The translations under genes and the position numbers were made by a program. The notes beneath the pieces are model-generated. The model was given only the letters and a program-made list of their open reading frames with translations, was not told the origin of the DNA and did no database searches. Shown in pieces: positions 1 through 43,379 of a stretch of 43,379 nucleotides of DNA. The stretch is from a virus: positions 1-43,379 of the IMG/VR virus record IMGVR_UViG_3300009164_004238; one strand, given 5' to 3'. Position 1 is the stretch's first letter; every line of letters starts with the position of its first letter.

Positions 1-57
1 ATAGAAGCGCCGTTTGGTGTCACTGCTCATTACACTTTTGACAACGAAACTGTATAA
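1..57 (+). CDS. C-terminal end of an unidentified protein (partial)
   Basis: An open frame runs from base 1 to a TAA stop at 55-57 and encodes 18 residues ending in HYTFDNETV. It is followed within 20 bases by a strong intrinsic terminator, which fits a genuine gene end. The start lies outside the window and too little is present to identify a family. It is probably the last gene of an upstream plus-strand phage unit. Confidence 0.5.
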   Translation: MEAPFGVTAHYTFDNETV

Positions 58-72
58 GTTTAAATTAAATTT

Positions 73-101
73 AAATAGGACTTTAGGGTCCTATTTTTTT
101 T
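73..101 (+). terminator. Rho-independent terminator
   Basis: AAATAGGAC (73-81) pairs perfectly with GTCCTATTT (88-96) around a 6-base loop. The 3' arm runs into a T tract (94-101). It ends the upstream plus-strand unit and insulates it from the late promoter that follows about 40 bases on. Confidence 0.9.
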
Positions 102-140
102 GACTATGTGCAAGAAGTGTGTTATAATAAGAACATACAC

Positions 141-148
141 TATAAATA
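141..148 (+). promoter_or_regulatory. T4-type late promoter (TATAAATA)
   Basis: An exact TATAAATA octamer lies between the terminator at 73-101 and the start codon at 188. In T4-like phages this octamer is the -10 element read by the gp55/gp33/sliding-clamp late transcription machinery, and no -35 element is needed. The expected RNA start is a few bases downstream, leaving a leader of about 35 nt that carries the Shine-Dalgarno AAGGAG at 175-180. It probably drives the genes from 188 to 2215. Confidence 0.8.
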
Positions 149-187
149 AAATAGGTATATAATATATCAACCTTAAGGAGTATTTAA

Positions 188-418
188 ATGAACATTAACG
201 ATCTTTCCGTTTTATTTGCGGCTGTCGAACTAGCTGTCAAACGTGGAACATTCAGTATTTTTGAAATTGGTACAGTCGGGCAAGCCGCTGACCGTTTGGG
301 AGCATTCTTAAAAGAAGCCAACGAACAAGCCAAGGCTGCTCAGGAAGCAGAACAAGCTGCCGCAGAAGGTCAAGCACCTGCTGAAGCCGCACCAGAAGCT
401 CCGGCAGAGCAAGCCTAA
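188..418 (+). CDS. Small unidentified phage protein with Ala/Glu-rich tail
   Basis: The 76-residue product has a folded-looking N-terminal half (about residues 1-45, hydrophobic plus mixed helix). Its C-terminal third is a low-complexity Ala/Glu/Gln/Pro tail (about residues 46-76) with repeated A, E, P and Q. The start is well fixed by AAGGAG 7 bases upstream and by the late promoter at 141. It is the first gene of the plus-strand unit and is 13 nt from the next. I do not recognise the family. Late expression and small size would fit a virion-associated or assembly protein, but that is inference. Confidence 0.8.
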   Translation: MNINDLSVLFAAVELAVKRGTFSIFEIGTVGQAADRLGAFLKEANEQAKAAQEAEQAAAEGQAPAEAAPEAPAEQA

Positions 419-431
419 TTAGGAATCGACT

Positions 432-1013
432 ATGCCTAAGTTTACTAAACACGTAGGGCAAGTTGTTAGCACAGGTAAGAAATGTGTTGTTGTATTTAGA
501 ACAATACCAAATGACACATCTTCTTGCCTTGTTATACAAACAGAAGATATTCCCAGTCTTTATCACGATGACTTAATCAACGCTGTTGAAAGTGATAGTG
601 CCCAAGAAGATATGGATTTCTACAAATATGCTCAACGTACACAATTCCATGATGGAAGAACTATCCTAGAAGGTAGTCATCAGAGTGGTTGGATAGTGAA
701 ATATCCAACCACTGAAATTATGATGTTGCCAACATTAGAACATAAAATTCTACTCAGCGATCTTAACCAAAAATTAGATCAAGCAGGCAGAACAACCAGT
801 GGCGATATTAGCCAACCAGTATCTGAAGGTAAGCCTGCAAGTGTATTGGATGAAAAAGACATTGCTAATCAAATGCGTGGACAAGCGGCCTTCTTTCGCA
901 AGGAAGCAGAACGTTTACTTAAAGAAGCAGACAATTTAGATCCAACAGCGGTAACAGCTTTGCCCGTTGCTGAGGCTTTGAAGCCTAAGCGAGCATACAA
1001 CAAAAAAAAGTAA
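432..1013 (+). CDS. Unidentified phage protein (193 aa)
   Basis: A 193-residue soluble protein with no signal peptide or membrane segment. Residues 1-115 look like a mixed alpha/beta domain. Residues 115-150 form a polar Gly/Ser-containing linker. Residues 145-170 form a strongly charged helix (many R, K, E, A). The C-terminus is very basic (KPKRAYNKKK), as is often seen in nucleic-acid-binding or scaffold tails. It lies in the same operon as the genes at 188 and 1030, with spacers of 13 and 16 nt. I cannot name the family. Confidence 0.85.
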   Translation: MPKFTKHVGQVVSTGKKCVVVFRTIPNDTSSCLVIQTEDIPSLYHDDLINAVESDSAQEDMDFYKYAQRTQFHDGRTILEGSHQSGWIVKYPTTEIMMLPTLEHKILLSDLNQKLDQAGRTTSGDISQPVSEGKPASVLDEKDIANQMRGQAAFFRKEAERLLKEADNLDPTAVTALPVAEALKPKRAYNKKK

Positions 1014-1029
1014 GTAAGGAACCCGAGCC

Positions 1030-1353
1030 ATGGCTATTAGGAAAAAGGATAGAAGTTTTGAAGAAATCCTTAAAGATGTTGTCATGGAAGAAGTTCCTAT
1101 AGAATACATAACACACATTCAACTTAAACTTATAACCGGAGATGTTCTTGAATTTAATCAAGAAGAATTAGCAGGCTTAAAAGATGCCGGTGAAATTCTT
1201 AAAGCACAGGGCTTAGAGCACTTGCGTGATAATATTCAAGACATCGAGGTTTTTATTGACAGCAGTAAAATCAAGAATCGCGTCATAAAGTATGTACGTG
1301 GTATACTAACCAGCCAATTCGGCGAAGAGAATGACACTAAGAACAGAAATTAA
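1030..1353 (+). CDS. Unidentified phage protein (107 aa)
   Basis: The 107-residue product begins with a basic stretch (AIRKKDR) and continues with acidic-hydrophobic segments that look like alternating helix and strand. It contains no Cys or recognisable catalytic motif. Its last 23 bases overlap the thyX start at 1331, so the two are likely translationally coupled. The family is not recognised. The position just upstream of thyX suggests it belongs to the same expression unit, not necessarily the same pathway. Confidence 0.8.
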   Translation: MAIRKKDRSFEEILKDVVMEEVPIEYITHIQLKLITGDVLEFNQEELAGLKDAGEILKAQGLEHLRDNIQDIEVFIDSSKIKNRVIKYVRGILTSQFGEENDTKNRN

Positions 1354-2215
1354 TTTTGAAACAGATAAAAACTATCTTCCAGTATTGGATCATGGTTTTG
1401 TAGGTCTTGTTGACCATATGGGCAGTGATAACGCCATCGTTCAAGCCGCTCGTGTTAGTTATGGTGCTGGCACAAAACAAGTTCAAGATGACCGCAACTT
1501 AATCCGGTATCTAATGCGTCATGAACATACAACACCATTTGAAATGTGCGAAGTAAAGTTCCACATTAAACTTCCTATCTTTGTTATGCGACAACTTGTA
1601 CGGCATCGTACAGCCAGCATGAATGAATATAGTGCTCGCTATAGTGTGCTTACAGATGAGTTCTACATTCCAGAGTTTGAACAAATACAAAAGCAAAGCA
1701 CAACTAACAAGCAAGGCAGAGAAGAAAGTGCCTGGGGCTTTGATGAGAAGCGTAGCGTACAACATGCTTTCCAACGTAGCTTTCATAATGCATACAAAGA
1801 ATATGCAAGTTTGCTGGGCAAGGAAGATTCTGGACTGGCACGTGAGCTTGCTAGGAGTGTGCTTCCAGTAGGCGGATATACAGAATTGTATTGGAAAGCC
1901 AACTTAAAGAACTTTCTGCACATGGCTCGCTTACGCATGGATCCACACGCTCAATGGGAGATCCGAGAGTTTGCAGGCGCTATGTATGACTTAGTTAAGC
2001 CATTATTTCCAGAGGCATGTACTGCATTTGAAGACTACGCTGTTAACTCAGTGAAGCTAAGTGCTGGAGAGTACGAGCTAGTTAAGAATTTAATTAGTCA
2101 TGCTAAATGGGCTTCGTTAGTCGAGCAATACGGCAATGACGAAAAAGCACTGGGCGCAGACGCAGGACTTGGTGTTCGTGAACTTAAAGAGTTTAAAGAT
2201 AAATTAGGTCTGTAA
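1331..2215 (+). CDS. thyX: Flavin-dependent thymidylate synthase ThyX
   Basis: ThyX methylates dUMP to dTMP using CH2-THF as carbon donor and FAD/NADPH as reductant, which supplies dTTP for phage DNA synthesis. The signature RHRxxSxNExSxRY is complete at residues 91-104 (RHRTASMNEYSARY). At 294 residues it is longer than the shortest ThyX proteins but in the range of longer bacterial and phage forms. The ATG at 1331 overlaps the previous gene by 23 nt. Its 3' end overlaps the convergent SDR-like gene by 12 bp (2204-2215), so no separate terminator is visible. It is the only nucleotide-metabolism gene in the window. Confidence 0.97.
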   Translation: MTLRTEINFETDKNYLPVLDHGFVGLVDHMGSDNAIVQAARVSYGAGTKQVQDDRNLIRYLMRHEHTTPFEMCEVKFHIKLPIFVMRQLVRHRTASMNEYSARYSVLTDEFYIPEFEQIQKQSTTNKQGREESAWGFDEKRSVQHAFQRSFHNAYKEYASLLGKEDSGLARELARSVLPVGGYTELYWKANLKNFLHMARLRMDPHAQWEIREFAGAMYDLVKPLFPEACTAFEDYAVNSVKLSAGEYELVKNLISHAKWASLVEQYGNDEKALGADAGLGVRELKEFKDKLGL

Positions 2216-2758
2216 AGGATCTACACTAAGTTCATTAATGTGAACTCCTGCAGGCTGCGAGATTATCCATTTGATATAATCAGCAGCCTGTTTTGTTGGC
2301 ATTGTTTTCCTGTCAGGATGCTTGGTTTGATTATTAGATAAAGTACCAAAGCTAATCAATGTAACTTTGGGATTAGTTGCCCACACACCAGTCATACCCA
2401 AACTGTTAGCATAATCACGTAATGCTTTCTTTTCAGCATTATATAACCAATCTGTTGCTTTCATAACCCTATCAGTTGTACTACCAACACAAATTATTAA
2501 AGTTTGTTTGTTTTCTGTTTTAAGTTTTTTGTATACTGCTTCAAGTAACAATGTTTGATTGAACTTCCACAATGCACTATTAATAATGACTATATCGTAA
2601 TCAATACTCATATCAGCAAATACTTGTTGGTGTTCTGCTTTAGTTAGATCTAACTTATGAGTTGTTCTACTTACAAAAGTAAGGTCATGTCCTGTTAGCT
2701 CTGTGTTAAGAGCTTCTGCTAATCCATACGCTGGATTACCTGATATTAATATTTTCAT
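2204..2758 (-). CDS. Short SDR-like NAD(P)-dependent oxidoreductase
   Basis: At 184 residues this is short for a short-chain dehydrogenase (usually about 250), but the Rossmann landmarks are present: a glycine-rich turn SGNPAYG (6-12), IINSA replacing the usual NNAG (58-62), Ser93 in VGSTTDR, and a YxxxK pair at Tyr106 and Lys110. These positions match the catalytic Ser-Tyr-Lys set. The missing length is at the C-terminal substrate-binding end. It is the last gene of the minus-strand unit starting at 9483, linked to the SGNH gene upstream by an ATGA overlap. The substrate is unknown; a sugar or a product of the neighbouring radical SAM enzymes is possible. Confidence 0.75.
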   Translation of the reverse strand: MKILISGNPAYGLAEALNTELTGHDLTFVSRTTHKLDLTKAEHQQVFADMSIDYDIVIINSALWKFNQTLLLEAVYKKLKTENKQTLIICVGSTTDRVMKATDWLYNAEKKALRDYANSLGMTGVWATNPKVTLISFGTLSNNQTKHPDRKTMPTKQAADYIKWIISQPAGVHINELSVDPLQT

Positions 2759-3486
2759 AATTTATTTATTTCTTCCATATCGTAATATACGTTAACGTCT
2801 GTTTTTGGACAATGATCAAAAACAGAAATATCAATTTCAATGTTGTTACCTTGCATTATTTTTTTAATCAAATCAAATAATACAAAATTATTTTCGTCTG
2901 ATAAATGATTTTGTAATCTATCTTCTCGTTCAAAATGCATACCTTTGTGCGGAATATTGTAAAATTCTCTTTCTAACTCGTTTACCATGCCTAAATTAAA
3001 TTCGTCAGCACAATTAATATACGGATTAGAATTTCTAGTTCTACTCTCAACCATACACGGTAGCATAATTAATTTAATATTATGTTCTGCACATACGTTT
3101 ATAATTTTTTCAATTATAGCATCGTGAACAAATATATCAAACTCGTCAGTTTGAAGGTACTTATAATATTGTTCTGCTGCCTTAATATGTTTATAATACA
3201 TCTTTGTTTCGATGTTTGGCATGCTTAATTGATGTTCAACTACAAACAAATTGCAAATGCACATATCTACAGGAACATCGGTATAAAGTCTTCCAGGCGC
3301 AGTAATTGTAAAAATAACAGTATCGTAATCTTGATAGTTTTTTATAAAATGTTGATATGCGTGGAACAAACTTGTGCCTGGTTCTGAGTGATTAATGGCA
3401 TTTCCAAATTCGTTGTGCAATAATGTTGTCCAACTAGTTGGACCATTGCTTCCTGAAAAACTATCTCCAAAAATCCCTATTTTCAT
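2755..3486 (-). CDS. SGNH/GDSL hydrolase-like protein
   Basis: This 243-residue protein starts with a textbook block I, FGDSFSG (Ser9 as nucleophile), right after the first beta strand, as in SGNH/GDSL esterases and acyltransferases. A late HLSDEN segment may provide the acid/histidine pair of block V, although the classic DxxH is not clear. There is no signal peptide, so it acts in the cytoplasm. It is joined by ATGA overlaps to the SDR gene downstream and the radical SAM gene upstream. Removal or addition of acyl groups on a sugar or polymer is the likely chemistry, by inference. It is one of six such proteins here. Confidence 0.75.
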   Translation of the reverse strand: MKIGIFGDSFSGSNGPTSWTTLLHNEFGNAINHSEPGTSLFHAYQHFIKNYQDYDTVIFTITAPGRLYTDVPVDMCICNLFVVEHQLSMPNIETKMYYKHIKAAEQYYKYLQTDEFDIFVHDAIIEKIINVCAEHNIKLIMLPCMVESRTRNSNPYINCADEFNLGMVNELEREFYNIPHKGMHFEREDRLQNHLSDENNFVLFDLIKKIMQGNNIEIDISVFDHCPKTDVNVYYDMEEINKL

Positions 3487-4796
3487 TTAAATAACCTTGT
3501 GTATTCTGGTGCAATATTTAATATGCTATGTCCACGTGCTTGATCCAAATACTTTGTAAACTTGACGAACTCGGGAAGTTTATCACTGTAGTCAGCACCT
3601 AACATGTATTTTGTAATACTGTTTAGTATGTTTTCTGCGTTCTTTGCAATGTCTTCTGGATACTCTGCTTTAAACTCAGCAATACATTTAGCATAGTAGT
3701 CGACAATTTCTTGTTTCATGTCTGCAGGTAAAACACGAACGTTAACACGTTTTGGTCCGTGTGCTACATGATGTGTAATAATAGGACGCTTCTTTGTGCT
3801 ATTGATCTTAGTAAAGCCACTGCTGTCTAGCTTCCATTTCATAAAACGAGGAACGTGCCAAATATTGTATGCTGTTACTGTACAGGCCATCCAGGCCATA
3901 ATGTTTGGATTCTTTTCTGCATATTCGTCTAATTTCTGCAAGTTCTTGTATGCCTGTGTCCACTTTAAAGGCCAACGCTGATATTCAACTGTTTCGCCCA
4001 TGCCGTCCATACTGGCACCAACACGCACTTGTTTAAACTGTGTCCACATATCTAATACACGCTGTGGCAGGTTACTCATGTTAGTGTTATACTCAATGAT
4101 CATCTTCTTACTTTGACCAGCATCAATGCATTTTTGCAAAAACTCATAATGACGTTCAATCATCATTGGTTCTCCGCCGGCCATATAAACATGCTTGATG
4201 TTTGGAATGTTAGCTTCTATCTGTGTCCAAAATGATTCACTGTTGTGCCAGTCATAGTCAGTAGTAGATAGTCTGCCACTATCATTGCGCTCTAATTTAA
4301 CTGTACCGTGCGTATCTTTGTATTCATCACTGCCATGATATTCAGTCCATTGTTCATACCAAGTGTGACTATCAGTAGGGCCGCACATACGGCAAGCAAG
4401 ATTACATAAATTACCAAAACGCAAGTCGTAGTATTCTAAGTTTCTATTTTTAACCGAGCCATCTTCTTCTGTTATATAGCGAGCATCATCTATACTAAAC
4501 TTCCAGTTTTCTAATTCGTATTGTCTGCGACTGTTAAGTCCACTGGCCTCTTCTTGTTGGCATCGGCCACATTCTTGACTCCATTCTCCCACTAGCATAT
4601 TCTTGCGAACTTCTTTCATTAGTGTAGCATTACGAGCAGTTTCCATATTGTCTCTGCCAGCATTATATGGAGTGCCATCTTCGTGTCTAACTACACCTTG
4701 ATTCTCAGTTACATTGGCTTGACAGCATATACGAATGTCGCCATTATTTCGAACAGCTTGGAAGTTCCATGGTATAGGACAAAATGTATTAGTCAT
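3483..4796 (-). CDS. Radical SAM protein with N-terminal twitch-like Cys module
   Basis: This 437-residue protein has the radical SAM cluster motif CxxxCxxC at Cys131, Cys135 and Cys138 and the SAM-binding GGEP motif in YMAGGEPMM (about 206-214). Before the core is a Cys module of the type FCxxPW...CC...CxxC: Cys6, Cys24-Cys25, Cys76 and Cys79. These are candidate ligands of an auxiliary Fe-S cluster, as in twitch/SPASM domains but placed N-terminally. Family members catalyse 5'-deoxyadenosyl-radical reactions on peptides, sugars or cofactors; the substrate is unknown. It overlaps the next radical SAM gene by 8 nt and the SGNH gene by 4 nt. Confidence 0.95.
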   Translation of the reverse strand: MTNTFCPIPWNFQAVRNNGDIRICCQANVTENQGVVRHEDGTPYNAGRDNMETARNATLMKEVRKNMLVGEWSQECGRCQQEEASGLNSRRQYELENWKFSIDDARYITEEDGSVKNRNLEYYDLRFGNLCNLACRMCGPTDSHTWYEQWTEYHGSDEYKDTHGTVKLERNDSGRLSTTDYDWHNSESFWTQIEANIPNIKHVYMAGGEPMMIERHYEFLQKCIDAGQSKKMIIEYNTNMSNLPQRVLDMWTQFKQVRVGASMDGMGETVEYQRWPLKWTQAYKNLQKLDEYAEKNPNIMAWMACTVTAYNIWHVPRFMKWKLDSSGFTKINSTKKRPIITHHVAHGPKRVNVRVLPADMKQEIVDYYAKCIAEFKAEYPEDIAKNAENILNSITKYMLGADYSDKLPEFVKFTKYLDQARGHSILNIAPEYTRLFK

Positions 4797-6159
4797 TTAT
4801 TCTTCCCTTGTATTCTATTGTATCTACTATTCGTTTCCATAAATCAGGCAAGTTTCTTCTTAAGTCTTGTCCTCTTATTTTATCCAAGTCTGCTGTATAT
4901 TCAACAAAAAGTTTTAATTGTTCCTTATCGACTTCTTCTTTGGCATGTAATGCATTTACTACGTTAGTATAAATCCTATACAATCCTAGTTCGGCTAGCC
5001 ATTTTTTGTCATGGTCAACATCACTGTTATTCATTTGTTCCAATAAAGTATCTCTGTGCGTTACTAACTTATGCACTAGTAACTTTTTTGCAGGATATAG
5101 TGTTGGGCTTAGATATTTTGGATCATATAAAATATTAATAATCATAGTAGTAAAATCTGAGCCGTAATATCTAACTAGTACATCCCACCATTCTTTATTA
5201 GATATTTCTTTTTGTAAAGCAAACCACCACTCTAACATTTTATGAAATGTCCATACATTAAAAATACTTAATACAGGAGCCCATTTAATGTATATACGTT
5301 CTGGATCATCTTTTTCTGTTATTAACCATTCTCTTACTGATGCTTCTACAATGTTCCATTCACTAGGAAATCGGATATAATCATTGACTGGGCCCACGCC
5401 ATCGACGCTTAGATTAACAATAACTTTTTTAAATTGTTTAAGACGGCTTAATACTTTTTCTTTTGGTACCCAGCTTGCATTAGAAAAGATGTCTAGTATG
5501 ATTTGATCCTGTCGTCCTGTAGATATAATCATATCGATTGCTTCAATAAAATTAGGATGCAACATTGGTTCGCCTCCTGTAAATTTAATTTCTTCAACAT
5601 CCCTAAAGTCTTCGATGTCCCAGTTATTATCAACGTTAATAACTGTTTTATGAAATTTTCTATCCGAATAATACGACGCAAGTTTATTGTCGTCATCGTA
5701 CCATGTAGTACTTAAACTACCATTACAAGTCCTGCATTTTAAATTACAGTGATTACCAAACGCTAGTTCAATATATCTAATTTTATTTTTTTGATTAGGA
5801 TCAGCAAGTTGCTCTTGGTTGTTTTCATTCCACATCAAATTTGCTTTTTCTCGCATACTTTTATTTTTTCGACGAGCATTTTTAACTTCTGGTAGTGTAC
5901 TAGTTTCTTCTTGATAACATTTTCTACAGCCTGGAACTGGTTTGCCAGCAATAATAGTTTGTCTAATTTCTTCCCACTCGGGCGAGTTTAATGCCCCAGT
6001 AAAAGAAATATTATCAACATTGAACTTGTCAAATTTAAATTCGTTACCTTTAACTTTATAGTCAGGATGTTTAATATCAAAACGGCAGCAAGGTTTTATT
6101 TCTCCTGCTGGTTTAGTTTGAAGATGTATCCATGGGAGAATACAAAAAACATTACTCAT
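4789..6159 (-). CDS. Radical SAM protein with N-terminal twitch-like Cys module
   Basis: I place the start at the ATG of 6159 (456 aa). It has a Shine-Dalgarno AGGAG (6170-6174, minus strand) and gives the standard MSNVFCILPW N-terminus; the longer reading from a GTG at 6228 lies inside the neighbouring gene. Auxiliary-cluster candidates are Cys6, Cys24-Cys25, Cys78 and Cys81. The radical SAM motif is Cys138, Cys142, Cys145 (CNLKCRTC), followed by GNGSLSTTW-like sequence also seen in the protein at 11781-13844. FTGGEPML is the GGE motif. Both junctions are 8-nt overlaps, which implies coupling with the radical SAM genes on each side. Confidence 0.93.
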   Translation of the reverse strand: MSNVFCILPWIHLQTKPAGEIKPCCRFDIKHPDYKVKGNEFKFDKFNVDNISFTGALNSPEWEEIRQTIIAGKPVPGCRKCYQEETSTLPEVKNARRKNKSMREKANLMWNENNQEQLADPNQKNKIRYIELAFGNHCNLKCRTCNGSLSTTWYDDDNKLASYYSDRKFHKTVINVDNNWDIEDFRDVEEIKFTGGEPMLHPNFIEAIDMIISTGRQDQIILDIFSNASWVPKEKVLSRLKQFKKVIVNLSVDGVGPVNDYIRFPSEWNIVEASVREWLITEKDDPERIYIKWAPVLSIFNVWTFHKMLEWWFALQKEISNKEWWDVLVRYYGSDFTTMIINILYDPKYLSPTLYPAKKLLVHKLVTHRDTLLEQMNNSDVDHDKKWLAELGLYRIYTNVVNALHAKEEVDKEQLKLFVEYTADLDKIRGQDLRRNLPDLWKRIVDTIEYKGRIND

Positions 6160-7318
6160 AACTCTTATCTCCTGGAAACAAAGGTAACTTAGTGCCAGGA
6201 GCACGTTTTGGAATCTTACTATCTGCACTACTTACACAACTTGTCCCGCCACAAGGCATTGGCTTGTCATATAACTTAAATCCAGTTTCAATATGTCCTA
6301 AAGGAACTTCGCTACAACTATAACTACGTTTTACTGTGCCGTCTGGTTCGCGAATAATAATACTGCGAAATCCACTACTACACTCCCATTTATTAAAGTT
6401 ATTAAAGTTAAAAGCATTAAAACGTTCTGCTTGATCCATAAACCAAGGCTTGCCTTCTTTATCAACAAACTCAATTTGATAGTGTGGATCAACATCGACT
6501 TGTTTCTTACGCTGAGTATCTGCCTTGTCAATCATGAACGTAGGTTTCGGACGTTTCACTAATCCAGACTTTAATGCTTTTTCTTCTGTGTAAGCACGTT
6601 GTGGCATACCATTGTGTAACTTAGCCAACATCTCAGGTGTATAACCATCTACCACACGGCTTGCAGTAGGATCGCTTTGTGGCTTGAGTGTTACGTTGAT
6701 ACCTCTATTGTGAAAGTATAAACTTAGATCATAAATCTCATTAAACTGTTCTGGCACCATAACCATATTAATAGTTATTTGTGTGTCATATTCTTGGCAT
6801 AAGACTAGTTTGTCAGCAAACTCTTCTACTTTCTTATCTGTGTCAACATGTTCACGATGGCAACTTGCTGTAATACTAGCACGATGAAAATTTTTAACTG
6901 CTGGCACATATTGTTCTTCAAACCATTTCATAGGACGACTCATGTTACTGGTCATATGCACACTGGTATAGTTTGTGTTAGCCGCATCATTATTTAAATG
7001 ATTAAGGATGTCAATGTAAGCTGGATGGAATGTGGGTTCTCCTCCACTTAGACTAAAGTGGAAACTATTAAATCCATTTTCTCTAGCTTGACGTTTTATC
7101 TCATCTACAGTATGTAACATTAAAGGTGTAGGGCGATGGTCCTTTGTGTCACTGCGAGCATACGGCCAGCAATAACTACAACGATAGTTGCAGTATCGTC
7201 CTAATAGCCACGATACGGTAAACATATCGCGGTATAGCATTGTTCTTTGACCAACTCTAACTAAGTCGTTAAATGGAATCTTAGTAAAGTCATATTCACT
7301 GGTTTTTAAATCACTCAT
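6152..7318 (-). CDS. Radical SAM protein with C-terminal Cys cluster
   Basis: The 388-residue product has an N-terminal radical SAM core with CNYRCSYC (Cys43, Cys47, Cys50) and LSGGEPTF as the GGE motif. Unlike its neighbours it lacks the N-terminal FCxxPW module. Instead, the last 80 residues hold Cys in WECSSG, YSCSE, MPCGG and TSCVSS, which may ligate an auxiliary cluster. It resembles the protein at 21839-22810 in this arrangement (CTYHCSYC core, late WDC...CxMC). Overlaps of 8 nt join it to the small gene at 7311-7544 and to the radical SAM gene downstream. The substrate is unknown. Confidence 0.92.
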   Translation of the reverse strand: MSDLKTSEYDFTKIPFNDLVRVGQRTMLYRDMFTVSWLLGRYCNYRCSYCWPYARSDTKDHRPTPLMLHTVDEIKRQARENGFNSFHFSLSGGEPTFHPAYIDILNHLNNDAANTNYTSVHMTSNMSRPMKWFEEQYVPAVKNFHRASITASCHREHVDTDKKVEEFADKLVLCQEYDTQITINMVMVPEQFNEIYDLSLYFHNRGINVTLKPQSDPTASRVVDGYTPEMLAKLHNGMPQRAYTEEKALKSGLVKRPKPTFMIDKADTQRKKQVDVDPHYQIEFVDKEGKPWFMDQAERFNAFNFNNFNKWECSSGFRSIIIREPDGTVKRSYSCSEVPLGHIETGFKLYDKPMPCGGTSCVSSADSKIPKRAPGTKLPLFPGDKSYE

Positions 7319-7544
7319 TTTTTTCGTAGATAAATTTTACTTCTTTGCCTGGTCCTGCTTCGCTGGGCAGGCCGCCATACTCTTTAATATACCAAGTAAT
7401 AGCAGCCTTGTACCATCCTGTGCTATCATGCCTACTTTCTTTATTAAACTTATATATGTTATCATTGGTTGCTTCCATGCTACTAATAATTCTAGCGGCT
7501 TCTAATTGTAACACTCTTAAGGGCATTGTGTCAAGGTCTATCAT
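7311..7544 (-). CDS. Small unidentified protein between radical SAM genes
   Basis: This 77-residue protein has no Cys and no membrane segment. Its first 30 residues are predicted helical (LRVLQLEAARII). A central aromatic stretch WYKAAITWYIKEYGG precedes a Gly/Pro-rich turn and a charged end (GKEVKFIYEKNE). It is tied by ATGA to the radical SAM gene upstream and by an 8-nt overlap to the one downstream. Its production is therefore coupled to theirs, and it could be a partner, carrier or substrate peptide. No leader-peptide motif such as a recognisable RiPP recognition sequence is evident, so the role is open. Confidence 0.75.
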   Translation of the reverse strand: MIDLDTMPLRVLQLEAARIISSMEATNDNIYKFNKESRHDSTGWYKAAITWYIKEYGGLPSEAGPGKEVKFIYEKNE

Positions 7545-8743
7545 AGGTCCAAATTATTCATTAGTTTAATTAATTTATCTGTTTTCTTAACAGCTTGTTT
7601 GCGCTCTAAAAATTCCTGTGCCAGTTGTTTATAGTTATCATTGTATGCTGTACCAATTCTAAATATCATATTATCAAGAAACGTGATAAAGTTTTCGGGG
7701 TCTACATGATTAGAATTGGCAATATTATCCAACACAACTTTTTTAGCCTGTTCCATGTATTTAAGATAATATATCGGAAGATTTGCAATATCCAATTCAG
7801 TGGGTACACTTATAAAATTTCCGTACCACGTAAATTTTTTATTTGGTGCGTGAGTTTTGAATTGTTCATATATCCAAGAAATATATTGTGAAAAACTTTT
7901 TAAGTTAAAAATATTAACAGTAGGACTTAGTACTATTAATTCTGTCTTAGGATGTGTTATGTATCTAACAAAGTTTTCTTGAAAACAAGTCCAATCTAAA
8001 CCGTGTCTTATAAGTTCAGCATCCTCTCCAAAACTTTCATTGCTAATGCCAATTCCCCATGACAAATTACTTGTGTCCATTTTAGCAACAATTTTATCCA
8101 TCAAGAATCGTTTACTATTGGCATTAGTACATATTTCTAATCTAATATTTTTACTGCTATTCTTTGAGCACTCATCAATAAAATCTACTAACTCATAAAA
8201 ACGATTACTGGCAGTAGGCTCTCCACCTAAAAATATAAAAATTATCTTATTAGCATACAGTTCTTTATCGATATGATTTTTAATCCACTGCTTAAAAACT
8301 GTATAATCATCCTCATTAGTATTATCTACTATTTCAATGCCTTCTTCTTGCGCTATCTTACTGCTACTACCAGACCAACAATATATGCAAGACATATCAC
8401 ATATTCTATCAGGTCTAATTTCTATATAACTAATATAGCTATCACCCTCTAAGCTATTTCTTTTATCTTCAATAAAGTTATTATCCCATTTATTGGCCCA
8501 TTCTTTAAAGGCGCTATTACCTTTATTATAATCATTCCAACAGTTATTACAATCAATATGTTTAACATTTTTTAAACTTGCAATTCTTCTATCTGTTATG
8601 TACTCATTTTTACTAATAAAATCTTCAGTTAGTTTGTCGGGAAACTGATGTGAAGCAGCCTTGCAACAATGGCTTACTGATCTTAATTCAAAATTAATAT
8701 TAATATCTGTCCAACTTTTAGAACAGTAAGTTTCGTTGCTCAT
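7541..8743 (-). CDS. Radical SAM protein with N-terminal twitch-like Cys module
   Basis: A 400-residue protein with N-terminal Cys7, Cys26-Cys27, Cys65 and Cys68 (CNNCW), spaced as in the other N-twitch proteins of this window. The radical SAM motif is CDMSCIYC at Cys115, Cys119 and Cys122, and the GGE motif reads FLGGEPTA. The usual FCxxPW start is altered to YCSKSW, so this is a divergent member. The C-terminal 100 residues are helical and charged. It is coupled by ATGA overlaps to the nitroreductase-like gene upstream and the 77-residue gene downstream. The function is presumed to be a radical modification of an unknown substrate. Confidence 0.9.
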   Translation of the reverse strand: MSNETYCSKSWTDININFELRSVSHCCKAASHQFPDKLTEDFISKNEYITDRRIASLKNVKHIDCNNCWNDYNKGNSAFKEWANKWDNNFIEDKRNSLEGDSYISYIEIRPDRICDMSCIYCWSGSSSKIAQEEGIEIVDNTNEDDYTVFKQWIKNHIDKELYANKIIFIFLGGEPTASNRFYELVDFIDECSKNSSKNIRLEICTNANSKRFLMDKIVAKMDTSNLSWGIGISNESFGEDAELIRHGLDWTCFQENFVRYITHPKTELIVLSPTVNIFNLKSFSQYISWIYEQFKTHAPNKKFTWYGNFISVPTELDIANLPIYYLKYMEQAKKVVLDNIANSNHVDPENFITFLDNMIFRIGTAYNDNYKQLAQEFLERKQAVKKTDKLIKLMNNLDL

Positions 8744-9483
8744 ATACTAACTATCATAGTTTCTTGCTTTTGATTGATAGTAAAACTTTCTTCGCGTCCG
8801 CCACGTTTAAAATGCGTTTCCCCGTCTAAATATTCTTCTTTTACTGATACATTTTTACCTGCATATATATCAACAATTTTTTTATCTTTTGGTCCAATAC
8901 ATATAGCTACTACCGCTTCAACTGGTTGTTGAGAAAAATCATCTCCAAATTCTTTTGCAAGTAACCGAACAAATTGTTTATTGGATAATACATCTTCCAT
9001 ACCGCAGGCAACAAATGCCGTGCCATAACCAAGATCCTCAGCAGTTAACTGTGCGTATGTGGCGCTAATCATTGCGTCACGTACAGCACCTTTGACCATA
9101 ACATATTTAGATACAGGACTTTTAACTTCGCTGTATACTCTGTCATATACTTCTGTTCCTTTACTTTCTACAAGATCAACCATTTGATGCTCTGGAGCAG
9201 GGTTTGTTATATAAAGTAATACCAACGGGGCTTTAGTTTGTAGCAGATATATTTCTTTACCAAGTTCGTCATTACACGATGTAATATTATCACATAGTTC
9301 TGACTTTAATCTTTTACCGGCTGCAGAGTCTGTCAACGCAAACACTTTGTATCCATATATTTTGTTTTTACTTGGTGCACGACGGGCACTATCCAAAATA
9401 GTTTGAACATCGTCTTCGTTGATTTCGTCGGTCATTAACCTAGTAGTAAATCTAGATTTAATTAATTCATTCACTGTTGACAT
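8740..9483 (-). CDS. Nitroreductase-family (FMN) oxidoreductase
   Basis: A 247-residue protein with the nitroreductase fold signature: an N-terminal basic motif KSRFTTR (9-15), then a helix and APSKN (36-40) before the KVFAL strand, and late LGYGTAFVACG and VAICIGPKD segments typical of the FMN pocket. Family members use FMN and NAD(P)H for two-electron reductions, and some variants oxidise or dehydrogenate substrates. The start is strongly supported by AAGGAG and by the late promoter at 9518-9525. As first gene of the unit leading into four radical SAM genes, it might process the same substrate or supply reducing equivalents; both are inference. Confidence 0.85.
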   Translation of the reverse strand: MSTVNELIKSRFTTRLMTDEINEDDVQTILDSARRAPSKNKIYGYKVFALTDSAAGKRLKSELCDNITSCNDELGKEIYLLQTKAPLVLLYITNPAPEHQMVDLVESKGTEVYDRVYSEVKSPVSKYVMVKGAVRDAMISATYAQLTAEDLGYGTAFVACGMEDVLSNKQFVRLLAKEFGDDFSQQPVEAVVAICIGPKDKKIVDIYAGKNVSVKEEYLDGETHFKRGGREESFTINQKQETMIVSI

Positions 9484-9511
9484 TTTCTCTCCTTAAATTA
9501 TTATATACGCA

Positions 9512-9519
9512 GATAAATA
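9512..9519 (+). promoter_or_regulatory. Late promoter-like octamer GATAAATA
   Basis: GATAAATA matches the NATAAATA form of the T4-type late element and lies 26 bases upstream of the ATG at 9546, whose leader holds CGGAG. It overlaps by two bases the oppositely oriented octamer at 9518-9525. It probably drives the genes from 9546 to 13844. Confidence 0.6.
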
Positions 9520-9525
9520 TTTATA
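9518..9525 (-). promoter_or_regulatory. T4-type late promoter (TATAAATA, minus strand)
   Basis: The plus-strand sequence TATTTATA is TATAAATA on the minus strand. It lies 35 bases before the nitroreductase-like start at 9483, with AAGGAG in the leader. It should drive the unit 9483 to 2204. It forms a back-to-back pair with the plus-strand octamer at 9512-9519. Confidence 0.75.
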
Positions 9526-9545
9526 GATAATAACCGGAGAATAGC

Positions 9546-10286
9546 ATGGCAGACGATTTAGTAAACGAATATGGTGTAAGTAACGAGGACCCAAAATCAT
9601 TTGCTAATAGGAACAACCATCCTGCTAACATAAAATATCCACAGAATTTAACAAATGGTAGAGAAGTTAATATGTCTAGTGACATTCCATTTTTACCAAT
9701 AGACGATTGGAAGGATACTGCTGATTGGAATCAAATGTTGTTTGAAGCAAAACGCTTACAAAAGCATTATGTACAGCATAGAAGTCACGAGTTACATGCA
9801 GGCTGGAGTAGTTTATGTATACACGGTCTTAGTAGTGTTCATACAGAAAGCAGTCACACATATGGATTTACAGATGCAGATGCTCCTTGGCGCTGGACCG
9901 ATGTAGCTGATTGGTGTCCCACGATTAGAGCATTCTTTAAGGATCAATTTGATTATAAAAAATACTTTAGAATACGCATTATGAAATTGGCTCCTGGCGG
10001 ATGGATCGTACCGCATAAAGATAGCATGACTCAAGACGAAAATCATATAGGACCAGTTAATATTGCCATCAATCATCCTGCAGATTGTCACTTCTATATG
10101 GATAACATTGGTTATTTGCCGTGGGAGGCAGGGCGAGCAATTAAACTGAACTTATATAATGTACACCAAGTGTATAATCATAGCAACGAGGATAGATATC
10201 ATATCATTGCACACGGCCATGCAGGAGATAGTTGGTCCAATCGATTATATCATAATTACAATAATTGGAAGAAAATATATGAATAA
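9546..10286 (+). CDS. Aspartyl/asparaginyl beta-hydroxylase-like 2OG-Fe(II) oxygenase
   Basis: The 246-residue protein has a double-stranded beta-helix iron site. The HxD pair is in VPHKDS (His157, Asp159), the distal His is His207 in NVHQV, and Arg217 in EDRYHII is placed to bind 2-oxoglutarate. The spacing and the NHSNEDRYH segment fit the Asp/Asn/Arg beta-hydroxylase group. Such enzymes hydroxylate side chains of proteins, peptides or free amino acids. The start follows GGAG at 9535-9538 and the late promoter-like octamer at 9512. It is coupled to the next gene by an 8-nt overlap. The substrate is unknown; a product of the adjacent radical SAM pathway is possible. Confidence 0.85.
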   Translation: MADDLVNEYGVSNEDPKSFANRNNHPANIKYPQNLTNGREVNMSSDIPFLPIDDWKDTADWNQMLFEAKRLQKHYVQHRSHELHAGWSSLCIHGLSSVHTESSHTYGFTDADAPWRWTDVADWCPTIRAFFKDQFDYKKYFRIRIMKLAPGGWIVPHKDSMTQDENHIGPVNIAINHPADCHFYMDNIGYLPWEAGRAIKLNLYNVHQVYNHSNEDRYHIIAHGHAGDSWSNRLYHNYNNWKKIYE

Positions 10287-11784
10287 TACACGCATTTCAA
10301 ATGCGCTTATATACGACAAAAAAGACATAGGCTTAGATGAAGATATTAGACAAAGTTTAAAAATATTTCATAAACGAAATATATCTATAGATATTGTTAA
10401 ATTGCCGTCACTGGGAAATATATCAGATAATGAAGACATTGCAATTCAAGAAACTGCCGATAATCCAAATAACTACGACTATGTAATTTTAACATGGGAA
10501 GGTACGATCCCAAATATATATTACTATCACGAGCCGTGTATTAAACATGTAATAGACTTAAACGAAAAGACCAACGGAGAATGGTTAGTCAGCGGACAAA
10601 TAATGGATCAATACGAAAACCGAAAAATGTTCGAAGATGCTGATGCAGATAAATGGAAAGGAAGTTTTTATCTATTTCCTATAACAGCTATTGTTAATTT
10701 AAAGAAGTGGAGAGAACTTGGACGGCCTGCTTGGGGACAATCTAGCTTAGTCGCCGTACAACATATAATTCCAAAAAGAAGCGACGATAATATACACGAT
10801 AACTATACTCCATTGATGCTTACTACAGGGACGGAGGTTACAGAAACGCCAGTCAAAAAAGGCTGGAATATTATCGACGTTTCAATAAAAAATAATTTAC
10901 CTATTTACAATCTGAGTACAGACATAAGACAAAATCAAACTTATTTGTATCCAGAGAATAATCCAACAATGTTTAATAATTTTTGGCGTAGCTTATATAC
11001 TATGCCAAAGTTAACTGATCAATACGTAAAAGTATTACAAACTGTATTACCAAGTAAAAATCCTATTCGTATCAATGGCAATAAATGGGGTTGTTTTATT
11101 CGCAATACAGAAGAACATATTGTAGAACGATTTGTAGATATATTCGAAAAGCATATGTACGGTGTAGATACAATGATAGTCCCTTGCAGTGGATTTAAAG
11201 ATCTAGTTATTGCATCTAAAAAACCAAAAGGTGTAAATATTAAACAAGTAATACATTTTGATATTCTTAAAGGATGCGTAGATATCAGACAACATATTGT
11301 GAAAGGATGGGATGGCACCAGAGATCATTTTACTATATTATTAACCAATATAAAAGAATACTATCAAAAAAAATATAATCATCCAAATTGCTTTCAAATG
11401 GGATCAATGGATACATTTGATGATGCTTATTTGGATATTTTAAAGAATTTTGACAATGAAGAGCATTTAAAAGATAACTGGTTAGAATTCAAACAGTTAA
11501 ATCATAAATTCATACACAGCGATATTCTTTCAGAACCTTGGCTAGTCACCAAACATGTTAAAAATAGTAATGTGTATTTGTGGTTAAGCGACATTGCTGG
11601 CTGGAGAGAAAATATCATTGGTTATGGATACAAGACATTGCGAAATCAATTATCATCTGTTGCTGAACATTTAAAGCGCAATAACTGTATTGGCATAGTT
11701 GACTATAAGGATCCTGCTACTGATTTGCAATTACTTCAAGAATTTGATGAATTTATAACATTTTTAAAACAAGATATTCAATGA
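10279..11784 (+). CDS. Glycosyltransferase-like / methyltransferase-like two-domain protein
   Basis: I take the ATG at 10279 (501 aa); an upstream alternative lies inside the preceding gene, and 10279 gives the 8-nt overlap common here. Residues 1-240 resemble a GT-A-like fold (strand YDYVILTWEG at 67-75, then WLVSGQIMD and YLFPITAIVNLKKW) but have no DxD. Residues 295-470 resemble a class I methyltransferase-like fold: VPCSGFKDL (301-309), VIHFDIL (324-330), a WDG triplet (344-346) and late FIHSDIL and LWLSDIAGW strands. The second domain looks homologous to residues 28-180 of the next protein. Activity of either half is unproven. It is linked to the following fusion gene by ATGA. Confidence 0.8.
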   Translation: MNNTRISNALIYDKKDIGLDEDIRQSLKIFHKRNISIDIVKLPSLGNISDNEDIAIQETADNPNNYDYVILTWEGTIPNIYYYHEPCIKHVIDLNEKTNGEWLVSGQIMDQYENRKMFEDADADKWKGSFYLFPITAIVNLKKWRELGRPAWGQSSLVAVQHIIPKRSDDNIHDNYTPLMLTTGTEVTETPVKKGWNIIDVSIKNNLPIYNLSTDIRQNQTYLYPENNPTMFNNFWRSLYTMPKLTDQYVKVLQTVLPSKNPIRINGNKWGCFIRNTEEHIVERFVDIFEKHMYGVDTMIVPCSGFKDLVIASKKPKGVNIKQVIHFDILKGCVDIRQHIVKGWDGTRDHFTILLTNIKEYYQKKYNHPNCFQMGSMDTFDDAYLDILKNFDNEEHLKDNWLEFKQLNHKFIHSDILSEPWLVTKHVKNSNVYLWLSDIAGWRENIIGYGYKTLRNQLSSVAEHLKRNNCIGIVDYKDPATDLQLLQEFDEFITFLKQDIQ

Positions 11785-13844
11785 AACCCTTTTCAATTAT
11801 AAAAGAACACGAAGCTACTTACGGCAAAGGTATTTTAAATAATACGTTTACTAGATTTGTGGGGCCTGCTGACAGCATTTTTAATATGCTAGTACGTAGT
11901 ATTGGGCAACGCAAAGAAAAAAGAGCAAACGAACAATTACATTTTGTTATATACGACAAGAATCCTGCACACCTAGAAATGTTCAAATATTTGTTAGCAT
12001 GGGATGGCAAGGTAGAAACTAACAAAGAATACGATTACTCTGACTTATTAAATTATATTGAACAAGGAAAAATAAAGTTTGGACTACAACTTGCTCCTTT
12101 TGTTTTACGTTATATGAAAAGTTCTCCATTAGATAAAACTATAAGATATGATTATGATAACTTTACCGAATCGTGGAACATCTTTAAAAAGCATAAGTTT
12201 ACATTCTTACATATAGACTTGATTGAAGAGAATGAAAAGTTTATTGATTATATAGACAAACTTCCATTGCTCAGGAAAAAACTAAGTCAATTTGTTAAAA
12301 TTGATATTAATCCATCTGACTATGATGCAAAAAAATATCAAGATTCAATAGACAACATTCTTCATAATTTATGGATTAAGAATATTAAAAATTATCCCAG
12401 CGTTGTGCAAATTGCAACCAATAATTCAAATGAAGAAGATTATGCAGGTAAACTATATGCCAAACGCAATCCTAGTTTTTGTGTATTACCTTGGATGCAC
12501 ATACAATACAAGCCTACTGGCCAAAGTAAACTATGTTGCAGATATGATACTGTTCACGAACACAAACAAAATGATGTAAATAGAACATTGGGTAATTTAT
12601 CCGAACTTGTTCCAGAACGTTTAGACTTAGTAATACAAAAAAGTACTATGGAAGAAAGTTTCTTCAGTAATTATTGGGATACTGCAAGAAAGTATACTGA
12701 TAATAATCAAGCTATTTCTGGTTGTCACAAATGCTATAAAGAAGAAAGCGGTGCGGGAGAAGTTGCTACATCAATGCGACTGGGTACTGCTATTTTGTAC
12801 AACGAAGGGTATTTACATAAAAGGCCTGCACACGAAAAGCCAGAAATAAAATTCTTAGAAGTGGGCTTTGGTAATTACTGCAACCTTGCTTGTTTATCTT
12901 GTAATAGTACACTTAGCACAACCTGGAACAATGACGAATTAGAATTAAATAAAATTGTTGGTTCAAGACTTAAACGAGACGTGTTTCCTAAATTGGATAA
13001 CTTAAAATTTATTCCCAATGAAGAAACACTTAACAGTTTACGCATTATTAAATTCACTGGTGGTGAGCCAATGATTAATCCTGAATTTATTAAATTTATA
13101 GACTTAATTTGTGAAAATGGAAATCCTGCACAAATCAGTTTAGAAATATATACTAATTGTAGTTACATTCCAAGTCCAAAGTTATTAGAAAATTTAACTA
13201 AATTTGAAGCAGTACAATTAAATTTAAGTATAGACGCATATGGACAAGCCAATGACTATATTCGGTATGGTAGCGTATGGGAAGGTACTTCAAAGCAAAC
13301 AGTTAGCAATGCCATAGATCATTGGTTGGATTTTGGTAAACAATACGATAACATCAGTATCATAATGTCTTCTACACTAAGTGCTCTTAATATATTAGAA
13401 GTACCAAAATTAATGACATGGTGGATGGACAAGTATAAAGATTCTGGCAATAAAATTGTTGTTCATCGAAGTAAATTATTGGCCACAGAATACGACGGCT
13501 TCTTCAAATTACAGCCTGCTCATGATCCTAGTTATATTAATTTAAATATTTTACCAAAAGAATATTATGCCGATGTATCTAAATGGATAGAAAAATATCG
13601 TGAAGAGTTTGTTGTAAAATATGCAGACTTGGGGGGTATTCCAGAATGTATTGGTGCTAGTTTATTAAAGCTAGAACAACTTATCAACAAAGCAAAAGGC
13701 AATAAAGATTCTGCACAAGACTTTATTAACTACATCGAATCTATGGATAAGGTACGAAAGAATTCCGGGGATGCTATTATACCAGAGTTGATTAACAAAG
13801 TTAAAGAATACTTGCTAACTCAGGATATACCTCAGCAAAACTAG
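11781..13844 (+). CDS. Methyltransferase-like domain fused to N-twitch radical SAM protein
   Basis: At 687 residues this is the largest protein here and clearly composite. Residues 1-225 hold a methyltransferase-like domain (GPADSIF 28-34, VIYDKNP 56-62, WDG 74-76, FTFLHIDLIE 140-149) that lacks an obvious glycine-rich SAM loop and may be inactive or a recognition module. From residue 233 a complete N-twitch radical SAM protein follows: PSFCVLPW with Cys234, Cys252-Cys253, Cys315, Cys318; core CNLACLSC at Cys367, Cys371, Cys374; FTGGEPMI. The other N-twitch proteins begin where this second part begins, so this is a gene fusion. Its 3' end overlaps the convergent gene by 44 bp. Confidence 0.93.
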   Translation: MKPFSIIKEHEATYGKGILNNTFTRFVGPADSIFNMLVRSIGQRKEKRANEQLHFVIYDKNPAHLEMFKYLLAWDGKVETNKEYDYSDLLNYIEQGKIKFGLQLAPFVLRYMKSSPLDKTIRYDYDNFTESWNIFKKHKFTFLHIDLIEENEKFIDYIDKLPLLRKKLSQFVKIDINPSDYDAKKYQDSIDNILHNLWIKNIKNYPSVVQIATNNSNEEDYAGKLYAKRNPSFCVLPWMHIQYKPTGQSKLCCRYDTVHEHKQNDVNRTLGNLSELVPERLDLVIQKSTMEESFFSNYWDTARKYTDNNQAISGCHKCYKEESGAGEVATSMRLGTAILYNEGYLHKRPAHEKPEIKFLEVGFGNYCNLACLSCNSTLSTTWNNDELELNKIVGSRLKRDVFPKLDNLKFIPNEETLNSLRIIKFTGGEPMINPEFIKFIDLICENGNPAQISLEIYTNCSYIPSPKLLENLTKFEAVQLNLSIDAYGQANDYIRYGSVWEGTSKQTVSNAIDHWLDFGKQYDNISIIMSSTLSALNILEVPKLMTWWMDKYKDSGNKIVVHRSKLLATEYDGFFKLQPAHDPSYINLNILPKEYYADVSKWIEKYREEFVVKYADLGGIPECIGASLLKLEQLINKAKGNKDSAQDFINYIESMDKVRKNSGDAIIPELINKVKEYLLTQDIPQQN

Positions 13845-15057
13845 TATCGTTTTGTTTGTCCATAAAGTTAATATACTCGGCGGTTTCGCCGAGTGCTGAT
13901 GAATAGTCTTCGGCATTCATATAGTTAATTGCATGATCACCATAACGAACAATACGTTTCTTTTGTTGTTGTTTACGTTTTTCATTGCTCCATTGTGCGT
14001 GTGTCCACAATGCAGGATCATCTAATGTTAGTTTAAAATTATTCCAGTCTTCTGTGACCTTTGCTTTGATGGCAGCTGGCAATACTTTAGGATTAATAGG
14101 CTTAGGATATTGAACCATACTTGTATGAAACAATCCGCCTGCGGCATTGACAAATTTAACAATGTCAACTAATCTAGTAATATTATAAATGCTAACAGTA
14201 GTAGTCAAACTCATTTCTATGTTAGTAAGTGCATGTAATTTTTGTACATTATCTACAATCTTATATATGTCGCCGTTAGTTCTAAAATAACTAAATGTAG
14301 TATCATCTCCGTCAATACTTACACGAAGTATAATCTTTTTAAACTTGGGCCAGTGATCCAAGACATTATAGTACCCTAGACCTAATGCTACCAAGTTACT
14401 GTTATAACTTAATGTTATGTTCTGTGCATGATCTGCCATGGCATCAATCATTTCCCAATGACGCTTTTGTTGTAATGGTTCTCCACCGGCAATCAATACT
14501 TCACGCAAATAAGGAATAGCATTTTTAAACTCTTCAAAACTCCGCTCGGGTAAACTAATGTGTTTCTTTTCTAGTCTGCCTGCGCCGTGCTTGGTAAAGA
14601 ATGTTTTAACTTCAGGATCTTTAAATGCTAGTACTTCCCATTGACTACTATAAGTAGGGCTACAATGTCTACAACGCAGATTACAAGTATTATCAAAGCG
14701 AATCTCTATACTTCTTGGCTGATAAGGCATTGAATAGTCTTCTGCAACATTAGACAGTATTTCATCAAAGTCCATATTGTAACTATCTTTGTATGTTTCA
14801 TTACATGTTTGTCGTGTACTAGCAACTCCGCTATCCTCAAAGTCCCAACAACTGCGACAGCCAGTAGGACGCTCTTCATTTAATACAGCTCTACGAAGTT
14901 CTTTTGTTTCTTTACTATTCCATATTTCACTTAATGTTTGACTGCGGTAATCTCCAATACGATCCGGATAACGCCAGCAAGCACCTACTTTACCTTCGTG
15001 CTTAATGTTCTGATGTATAAAAGGCATTATACAGAATGTTTTGCTGTCTTTGTTCAT
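13801..15057 (-). CDS. Radical SAM protein with N-terminal twitch-like Cys module
   Basis: A 418-residue protein with FCIMPF at the start (Cys9), a single Cys27 where most relatives have CC, then Cys67 and Cys70 (CRSC). The radical SAM core is CNLRCRHC (Cys125, Cys129, Cys132) and the GGE motif reads IAGGEPLQ. The reduced Cys pair may change auxiliary-cluster ligation. It is the last gene of the 29-kb minus-strand run. Its last 44 bases overlap the end of the convergent fusion gene, and its 3' coding part contains a GC-rich perfect hairpin (13875-13894). It is joined by ATGA to the radical SAM-SPASM gene upstream. Confidence 0.94.
   Translation of the reverse strand: MNKDSKTFCIMPFIHQNIKHEGKVGACWRYPDRIGDYRSQTLSEIWNSKETKELRRAVLNEERPTGCRSCWDFEDSGVASTRQTCNETYKDSYNMDFDEILSNVAEDYSMPYQPRSIEIRFDNTCNLRCRHCSPTYSSQWEVLAFKDPEVKTFFTKHGAGRLEKKHISLPERSFEEFKNAIPYLREVLIAGGEPLQQKRHWEMIDAMADHAQNITLSYNSNLVALGLGYYNVLDHWPKFKKIILRVSIDGDDTTFSYFRTNGDIYKIVDNVQKLHALTNIEMSLTTTVSIYNITRLVDIVKFVNAAGGLFHTSMVQYPKPINPKVLPAAIKAKVTEDWNNFKLTLDDPALWTHAQWSNEKRKQQQKKRIVRYGDHAINYMNAEDYSSALGETAEYINFMDKQNDTSFAEVYPELASIL
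13875..13894. repeat. Perfect GC-rich hairpin in convergent gene overlap zone
   Basis: ACTCGGCG (13875-13882), loop GTTT, CGCCGAGT (13887-13894): an 8-bp perfect stem, unusually GC-rich for this AT-rich sequence. It lies 31 bases past the stop of the plus-strand fusion gene and inside the 3' part of the minus-strand gene. No clear U tract follows on either strand, so a classical intrinsic terminator is not proven. It could mark RNA 3' ends or stop readthrough between convergent transcripts. Confidence 0.6.
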
Positions 15058-16115
15058 TGCTTTAATATGTTTTCTTTATTCAGCTTATCGTTAACATAAA
15101 GAGTTGTGTTCTCTTGACTTCCGCATGTGTGTAAACATGTAATTAAATTGCCGTTTTCTATTGTGTCATTCCATTTTGAACTTATATTATACTGCATTTT
15201 TAGCACGTCGTCAACCGAATGTAAATTCAAATCAAAGTCTTTTAAATTGTAATTCTCATTAAGATTCCAACTGCCAGGACTATCGTGTGTATGTGTGCCC
15301 AAATAACAACAAGGCATTAATAGCCCGTTTGACGACAAATATATATCTTTACGTTCTAAGCTCTTACAAGTAATTTTATTTCCATTTAATTTAGAATAAT
15401 TTTTAATATCAAATTTGAACAGCGTGATTGGTATATGTTCTTCCTTGCCTACATTAGTATGTCTAAATTGTTCTTGATTGGGAGGCTCTAAGGTAAAAAC
15501 TTGTTTGCCTTCTATCATAACTTTAAAGTCTTTTTTGCCACGAAACTTTTGAGTTACTTTTAATCTAAACTTAATGCCCAGTTCTTCTGCTAATTGCTTT
15601 GCTTCATTAACTTGATGTTCATTATGTTTAAATGCTATGAAATTCCATTGTGCTTGGCCGCCAGCGGCAACATAGGCTTTTAAGTTGACATATACTTTAT
15701 CATATTTGACACCAATTCTATATTTCCCTAGTGCTTCGTTGTCAGTTCCATCTAAGGCAAAGTTAATCATTACATTAGGACGAGCAAGACTAGCCCACCA
15801 TTCTTCGCCACGATAGCCGCCATTAGTATCAACACTAACACTTTTACATCCGTTGTCTATTAAGTAGTTGACAAACTCCGGCAATGATTTATTTAAGCAA
15901 GGGTCACCGTATACTCCACTAAAGTATACATGGTCGAGTTGTCTGGTAAATTCTTTAGTAAACAACTTATAAAAAACTTCAGGAGTTAAGTCTCCTTCTT
16001 CCAAATCTGGTTGCACAAATCCATCACCAGTGTATCTACTACACATAGGACATTGGCTGTTACAACGACTGCTTGCTTCAACGTGTATTAATCTAATATC
16101 TTCTTTAGCTATCAT
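15054..16115 (-). CDS. Radical SAM protein with C-terminal SPASM-like domain
   Basis: I choose the ATG at 16115 (353 aa). It overlaps the upstream stop as ATGA and gives the same N-terminus as the relative at 22807-23979, with the core CNSQCPMC at Cys18, Cys22 and Cys25. The longer frame to 16199 lies inside the 2OG oxygenase gene. The usual GGE is replaced by YGDP in SGVYGDPCL. The C-terminal third has ITCKS, LLMPCCY and CLHTCG, a SPASM/twitch-like arrangement of auxiliary-cluster cysteines. The 2OG oxygenase just upstream suggests consecutive steps on one substrate, by inference. Confidence 0.92.
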   Translation of the reverse strand: MIAKEDIRLIHVEASSRCNSQCPMCSRYTGDGFVQPDLEEGDLTPEVFYKLFTKEFTRQLDHVYFSGVYGDPCLNKSLPEFVNYLIDNGCKSVSVDTNGGYRGEEWWASLARPNVMINFALDGTDNEALGKYRIGVKYDKVYVNLKAYVAAGGQAQWNFIAFKHNEHQVNEAKQLAEELGIKFRLKVTQKFRGKKDFKVMIEGKQVFTLEPPNQEQFRHTNVGKEEHIPITLFKFDIKNYSKLNGNKITCKSLERKDIYLSSNGLLMPCCYLGTHTHDSPGSWNLNENYNLKDFDLNLHSVDDVLKMQYNISSKWNDTIENGNLITCLHTCGSQENTTLYVNDKLNKENILKQ

Positions 16116-16933
16116 TTTGCAATAGTGGTCATCATACTTAAACCACATTTCATAGTCACACCATTCCTTGGAAAGTTTGTTCCGCTGTGTGCTTGGCATC
16201 TATCAAAAACAACTATGCCGCCACGCTTCCAGTTATACACCCCTTCTAATTCAAATCCATCTAACCATTCGCGCTTGAAATGACTAAAGTAGTTTTTATA
16301 ATCTTCATCGCTGATTGTGCGCTTATTCCAATCTACATCCCATACTGTGCCGTCTCGATGATAACAAGGCATTCCTCGATAATCACTGATAGTATAAAAT
16401 ACATTTGTTTCATACTGTGGACTATTTTTAGCAAAGTTTGTTCCGTACATCATAAATCTATTCTTAAAGATAGCAGTCCCTGCCATAGGATTTTCTTCTT
16501 CTTTATTAGTATGACAAACCCATAGCGGGATAATAAACTGTTTGCCCGGAACGCTGTTACTGTCCTTTAATGTATTTGGATTTCCTGTGTCAATATGCAA
16601 ATTATAAGGTGTTGCTGTGATTAAGAAGTTGCCTTCCCATATTGTTTCATTGGTCAATTCTGGAATTACTTCTTTTAGTTTGCCAAAGAATTTATCCTGT
16701 ATACGTTTATTATCTACGTTAAAGTGCAACGTTCCGTTATGCTTAACTCTGCGTGTTCGATGTTCACGATGCATTAAATCTTCTAACCAAACTAATTCTT
16801 CTTCGTCAAATACATTATCTACAGCATAGCTACTATCACTCCAAGTACTCATCCATTTTGGATGTTCTATTGGATCTACAGGAATAAATTCTTTTACTAT
16901 ATTATCTCCTGGTACGTATTCTAAATTAACCAT
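16112..16933 (-). CDS. 2-oxoglutarate/Fe(II)-dependent oxygenase-like protein
   Basis: A 273-residue protein with iron-ligand candidates His113 and Asp115 (NLHIDTG) and distal His249 in RCQAHSGTNF. Arg257 or Lys262 is placed to bind 2-oxoglutarate. This HxD...H arrangement is that of the cupin-fold 2OG oxygenases (prolyl-hydroxylase/PhyH-like); the exact subfamily is not clear. Such enzymes hydroxylate, epimerise or desaturate small molecules or side chains. It is coupled by an 8-nt overlap to the SGNH gene upstream and by ATGA to the radical SAM-SPASM gene downstream. It is distinct in sequence from the hydroxylase at 9546. Confidence 0.8.
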   Translation of the reverse strand: MVNLEYVPGDNIVKEFIPVDPIEHPKWMSTWSDSSYAVDNVFDEEELVWLEDLMHREHRTRRVKHNGTLHFNVDNKRIQDKFFGKLKEVIPELTNETIWEGNFLITATPYNLHIDTGNPNTLKDSNSVPGKQFIIPLWVCHTNKEEENPMAGTAIFKNRFMMYGTNFAKNSPQYETNVFYTISDYRGMPCYHRDGTVWDVDWNKRTISDEDYKNYFSHFKREWLDGFELEGVYNWKRGGIVVFDRCQAHSGTNFPRNGVTMKCGLSMMTTIAK

Positions 16934-17681
16934 GATAATGTTCCTTTATATATTTTAATATGTAATCTGCCAAAAACTCATTGCCGTCGTGATCCCAATG
17001 TCGACAGCTAGCTGGAGATATACCAGATTCCACTAGAAAATTATTTGCATTAATGTCATAATTTAAATCATCTTTAAATTTTATCATTGGAATAGTATGG
17101 CCTAATTGTATTGGCTCTATTGTTTCAGGTTCGGCTAACATTTCAAAGAAATAATGTTCTATATTTAATGATTCTAATAATGTATGCATCATTACTACTT
17201 TTCGATTAATTTCCTCGACGTCATTGGTTCTATGATGAAATGTCGAATAATATATTTCAAAAAAATGTCGTTCTCTTTTATTAAATTGATCTGCATTTTT
17301 TTTACGATCTATTGTTGTAAATTCATCTTCGGCAATTAAATTATCAAGAGTGTTAATATTGATCATCCAGCTTCCTAGTGAAATATATTTTACATAATCA
17401 TCATAACAATATATCAATTCTTTACGTGACAATTCAGTTAATGAGATTATAACTACTAAATCCGCAGTATTATTATTTTTTAAATGTTCAAAAAGTACCC
17501 TTTCTGATCTATCATTGCTGCCGCCAGGAGCTCCTAAATTGATACTATCTCTAAAGTTACCCAATCTTTCTAATTTTTTAACCCAACTTCGTTCGTGACA
17601 TGTTATTGGGTCATTATCTTCTCCAAGAGTTCCAAATACATGACTACAACCTACAGCAACCAATGTCTTTCCTTCAAACAT
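16926..17681 (-). CDS. SGNH hydrolase-like protein (tandem copy 1)
   Basis: A 251-residue protein with block I GCSHVFG (Ser13), an APGGSND segment (51-57) fitting the block II glycine, and a late HWDHDGNEFLA (about 228-238) supplying Asp and His of block V. No signal peptide is present. It is a tandem paralogue of the next gene: the first 66 residues align closely, including an almost identical MFEGKTL start, GEDxxP and the CHERSWVKKLE stretch, while the remainder diverges. Overlaps of 8 nt on both sides couple it to its sister and to the 2OG oxygenase gene. Acyl transfer or removal is likely; the substrate is unknown. Confidence 0.78.
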   Translation of the reverse strand: MFEGKTLVAVGCSHVFGTLGEDNDPITCHERSWVKKLERLGNFRDSINLGAPGGSNDRSERVLFEHLKNNNTADLVVIISLTELSRKELIYCYDDYVKYISLGSWMININTLDNLIAEDEFTTIDRKKNADQFNKRERHFFEIYYSTFHHRTNDVEEINRKVVMMHTLLESLNIEHYFFEMLAEPETIEPIQLGHTIPMIKFKDDLNYDINANNFLVESGISPASCRHWDHDGNEFLADYILKYIKEHYHG

Positions 17682-18378
17682 TTTTCATTTCCTTTATGCG
17701 ATTATAAAATAATTCTGCTAAGAATTGATGTGCATCATGATCGAAATGTCCAGTATAATCTGGAACATACCCTTGTTCCATAATATAACGGATTGCATTA
17801 GTTGCATCACCGTATTTGTTTTTAAAATTTAGTAATGGTAATTTAATTCCAAATGGATTATCGACAATGCTACCACCATGGCAATGTAATTCTATAAAAT
17901 AATGTTCTATATTAAATTTGTTTAAAAATGTATTTAAGAATAATAGTGTTCTATTAATCATAACTGTTTCGTATTGTGTACTATGAAATTTTCCATATAA
18001 AATTTCCATAAAGGTTATTTCTTTAGGATCACTTGTAAATTCTTTATTAACACTCCAGGGACCAAACGGTTTCATTGTATAGAAATGAGTGAATGTTTGA
18101 TCTGGTAATGGAATTTCAAATCTAGATAAATCGGTTAAGCCGAATGCAATAACTAAATTTGAAACTTCGTGTGTTTCTAAGTATTCCATCAATACACGTT
18201 CAGAGCGTTGATTGCTTGCTCCTTCTAATGATAGATTGATACTGTTTTTAAAATTTCCTATATTCTCTAATTTTTTGACCCAACTGCGTTCATGACAACT
18301 TAATGGATTAATATCCTCACCTAGCGGAGCAAATGTATGACTACACCCAACTCCTAGTAGTGTCTTACCTTCAAACAT
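17674..18378 (-). CDS. SGNH hydrolase-like protein (tandem copy 2)
   Basis: A 234-residue sister of the preceding downstream gene: same MFEGKTL start, GCSHTFA block I (Ser13), EGASNQRSER in place of block II, and a late HFDHDAHQFLAEL with Asp and His for block V. Its middle region is shorter by about 17 residues and differs strongly, which suggests a changed substrate pocket after duplication. It overlaps the tandem copy and the upstream N-twitch radical SAM gene by 8 nt each. It is cytoplasmic by the absence of a signal peptide. Confidence 0.78.
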   Translation of the reverse strand: MFEGKTLLGVGCSHTFAPLGEDINPLSCHERSWVKKLENIGNFKNSINLSLEGASNQRSERVLMEYLETHEVSNLVIAFGLTDLSRFEIPLPDQTFTHFYTMKPFGPWSVNKEFTSDPKEITFMEILYGKFHSTQYETVMINRTLLFLNTFLNKFNIEHYFIELHCHGGSIVDNPFGIKLPLLNFKNKYGDATNAIRYIMEQGYVPDYTGHFDHDAHQFLAELFYNRIKEMKNV

Positions 18379-19771
18379 CTTTAAAAATATCTTTCATCTC
18401 TGGGAAGGTAGTATAAAAATTAGTACCTCGCTGTTTATCTAATAGCTCTAAGTATTCTTTCATTTCTGGCAAACGCACACTCCAGTCTTCACTCTTAGCA
18501 AATTTAACCATACCGCGAAGACGATCTATACCGTAATCTGCATTTAACCATTGTTCTTCAGTTACTTTACCTTGATGCCATGCTGGCACGCCTTTTTGCC
18601 AATTAGCTTTCCACCACGGAATAAACTCTTCGTACTTGCGTTCAATCTCATCTTTAAACCATGCTGGCAATATCTTAACATTTAAATGTGGTGGATGATA
18701 AACAAAGTGATAGTTAATGCCGCCAGCACCAAATGGCCACATGTTAATCTTCTTAAAGCCATGTTCTAGCTTCCACTTTAAAAACTCTGGGATATAATAA
18801 ATGTTCAGTGCTTGCACGGCACAGGCAATTGATATCTCTACATTTTTTCCTGTCTCGTTATCTAACTGTCTAAATGCTTCTAAGTTTCTTTCCCACTTAC
18901 TTGGATAACGAATATAATCATTACGTTCTTCTATAGCATCAACACTATAGTGATAACGAACTAGTTTAAAATGACTCCATAATTCAAATAAATCTTCACG
19001 CCACTCGACACCATTGCTGTTATAACGTATTTCCATGTCCTTGGCATAGCCACGCTTAATACATTCTTCTAGAATAGCATAATGCTCTTCAATGATTAAA
19101 GGCTCGCCTCCAGCAAAGTAAAGCTGTTTCATATTAGGAATCTGTTCCCATAACTGTTCCCAGAATTGAGGATTGCTCTTATGCCAATTATAACTGGCAC
19201 CGTTCTCTTGTCCTTTGTTACCCCATTGCATACTATCTTTAAGTACAGGATTAGTAACGTTAGGATACATCTTTTGCCATTCAGGAACCCATAAACTACT
19301 ATCATGCGGACTACACATCACACATGCCAGGTTACATTTAGTACCAAACCTCATGTCAATATAAGCAATATGCGGGGGGACGCTACCGTCTTCTTGGGTG
19401 TCTTCTAATAGTTTGTCTAGATCGACACGTTGGCTCCAGTATTTTGTTTCCCATTCACGTTTAGATTTATGTCCTTCACGTTCTTCCTTGTAACACTTAG
19501 TACAGCTATCTGGTTCTTCACCTGCTAGCATTTTAAGTCTTGTATTCTTCATGTAGTCATTATTCCAACTACTTAGAAAGTCTGTGTGATTTAAATTTGC
19601 GGGTTTACCATCGGCATTTTTGAGAATACCGACTTCGCCGCCATGAATTTTGTCGTTTGTTGGGCCTACTGAACTTGCATTGGCGGTACAGCAGACTCGC
19701 ATATGTCCGTTGGGTCGTGTGCTTAAATGTACCCACGGAAGGATACAAAATGTTTTACTTGGAGTTGTCAT
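18371..19771 (-). CDS. Radical SAM protein with N-terminal twitch-like Cys module
   Basis: The 466-residue protein starts at an ATG immediately behind the shared 15-mer ATTAAATACTAGTAT, with no clear Shine-Dalgarno, so a very short leader is possible. The auxiliary module is FCILPW with Cys9, Cys27-Cys28, Cys90 and Cys93. The radical SAM motif CNLACVMC is Cys146, Cys150, Cys153, and FAGGEPLI is the GGE motif. Its C-terminal region (DKQRGTNFYTTFPE) resembles that of the proteins at 37685-39085 and 3483-4796, so these form a closer subgroup. It heads the block 19771 to 13801. Confidence 0.95.
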   Translation of the reverse strand: MTTPSKTFCILPWVHLSTRPNGHMRVCCTANASSVGPTNDKIHGGEVGILKNADGKPANLNHTDFLSSWNNDYMKNTRLKMLAGEEPDSCTKCYKEEREGHKSKREWETKYWSQRVDLDKLLEDTQEDGSVPPHIAYIDMRFGTKCNLACVMCSPHDSSLWVPEWQKMYPNVTNPVLKDSMQWGNKGQENGASYNWHKSNPQFWEQLWEQIPNMKQLYFAGGEPLIIEEHYAILEECIKRGYAKDMEIRYNSNGVEWREDLFELWSHFKLVRYHYSVDAIEERNDYIRYPSKWERNLEAFRQLDNETGKNVEISIACAVQALNIYYIPEFLKWKLEHGFKKINMWPFGAGGINYHFVYHPPHLNVKILPAWFKDEIERKYEEFIPWWKANWQKGVPAWHQGKVTEEQWLNADYGIDRLRGMVKFAKSEDWSVRLPEMKEYLELLDKQRGTNFYTTFPEMKDIFKDV

Positions 19772-19784
19772 ACTAGTATTTAAT
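19770..19784 (-). promoter_or_regulatory. Shared 15-mer ATTAAATACTAGTAT at a gene start
   Basis: Read on the minus strand, the 15-mer joins a late-promoter-like ATTAAATA to the palindrome ATACTAGTAT and runs into the ATG at 19771. The identical 15-mer is at 27232-27246. It is a candidate internal promoter or operator for the genes 19771 to 13801. Confidence 0.55.
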
Positions 19785-19813
19785 CAACAAAGCCGGATAG
19801 ACCTGTTGATTAA
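19780..19813. repeat. 10-bp inverted repeat between genes
   Basis: TTAATCAACA (19780-19789) and TGTTGATTAA (19804-19813) are perfect complements around a 14-base spacer. On the minus strand the hairpin directly follows the stop of the gene at 19821-20138 and directly precedes the 15-mer at 19784. It may stabilise or end the upstream message, or control entry into the next gene. No U tract follows. Confidence 0.6.
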
Positions 19814-19820
19814 GAAATTA

Positions 19821-20138
19821 TTAATCTTTTCCTTGTTGCTGTACTTTACGGACAAAAGGATGTTTCGGAGAGTCGGTGCCACAGGTATCTAGACAAGTCG
19901 AAAATGGTTCGTCTGTATCAAAAGAGTCTTTTAATTTATCGTATGCTTTGATAATATCTTCTTTAGCATTAGTAATAAAAATTCTTTTATAGTCCTCCCC
20001 TAAAAACTTTTCTAAGGCATTGTGGCGTCTCTTTGTACTTACTAACCAGCAACAAGGTGCAACTAAGCCAGTAAACTCAATAAAAACACCCGGATGTTTA
20101 ACGCAAAACGGATTTACTTTTTTGTTGGTTGAATTCAT
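19821..20138 (-). CDS. SPASM-like C-terminal half of a split radical SAM protein
   Basis: The 105-residue product has Cys12, Cys29-Cys30 (APCCW), Cys82 and Cys86 (CLDTCG). This matches the C-terminal auxiliary-cluster region of the intact proteins at 15054, 20779 and 22807. It begins inside the last 41 bases of the radical SAM core gene upstream, one base out of frame. The two frames meet at a run of six A (T at 20118-20123 on the plus strand). An ATG with GAGGA upstream permits separate translation. A base error, a real mutation, or a ribosomal frameshift would each restore a protein of about 315 residues. I treat it as expressed or broken with equal caution. Confidence 0.75.
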   Translation of the reverse strand: MNSTNKKVNPFCVKHPGVFIEFTGLVAPCCWLVSTKRRHNALEKFLGEDYKRIFITNAKEDIIKAYDKLKDSFDTDEPFSTCLDTCGTDSPKHPFVRKVQQQGKD

Positions 20139-20769
20139 TTTCTATTTCCTCAAATGGGCGACTAGGTGCTAACCAATCATTTCCTCCCGGTACAACAACT
20201 AATGCATGTTGTAATTCAAAACCTATTCCTAATTCAATACTTTTTTCATAAGCATCCATGATCGTATTTTCATTAAATGAAAATACGATATGTTTCCATT
20301 TAATTCTAGCTTTTTTAACTTTTGTATTATTGACTTTGACACATGATTTAATAGCGGTTTCAACATCTTCCCATTCTGAATTAACTCGATATTGCATATA
20401 GTTTTCCGGACTGCCGTCTATACTAAAGAACAACAAATCATGTTCATTAAATTCAGCCATTAACCTTTCCCACCACTCTGCAGATTTGCCTGAGCCGTTG
20501 GTATGTGTTATAATTTGACAAGTAGGATGTGCTTGTTTAACTGAGCGCACTAGTCCAATAAAATCTTTACTGTATATTGGATCTCCCCAATTACCGCAAA
20601 ACGTAATAACTTCTGGATTGCAGCCAAGCAAGAATTCTTTGAAATATTCAATATCCATATCAAACATATTGTGAATATACTTGTTATGCGGTGTTGTTCT
20701 TGTACATTCTAAACAAAGCAATCTACATCGGTTTGTTAATCCAACATGTAAGCATGTAAAATCAATCAT
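20098..20769 (-). CDS. Radical SAM core half of a split radical SAM-SPASM protein
   Basis: A 223-residue product with the radical SAM motif CRLLCLEC (Cys15, Cys19, Cys22). The GGE motif is replaced by NWGDP in FCGNWGDPIY, as in the other SPASM-type proteins here. It stops after FNQQKSKSVLR, before any auxiliary cysteine. Relatives in this window continue for another 100 or more residues, and that missing part is encoded one frame away at 19821-20138. On its own it is shorter than a typical radical SAM-SPASM enzyme. It is 9 nt downstream of the next radical SAM gene. Confidence 0.85.
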   Translation of the reverse strand: MIDFTCLHVGLTNRCRLLCLECTRTTPHNKYIHNMFDMDIEYFKEFLLGCNPEVITFCGNWGDPIYSKDFIGLVRSVKQAHPTCQIITHTNGSGKSAEWWERLMAEFNEHDLLFFSIDGSPENYMQYRVNSEWEDVETAIKSCVKVNNTKVKKARIKWKHIVFSFNENTIMDAYEKSIELGIGFELQHALVVVPGGNDWLAPSRPFEEIENEFNQQKSKSVLR

Positions 20770-20778
20770 ATAATTTCC

Positions 20779-21846
20779 TTATATTAAAGTATAGTTACCT
20801 ATCGGTAATACTTCTAGTTTTTTCACATTGCATACTTCAGTGCAACGATGAATACGATCAATTTTATTTATACCGTGTTCTTTTGATTGCCAACTACTAA
20901 CTAAGTTGTCTGTGTAAAATTCGTGTGCTAGTATTTCTTCAACAGAATATTTAGTCAGGTCGTTCCAGTCATTACTGCCATACGATTCAAATAATCGTTG
21001 TTGTAAAATTTCTGCTCGGCCACGATCCATGTTCATAAACCCATTGTGTAAAAAACAGCAGGGCCATAGCTTACTATCAAAACCAATGAAATACATTTTC
21101 TTTGTTTGATTATTACATTGTATTTCATTATCTACTGAATCTTTAAATGCTTCATTAACTGAGTCGATGGTACTTTTATAATCTTTGCGCTTTATATTAT
21201 CTACTTTAATTTTTTGAATTAATTGTAAACCTAGACTAGTTGCCACGCTTCTATCATGTCTGCTCATAAACTCTTTAAACTGCATCTTAACACTTAATGC
21301 TTTTGCATCCATAATCTGATGCTCATTCCAAGGGAATATTAAATATTGCCAGCCTGCATTGCCTCCTGCGCCAATAAAAGCATTTGCATTTTCTATAATC
21401 TTAGACCATGTAGTATTTTGTCTGTATATATGATTAGTATCTTCCATGCCATCAATACTAAATTTAACCATATGTCTGTCATGCTTCTTTAGCACTTGAG
21501 CTAATTTAGTCCAGTATTTTACACTACGTAAGCTGGCATTTGTATGAATTATAATATTGTATTTGCCCACAGTACTTGCAAAATCTAAGAAATCTAAAAA
21601 TTCAGGATGCATTAAAGGATCGTCGATTGTTCCACAAAACTCTAACTCGATGACTGATTTAAATTCTGGTGCTAGTAAAATCTTTTTGAATGTTTCAAAT
21701 TTAATATATTCTTTATCAGGAATAACATATTTCTTTTCATTGAACGAATTACCGTCTGTTCTAACACAGCCCAGACATAGTGCATTGCACATGCTACTAA
21801 GTTCGAATTGTAGCTTGGTGGCCGCGGATAGATATGTATTATTCAT
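20779..21846 (-). CDS. Radical SAM protein with C-terminal SPASM-like domain
   Basis: A 355-residue protein with core CNALCLGC (Cys20, Cys24, Cys27). In place of GGEP it has FCGTIDDPLMHP, the most altered version of the motif among the SPASM-type group. NEHQIMDAKAL matches NEHQVxEA in the relatives at 15054 and 22807. The C-terminal part has IQCNN, LWPCCF and CTEVCN, candidate auxiliary-cluster ligands. An 8-nt overlap links it to the upstream radical SAM gene. The function is unknown beyond presumed radical chemistry. Confidence 0.92.
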   Translation of the reverse strand: MNNTYLSAATKLQFELSSMCNALCLGCVRTDGNSFNEKKYVIPDKEYIKFETFKKILLAPEFKSVIELEFCGTIDDPLMHPEFLDFLDFASTVGKYNIIIHTNASLRSVKYWTKLAQVLKKHDRHMVKFSIDGMEDTNHIYRQNTTWSKIIENANAFIGAGGNAGWQYLIFPWNEHQIMDAKALSVKMQFKEFMSRHDRSVATSLGLQLIQKIKVDNIKRKDYKSTIDSVNEAFKDSVDNEIQCNNQTKKMYFIGFDSKLWPCCFLHNGFMNMDRGRAEILQQRLFESYGSNDWNDLTKYSVEEILAHEFYTDNLVSSWQSKEHGINKIDRIHRCTEVCNVKKLEVLPIGNYTLI

Positions 21847-22810
21847 AATTAAGTTCTTTTGGTATTAACACATCAGCAGTACACATGCACCAATCTTCTT
21901 TACATTTTACTGACTGTGTTAGCAGGCCACTAAAATTAAAAATACTAGTAAATGGTTTTAATTGTGCTGTTCTGCATGTTGCCATATATATAGAACCAGT
22001 ATCATCTACATATATATGATCCATGCCCATATTACAGTCCCATCCTTTAAATTTATTTGTTCTATTGTTAACGGCTTCTACTTCGTCAAATCTAGAAACA
22101 ACATCAAATTCGTCTTTAATAAAAGTATTACCATAATAGTTATGAATAGGTGCAGGTTTAATTGCTCCACGAATGTTCAATCCTGTATTTGCAGATAACC
22201 AACTTAATTGTTCGGTATTATATTCATAACTAATAGATAGTCCACTTTGATTGTTGTTTCTTTGAAATACCCTACTAGGTTCTAACGTTATGTTAGGCAT
22301 ATCTTTAAGTCTTTCAAATGCATCTACACTTTTTTCCCAGTAAGGAGAAACTGGATACATTAAAGTAACTATGCCGATATTAGTTTGTGTGCCAATGAAT
22401 CTAATTTTTTCAAATATTTCTTCATCTGCACTTTCTGGGTGATAGCTAATTGTAACTTTATAAATTTTAGGGGCATATTCCCTCCACCATTCTATGCTTC
22501 TACTTCCGTTTGTATTAACATATACACACCAACCAGCTTCATTACAAAAATCAATAATTGTTTCTAAACTGGGACTAATAGTAGGTTCACCACCATTTAC
22601 AAATACATGTACGCTTCTTCCGATAACTTCTTTTTGTATGTTGGTAAGAAATTTTTTAATTATTACAGGATCTTCTTGTTTACTTTTAAAAACATTTGTA
22701 CCTGTGTGGAGGGATGGCGGACAATAGCTACAATGATACGTGCAAAGAGTATTCAATGTCCAATCAATAATAAATCGATTTGTCTCATTGTAAATTTTAA
22801 TAGTTTTCAT
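21839..22810 (-). CDS. Radical SAM protein with C-terminal Cys cluster
   Basis: A 323-residue protein with core CTYHCSYC (Cys23, Cys27, Cys30) and a canonical VNGGEPTISP. The C-terminus carries WDCNMG, MATCRTA, VKCKEDWC and a final CMC, reminiscent of the protein at 6152-7318. It therefore belongs to the second C-cluster subgroup rather than to the GDP-motif group around it. It is joined by ATGA to the gene upstream and by an 8-nt overlap to the gene downstream. The substrate is unknown. Confidence 0.92.
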   Translation of the reverse strand: MKTIKIYNETNRFIIDWTLNTLCTYHCSYCPPSLHTGTNVFKSKQEDPVIIKKFLTNIQKEVIGRSVHVFVNGGEPTISPSLETIIDFCNEAGWCVYVNTNGSRSIEWWREYAPKIYKVTISYHPESADEEIFEKIRFIGTQTNIGIVTLMYPVSPYWEKSVDAFERLKDMPNITLEPSRVFQRNNNQSGLSISYEYNTEQLSWLSANTGLNIRGAIKPAPIHNYYGNTFIKDEFDVVSRFDEVEAVNNRTNKFKGWDCNMGMDHIYVDDTGSIYMATCRTAQLKPFTSIFNFSGLLTQSVKCKEDWCMCTADVLIPKELNYE

Positions 22811-23979
22811 TTAAATTGTTCTTTAAAGGCATCGTATTTAGTACCACATGTCTTGGCACAAACTGCTAACTTACCTTCTGCACAACTGGGCTTAGTCCAC
22901 GATCCTGGAACAACTTCTTGGATGAATTTGCCGTTGATAACATCATTTAAATCGTGTACACGCAGATCTAAACTGTCAAGGCCTGCACTATCAATAGCAT
23001 CCCAAATTTGGCCGCCGCGTTCTTTCCAATACCAAACATACATCTGCCCAGCTGTCCAACAACATGGCTGTAGATATCCTTCTGCTGTAATGTAAATGCT
23101 TTTTTCTTCAGCAACTTTACATTTAACTTCAACAGAGTCCCAGTACTTTTCCATGTCTTTTTTCTTATCAAGATCTAAATTAAATTTCTGGCTACCTATT
23201 TTACCTTCAAGTTCTGCTACAGTTGAAATAAAATCAATTTTAACTTCACCTTTGTCTTTACTTAAACTTTCTAATTGCTTTAATGCGGCATTTTGATATT
23301 CGGGATTCTTAGGCATACTTAACAACGTAGTTTCGTTGCCTTTACGATTTCCTGCTTGATGTTCTGCTTTAACTGCACCTCTAGTATTGCTAAAGAACCT
23401 ATTGGACTTTTTGACATTAAACTTTTCAAAGCCCATGCTAGTTGCTAATGCTCTAGCTTCTTCAACTTGATGTTCGTTATGTCCAAATACAATATAGTCC
23501 CAACGAGCTCTACCGCCGGCGGCTATAAAGGCTTCTGCATTACGCATAATGTTTTTCCATACCGTGCCTTGTCGATACAAGTGATTAGTATCTTCTAAGC
23601 CGTCTACACTGAATACAACATAATGACTTTTACCCATAGCGGCAGGCAACTTACTCCACCATTCAGGAGTTTTAGCACTGGCATTTGTGTGAAAGCTCAA
23701 TTGCATTTTAGCATTGTGGCTGCGAATATATTCAAATATCTCTAATGTATCTCTGGCACTAATTGGGTCACCATAGTTGCCGCACATATACAATCGTTTT
23801 AATTGTTTGATGAATTTAGGTTTTAGTATTGTTTTAACATCATCTAAGCTAAGTTCAGCGTCATGTAATTGTGGATTAACTTCGCCGCCATTGATGTTTC
23901 TAGCACATTGAGGACAACTAGCATTACAGCGTTCTGTAACTTCTAAGTGAACTGTGGCGATTTCATTAGCTTTATACAT
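22807..23979 (-). CDS. Radical SAM protein with C-terminal SPASM-like domain
   Basis: A 390-residue protein with core CNASCPQC (Cys18, Cys22, Cys25). MCGNYGDPIS replaces the GGE motif. SVDGLEDTNHLYRQGTVW is shared almost word for word with the protein at 20779. The C-terminal region holds VKCKV, LQPCCW, PSCAEG and VCAKTCG. It is the longest member of this subgroup, with an insertion of about 60 Lys/Glu-rich residues between core and SPASM part. It shares one base with the end of the methyltransferase-like gene upstream. Confidence 0.94.
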   Translation of the reverse strand: MYKANEIATVHLEVTERCNASCPQCARNINGGEVNPQLHDAELSLDDVKTILKPKFIKQLKRLYMCGNYGDPISARDTLEIFEYIRSHNAKMQLSFHTNASAKTPEWWSKLPAAMGKSHYVVFSVDGLEDTNHLYRQGTVWKNIMRNAEAFIAAGGRARWDYIVFGHNEHQVEEARALATSMGFEKFNVKKSNRFFSNTRGAVKAEHQAGNRKGNETTLLSMPKNPEYQNAALKQLESLSKDKGEVKIDFISTVAELEGKIGSQKFNLDLDKKKDMEKYWDSVEVKCKVAEEKSIYITAEGYLQPCCWTAGQMYVWYWKERGGQIWDAIDSAGLDSLDLRVHDLNDVINGKFIQEVVPGSWTKPSCAEGKLAVCAKTCGTKYDAFKEQFK

Positions 23980-24830
23980 TATTTGATACCATAGATCATA
24001 AATCTTTTATATTTGGGAAAAGCTGTTTCTCCCCTAAAATGAACTATATTTAATGGGTATTTTTTTAAAAAAACTCCAAAATTTTCACAATAGTTTATAT
24101 GGTCGTATTCGGGACTACTATTTGATTGTATTAAAACTGTAGTACCTGGTTTTAACTTTTCAAACCAAACATTACTCATATGCTCTGCACTTGTGTTAAT
24201 AATTAAATCAGGATTTAAAATACTATTATTAAAAATAATATTGTTATTTGCATCAAACGCTTCTTCCATAGTTCTGTTATCAACTTGTGCATTTGAATTT
24301 ATAATTTTAACTAATGGATTAATACTACTGTCTGGATCTATACTGTATAGATTGGAATATGTAATATCTTTTAAAAATAAACTATGATGTGTAAGCCAGC
24401 CGCCAATTAACAATACATTATCAAAATTTAATTTAAATTTATTTAATGTTTCTGCCATCCAAAGTTTACTTAGGATTTGACTTTTACTAAAGACCGTTGC
24501 AATTATATCATTATTTAACAATGTAATATTGTGCAATTTTTTCAACACTACATCATTGGGCCATATAGAAGTCATAATATAGATTAATTCACTGGTAACT
24601 AGTTTATCTTCAGCGCATATGTTAGTATAAAAATTTAAACGTTCGTTTCTGTTTAAGTTTGAATACAATTCATAATCGCTAGCAATCAAATCTTTTAACG
24701 GCCATGTTTTTAATTTAGGCTCAGAATATTTCATATTAATAATATGACGTATAAAGTTTTTCTTTTCTGGTTCATTAATAAAGTTAAAAAACTTTTCAAT
24801 TCCAAAAAGCCAAGAGAGTTGATCATCCAT
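23979..24830 (-). CDS. Class I methyltransferase-like protein
   Basis: The 283-residue protein has a helical N-terminal region (1-130) followed by a Rossmann-like region. A motif-I-like strand and loop is VLLIGGWL (139-146), an acidic residue ends the second strand in LYSIDPDS (Asp165), and LIINTSAEHM (209-218) and LKPGTTVLIQ (226-235) fit motifs IV and V. The glycine loop is atypical (GGWLTHH), so activity is uncertain. It may methylate a sugar or peptide made by its neighbours. It overlaps the DxD gene upstream by 8 nt. Confidence 0.65.
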   Translation of the reverse strand: MDDQLSWLFGIEKFFNFINEPEKKNFIRHIINMKYSEPKLKTWPLKDLIASDYELYSNLNRNERLNFYTNICAEDKLVTSELIYIMTSIWPNDVVLKKLHNITLLNNDIIATVFSKSQILSKLWMAETLNKFKLNFDNVLLIGGWLTHHSLFLKDITYSNLYSIDPDSSINPLVKIINSNAQVDNRTMEEAFDANNNIIFNNSILNPDLIINTSAEHMSNVWFEKLKPGTTVLIQSNSSPEYDHINYCENFGVFLKKYPLNIVHFRGETAFPKYKRFMIYGIK

Positions 24831-25503
24831 TTAAACCCGTCCATTCTGTAAATTTACCACGTAGCCATTTAAAATTATTTACTAAAGTAAAATCTGCATT
24901 TTCTTCTTTAGTGTATGCAACACCTTGTCTTGCACCTTGTATAGCAAAGTATCCATACTGCGTTTCTATACCTGCTTCGCACCACATAGTTAACCGTTCT
25001 TGACTTTCTTGATCATTATTATTTTTATTAATACCAGCACTAAGTTTAACTGCTTCACGAAATGCTGTTCTCCACGTACTGTATGGATTATAATTAAACC
25101 TATGCTCTGTGGCTAGTATGTTTAACTTAATATAACTATCAGCAAGTGTAGTAGTCATATCAGGTCGGTCTAAGCGTTCTGCACTAAAACAATCCTTACT
25201 AAATAATTTAATACCACCGTGTCCATATATTAAACCATTAATGGGATTTTTACTGCGAAATACCGCGACACTCTTTGGCGTTAGTTCTATTTGTTTATCA
25301 AATGTAAAACTATCTACTATCCACGAGTCAGCATCTACTACATAGAATCTATCGCCTTCACAGAGACCGGCTATGTGTTTATGACTTTCAAATATATTCC
25401 CTACTGCGGCAACTGCTTGAGCATTGTCAGTTTTAGATTGCAGTCGTTCCCAATTATCATTGAGATTGCTTTCATCAGAATATAAAAAATAAACAGGTAA
25501 CAT
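24823..25503 (-). CDS. GT-A glycosyltransferase-like protein (DxD family, copy 1)
   Basis: The ATG at 25503 gives 226 residues and the MLPVYFLYSDE start that matches the paralogue at 26493; a TTG 27 bases upstream lies inside the preceding gene. The core is FYVVDADSWIVD with a DAD (57-59), typical of the metal/nucleotide-sugar DxD of GT-A enzymes. It is followed by NPINGLIYGHGGIK and TAFREAVKLS, found in all four members of this family here. No membrane segment is seen. Glycosyl transfer is inferred from the fold-like pattern; donor and acceptor are unknown. Confidence 0.7.
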   Translation of the reverse strand: MLPVYFLYSDESNLNDNWERLQSKTDNAQAVAAVGNIFESHKHIAGLCEGDRFYVVDADSWIVDSFTFDKQIELTPKSVAVFRSKNPINGLIYGHGGIKLFSKDCFSAERLDRPDMTTTLADSYIKLNILATEHRFNYNPYSTWRTAFREAVKLSAGINKNNNDQESQERLTMWCEAGIETQYGYFAIQGARQGVAYTKEENADFTLVNNFKWLRGKFTEWTGLNG

Positions 25504-25504
25504 T

Positions 25505-26515
25505 TTAATATTTAGGTAACTCGAAACCAAATAATGGTAATGCGCTTTGATTTAATAATGCAGGCCATCCTAGTCCCTTGCCAGGACTAATATGTACATG
25601 TTTGAACCATATGCTTTGATTTGAATCAAGTTCTACTAATGGTAATCCTAATTGTGCTTTTAAATCCGTCATTAATTTATGACTGCGTTCATTAATATAC
25701 TCACCTTGTTTTAATTGTAATATTTGATTATCCCATAACTTATTAAACCAGTCATAGTCTGAAATTACAGTATGATCAAAGTAGTCCAGATATAGCATGT
25801 GGGCCGCTAACCGAGCACCATATATAACCCAATCTCCGTTTTCTACATCGCGTCCCACTGTCATCCAAATTAACCAACGTGCAAAGTTAGCTGGGTACAT
25901 TTTATGTTTAAAATCCTTAGGAGATACTTTATGTCCTTGATCGAGGCCCATTTTAACACCTTCACGAAAGCCCGCTCTAAATGCTTGTTTAGGAGTTGCA
26001 TTATTATAAACAACGCCATAAGTATTGTTCATTTGTTTGTACTGATCTGCATCCCAGCAAAAATCAACATTATGAGTACTATCGCCTTTTGCTGCCGCTT
26101 CGTGGCTTTTCATATTTTTAACATGTTCAGAATACCATAATTTAATTCCGCCATTACCATAGACTAAGCCATTGACGATATTACGACTACTCCAACTTAG
26201 TGTAGCAAATTTGATATCAGAAGTAATCTCGATACTTTTTTTCCATATTTCACTATCTACAAAACAATCAGCATCTACTGTAAAAAATCTATCAGTGCCT
26301 GCGGTTTCTGCAGCCGCTTTGTGTGCCGCATCAAAGCCTTTGACTCCGTGTACCCTGTACACTAATTCCGGATTAGGATGATTGTTTTTTAAATGATTAT
26401 AATTATCATCTGCATTAGGCTCATCAAAACTTAAAAACACAACAGGTGGTGTTTTTAATTGTATTATTTGATTTTTTTTATTTAATCCGCTATCAAAAGA
26501 ATTTATTAAACTCAT
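25505..26515 (-). CDS. GT-A glycosyltransferase-like protein (DxD family, copy 2)
   Basis: A 336-residue member with a 24-residue N-terminal extension, VVFLSFDEPNAD, TVDADCFVD (DAD 81-83), NGLVYGNGGIKLW and AFRAGFREGVK. It also has a C-terminal part of about 100 residues absent from the shorter copies. It is most like the gene at 39087-40058, with which it shares a 34-bp identical DNA stretch (26322-26355). It overlaps the next copy upstream by 23 nt and is 1 nt from the copy downstream, so three paralogues stand in a row. Confidence 0.75.
   Translation of the reverse strand: MSLINSFDSGLNKKNQIIQLKTPPVVFLSFDEPNADDNYNHLKNNHPNPELVYRVHGVKGFDAAHKAAAETAGTDRFFTVDADCFVDSEIWKKSIEITSDIKFATLSWSSRNIVNGLVYGNGGIKLWYSEHVKNMKSHEAAAKGDSTHNVDFCWDADQYKQMNNTYGVVYNNATPKQAFRAGFREGVKMGLDQGHKVSPKDFKHKMYPANFARWLIWMTVGRDVENGDWVIYGARLAAHMLYLDYFDHTVISDYDWFNKLWDNQILQLKQGEYINERSHKLMTDLKAQLGLPLVELDSNQSIWFKHVHISPGKGLGWPALLNQSALPLFGFELPKY
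26322..26355. repeat. 34-bp exact direct repeat, copy A
   Basis: This stretch is identical to 39919-39952. It encodes part of the conserved RVHGVKGFDAAHKA region of two DxD paralogues. Identity includes third codon positions although the flanking DNA differs, which suggests recent duplication, recombination or gene conversion. Confidence 0.85.
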
Positions 26516-27230
26516 TCCTCATCCATTCATAATCGTTAATTAACTGTAAAGAAGACTTATCTTCTTTACAGTTTTCTCCATATTTTTTTCCTTGTATTGC
26601 ACCTGCAATACAATATTTTCCAAATTTCTTATTTTTTCCAACTGTTGTCCAAATATTTAATCTATGCTCTGCTTCTTTTTTTAGCTTAGAAATTTCATCT
26701 TGATGCAATATATCAACAATTTCTTTATTTGTTATATTAGTTGCTAGTTTAGCACACTCCCTAAATGCACTTCTAAATGTGTTAAACTCATCATAATTAA
26801 ATGCAGTTATGTTACTAACTTTGTCAATTACTTTAGTTGTTAATCCAAAGCCGGTTGTAAAATCAATAACATCTTTATCATCACATAATAGAGGTTGCTT
26901 AGGTAATATTTTAACACCTCCGTGGCCATAAATCAAGTCATTTATTGGATTTATGCTGTACCAAATATAAATGCTGTTGCTTTCAGGTTGGCCCCAGAGA
27001 TCTAAATATTTAGATGGAGTAAAGTTAAAATTAAAATTGTCGACTATTATTGCGTCGCTGTCGACAACATAAAAATTATCAGTGAAGCTTCTACGAGCAC
27101 ATTCTTGATGAGCGGCGGCAAAACCTTTTACACCATTAACTCGTCTAGCATTTGGTACTAGCTCTTTGAGTCTGGCATAATTTTCATCTGCATACGGCTC
27201 ATTGTAACTAAGGAAAAAAACATCTAGCAT
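26493..27230 (-). CDS. GT-A glycosyltransferase-like protein (DxD family, copy 3)
   Basis: A 245-residue member beginning MLDVFFLSYNEPYADENY, with VNGVKGFAAAH, FYVVDSDAIIVD (DSD 57-59), NPINDLIYGHGGVK and SAFRECAKLA. The start codon is 2 bases past the palindrome ATACTAGTAT, within a 24-base gap after the carbamoyltransferase gene, and there is no evident Shine-Dalgarno. This hints at an own promoter and a very short leader. The function is as for the other members: probably glycosyl transfer, with unknown donor and acceptor. Confidence 0.72.
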   Translation of the reverse strand: MLDVFFLSYNEPYADENYARLKELVPNARRVNGVKGFAAAHQECARRSFTDNFYVVDSDAIIVDNFNFNFTPSKYLDLWGQPESNSIYIWYSINPINDLIYGHGGVKILPKQPLLCDDKDVIDFTTGFGLTTKVIDKVSNITAFNYDEFNTFRSAFRECAKLATNITNKEIVDILHQDEISKLKKEAEHRLNIWTTVGKNKKFGKYCIAGAIQGKKYGENCKEDKSSLQLINDYEWMRNEFNKFF

Positions 27231-27231
27231 T

Positions 27232-27246
27232 ATACTAGTATTTAAT
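27232..27246 (-). promoter_or_regulatory. Shared 15-mer ATTAAATACTAGTAT upstream of a gene start
   Basis: This is the second exact copy of the 15-mer found at 19770-19784. Here it fills most of the 24-base gap between the carbamoyltransferase stop and the ATG at 27230. ATTAAATA resembles the late octamer and ATACTAGTAT is a perfect palindrome. It is a candidate internal promoter or operator. Confidence 0.55.
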
Positions 27247-27254
27247 ATTTTTAC

Positions 27255-28727
27255 TCACGTTACTACCGGTACGTTGTACTTTAAGTAGAAGTCTCGAGCA
27301 TCTTGAATATTATTAACCATTGGATGTCCTTTGATGTTCAAGCTAGTATTAAGTAACATTGGACAGCCAGTAAGGCTATGCCAATCTTCGAGTAGTTTTC
27401 TAAAGCCAGGACTATCATTCTTACTAACAGTTTGTACACGACTAGTGCCATCTTTGTGTATAATAGCAGGAAACTCTTCTGGACGAGTACACTTAGCAAC
27501 AAATTGCATAAACGGGCTCGCTGTTATGTTTGTAGGCATATCAAAATAATTGTGGACATACTCTTCTAAGATTGCCGGTGCGAATGGTCTGAATTGTTGT
27601 CTGCGTTTGATTGCGTTAACGGTGTCTTTGATTTCTGATCCACGGGGGTCTGCCAGTAGACTGCGGTGGCCAAGTGCTCTAGGACCAAACTCTGCACGTC
27701 CGGAGGCAACGCCCACAATTTTATCTTTTGTAAGTACGCTAATAGTTTCATCAACTGGATATTCCTTTCCCATGTTTGTGCCAAGATACGCACCCGGCCA
27801 ATTAACTTGCTCGCCAAAGAAAGCGGCAACTGCACCAACACTACTTCCGGCATCTCCTGGATTTGGCATGATCCATACCTTGTCCCAGTCCCCTGTAATC
27901 TCACTGTTGGCCACACAATTAAGAGCACAGCCGCCCATTAATACAATGTTCTTGCTAGGTAAGTTTGCTCTTGCCCAACGACTAATACCTTGTAATATTT
28001 CAGTATACACTTGTTGAGTTGCGGCAGCAATATCAAATGTATCTTGTTCTTTTAATAAATCCAAACGCCAATCAGGACAGCCACGATGTAAGTTACGTTT
28101 GAATTTAACTTCTGGACCGTTGACTACTGCGAAGAAATCTTCATATATAGCTGCCTTGTGTTTGTTGGGATCACCATAAGCAGCCATACCCATGAGAATA
28201 TATTCTTCTTCGTTGGGCTTTAATCCTATGCGCTGTGTCATAGCACTGAACCAAAGTCCGAGACTATCTGGATACCCTTGTGTATACACTTTCTTTAGTT
28301 CATTGCCTGCGCCTTGCCATACAGTAAGAGTTTCAAATTCGCCTATGCTGTCAATAACAACAACTGTGGCATCATTTAGTCCACTTGTATAATAACCAGC
28401 GGCAGCATGGCTTTTATGATGTTCACCTATAACTAAAGGTTGATTCAAATTGTATTTTGCTAGATAAGATTTAACATCATTCTCTTTAGTTCTATCACCC
28501 TGGCCAGCAGTATATTGTCTAGCTGTTTTTAAGTCAGGATTTTCATACCAAACAATTAAGTCCGGCCGACCATATTGTTCAGCATCTTCGATAATGCCGG
28601 CGCAAAGATCTCCGTCATTTTTAATTCCAGAGTATCGTTCGCTATGTGCCGCAAATTGTAATTGTTTATCGTGCCAAACTGATACGGCTGCATCGTGACT
28701 ATTAGCACTAATTCCCCAAATGTTCAT
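27255..28727 (-). CDS. NodU/CmcH-family O-carbamoyltransferase
   Basis: A 490-residue protein of usual length. The N-terminal Kae1-like domain has metal ligands HHKSH (His103, His107), Asp126 in VIDSIGE and Asp292 in PGDAGSS, plus GGCALNCVAN (265-274). The C-terminal carbamoyltransferase domain contains GRAEFGPRALGHRSLLADP (343-361) and NTSLNIKGHP. Relatives transfer carbamoyl from carbamoyl phosphate, through carbamoyl-AMP, to sugar or antibiotic hydroxyls. Here it most likely decorates a glycan made by the surrounding genes. It is linked by ATGA to the GatZ-like gene upstream. Confidence 0.95.
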   Translation of the reverse strand: MNIWGISANSHDAAVSVWHDKQLQFAAHSERYSGIKNDGDLCAGIIEDAEQYGRPDLIVWYENPDLKTARQYTAGQGDRTKENDVKSYLAKYNLNQPLVIGEHHKSHAAAGYYTSGLNDATVVVIDSIGEFETLTVWQGAGNELKKVYTQGYPDSLGLWFSAMTQRIGLKPNEEEYILMGMAAYGDPNKHKAAIYEDFFAVVNGPEVKFKRNLHRGCPDWRLDLLKEQDTFDIAAATQQVYTEILQGISRWARANLPSKNIVLMGGCALNCVANSEITGDWDKVWIMPNPGDAGSSVGAVAAFFGEQVNWPGAYLGTNMGKEYPVDETISVLTKDKIVGVASGRAEFGPRALGHRSLLADPRGSEIKDTVNAIKRRQQFRPFAPAILEEYVHNYFDMPTNITASPFMQFVAKCTRPEEFPAIIHKDGTSRVQTVSKNDSPGFRKLLEDWHSLTGCPMLLNTSLNIKGHPMVNNIQDARDFYLKYNVPVVT

Positions 28728-29791
28728 CGGTATATAAACGGATCTCTTTTGCGTAGTTCTTCTAAGCGTTTTTTAAGTTTAATTTGAAATTGAACTTCAG
28801 GATGTTCGTAATCGAATGTTTTATAATGATCTAATAAATCAGTAATTTTTTTTGTCAAGGCCAATTTAAACTTATCATAATCGATGCTTGAAATAATAGC
28901 TCTATATTCATTGCTATTAAAACCATAATGTCCACTAACACTTACTGCAATATTCTTGTCAGTAATGCCTTCAGGGACCCATCGTTGCCAAAAATTTAAA
29001 CTATAAATAAAATCTTCAAATCTTAGCCATAAATCTGTAGGAGCAAACTCTTTTAATAAATCTGTTTGTACTTTGCCTAACTGTGGAGCAATATTTAAAC
29101 TATCTATACCTGCTGTTATTCTATTTTGTATGTCTTCTTCTGTAAAATAGTCCGCATTATGTTCTTTAAATAAAAACCCTGCCGCACGTATTTGTTCTCC
29201 AATTTCTTGATTACGGTTGATATCAAATGTACCTGCTTGATTATCCTTAGTTAAACTGCCTGTTTGCGTAACAAAGAATTTAATATTTTTCTTATATGGA
29301 TTTAAAAATCCTAGCTGTACATCTATTCTAGCAAGACTACTGTTAATATCTATACCTGTGTTGTCTTCACTGCCAAACTCTAACATGATGTCTGGATTCA
29401 AACTTAGCGCATATTCAATTAATCTCTTTGCGTAGTATAGTTGGTTATCGTCAATACGACTAACGTCAATATGAATTAAATCAAAACCATTAGCAATGTC
29501 GGCGGCTATAGTTTTCATACAACGATCTATGGCATCCTCTAATGGTAGTCCTCGATCTAAATCACTGAAGTATGGTCCGCAATGATCTCTGCATAATAGT
29601 AAATTTAGATTTTTATATTGTTTTATCTGTTTAACTAATTCAGTAGTAGTACAAACATAACCAGTAACATAGTCTACTTGGTTTCTACTTGCAATAATCA
29701 TTAATGGATAGTTGTTTTCTTTTGTGTATGTTGCAAGAATTTCAATAATCTCTTTACTCATTGGGCCAAAGCCCAATTTAAACTGTTTCAT
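28724..29791 (-). CDS. GatZ/KbaZ-like TIM-barrel aldolase-related protein
   Basis: I use the ATG at 29791 (355 aa); the TTG further upstream lies deep in the preceding gene. Landmarks of the tagatose-bisphosphate aldolase GatZ/KbaZ family are visible: ASRNQVDYVTGY (34-45), LCRDHCGP (66-73), LIHIDVSR (105-112) and EFGSEDNTG (138-146). In that family GatZ/KbaZ is known as the non-catalytic or chaperone subunit of a two-part aldolase, but no GatY partner is in the window. A stand-alone enzyme acting on a sugar phosphate is therefore possible. It overlaps the AroE-like gene by 14 nt. Confidence 0.75.
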   Translation of the reverse strand: MKQFKLGFGPMSKEIIEILATYTKENNYPLMIIASRNQVDYVTGYVCTTTELVKQIKQYKNLNLLLCRDHCGPYFSDLDRGLPLEDAIDRCMKTIAADIANGFDLIHIDVSRIDDNQLYYAKRLIEYALSLNPDIMLEFGSEDNTGIDINSSLARIDVQLGFLNPYKKNIKFFVTQTGSLTKDNQAGTFDINRNQEIGEQIRAAGFLFKEHNADYFTEEDIQNRITAGIDSLNIAPQLGKVQTDLLKEFAPTDLWLRFEDFIYSLNFWQRWVPEGITDKNIAVSVSGHYGFNSNEYRAIISSIDYDKFKLALTKKITDLLDHYKTFDYEHPEVQFQIKLKKRLEELRKRDPFIYR

Positions 29792-30518
29792 ATTGTTTGC
29801 TTTCAATTTCGTTGTATACTTGTTCGTTGGACTTAATTCCTGTGTAGATTTCAAATTGCTTTAAAAACTGAGCCTTATAAAACTCACGTCCAGATACATA
29901 TTTAACTCTAGCAATCTTACATTGTTCTTGCAATTCGTTGTCTTTAATTGCCAAGTCAATAACTATCCTAGCATCTGGAGGTATTTGTCCAAGCCTATAA
30001 GGACTGTCAAAAGTGCTAGTGCCTAGTGCAGTACAATTAATCACTACATCACTGTAAGAATAACGATTATTCCATGTTCCGGCATTTTTGGTACAGACAT
30101 TTAAGTTACCGTAATGTTGTTCTTCTAAATATTTAACAAACATACTACCAATGGCTCCGCCACCTAAAATAGTGATTTTGTCATTTTGTCGAATTTCTTT
30201 ACAAACATATTCAACACCTGCAAGATCAGCATTGTATCCGTGTGTTATACCTTTGTCTATTCTTATAGTGTTACAACTGTTATACATATCAACATACGGA
30301 TGCTGATTATTTAACAATGGCATTACTACTCGTTTGAATGGCATGCTTATGCTAATACCGCTAACGCCGGCTTCGATTGCATCTTTAATACTTTGTTCAA
30401 CATTATCACAGGCTAATGCAGTATAGGTTGCATTTATGTTATAGTGCTTGAAGAATTCTGTATAAAAGTATTCACCAGTCTTTCCTGGATACTGACTTAG
30501 GCTTATAAATTTTTTCAT
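29778..30518 (-). CDS. Shikimate/quinate dehydrogenase-like protein
   Basis: A 246-residue AroE-like protein. It has GISISMPFK with Lys62 (family GxNVTxPxK), CNTIR, HGYNADLAG with Asp98 (family GxNTDxxG), and a Rossmann ILGGGAIGSMF (117-127). Lys and Asp of the catalytic pair are kept, so a dehydrogenase acting on a cyclic polyol is plausible. The altered binding segment (SISM instead of NVTI) points away from shikimate itself. It lies between SnoaL-like and GatZ-like genes in an apparent small-molecule cassette. Confidence 0.85.
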   Translation of the reverse strand: MKKFISLSQYPGKTGEYFYTEFFKHYNINATYTALACDNVEQSIKDAIEAGVSGISISMPFKRVVMPLLNNQHPYVDMYNSCNTIRIDKGITHGYNADLAGVEYVCKEIRQNDKITILGGGAIGSMFVKYLEEQHYGNLNVCTKNAGTWNNRYSYSDVVINCTALGTSTFDSPYRLGQIPPDARIVIDLAIKDNELQEQCKIARVKYVSGREFYKAQFLKQFEIYTGIKSNEQVYNEIESKQYETV

Positions 30519-30853
30519 CGTTTGTATGCTCTTATCTGTTTTATTTTATTATCTTGATCAAACTCTATAACGTCAACTACCTGTGCTACTATTGAATTAT
30601 TAATTATAACTTTTATTTCTGCTATAACTGTGTCTAATCCTACAGCAATTTTATCGACATCAATTCTTATTGCTTCAACCGAGTTAAAGAAGTTTTGATT
30701 AAATTTTAAAATATTATCTTTACCTACTATTTGCACTTCCCAGTCTGTTAATACGATGCTATCACTGAACAATACTTCTAATGATGCGGCATCTTTTTTA
30801 CAGAAGCTTTGAAAGTACATTAATGCTATTTGGCTCTGTGTTGGATTACTCAT
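30515..30853 (-). CDS. SnoaL/NTF2-like small protein
   Basis: A 112-residue protein with the pattern of the SnoaL/NTF2-like cone fold: N-terminal helices ending in FCKKDAASLEVLFSDSI, a VGKDNILKFNQNFF segment, then beta strands closing with VVDVIEFDQDNKIKQIRAY. Members are isomerases, cyclases, dehydratases or binding proteins. No specific catalytic residue can be assigned. It is coupled by ATGA to the AroE-like gene and by an 8-nt overlap to the nucleotidyltransferase-kinase gene, so it likely serves the same pathway. Confidence 0.75.
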   Translation of the reverse strand: MSNPTQSQIALMYFQSFCKKDAASLEVLFSDSIVLTDWEVQIVGKDNILKFNQNFFNSVEAIRIDVDKIAVGLDTVIAEIKVIINNSIVAQVVDVIEFDQDNKIKQIRAYKR

Positions 30854-32378
30854 TATCTAGCTCCGCAAATAGTTTAATGCCTAAGTACCATAAGAATATA
30901 TCAAATGGCGCAGTATGCAATGGACTCATGTTCCAAAAAATTATTGGTATCAGTTGTTGTACTTTTTTGTAGTCTAAATTGTTAGTCAAAATATACTTCT
31001 TTAAACGTTCCTGATATACTGTAATATGTTCTACACTAGGGATACTCAGCGTTACACTATCATTATCAATTTCAATGTTAAAGTTATGATTCTTAATGTT
31101 AGCGTAGTTAATAATTAACCCACCTGCCATCTTGGCCAAGTCATAGTATATATCACCATATTCAACTATGCCTGCAAACTCGTGTCGCCAATCTATAATT
31201 TTAAACTCTCCGCTGTCACTGATTACGATATTATCAAACTGCAAATCACCGTGTAAGAATCCCGGGCGTGTAACAGTAGATAGATATTCCCAATCTATTT
31301 TATTGAGATAATAACTATAATCTTTGACTGTAACACCATCAATGTTAGTAACATTTTTTATGTTAGGATACTTTTCCAAAAACTTACTAATACGGGCTAG
31401 ACTTTTTGTTTTATAAAACTCAATACTTGCGGCATGTATGTCAGCATCGCAGTCTTTCCATACATTTGTTTCTAGCCAATTTAATAATTCACCGAATGCC
31501 ACCGGGTTATTAAACTCGTAGAGCGTCTTACCAGGAAAGAAATCATAGGCCATGTAGTTACCGCTGTGCGTACAGTTACCGGGGAATACGTAAGGATTAG
31601 CCAGTACTTTATCATATTTCTTTTTTGCTATGCTATTATCTAGCCACCATTTGACAACTCTATTGTTACATATATAAGTTACTTCGTCTTTTTTTGTAAA
31701 GTCGAACTTTTGACTTTTACTTAATTCAGTTTGATAAATTGTAGGACTACCAAAGTCTAACCACGAGTTAAGACTGGCTGTGTCACTGCCTAATTTAATA
31801 ATACCAATAAATTCATTGCTGTTACTTGATTCTAGTTTAGCAAAGAAATCTGTGTAATCATTAATATACATTAAACCTGTAAATGCTGTCCAGAATTTAG
31901 GAGCACGTTGTTTAAATCTAATATCTGTAATACGGAAACTATTACCAGTATTAAACATTGTATATAGATGTGTGTCTTGTTCAGGAACTTGCTTGACAAA
32001 ATAACAATCATTATTACTGACTTTGCTTACCACTTGTTCGTCAAAGTATGTATCGCAAGGTACATACCAAAAAGGTGTATTGATTAAATCTCGACATTGC
32101 AATAACGTATATCCAGTACCAGACTTTGCACTAGTCCAATCATCAATGTCTATGAATTCAATGTTTCTGTCGCTGTATGCTACACTACAAAAGTCTATAA
32201 TTTGTTCTTTGAAATAACCTACAGGTATAATAAATTTTGTATCTTTGGGAAAACTATCAATAATATGTGCCAACACCGGCTTATCTTTATAAGGTAATAA
32301 TGCTTTATTAAGATTTTTGGTATAATTGCCCATTCTACTACCCGTGCCAGCAGTAGGTATAATAACAGTATTACTCAT
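30846..32378 (-). CDS. Sugar-phosphate nucleotidyltransferase fused to APH/choline-kinase-like kinase
   Basis: The ATG at 32378 gives 510 residues starting MSNTVIIPTAGTGSRMG and an 8-nt overlap with the cupin gene. Residues 1-220 are a nucleotidyltransferase: GTGSRMG (11-17), the Lys-containing NKALLPY (24-30) and CDTYFD (108-113). Residues 230-510 are an aminoglycoside-phosphotransferase/choline-kinase-like domain with HGDLQFDN (376-383), IDWR (395-398) and EYGDIYYDLA. The pair would phosphorylate a small alcohol or sugar and then activate it as an NDP or CDP derivative. The substrate is not identified. Confidence 0.88.
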   Translation of the reverse strand: MSNTVIIPTAGTGSRMGNYTKNLNKALLPYKDKPVLAHIIDSFPKDTKFIIPVGYFKEQIIDFCSVAYSDRNIEFIDIDDWTSAKSGTGYTLLQCRDLINTPFWYVPCDTYFDEQVVSKVSNNDCYFVKQVPEQDTHLYTMFNTGNSFRITDIRFKQRAPKFWTAFTGLMYINDYTDFFAKLESSNSNEFIGIIKLGSDTASLNSWLDFGSPTIYQTELSKSQKFDFTKKDEVTYICNNRVVKWWLDNSIAKKKYDKVLANPYVFPGNCTHSGNYMAYDFFPGKTLYEFNNPVAFGELLNWLETNVWKDCDADIHAASIEFYKTKSLARISKFLEKYPNIKNVTNIDGVTVKDYSYYLNKIDWEYLSTVTRPGFLHGDLQFDNIVISDSGEFKIIDWRHEFAGIVEYGDIYYDLAKMAGGLIINYANIKNHNFNIEIDNDSVTLSIPSVEHITVYQERLKKYILTNNLDYKKVQQLIPIIFWNMSPLHTAPFDIFLWYLGIKLFAELDNE

Positions 32379-32811
32379 GTTCGTAACTAACTCTTCCATG
32401 TGTCCTACCACCGTCATCTTGTAAACGAATTACATCATCCAGTTCGGTGGTACTGGTTTCCATAAACTCTAAATCTGTCGTGGCCATAACACGATGAACA
32501 TAACCTGGAGTTACATTAAATACAACACCTTCTTTAAGATCGATAACTTCAAATGTAGATTCGTATTCTTCAACTTGTTTACTAGTCATGCCATGTTCTA
32601 AAAACTTTGCAATATCTAATGGTTCCTTACTACGATGTAATACACCCGTGCCGCTTAAAACATAGTTAGTTTCTATTTTGTATTCGTGTACTTGTAAACT
32701 AGTCCTATTACCTGCTTTAAATAAGATTCGTTTGCTGGCGTAAGGAGTAGCAGAGCCATCAGCAATCCACAATTCATAACCCCAGTGTTTAGTTACTTTT
32801 TTTATGCTCAT
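32371..32811 (-). CDS. Mannose-6-phosphate isomerase-like cupin
   Basis: A 146-residue single cupin with KHWGYELW at the front, VHEYKIETNYVLSG (His42, Glu47), PGYVHRV (His106) and the ELDDVIRLQDDGGR tail. The tail resembles the type II phosphomannose isomerase C-terminal domain and cupins of polysaccharide clusters. Metal ligands are present, so sugar-phosphate isomerisation is plausible. It starts 23 nt inside the end of the SGNH gene upstream and precedes the nucleotidyltransferase-kinase gene, as in nucleotide-sugar pathways. Confidence 0.85.
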   Translation of the reverse strand: MSIKKVTKHWGYELWIADGSATPYASKRILFKAGNRTSLQVHEYKIETNYVLSGTGVLHRSKEPLDIAKFLEHGMTSKQVEEYESTFEVIDLKEGVVFNVTPGYVHRVMATTDLEFMETSTTELDDVIRLQDDGGRTHGRVSYEHE

Positions 32812-33442
32812 TTGTATTTCCTATTATAAAATTATACATTCTATTTGCTACTTCGATATGGCCTTGTTCATTAAAATGCCAATCTCCCTGCGGTGAATTA
32901 AACAATGGATCTAACCAATATTCTTTATGTAAGTCTAACCAATTTTTCCAATTGATATAATCTCCGGGTGCCGTAATTAAATTATTAACTTTTGTATACT
33001 GTGTTTCATCAATGAGCCAAGTATACACATTTTTATATCCAAGGTGCTGTAATGTTTGAATTTTTTTATGCCATCGACTTTCGTTGTGTATAACAATAAT
33101 TTCACATCCTTTTAGTAATAAACCCAGGTCGCCTTGGCTATCTCGTTTTACTAATTCTTCAAATGTAACTCTACTAAAAAAACTAGGATTAATTATAACA
33201 TAGTCTTCTTTATCCCAGGTCATTATATCTTCGTCTATCCTGTCGTTAATGTAATTCCAACCAGCGCCGGCACAGCTTTTAGTTATGCATTTAAGATTTA
33301 ATTTATTAGCAAGGTGCGTTCCCCAATAATCTGTTCCATGAAAGTATCTAGATTTATCTGCATTGAAAATAGTAGGTAACTCATTAGGAACAAGTCCAAA
33401 AGGTTCACTAAAACTACAACCATAAATCCAAAGTTTATTCAT
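32789..33442 (-). CDS. SGNH hydrolase-like protein
   Basis: With the ATG at 33442 (ATGA overlap; an ATG two codons upstream is equally possible) the product has 217 residues. It has YGCSFSEPFG with Ser10, SCAGAGWNY (block II, Gly and Asn), INPSFF (block III) and GDWHFNEQGH (Asp187, His189, His194) as block V. No signal peptide is seen. It probably acts on acyl groups of a sugar intermediate or polymer in the cytoplasm. It is coupled to the next SGNH gene upstream. Confidence 0.78.
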   Translation of the reverse strand: MNKLWIYGCSFSEPFGLVPNELPTIFNADKSRYFHGTDYWGTHLANKLNLKCITKSCAGAGWNYINDRIDEDIMTWDKEDYVIINPSFFSRVTFEELVKRDSQGDLGLLLKGCEIIVIHNESRWHKKIQTLQHLGYKNVYTWLIDETQYTKVNNLITAPGDYINWKNWLDLHKEYWLDPLFNSPQGDWHFNEQGHIEVANRMYNFIIGNTNEHKKSN

Positions 33443-34236
33443 TTCCATTCATTTTCTTTTAACTTTGCTAATACTATATTGTATGCTTCTTCATGTCCTT
33501 CTGGGCCAGTGTGCCATGTTTTAATCTCGTCAGGATATTTGACACTCAATTCACCCCACGATAGTCTAACTAAATTTTCTTCATCCATATACTTAGCATA
33601 CCCTTCGGGCTCTTGAGTTAACATTAAATGTTTAATATTATTTTTCTTTAACAATCGATGTGCCATTGTCATCACTCCAATACTATGTAGTCGATTTATC
33701 CTAGGATCATGTACAGTCGTAGCAAAGTCATACAATGTTTTAATACGTTCTTTTGGTTCATTTTGAAATCTAGCGTAATAGCCAGAATATTTGTCATCTT
33801 TTCTAAATGTTTCCCAATAGTCGATTACGCCCATATAGTTTTCAGTGAACATGCCTCCTTTATAGTTAGGATCATCTTGCATAGGATGTTTGTCTAATAC
33901 TTGATGATATGTTTCTACTCTATAAGGAGGGTATTGATGATAATTAACATCAACATTGGTTATTTCATGTCCAAACTCATAGTCCAGTGGAAACCAATCA
34001 ACTCTGTCGTAACTTGTATGACTTACTAATACGATGTCATCTTTAGTGGCAATATTTTTTACTGCATATTCTGCCTGTAAGTATATACTAAGATTTGTAC
34101 TCGATCCTTTAGCAAGATTAACTAATTCTCGTTTAAGTTTTTTTGATAGTAATACTCCATAAGGTTCGGTATGTAAATCTATACACCCAATACCAATATT
34201 AAAACTGTCACCGCATATTATTAATTTTTTAGACAT
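33439..34236 (-). CDS. SGNH hydrolase-like protein
   Basis: The ATG at 34236 (8-nt overlap with the upstream stop) gives 265 residues. ICGDSFNIG carries the block I Ser11, NLAKGSSTN the block II region, VSHTSYDR the block III-like site, and TWHTGPEGHEEA the late His residues. This is a different subgroup from the tandem SGNH pair at 16926-18378 and from its immediate neighbour. The role is presumably ester transfer or hydrolysis on a glycan. Confidence 0.75.
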   Translation of the reverse strand: MSKKLIICGDSFNIGIGCIDLHTEPYGVLLSKKLKRELVNLAKGSSTNLSIYLQAEYAVKNIATKDDIVLVSHTSYDRVDWFPLDYEFGHEITNVDVNYHQYPPYRVETYHQVLDKHPMQDDPNYKGGMFTENYMGVIDYWETFRKDDKYSGYYARFQNEPKERIKTLYDFATTVHDPRINRLHSIGVMTMAHRLLKKNNIKHLMLTQEPEGYAKYMDEENLVRLSWGELSVKYPDEIKTWHTGPEGHEEAYNIVLAKLKENEWK

Positions 34237-35026
34237 TGCCGACTCTTTCTTCCCACCATTCATACTGTTTAGATCTTAGATCTTTAACGCTATATTCGAT
34301 ATTTAACATTCCATTAGTAAACATTTCTGTTGTATTATCTCTTAAAATTACAGTCTCTAAATAACGCTGTAGCAAATCATCAATGGTTATTCCTCGTTCG
34401 ATTAAATATCTTGCTAATAGACTATGTACATCGTACTTGTGTATAATAGTATCATTGTAAAATTGTACATAATAATCAAAAAATCCGGCTAATAGTTTAA
34501 ACATTTCCCAATCAACCATTAAACAGATATCTGTTGTTGACAAGTAACCACTATTAATATCTGTATTTAATGGGCCTACACCATGTACATGTTTAGGTAT
34601 CGGTAGTTGACTATCAAAAGTTCTTATAGGTATTCGGTGAGTAAGATAAAGATCTGGGCGTATTAATAATATCTTATTATATTGTTTTGTTGACTGAACA
34701 ATTTCTAATAACTGATAAGCATATTTCCATTTAAATGCCATTCCTATAGTAGGATGATATACTAGTTCAGGATGTGATTTTAAAGTCTGTTCAGAAAACA
34801 TCATTTTGGTATTTAACAAAATGTTAACAGATGAAAATACCACACTAATTTTATCAATGACACTTGATATAACATCGATTGTTGTATTTTCTTGCAATGT
34901 AGTAGATTGCGGATTATAAATTTTATCCTCTGTAATTAAATAATAGTCAGCGTCAATTAACCAACTACTAGATGCATTGACTAGATGCCGCATAACACCA
35001 GAAACTATTACTGCTGTATTTGTCAT
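34229..35026 (-). CDS. Glycosyltransferase-like protein (SG-start family)
   Basis: A 265-residue protein starting AVIVSGVMRHL, with a WLIDADYYLIT strand and NKILLIRPDLYLTHR. It parallels the proteins at 35945 and 36843, which have SGQxRxW near the start and YDxxIKxRxD in the middle. The RPD triplet takes the place of a DxD-like metal site. No membrane segment is seen. The family relation is my reading of a recurring pattern; sugar transfer is likely but not shown. The stop overlaps the next gene by 8 nt. Confidence 0.65.
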   Translation of the reverse strand: MTNTAVIVSGVMRHLVNASSSWLIDADYYLITEDKIYNPQSTTLQENTTIDVISSVIDKISVVFSSVNILLNTKMMFSEQTLKSHPELVYHPTIGMAFKWKYAYQLLEIVQSTKQYNKILLIRPDLYLTHRIPIRTFDSQLPIPKHVHGVGPLNTDINSGYLSTTDICLMVDWEMFKLLAGFFDYYVQFYNDTIIHKYDVHSLLARYLIERGITIDDLLQRYLETVILRDNTTEMFTNGMLNIEYSVKDLRSKQYEWWEERVGNV

Positions 35027-35961
35027 TAATATAATTTGTATTGTTTAATATAATTAGCCAATTCTTTTGCCCAAGCTTCGTGTGCTTCGGGGCTAGGATG
35101 CCAGCCAACTAAAGGAGGAACAACTGTATTCATAGGATTTTCAATATAGCTCTTAAACGTATTAGCAGGTTGATTTTTTTTATAGAATCTAATTGGATTT
35201 ATACTATCCCATAAAGCAGAATAATCATTAATATGTATAATACGTTTTAAAGGATTTGTAGTCTGTTGATATTCGTGGCCACCTATTCTTCCTTTAATTT
35301 TTTCTATCTCATCTTTAATATTTAAATCTTGCCATTGGCCCGGAGATGCATTTGGTGTTTGATAAAAGCTATTAAAACACATCCACTTAATATTATGTGC
35401 TTCGCAAAAATTTTGTAATTGTAAAACATTTAATACATAACGCGGAATATATTCTTCGGCGTTCCATAAATATGCTACATATAATTCCCAAAATTTTTCT
35501 TGTTCTTTACTTTGGAAATGCGGTACTTGTGGCCATAGTCTAAAAGGATGACTTAGCTGTATACTATCATCTATGTACCAAAAACTATTTCGTTCAGGAC
35601 TACTCCATCCAATTATAACAAATAAATTATCAGTAGGAATATTATTTGCTAGATACTTTTGAGAGATGTAATTTATTGTTCTGCGTAAAATAGTACCGTT
35701 ATCATCAGCCGGCCAACTAAGATTTGTCACTGGAACATTTAATAATTTTGCAAGATGTGTTGGAAATATTTTTGGAATTCGATATGCGTCATTTTCTTTT
35801 AAAAAATCATATGCACCGGGATGTGTCGTAGAATCATATTGCTTTGATATTTCTGGATCTGTAATTTCACAACCAAAAACCCAACTATCACCGTCGCAGA
35901 TTATTTCCGGAGGCGTATTACCATCAAACAAATCAATTAAACTTTTAGATATACCACTCAA
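35026..35961 (-). CDS. SGNH hydrolase-like protein with TTG start
   Basis: A 311-residue protein read from a TTG at 35961 because no ATG precedes the active site. AGGAG lies 8 bases upstream of the TTG. Block I is CDGDSWVFG (Ser26), block II NLSWPADDNGT, block III VIIGWSSPERN, and block V GWHPSPEAHEAW near the C-terminus, giving a full SGNH set. It is the longest and most complete of the six SGNH proteins here. It overlaps the glycosyltransferase-like gene upstream by 17 nt. Confidence 0.8.
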   Translation of the reverse strand: MSGISKSLIDLFDGNTPPEIICDGDSWVFGCEITDPEISKQYDSTTHPGAYDFLKENDAYRIPKIFPTHLAKLLNVPVTNLSWPADDNGTILRRTINYISQKYLANNIPTDNLFVIIGWSSPERNSFWYIDDSIQLSHPFRLWPQVPHFQSKEQEKFWELYVAYLWNAEEYIPRYVLNVLQLQNFCEAHNIKWMCFNSFYQTPNASPGQWQDLNIKDEIEKIKGRIGGHEYQQTTNPLKRIIHINDYSALWDSINPIRFYKKNQPANTFKSYIENPMNTVVPPLVGWHPSPEAHEAWAKELANYIKQYKLY

Positions 35962-36862
35962 ACCATTTACTCCTAATTTCGTTGTAATTATATACAGAAT
36001 CTAATTTTGCTTCTACTGCGGTGCTTCTCATTACTGCATACTCAAAAGGACGACCGCCTTCTGGATGAATACTGAGTTTTGTCATGTACTTGTATAATAA
36101 ACATCCCGGACCGTACCATAAGGTTGGATCCAAATTTAACCCATCTTGATTCTTTATTTGATATGTCATGGGTTTTTCTACATTATGAGTATCATATAAA
36201 TCGCCAATTAAATCCATTGTCGGGCTATCTCCATAAAATAAAACATCGTCAAAATTGTTATAATTAAATTCACTTGCAAATTTACTAATAGGAGTCGAAG
36301 TATAACACACGCCTGGCCACACTCTTTGTAAGGGAAATTTGTTTGCTGGATTATATATAACATCTAGTCTTGCTTTAATTACTAAGTCATATTGAAAACT
36401 GTGCTGTAGTTCATACTCTCGTTTTAATAATAAACTTCTTGCAAAACTATAAAACATCGGGTCCCACGCTCTATCAAATCTTTCTTTTACATATTTTTCT
36501 ACAATAATATCTTTTGGATTGTATGCGTTTTTTATATCATCATCATCATCATGTACTACATCAGTATACACAGTAATATCAGTTTTTGGTAATCTCCAAG
36601 AATTGGTGTCCCAGGTGTGAATAAAATAATCAGTTTCAACATCTAATCCAATTTCAGGATGAGGATATTCATGTTCAAAGAATCTTTTTATGTTGGCTAA
36701 TGACTCTCTCCAATAGCGAGCTTGCCCGCTGAAACATACTGCTATTCTAAATTTCTTTTTAGGTGGCGGATCCGGTGGAGGTGGGATATCAATCTTAGGT
36801 GCTACTACGTTTAGTTTGCCATTAGTCGAATCTATTTCAATATTAAATAAGCTCATGTCCAC
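35945..36862 (-). CDS. Glycosyltransferase-like protein with proline-rich linker
   Basis: A 305-residue protein from a GTG at 36862 that has AAGGAG 6 bases upstream; an ATG two codons later is the alternative. Residues 1-22 form a short beta-like segment. Residues 25-37 are PPPPDPPPKKK-like linker, and the catalytic-type domain starts at FRIAVCFSGQARYW. It includes DYFIHTWDTN and YDLVIKARLDVIY. A run of five Asp (HDDDDD) comes from a TCA-rich triplet repeat near 36540. It is homologous to the next gene upstream. Confidence 0.7.
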   Translation of the reverse strand: MDMSLFNIEIDSTNGKLNVVAPKIDIPPPPDPPPKKKFRIAVCFSGQARYWRESLANIKRFFEHEYPHPEIGLDVETDYFIHTWDTNSWRLPKTDITVYTDVVHDDDDDIKNAYNPKDIIVEKYVKERFDRAWDPMFYSFARSLLLKREYELQHSFQYDLVIKARLDVIYNPANKFPLQRVWPGVCYTSTPISKFASEFNYNNFDDVLFYGDSPTMDLIGDLYDTHNVEKPMTYQIKNQDGLNLDPTLWYGPGCLLYKYMTKLSIHPEGGRPFEYAVMRSTAVEAKLDSVYNYNEIRSKWFEWYI

Positions 36863-37688
36863 CCAATTCTCCTTCTAAGCCGGATTTTATTTTTCGATTT
36901 AAATAGTCCTGACCCCTATAAATTTTAGGATCAACTGTTAACGGACTTATTTCAATGTTAAACATCTTTGCATAAAAATATAACGCATGTTCGGTGCCGA
37001 TTAAATTCTTATTAAACGTTCGTTGGCCTATGACCGGCAGCCATCTATAAAACTCACATATCCTATTAAATGTAACGCTATCAGCAAACCAAAATACATC
37101 ACCCAATCTATGAAAGGGAAACTGTACATCATCCTTAGCAGTATGGCAGCTATAAAATGTATTACTATTTGGATAAACTAAGTCTTTGGAAACAAAATGT
37201 TTAATTTGATAATCTTCAAAAAACATATCAGTTCTCATCCTAATACATACATCATATCTAAAATTGTTGTCATATTCATATTTCTTTTTTAGATGGCTGG
37301 CATGCATTATACTATAAAATTGGCCTGCGCACCATTCCAGCTTAGTAATACCATGTTCATTTATATGTGGGAAATTTCTATCACGTGTTTCTTGAATTTT
37401 ATTTTTATTTGATGTTTCGTCTTCAAATAAAAATGAAATAGGATTCAACGAAGAAACTATACTACGCTTTTCATCTTCCGATATTGTTTCGCCTGGGACC
37501 GTCATATAATCCCATCCTTCGTGCATTAATAATCTATGCGGCGGCGTATTATAATCCCACATGTGGAAAAATATATCAACTGAATCAACTTTATAATTAG
37601 CTTTTATTGTTTCAATAAATTTGTGCCAAGTTAAATGACATTTTTCCCATGTTCGTGGCTGGCCGCTTAAACAAATAGCAACTCTCAT
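36843..37688 (-). CDS. Glycosyltransferase-like protein (SGQ family)
   Basis: A 281-residue protein beginning directly with VAICLSGQPRTWEKC, then DIFFHMWDYN, YSIMHASHLKKKYE, YDVCIRMRTDMFF and a late EHALYFYAKM. The order matches the neighbour at 35945, so the two are paralogues, and the one at 34229 is a more distant third. RTD (in RMRTDMFF) may be the metal-binding acidic triplet. It is linked by ATGA to the radical SAM gene upstream. Donor and acceptor are unknown. Confidence 0.7.
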   Translation of the reverse strand: MRVAICLSGQPRTWEKCHLTWHKFIETIKANYKVDSVDIFFHMWDYNTPPHRLLMHEGWDYMTVPGETISEDEKRSIVSSLNPISFLFEDETSNKNKIQETRDRNFPHINEHGITKLEWCAGQFYSIMHASHLKKKYEYDNNFRYDVCIRMRTDMFFEDYQIKHFVSKDLVYPNSNTFYSCHTAKDDVQFPFHRLGDVFWFADSVTFNRICEFYRWLPVIGQRTFNKNLIGTEHALYFYAKMFNIEISPLTVDPKIYRGQDYLNRKIKSGLEGELGGHELI

Positions 37689-39085
37689 TTAGAATTTTTC
37701 CATTTAGTGTAGTATGGCTCAAATTCTGGAAACGTTTCTAAAAAGTTAGTGCCGCGACGTTTATCATGTTCATCAACGAATGCAACTAAATCTTTTTGAT
37801 ATACTGTTACTTCCTCGGGATCTTTTTGATTCATAGTTAATTCATATATGCGTTTAAATTTTTCTGCCTCCCATTTAAAGAATCCTTGATTAGCACTTCC
37901 GTACCATTCACCATTTTCTAAATTACGATACATCATTGTTACTTGATCAAAAATATACTCTTTAGCCCATGACGATGGCATAACATGAAAGATACTTTGA
38001 TGTGCCGGGTGTCTTAGAAACGGTGCATCTAAAATTAACGGGGCATGAACTGCATCGTGTCCTCCAAATTCGTTTTTAATAGCTAATACATCTTGTAAGA
38101 ACAACGAATAAGTGGGAATACTAAGCACATTGTACGTACTCATGATAGTAATAGTACACTCGGGTATTTCTTTTAACACTCTGCGAATATTACTTAACCA
38201 TAAATCATAATTTAAGCCGTCACGTATATATTCTGCTGCCTTACCATGAGCATCACAGCTTGTAAAGATTTTAAACTTTTTAACTTTCTTTTCTTCACAG
38301 ATAATTTTAACCTTTTCAAGGAACTTGTCAAATAACTGTGATGGTACACACAAGTTACTATTAATACTCAAATGTATATCTGGGTTAGGATTCTCGATCA
38401 CATAATCAAGAACTTTAAAGGTATCCTTACTTAGTAACGGCTCGCCGCCGGTTACACGAAAATGCTGTAACTCTTTATAAACTGTGGGCCACCATTTCCA
38501 AAATGCGTCCACGTAAGGGTTATATTGATTATGCGGGATTGGCATTTGGTCAATTTGTTTTAGTCCTGCAATATCATTAAAGTTGCCATGAGTAGGATAA
38601 GGACCGTGTTGTTTAATTTCTTCCATCCATAGGCTACTCACTTGTGGACTACAATAGCTACATTTAAAATTACAGACGTTACTAAAACTAACTTCTAAAT
38701 AACTTGGAGCAACATCTTGATCCCAGGGCATCTTACTTACTTCTTCAAAATGAGGCTTTGCCCATACGTCATAACTTTTGTAAATTCTATCGCTAAGAGC
38801 ATCGGGGGCGCTGTCTTCTACTTTCCAACAATAGTCGCATTCTTTTGGACGTACACCTTCTAACATTAATTTACGTTGTTCTTTTTTGAACTTAGTATTA
38901 TGTAACGCACTAGGATTGGCAGCTAATTCATCTAAAGGAATTTTGTGTGTAGTAGGATGATGACAACTATGGTTGTGTCCTGTCTGTAAATGCAATGTTA
39001 CTTGCTTCCATTTAGCAATACAAAAACTTGGACTAACATCGTTAATCTTTTTTTGAAATGCAATGATATCTTTATTATGTTCCAT
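37685..39085 (-). CDS. Radical SAM protein with N-terminal twitch-like Cys module
   Basis: A 466-residue protein that stands apart from the other 12 radical SAM genes, among glycosyltransferase-like genes. Cys22, a single Cys41 in HSCHHP instead of CC, Cys83 and Cys86 (CDYC) form the N-terminal module. The core is CNFKCSYC (Cys138, Cys142, Cys145) with VTGGEPLL. The ending KRRGTNFLETFPE matches the protein at 18371. His-rich HNHSCHHPTTH near the second Cys could replace a cysteine ligand. It is 1 nt from the DxD gene upstream. Confidence 0.94.
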   Translation of the reverse strand: MEHNKDIIAFQKKINDVSPSFCIAKWKQVTLHLQTGHNHSCHHPTTHKIPLDELAANPSALHNTKFKKEQRKLMLEGVRPKECDYCWKVEDSAPDALSDRIYKSYDVWAKPHFEEVSKMPWDQDVAPSYLEVSFSNVCNFKCSYCSPQVSSLWMEEIKQHGPYPTHGNFNDIAGLKQIDQMPIPHNQYNPYVDAFWKWWPTVYKELQHFRVTGGEPLLSKDTFKVLDYVIENPNPDIHLSINSNLCVPSQLFDKFLEKVKIICEEKKVKKFKIFTSCDAHGKAAEYIRDGLNYDLWLSNIRRVLKEIPECTITIMSTYNVLSIPTYSLFLQDVLAIKNEFGGHDAVHAPLILDAPFLRHPAHQSIFHVMPSSWAKEYIFDQVTMMYRNLENGEWYGSANQGFFKWEAEKFKRIYELTMNQKDPEEVTVYQKDLVAFVDEHDKRRGTNFLETFPEFEPYYTKWKNSK

Positions 39086-39086
39086 A

Positions 39087-40058
39087 TTAATTTATTGAAT
39101 TATTGACTTGGTTTTCTTTAACCTGGGCGCCAAGCCTGGGTGGATTAATCCAACTTTCTTTAAACATTTTGCTACCGTTGAAGTCTAATTCTGCTACCTC
39201 TAATCCTAGATTAGTGCGTAGAGATTCGCCTAACTTAAAAATTTCATCTTGTAGTTTTTTCTTATCATATGTCCAACCAGAAGTTAGACATTTTTCGTTG
39301 CCGCCCTCGAACTGTGGCTGTACACTATCTTTCCAAAATGCATCATGCCATTCAAAGTCTCGGACTAATGTAAAATCAAAATCTTGTCTAGCTAAATTTG
39401 ACATGTAACATCCTAGTCTAGTTCCATACATTGCCCATAGTCCGTTGTCAATATCCGAACCAACACTGGCCCATACTAATAAACGTTTATAGTTTCTATC
39501 ATGTACACGTTCTTTAAGTCTCCGCGGATCAACAAGTCCACCTCCTTCTAAGGCAAGTTTAACACCTTCTCTGAATCCTGCACGATATGCTTGATAAGCA
39601 CTAGCATTGTTATGTACATCACTATAGATATTATTCATTTGATGATAGTAAATATCCCAACAAAAATCTACCTGTGCCTTGGGATCATCTGCGGCTTCGT
39701 GTGTTTTCATTTGTTCTACAACATGCTTAGGCCAAAGTTTAATTCCGCCATTACCATAAACTAATCCGTTGACAACATTTTTGCCAGCCCATGATATAAC
39801 ATCGTGTCTGTTAATCCTTGTCATGTCTAATTCAATAGTTAGAAACTCGTCACGAACAATGTTGTCAGCATCAACTGTAATAAATCTATCTGTTTCGGCT
39901 GAGGCTGCGGCAGCTTTATGTGCCGCATCAAAGCCTTTGACTCCGTGTACCCGTTTGGCCCATGGTGCTTTATTGCAAAGATCAGCAAAATTTTTATCTG
40001 CGTTTGGTTCATCGTAGCTTAAAAATACGATATCAAAACTAGTAATAGGTACAAGCAT
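39087..40058 (-). CDS. GT-A glycosyltransferase-like protein (DxD family, copy 4)
   Basis: A 323-residue protein with VFLSYDEPNAD, RVHGVKGFDAAHKAA, TVDADNIV (DAD 63-65), NGLVYGNGGIKLW, QVDFCWD and YRAGFREGVKLAL. It also has the long C-terminal part shared with the copy at 25505. It contains the second copy of the 34-bp exact repeat. It lies 12.6 kb from the other three copies and next to the lone radical SAM gene. Probable glycosyl transfer; donor unknown. Confidence 0.75.
   Translation of the reverse strand: MLVPITSFDIVFLSYDEPNADKNFADLCNKAPWAKRVHGVKGFDAAHKAAAASAETDRFITVDADNIVRDEFLTIELDMTRINRHDVISWAGKNVVNGLVYGNGGIKLWPKHVVEQMKTHEAADDPKAQVDFCWDIYYHQMNNIYSDVHNNASAYQAYRAGFREGVKLALEGGGLVDPRRLKERVHDRNYKRLLVWASVGSDIDNGLWAMYGTRLGCYMSNLARQDFDFTLVRDFEWHDAFWKDSVQPQFEGGNEKCLTSGWTYDKKKLQDEIFKLGESLRTNLGLEVAELDFNGSKMFKESWINPPRLGAQVKENQVNNSIN
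39919..39952. repeat. 34-bp exact direct repeat, copy B
   Basis: Identical to 26322-26355 and in the same reading frame of a paralogous gene. See copy A for interpretation. Confidence 0.85.
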
Positions 40059-41019
40059 TTTCTTCCTCGGTATGTAAGTGAAGGTAGTTACAAAGTAATC
40101 TAACTTCTTTATCTGTACTTAATATTATTTCAAACTGATTATAATTATTAAGTTGTTCACTGTTTAATTTAATCGAACCCAGCATCTTTGCTGGATCATA
40201 TTTCTGATAAAAATATAAAATAAGATCATCGCTCAATCTAAACGACTGTATATCATTTATTGTACTTTGCAATTTTAACACATTTCCATGCTGTTTGTAA
40301 AGTAAATTGGGTTTGTATTCAAAATTATTCGAAGTAGGTTGTTCAAAAAACTCTGTGCCCACTGATATAATTTGATTATCATTGTAATATAAAAAGCCAA
40401 TATTTTTTAACTGTTCGGCATTATCTGGCAACCATGGACATTTGTAAGTTATTTCATGTGCTTCAAATAGTTCTTTTGTAGAGATTGTAAATTTACCCAG
40501 TAAACGTGAAGGTTCATTTTTTTCCGTGCAATATATTTCTATATACAAAGGTAATTCTTCCAAATCTTTTTCTGTGAGTTTTTCTATTGAGAAATTGAAC
40601 TTAAAAATATCGTCATCAAAACGTATATGTATATTTTTAGATACAATATCGCAGATTAAATGAATATATGAATGTTCTGCGGTAGTAGCAAAAATAAAAT
40701 CAAATTCACTTTTATGTCGTTGTCTATGCTGTATTAATTCTAACAGGCCATTATCATGATTTTTTTTAATTTTTAATTTAGACAGCGATAATTTATTATT
40801 AAATACCTTGGTTGTTAAGTTAGATGGATTTACTTTAATGATGACATTTCGACGCGATGATGCTAGTATCTCTATGGGAGAAATGCTTGCTATACTGTAA
40901 GTCAATCGATCATATTCTACATAAACCTGCTGTTCTTTTTTTACATTTCTTTTTTTAAGAACACGAGGTTGTATATCAAACTCGTCGTCCTCGCTGGTAT
41001 CTTCTAACAAATTACTCAT
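40039..41019 (-). CDS. Unidentified protein (326 aa)
   Basis: A 326-residue protein with an acidic, Lys-rich N-terminal 30 residues (likely disordered) and a long beta-rich body with alternating hydrophobic positions. It ends in HLHTEEENACTYY. No Cys pairs, catalytic motif, signal peptide or membrane segment is evident. It directly abuts the glycosyltransferase-like gene at 41020 and overlaps the DxD gene downstream by 20 nt. A beta-sandwich binding or structural protein is possible; I do not recognise the family. Confidence 0.8.
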   Translation of the reverse strand: MSNLLEDTSEDDEFDIQPRVLKKRNVKKEQQVYVEYDRLTYSIASISPIEILASSRRNVIIKVNPSNLTTKVFNNKLSLSKLKIKKNHDNGLLELIQHRQRHKSEFDFIFATTAEHSYIHLICDIVSKNIHIRFDDDIFKFNFSIEKLTEKDLEELPLYIEIYCTEKNEPSRLLGKFTISTKELFEAHEITYKCPWLPDNAEQLKNIGFLYYNDNQIISVGTEFFEQPTSNNFEYKPNLLYKQHGNVLKLQSTINDIQSFRLSDDLILYFYQKYDPAKMLGSIKLNSEQLNNYNQFEIILSTDKEVRLLCNYLHLHTEEENACTYY

Positions 41020-41835
41020 TTATTTTTTTAAATTTAGTAAAGTTTCTTCAGTTAACCAGCCAATTGTTTCATATTTAACTAACCCTAATTGTACAAAATT
41101 TTCAATTTTAAGAGTACTAGAGTCATTGACCCAATAAGTTAAAAATTCACTCCATCGTCTAGTCCAATTATTATTAACAAAATTATTTTCTTGTTTTGAT
41201 AAATCTATACAATGCATAAAATCATATGTAGAAATTTTGCCACTGGTTATTACTTGTAATAATGATAGTACCCAGCCGACCCATATAAACTTAGGGAACG
41301 ATGGCATCTCATGTTCTTTATCTGCAAAAAAATTAATATAATTGTCTTGATCATAATTGGCACATAATATAGTAGCCAGGCCAAAAATGTTATCACAACC
41401 CTTATCTTTATTAAAAAATATAGCATTAGGAATACTACAAAGTCCAAAATTTTTTAATTCTGTACTTGGATTATTGTACAATACCGGATCTATGATTTGA
41501 CTATTAAACGAATATCGATTCCTGGGTAGTATGATAGAATCTAAACCTCTAAGATTTTCCCATACTGTAGTGTCAAATGCTGTTAATAATTGATCAGGCA
41601 ATAACGCAATAGTCTTAGTATACGGAGTTGCTAACAACGCTTGAAAATAGCATAATGTAGGATTTTTGTCTTTTAAATAGATAACTTTATCTGCTTTTAT
41701 GAATTTGATATCCTTATTGTTGACAATGACGCTAACAGGACGAGTAGGATCTATTTTTTTAATACTATGAATTAATAAATCTATTTCGACTTGATTGTCT
41801 ACATCTCCGTTTACTATTAGATAACCTTCACTCAT
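41020..41835 (-). CDS. Degenerate glycosyltransferase-like protein
   Basis: A 271-residue protein that parallels its upstream neighbour: TPYTKTIALLPDQLL (71-84) sits where the neighbour has SPYKQTLMIDVDYIV. The acidic DxD has become LPDQ, so nucleotide-sugar/metal binding is probably lost. The rest keeps a similar alternation of strands and helices with many Trp and Tyr. It may be a catalytically inactive partner or a structural derivative. It overlaps the neighbour by 8 nt. Confidence 0.6.
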   Translation of the reverse strand: MSEGYLIVNGDVDNQVEIDLLIHSIKKIDPTRPVSVIVNNKDIKFIKADKVIYLKDKNPTLCYFQALLATPYTKTIALLPDQLLTAFDTTVWENLRGLDSIILPRNRYSFNSQIIDPVLYNNPSTELKNFGLCSIPNAIFFNKDKGCDNIFGLATILCANYDQDNYINFFADKEHEMPSFPKFIWVGWVLSLLQVITSGKISTYDFMHCIDLSKQENNFVNNNWTRRWSEFLTYWVNDSSTLKIENFVQLGLVKYETIGWLTEETLLNLKK

Positions 41836-42724
41836 AGATAAGTTCCTTAAGTTTAGGGTAGTGTCTTAAAATTGCCATTTTATTCATTAAGTGTATGTTT
41901 TCGTTTATTACTCTGCTACAGATATTTTTCCATAATTCTTTAGGATCAGGGCACAATAAAACGTAATCGCTGAGTGATTTAAATTCCACAATGTCATCAA
42001 TTTGTTCACTGAACCTCATTGCTTTTCCTGGAAGCTCTGATACAATATTTCCCGAATCGTGTCCGTTTAATACATGTGTTGCAATACTGGCAGCATAGTC
42101 GGTTCTGAACAATGCGCCCGGAAACTTGTACAGCCATTTATAATATTGATAATTCTCTTTGACATGTTCCCATATTCCAAAGAATAATTTAGCCACTTCA
42201 CTATCGCTTCTCCAATAAACAACAGTACTCCACCACATGTCTATACCATCTGGATGTAGTTTTTGTTCCCAGATACGTGGCTTATAATTACGAACACTGA
42301 TAGCATCTTTATACATTGCTAGTTCATAATTAGTATCAAATATTGTATCTAAACTATTATTGCCCACAATGTAATCAACGTCGATCATTAAAGTTTGTTT
42401 GTAAGGACTTTTTTGAAAGATGCTGTGTTTATTCTTATTATTGAATTGTGTACTAAATTCTGTCCAAGGACTATCTCTATGCATCCTTGTATTACGTTCG
42501 TGTTGAATATCTTCTACAATAATATGGTCAAAAGTATCAGCAAGTTGCTCCATGGTTAATTCTGCTTGTAACACGTTGTATGTTTTTAAATCCGTAAGCA
42601 AGGTTACATGATTGTTTTTCATGTGACGTTTTACGTTTGATGCTGCCACAATGGCTAATTTTTCATAATCAATTTTGCCGTTGTTATATGCAATCAGCAA
42701 AACACCTTTATCAAATTTAGGCAT
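41828..42724 (-). CDS. GT-A glycosyltransferase-like protein with DVD motif
   Basis: A 298-residue protein with an N-terminal VLLIAYNNGKIDYEKLA strand-helix, HVTLLTD, the metal-site candidate DVD at 115-117 (TLMIDVDYIVG), MWWSTVVYWRS and a late FPGALFRTDYAASIA. The order resembles GT8-like or related GT-A folds acting on nucleotide sugars. No membrane segment is present. It is coupled by 8-nt overlaps to the small gene upstream and the degenerate paralogue downstream. Confidence 0.7.
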   Translation of the reverse strand: MPKFDKGVLLIAYNNGKIDYEKLAIVAASNVKRHMKNNHVTLLTDLKTYNVLQAELTMEQLADTFDHIIVEDIQHERNTRMHRDSPWTEFSTQFNNKNKHSIFQKSPYKQTLMIDVDYIVGNNSLDTIFDTNYELAMYKDAISVRNYKPRIWEQKLHPDGIDMWWSTVVYWRSDSEVAKLFFGIWEHVKENYQYYKWLYKFPGALFRTDYAASIATHVLNGHDSGNIVSELPGKAMRFSEQIDDIVEFKSLSDYVLLCPDPKELWKNICSRVINENIHLMNKMAILRHYPKLKELIYE

Positions 42725-43070
42725 TTAATCCAACCAATCCTTTAGTGTCTCGCTGTTTTCTTATTTTTTCATAGCTATTGTAGTATTCGTTGAGAGCTTC
42801 TGTGTATGCACTAAACAATCTAGTATGAAAATCTTCCAACGCTGTTATTAAAATTGGATTATTGTTGTCGTCGATGACAACAAACTGTTCTACTTTTTTA
42901 TCTATTAAGTGTTGAACAAAATTGATTAGTTCTAAAGTTGCAGTAAACATAGAATTAGAATACCCGATAGTTAACATCGTATTCATTCGTTGTTTTAAAT
43001 TAAGTTTTTGATTGTTTAAAGTTAAGCGGTAGTTACTGAACTCTAACGCTTCTTTTAATTTGTCGTCCAT
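42717..43070 (-). CDS. Small helical unidentified phage protein
   Basis: A 117-residue protein that is mostly helical: LKEALEFSNYRLTLNNQKLNLK, ELINFVQHLIDKKV and a C-terminal helix LNEYYNSYEKIRKQRD. It contains one short strand segment, QFVVIDDNNNPILI. The start is firmly set by TGGAG and by the TATAAATA octamer at 43099-43106. As first gene of the long minus-strand unit it may be a phage assembly or regulatory protein. The family is not recognised. Confidence 0.8.
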   Translation of the reverse strand: MDDKLKEALEFSNYRLTLNNQKLNLKQRMNTMLTIGYSNSMFTATLELINFVQHLIDKKVEQFVVIDDNNNPILITALEDFHTRLFSAYTEALNEYYNSYEKIRKQRDTKGLVGLNA

Positions 43071-43084
43071 TTTGACTCCATTAT

Positions 43085-43094
43085 ATACTAGTAT
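43085..43094. repeat. Palindrome ATACTAGTAT in promoter region
   Basis: This is the third copy of the 10-bp palindrome, extending here to 12 bp (TATACTAGTATA, 43084-43095). It lies between the TATAAATA octamer (43099-43106) and the start codon at 43070, where a regulator or the transcription start would be. Confidence 0.6.
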
Positions 43095-43098
43095 AATG

Positions 43099-43106
43099 TA
43101 TTTATA
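43099..43106 (-). promoter_or_regulatory. T4-type late promoter (TATAAATA, minus strand)
   Basis: TATTTATA on the plus strand is TATAAATA on the minus strand. It lies in the only gap of its size (54 nt) for many kilobases and 29 bases before the start codon at 43070, with TGGAG in the leader. It probably drives the minus-strand unit from 43070 towards 13801. Confidence 0.8.
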
Positions 43107-43124
43107 TTAGCAAAATGAAATATT

Positions 43125-43379
43125 TTAAGGAGTTGTTACTGATCCAGAATAAAGTGGTTGAGTAATAGAGAACGTTGCACTACCACTAGATTTTGTAGTG
43201 GCCTTATTACTTTCAATGTGCAAAGTATGAACACCATTTACCGCAGAGGTATCGGCACTATGTAATACGACCCGAAGTATTAAGCTAACTGGACCATTAA
43301 TATAATTGCCATTTGTTGCAACAATTGATCCATATACTTTTATATTTTTAGTACTACAACCGTAACCGTAACCGTAACC
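43125..43379 (-). CDS. C-terminal part of a Gly-Tyr-repeat protein (partial)
   Basis: An open minus-strand frame enters from the window edge and stops with TAA at 43125-43127, giving 84 residues. It begins GYGYGYGC, followed by a beta-rich Ser/Thr/Asn-rich segment (VYGSIVATNGNYI, VLHSADTSAVNGVHTLHIE) and ends YSGSVTTP. The composition resembles phage fibre or other virion surface domains, but no family is recognised. It ends 18 bases before the late promoter of the next unit, with no clear terminator. Confidence 0.7.
   Translation of the reverse strand, partial: GYGYGYGCSTKNIKVYGSIVATNGNYINGPVSLILRVVLHSADTSAVNGVHTLHIESNKATTKSSGSATFSITQPLYSGSVTTP
43358..43379. repeat. Hexanucleotide tandem repeat AACCGT at window edge
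   Basis: Three full AACCGT units plus AACC run to the last base. On the minus strand they encode the Gly-Tyr dipeptide repeat. The true length of the repeat is not visible. Confidence 0.85.

Follow-up and report, generated by a model that had tools for sequence, protein, structure and literature searches.

A putative core of three radical SAM enzymes common to T4-related jumbo phages and some Bdellovibrionota

A recurring core of three predicted radical SAM enzymes, g21, g26 and g09, one from each of three classes, is found in a group of phages, and the same trio is present in some Bdellovibrionota. In the window analysed here, which is the whole 43,379-nucleotide stretch of IMG/VR record IMGVR_UViG_3300009164_004238, the trio lies inside a much more variable set of enzymes. 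The presence of the trio in both phages and bacteria points to a shared chemical modification, perhaps of surface sugars. The best explanation, which is given slightly less than an even chance, is that the window is a variable modification region of a jumbo phage, flanked by replication genes and tail genes, in which the fixed trio and the variable enzymes modify a surface or virion glycan. A fixed trio inside a variable set provides a shortlist of three enzymes for assays, and the Bdellovibrionota copies are a possible cultivable system.

Thirteen radical SAM genes, twelve intact and one split, had been listed by an earlier sequence-only reading, and all are present as open reading frames at those positions with the CxxxCxxC motif (13/13). 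The motif was found in 523 of 536 phage-locus proteins with radical SAM resemblance versus 14 of 893 proteins of at least 200 aa without it, and its presence in the 13 genes is beyond chance. The profile searches proposed at that time placed them in the superfamily: Pfam Radical_SAM (PF04055) matched 11 of the 13, nine of them above the curated cut-off. The remaining two, g23 (20098) and g24 (20779), had no Pfam match and matched NCBIfam radical SAM models below cut-off, and were recognized by a profile of g26 orthologues from which both had been left out (91.7 and 177.6 bits, respectively).

Three classes can be distinguished (coordinates are on the minus strand unless marked +). Class I, the N-twitch class, has seven members: g07 (3483..4796, 437 aa), g08 (4789..6228), g11 (7541..8743), g15 (+, 11781..13844, with approximately 230 aa added at the N terminus), g16 (13801..15057), the core enzyme g21 (18371..19771) and g43 (37685..39085). 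Six of these exceed the curated cut-off of 170 bits for NF033640 (twitch domain-containing radical SAM protein), a subfamily name without an assigned reaction: g07 (383 bits), g08 (286), g15 (251), g16 (325), g21 (431) and g43 (341). The divergent g11 is below it (153.3 bits) and also below the cut-off for PF04055 (26.5 bits), and keeps the four N-terminal cysteines of the other six. g08 matches PF04055 with 37.9 bits, and g07 scores 513.7 bits against a profile of which it is itself a member. The remaining six genes belong to other classes. Class II, the g26-like class, contains g17 (15054..16199; PF04055 39.9 bits, g26 profile 231 bits), the split g23+g22 (19821..20769), g24 (20779..21846) and the core enzyme g26 (22807..23979; PF04055 40.5 bits), in which GGEP is replaced by CGNYGDP. 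Class III, the g09-like class, consists of the core enzyme g09 (6152..7318; PF04055 52.7 bits), which has a C-terminal cysteine cluster, and g25 (21839..22810; PF04055 35.1 bits, g09 profile 60.4 bits).

The split in class II is real in the sequence of the window: g23 stops at 20098, and at an A6 run the reading passes into the +1 frame, where it is continued by g22, a weak match to the g26 profile (12.3 bits, E 1.7e-4). The sequence there is identical in a longer, 90-kb contig (G001). As had been suggested, the 13 proteins are diverged paralogues rather than copies. Recent tandem duplication was rejected because the highest identity between any two cores is only 38.6% (pairs aligned by blastp at E 1e-10). 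Purifying selection was observed for the ten genes that could be compared (NG86 dN/dS 0.025-0.27; g43 had no qualifying partner and g23 and g25 were left out), with the g07 orthologues, 95% identical, at 0.025-0.043.

The phage origin proposed earlier is upheld by G001, which matches window positions 2500-43379 at 99.995-100% identity and extends beyond the window. Its extra sequence includes a family-B DNA polymerase on one flank and virion-like genes on the other, and a bacterial chromosome as the origin was rejected because G001 bears phage replication and virion-like genes. The nearest relative of the polymerase is that of Sinorhizobium phage Phosso (469 kb; 48.9%), and Phosso is also nearest (70.9%) to a 314-aa stretch of gp23 from a syntenic relative, G005. 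Both markers used for a T4-related jumbo phage, a family-B polymerase and a gp23-type capsid, were found, the latter through G005, as gp23 was not found in the 90-kb fragment G001. Only parts of the genome are covered by the window (43 kb) and by G001 (90 kb); gp23-bearing relatives reach 232-400 kb, above the 200 kb that defines jumbo phages. Judged by these genes, the window probably comes from a T4-related jumbo phage. At the DNA level, positions 1-8000 of the window had relatives among phage records only as pieces of ThyX (10 records); this gene, g04 (+, 1331..2215; PF02511, 198 bits), marks the flank on the replication side. On the tail side the cassette ends with g47 and g48 (41828..43070), a pair also present in G005, G042, G036, the G057 contig and the Bdellovibrionota genome G222. 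It then adjoins a virion-like block that includes g49 (43125..43379), a (GY)n-repeat protein gene represented by its 3' end; the best matches of the next gene in G001 are PHROGs of unknown function, followed by tail-fibre and virion ones at E 1e-6. Outside the window, G001 holds two more N-twitch genes and one QueE-like gene.

The core was delineated from the relatives of g09, of which 124 were found in viral contigs. Eighty were kept as loci, and 50 of these 80 records, mostly the longer contigs and including that of the window, were searched. Of the 50, 41 had one g21 match at E 1e-100, and every one of the 36 with g26 was among them; the records were chosen through g09, so this co-occurrence comes without a g09-less control, and several are near-copies of one another. 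g09 itself has a mean column identity of 81% over 17 phage sequences. For the other ten radical SAM genes, relatives sharing at least 50% identity turned up in only 0 to 20 loci each, most loci covering approximately 10 kb on each side of g09. The radical SAM proteins other than the trio fall into 139 clusters in 79 loci (453 proteins, L002-L080 alone; 501 proteins and 160 clusters when some records are counted twice), with L001 and L081-L085, the window's own contig, excluded from counts of relatives; alignment A3 omits L073, L079 and L080. The earlier proposal of a multi-step radical pathway is supported for the trio, by its co-recurrence in phages and its clustering in Bdellovibrionota, and not for all 13 genes as one linear pathway. 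The remark that phages usually carry none or a few such genes does not hold for this group: the N-twitch model matched in all 50 records, with 1 to 23 matches each, including weak cross-matches. Among cultured phages (50,697 records), g09 and g44 had no tblastn match at E 1e-5, g21 matched two records (21% identity), g26 four (about 25-29%) and g08 nineteen Vibrio phages (below 26%).

In bacteria, g09 was found in 17 of 290 Bdellovibrionota genomes, a share that may be overstated since four of the 17 were already known from a scan of bacteria; that scan used one short pattern, and its taxonomic spread is a sample among the matches listed. In another phylum g09 was found in 0 of 398 genomes. 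g21 is present in 15 of the 290, all among the 17 with g09 (Fisher p 3e-23), and lies in all 15 within 3.1 kb of g09 on one contig. g26 is present in 15 of the 17 (47-52% identity over the N-terminal part); 13 of these 15 have it at a distance of at most 5 kb from g09, and it is on another contig in G099 and 21 kb away in G144. Fourteen genomes have all three genes, and g26 without g09 was observed in G103 and G311. Two further MAG contigs with g09, PBYV01000081.1 and NZGL01000008.1, bear ThyX-like or other phage-flank genes and were therefore excluded as mis-binned phage. The tree of phage and bacterial relatives called for by the sequence-only reading was made for g09, and a 100/99 branch separates all 64 phage rows (including two that derive from MAG contigs classed as phage) from 11 bacterial rows. 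Transfer of g09 from bacterium to phage is suggested rather than demonstrated, because the tree is midpoint-rooted with long branches. A broader reading, in which the trio is an assembly line moved between jumbo phages and Bdellovibrionota that builds a radical-made surface or virion modification, with phages exchanging additional members of the three classes around the constant trio as a means of competing in an arms race, is put forward tentatively, with odds distinctly below even.

Around the trio, a changing set of radical SAM paralogues, GT-A-like enzymes, a carbamoyltransferase, SGNH-like proteins, oxygenases and sugar-activating enzymes is found. At the replication end lie g05 and g06 (2204..3486), named by eye as short-chain-dehydrogenase-like and SGNH-like, respectively, both without a Pfam match, with the g05 family in 60 of the 80 phage loci. 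Between the radical SAM genes are g12 (8740..9483), nitroreductase-like (PF00881, 29 bits; cut-off 23.5), g13 (+, 9546..10286), aspartyl/asparaginyl hydroxylase-like (PF05118, 35.8 bits; family in 35 of 80 loci), g14 (+, 10159..11784; 541 aa, no Pfam or PHROG match) and g18-g20 (16112..18378), by eye oxygenase-like (g18) and SGNH-like (g19, g20), without a Pfam match above cut-off; g19 matches DUF6071 with 17.9 bits, under the cut-off of 27. Next to g26 is g27 (23979..24830), methyltransferase-like by eye and without a Pfam match (family in 17 of 80 loci). It is followed by the GT-A-like g28, g29 and g30 (24823..27230; family profile 290-390 bits, with all three in the profile), which have the invariant DxD and for which the fold was modelled in g44. 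The carbamoyltransferase g31 (27255..28727) is of the NodU/TobZ type (PF16861, 182.5 bits; PF02543, 119.8 bits), and profile matches indicate GatZ/aldolase-like, shikimate dehydrogenase N-like and SnoaL-like proteins for g32-g34 (28724..30853). In g35 and g36 (30846..32811), sugar-1-phosphate nucleotidyltransferase-like and kinase-like matches (g35) and a cupin match (g36) are all under curated cut-offs. Within g37-g42 (32789..37688), g40 is a DUF6071 protein (PF19547, 43.6 bits) and the rest, none of which matches a family above cut-off, look SGNH-like or glycosyltransferase-like by eye. The GT-A-like g44 (39087..40058) is followed by g45 and g46 (40039..41835), which have no Pfam match and have same-order counterparts in G005.

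The g44 family is predicted to consist of GT-A-like glycosyltransferases. The DxD is invariant in the family, and the AlphaFold2 model of g44 (pLDDT 89.3) has a GT-A fold (B4GALNT1, Z 10.9, rmsd 2.9, 144 aligned); nucleotidyltransferases of similar fold score nearly as high (MobA and IspD, Z 8.9-9.2). In Foldseek, g44 had no match at E 0.001, and HddC, a nucleotidyltransferase, ranked first. The model of g21 (pLDDT 80.7, low over the CxxxCxxC loop) was considered as a guide to its substrate and decided nothing, with sugar enzymes (DesII 9.2, BlsE 9.1) and peptide enzymes (CteB 9.0, SkfB 8.9, anSME 8.8) tied.

In the proposed glycan modification, g21, g26 and g09 would modify a single scaffold successively through H-atom abstraction. 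The radical step would be a dehydrogenation, epimerisation, deoxygenation or C-C change on a unit that would be a sugar or sugar-like. GT-A enzymes would transfer the modified unit, and the variable enzymes would tailor it with O-carbamoyl, O-acyl, hydroxyl or methyl groups. The product would cover either the surface of the infected cell, so that other phages are kept out, or the phage tail, and would vary in step with a host-recognition arms race. This reading is favoured by the recurrence of the trio in phages and its clustering in Bdellovibrionota, the purifying selection, the DxD and GT-A fold of the g44 family, the neighbouring virion-like genes, the carbamoyltransferase (182 bits), the nucleotidyltransferase-like g35 (under cut-offs) and the UDP-sugar dehydrogenase and cytidylyltransferase on G001, and by analogy with a smaller block in Pelagibacter phage Mosig EXVC030M, which has an ArnB-like sugar aminotransferase and a carbamoyltransferase. 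Against it count the sugar-acting equivalog cut-offs, which no radical SAM protein scanned here reached (g17, g24, g25 and others; g22 was left out), the structural tie for g21, the Foldseek ranking of g44, the presence of GT-A genes in only 4 of the 11 g09-bearing Bdellovibrionota genomes with fetched neighbourhoods, and several labels assigned by eye to proteins that matched no family. Should the product prove to be a modified glycan or virion component, phages would be bringing radical chemistry, which is sensitive to oxygen, to the cell surface, and novel enzyme reactions would await discovery.

The radical-made changes could instead be placed on virion proteins, such as the neighbouring (GY)n-repeat protein, shaping or protecting an adhesin. 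This is unlikely, though the strongest of the other explanations. The cassette adjoins virion-like genes, (GY)n proteins lie beside g48 in three of five records examined (the window's own included), and SkfB, a peptide enzyme, is the top match of g21 in both Foldseek and sequence profile. However, the (GY)n protein is missing beside g48 in the other two records, the fetched Bdellovibrionota stretches have no run of four or more GY, and many small-molecule and glycosyltransferase-like enzymes would be left unaccounted for. Decoration of phage DNA by the radical SAM and GT-A enzymes, perhaps on a 7-deazaguanine base, is considered quite improbable. G001 encodes FolE (127.6 bits) and a QueE-like protein (phrog_2076, E 3e-51), and a family of 27 proteins on the cassette strand occurs in 19 of 80 loci, one member matching QueC with 23.8 bits (cut-off 22). 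Of 50 phage records, 31 encode a protein that was labelled DpdA-like by eye, but searches of Pfam, NCBIfam and PHROGs gave no match for this candidate, and it is missing from all ten searched Bdellovibrionota genomes with g09 and g21 (nine also with g26) and from the trio-bearing G009 (172 kb) and G012, which are possibly fragments.

An auxiliary role in host Fe-S or cofactor metabolism, as proposed in PMC5332604 for T4-like genomes that encode Fe-S carriers, is very doubtful. The A-type Fe-S carrier PF01521 was found in 15 of 50 phage records and not seen in the other 35, which are fragments, and the 139 clusters of extra radical SAM proteins in 79 loci are more in keeping with a product that varies than with a fixed cofactor. 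Least probable, and only barely credible, is a RiPP pathway yielding a toxin or signal: twitch- or SPASM-domain radical SAM enzymes are common RiPP maturases and g10 (7311..7544, 77 aa) is a small conserved neighbour of core radical SAM genes, but the genes are packed so tightly that there is little space for an overlooked precursor gene (overlaps or spacings of at most 4 nt in 39 of 44 adjacent pairs, largest gap 62 nt). In addition, g10 occurs in only 31 of 80 phage loci and is unmatched in the fetched Bdellovibrionota stretches (where frames of at least 70 aa were called), and the family matches in the window revealed neither an exporter nor a protease.

Phages with many radical SAM genes have already been published, as oddities, and the core of one enzyme per class is the part that was not found in the published literature. 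The T4-like TARA_ERS488813_N000010 (183 kb) has 12 radical SAM genes and an Fe-S carrier gene (Nishimura 2017, PMC5332604), and a function in Fe-S metabolism was proposed for it; the available text does not name the classes, a core or a bacterial counterpart, and the comparison is by description. The Aeromonas giant phage 332-Vera has eight radical SAM genes within a tail-fibre gene block, a number termed highly unusual (PMC12390700). Likened here by description, 332-Vera is a chimallin-bearing, phiKZ-related jumbo phage, unlike the T4-related phage of the window. In pelagimyophages, another T4-like group, the hypervariable host recognition cluster (approximately 45 kb, with tail fibres and glycosyltransferases) is described as lying between VrlC and gp14, and two genomes differ in it by radical SAM cassettes (PMC7029224); for the window, the likeness is adjacency to virion-like genes only. 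Vibrio phage K566 (255 kb) resembles the window in having N-twitch genes, three in number, close together, whereas the g09 and GT-A profiles were unmatched in the five proteins tested and g26 cross-matches were weak (36 bits at best). The cultured phage Mosig (MT647606) carries its block approximately 7 kb from an annotated tail fibre gene, and the N-twitch, g21 and GT-A profiles were unmatched in the eight proteins tested. Like the window, this block has nitroreductases, a carbamoyltransferase, Asp/Arg hydroxylases and three MoaA-like-annotated genes, two with CxxxCxxC, and one of its proteins matches the g26 profile with 79.7 bits.

The sequence-only reading had counted thirteen radical SAM genes in the window, and the CxxxCxxC core is indeed present in all 13, in the places where that reading had put them. 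This motif is no chance effect, since it occurs in 523 of 536 proteins resembling radical SAM enzymes versus 14 of 893 non-resembling proteins (at least 200 aa). The Pfam model Radical_SAM matches 11 of the 13, 9 of them above its cut-off. Genes g23 (20098) and g24 (20779) have no Pfam match; they match NCBIfam radical SAM models below cut-off and also the profile of g26 orthologues, among whose rows neither is found.

The 13 were assigned to classes with alignment-built profiles, in which g07, g16, g21, g26 and g09 are themselves rows. Class I, with an N-terminal twitch and four N-terminal cysteines, comprises g07, g08, g11, g15, g16, g21 and g43, six of which score above the 170-bit cut-off of NF033640, the NCBIfam model for this N-twitch type, and g11 below it. 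In class II (g17, g24, g26 and the split g23+g22), CGNYGDP or a variant replaces GGEP and C-terminal cysteines are present, and class III (g09 and g25) has both GGEP and C-terminal cysteines. No two radical SAM cores of the window exceed 38.6% identity, and for 13 of 13 the nearest relative by identity lies outside the window in another phage, with a margin of merely 1-4 points for g23 and g25. The class II gene g23+g22 (19821-20769) is split by a frame change at an A6 run, where a second contig is identical; decay, slippage or an assembly error may be the cause. For the ten radical SAM genes that allow comparison with their closest orthologues, Nei-Gojobori dN/dS ranges from 0.025 to 0.27, and several comparisons approach saturation at synonymous sites; as judged from these values, the enzymes are kept functional.

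The longer 90-kb contig of this phage, G001, agrees with window positions 2500-43379 at 99.995-100% and with 372-2499 at 96%. On one side it adds genes for a family-B DNA polymerase, GTP cyclohydrolase I, a UDP-sugar dehydrogenase and a cytidylyltransferase. On the opposite side it adds a (GY)n-repeat protein, a 2385-aa protein and a protein that matches tail-fibre and virion PHROG families at E 1e-6, its best matches being PHROGs of unknown function. Two N-twitch genes and a QueE-like gene also lie beyond the window, and this phage therefore has about 16 radical SAM genes. Among the matches listed, the polymerase is nearest to those of Sinorhizobium phage Phosso (469 kb, 48.9%) and Agrobacterium phage Atu_ph07 (490 kb, 46.2%); the 12 relatives listed include one record of 94 kb. 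G005, a relative, retains two thirds of the cassette, the tail-side part, with its gene order almost unchanged, and its gp23 capsid protein is nearest to those of Phosso (70.9%), Vibrio phage 2.275.O and PA5oct-type phages. Of 50 related records, 15 yielded a gp23 match, one of which barely clears the cut-off. The polymerase and virion-like genes on G001, together with the Phosso affinity of the polymerase and of the relative's gp23, bear out the earlier proposal that the genes are phage-carried, and the window most probably represents part of the genome of a T4-related jumbo phage. The cassette is real, and purifying selection acts on it in this probable jumbo phage.

Within this variable set, three genes recur: g09 (class III), g21 (class I) and g26 (class II). 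Searches with g09 gave 124 relatives in viral contigs, of which 80 were kept. Excluding the window's own, the 79 phage loci, spanning about 10 kb around g09, hold 453 radical SAM proteins, which fall into 139 clusters (60% core identity), and the commonest clusters are those of g09 (79 loci, by selection), g21 (31), g26 (13) and g07 (13). Whole records were searched in a fragmentary set of 50 picked via g09, which includes the contig of the window itself along with some near-duplicates. The N-twitch model matched all 50 at E 0.001 (1 to 23 matches each, weak cross-matches to other classes included), 49 of them above cut-off; as a control, 14 of 14 well-known genomes match at E 0.001 and 0 of 14 above cut-off. 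In the same records, g21 is present in 41 (E 1e-100, one match each) and g26 in 36 (E 1e-50), all 36 lying within the 41; absences mean little because the records are fragments, and the co-occurrence has no g09-less control because the records were picked via g09.

The trio is also found in bacteria. A scan with one N-twitch pattern gave at least 39 bacterial loci, 22 being Bdellovibrio-, Oligoflexia- or Bacteriovorax-like among the matches listed. Orthologues of g09 (55-66% identity) occur in 17 of 290 Bdellovibrionota genomes, and those of g21 (E 1e-100 or better) in 15 of the 290, all within these 17. For g26 (at least 45%), 15 of the 17 and two other genomes are positive, with three weaker matches besides. 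Fisher's exact test gives p = 3e-23 for the pairing of g09 with g21 and 4e-21 for that with g26, values to be read with the genomes not being independent and 4 of the 17 already known from the scan. The g09-g21 distance is at most 3.1 kb in 15 of 15 genomes. In 13 of 15, g26 is no more than 5 kb from g09; the exceptions are G099, where the two are on different contigs, and G144, where 21 kb separates them. The complete trio is present in 14 Bdellovibrionota genomes. With g09 as query, 0 of 398 genomes matched in the phylum of Poseidonocella, the sole other phylum tried. In one Bdellovibrionota genome the cluster follows, on a 937-kb contig, a gene read by eye as seryl-tRNA synthetase, and in another it adjoins a MoxR-type ATPase gene on a 494-kb contig; such contigs and neighbours suggest a chromosomal location for at least these two copies. 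All phage rows of the g09 tree fall on one side of a 100/99 branch. Separately, G144 encodes a radical SAM protein with a B12-binding domain (L164 15596-17143) no more than a few kb from g09 and g21, and four bacterial genomes (G054, G058, G051 and G060) show a large expansion, with 19-37 N-twitch model matches each.

With regard to the product, g44, g28, g29 and g30 form one family with an invariant DxD. The family has no PDB match by sequence, and g44 itself has no PHROG. The AlphaFold2 model of g44 (pLDDT 89.3) fits GT-A enzymes, best B4GALNT1 (Z 10.9, rmsd 2.9, 144 residues), with MobA and IspD scoring about 9; Foldseek gave nothing at E 0.001 and ranked the nucleotidyltransferase HddC first. 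Nearby are genes for a NodU/TobZ-type carbamoyltransferase, a DUF6071 protein, a nitroreductase, an Asp/Arg hydroxylase and a fusion of nucleotidyltransferase-like and kinase-like parts, whose matches are below cut-offs. In Mosig, a cultured Pelagibacter phage, a smaller block resembles this make-up; it includes an ArnB-like aminotransferase and is separated by about 7 kb from a gene with a tail-fibre annotation. Because of the GT-A-like family, the neighbouring enzymes and the similar block of Mosig, a surface or virion glycan is favoured as a tentative best guess. The g21 model leaves sugar versus peptide undecided, as its matches to DesII, BlsE, CteB (5why, which we take to be this protein), SkfB and anSME score nearly the same (Z 8.8-9.2). 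DNA modification is a possible alternative because FolE and a QueE-like radical SAM protein are encoded on the longer contig, and, with a DpdA-like protein named by eye without a family match, there are hints of deazaguanine DNA in these phages (the three genes occupy L081 12235-13755, L081 19045-19872 and L082 2676-3536); however, that unconfirmed DpdA-like protein is absent from 10 of 10 searched Bdellovibrionota genomes bearing g09 and g21. A RiPP pathway is unlikely because 39 of 44 neighbouring gene pairs overlap or are at most 4 nt apart. Within the cassette, it is the core trio that lends itself to testing.

Published work describes a T4-like genome that carries 12 radical SAM genes (PMC5332604), a giant Aeromonas phage with eight in its structural block, called highly unusual (PMC12390700), and radical SAM cassettes within the pelagimyophage host recognition cluster (PMC7029224); another paper states that phage genes named ahbD seldom contain both radical SAM domains (PMC9301287). 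A phage with many radical SAM genes is therefore not new. A mostly cursory search of part of the open-licence literature turned up neither the three-class core nor its Bdellovibrionota counterpart.

Several other features of these phage records were observed. A 27-protein family is found on the cassette strand in 19 of 80 loci (for example L059 8080-8799) and includes no window protein; its sole tested member has a weak QueC match (PF06508, 23.8 bits), and the family is perhaps an ATP-dependent ligase step. The (GY)n-repeat protein adjoins g48, the tail-side cassette end, in the virion-like block of three phages, the window's own included (43125-43379; L085 626-1663; L086 12107-15076; L159 15696-16871), and carries Gly-Tyr repeats in runs of 5-9. 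Two public MAG contigs labelled Acidimicrobiaceae and Gammaproteobacteria, PBYV01000081.1 (L153-L156), with a ThyX-like gene, and NZGL01000008.1 (L157-L160), with phage-flank genes and a 3504-aa protein, resemble phage DNA that was mis-binned. An A-type Fe-S carrier gene (PF01521) is present in 15 of the 50 related phage records (G004, G017, G036, G042 and 11 others).
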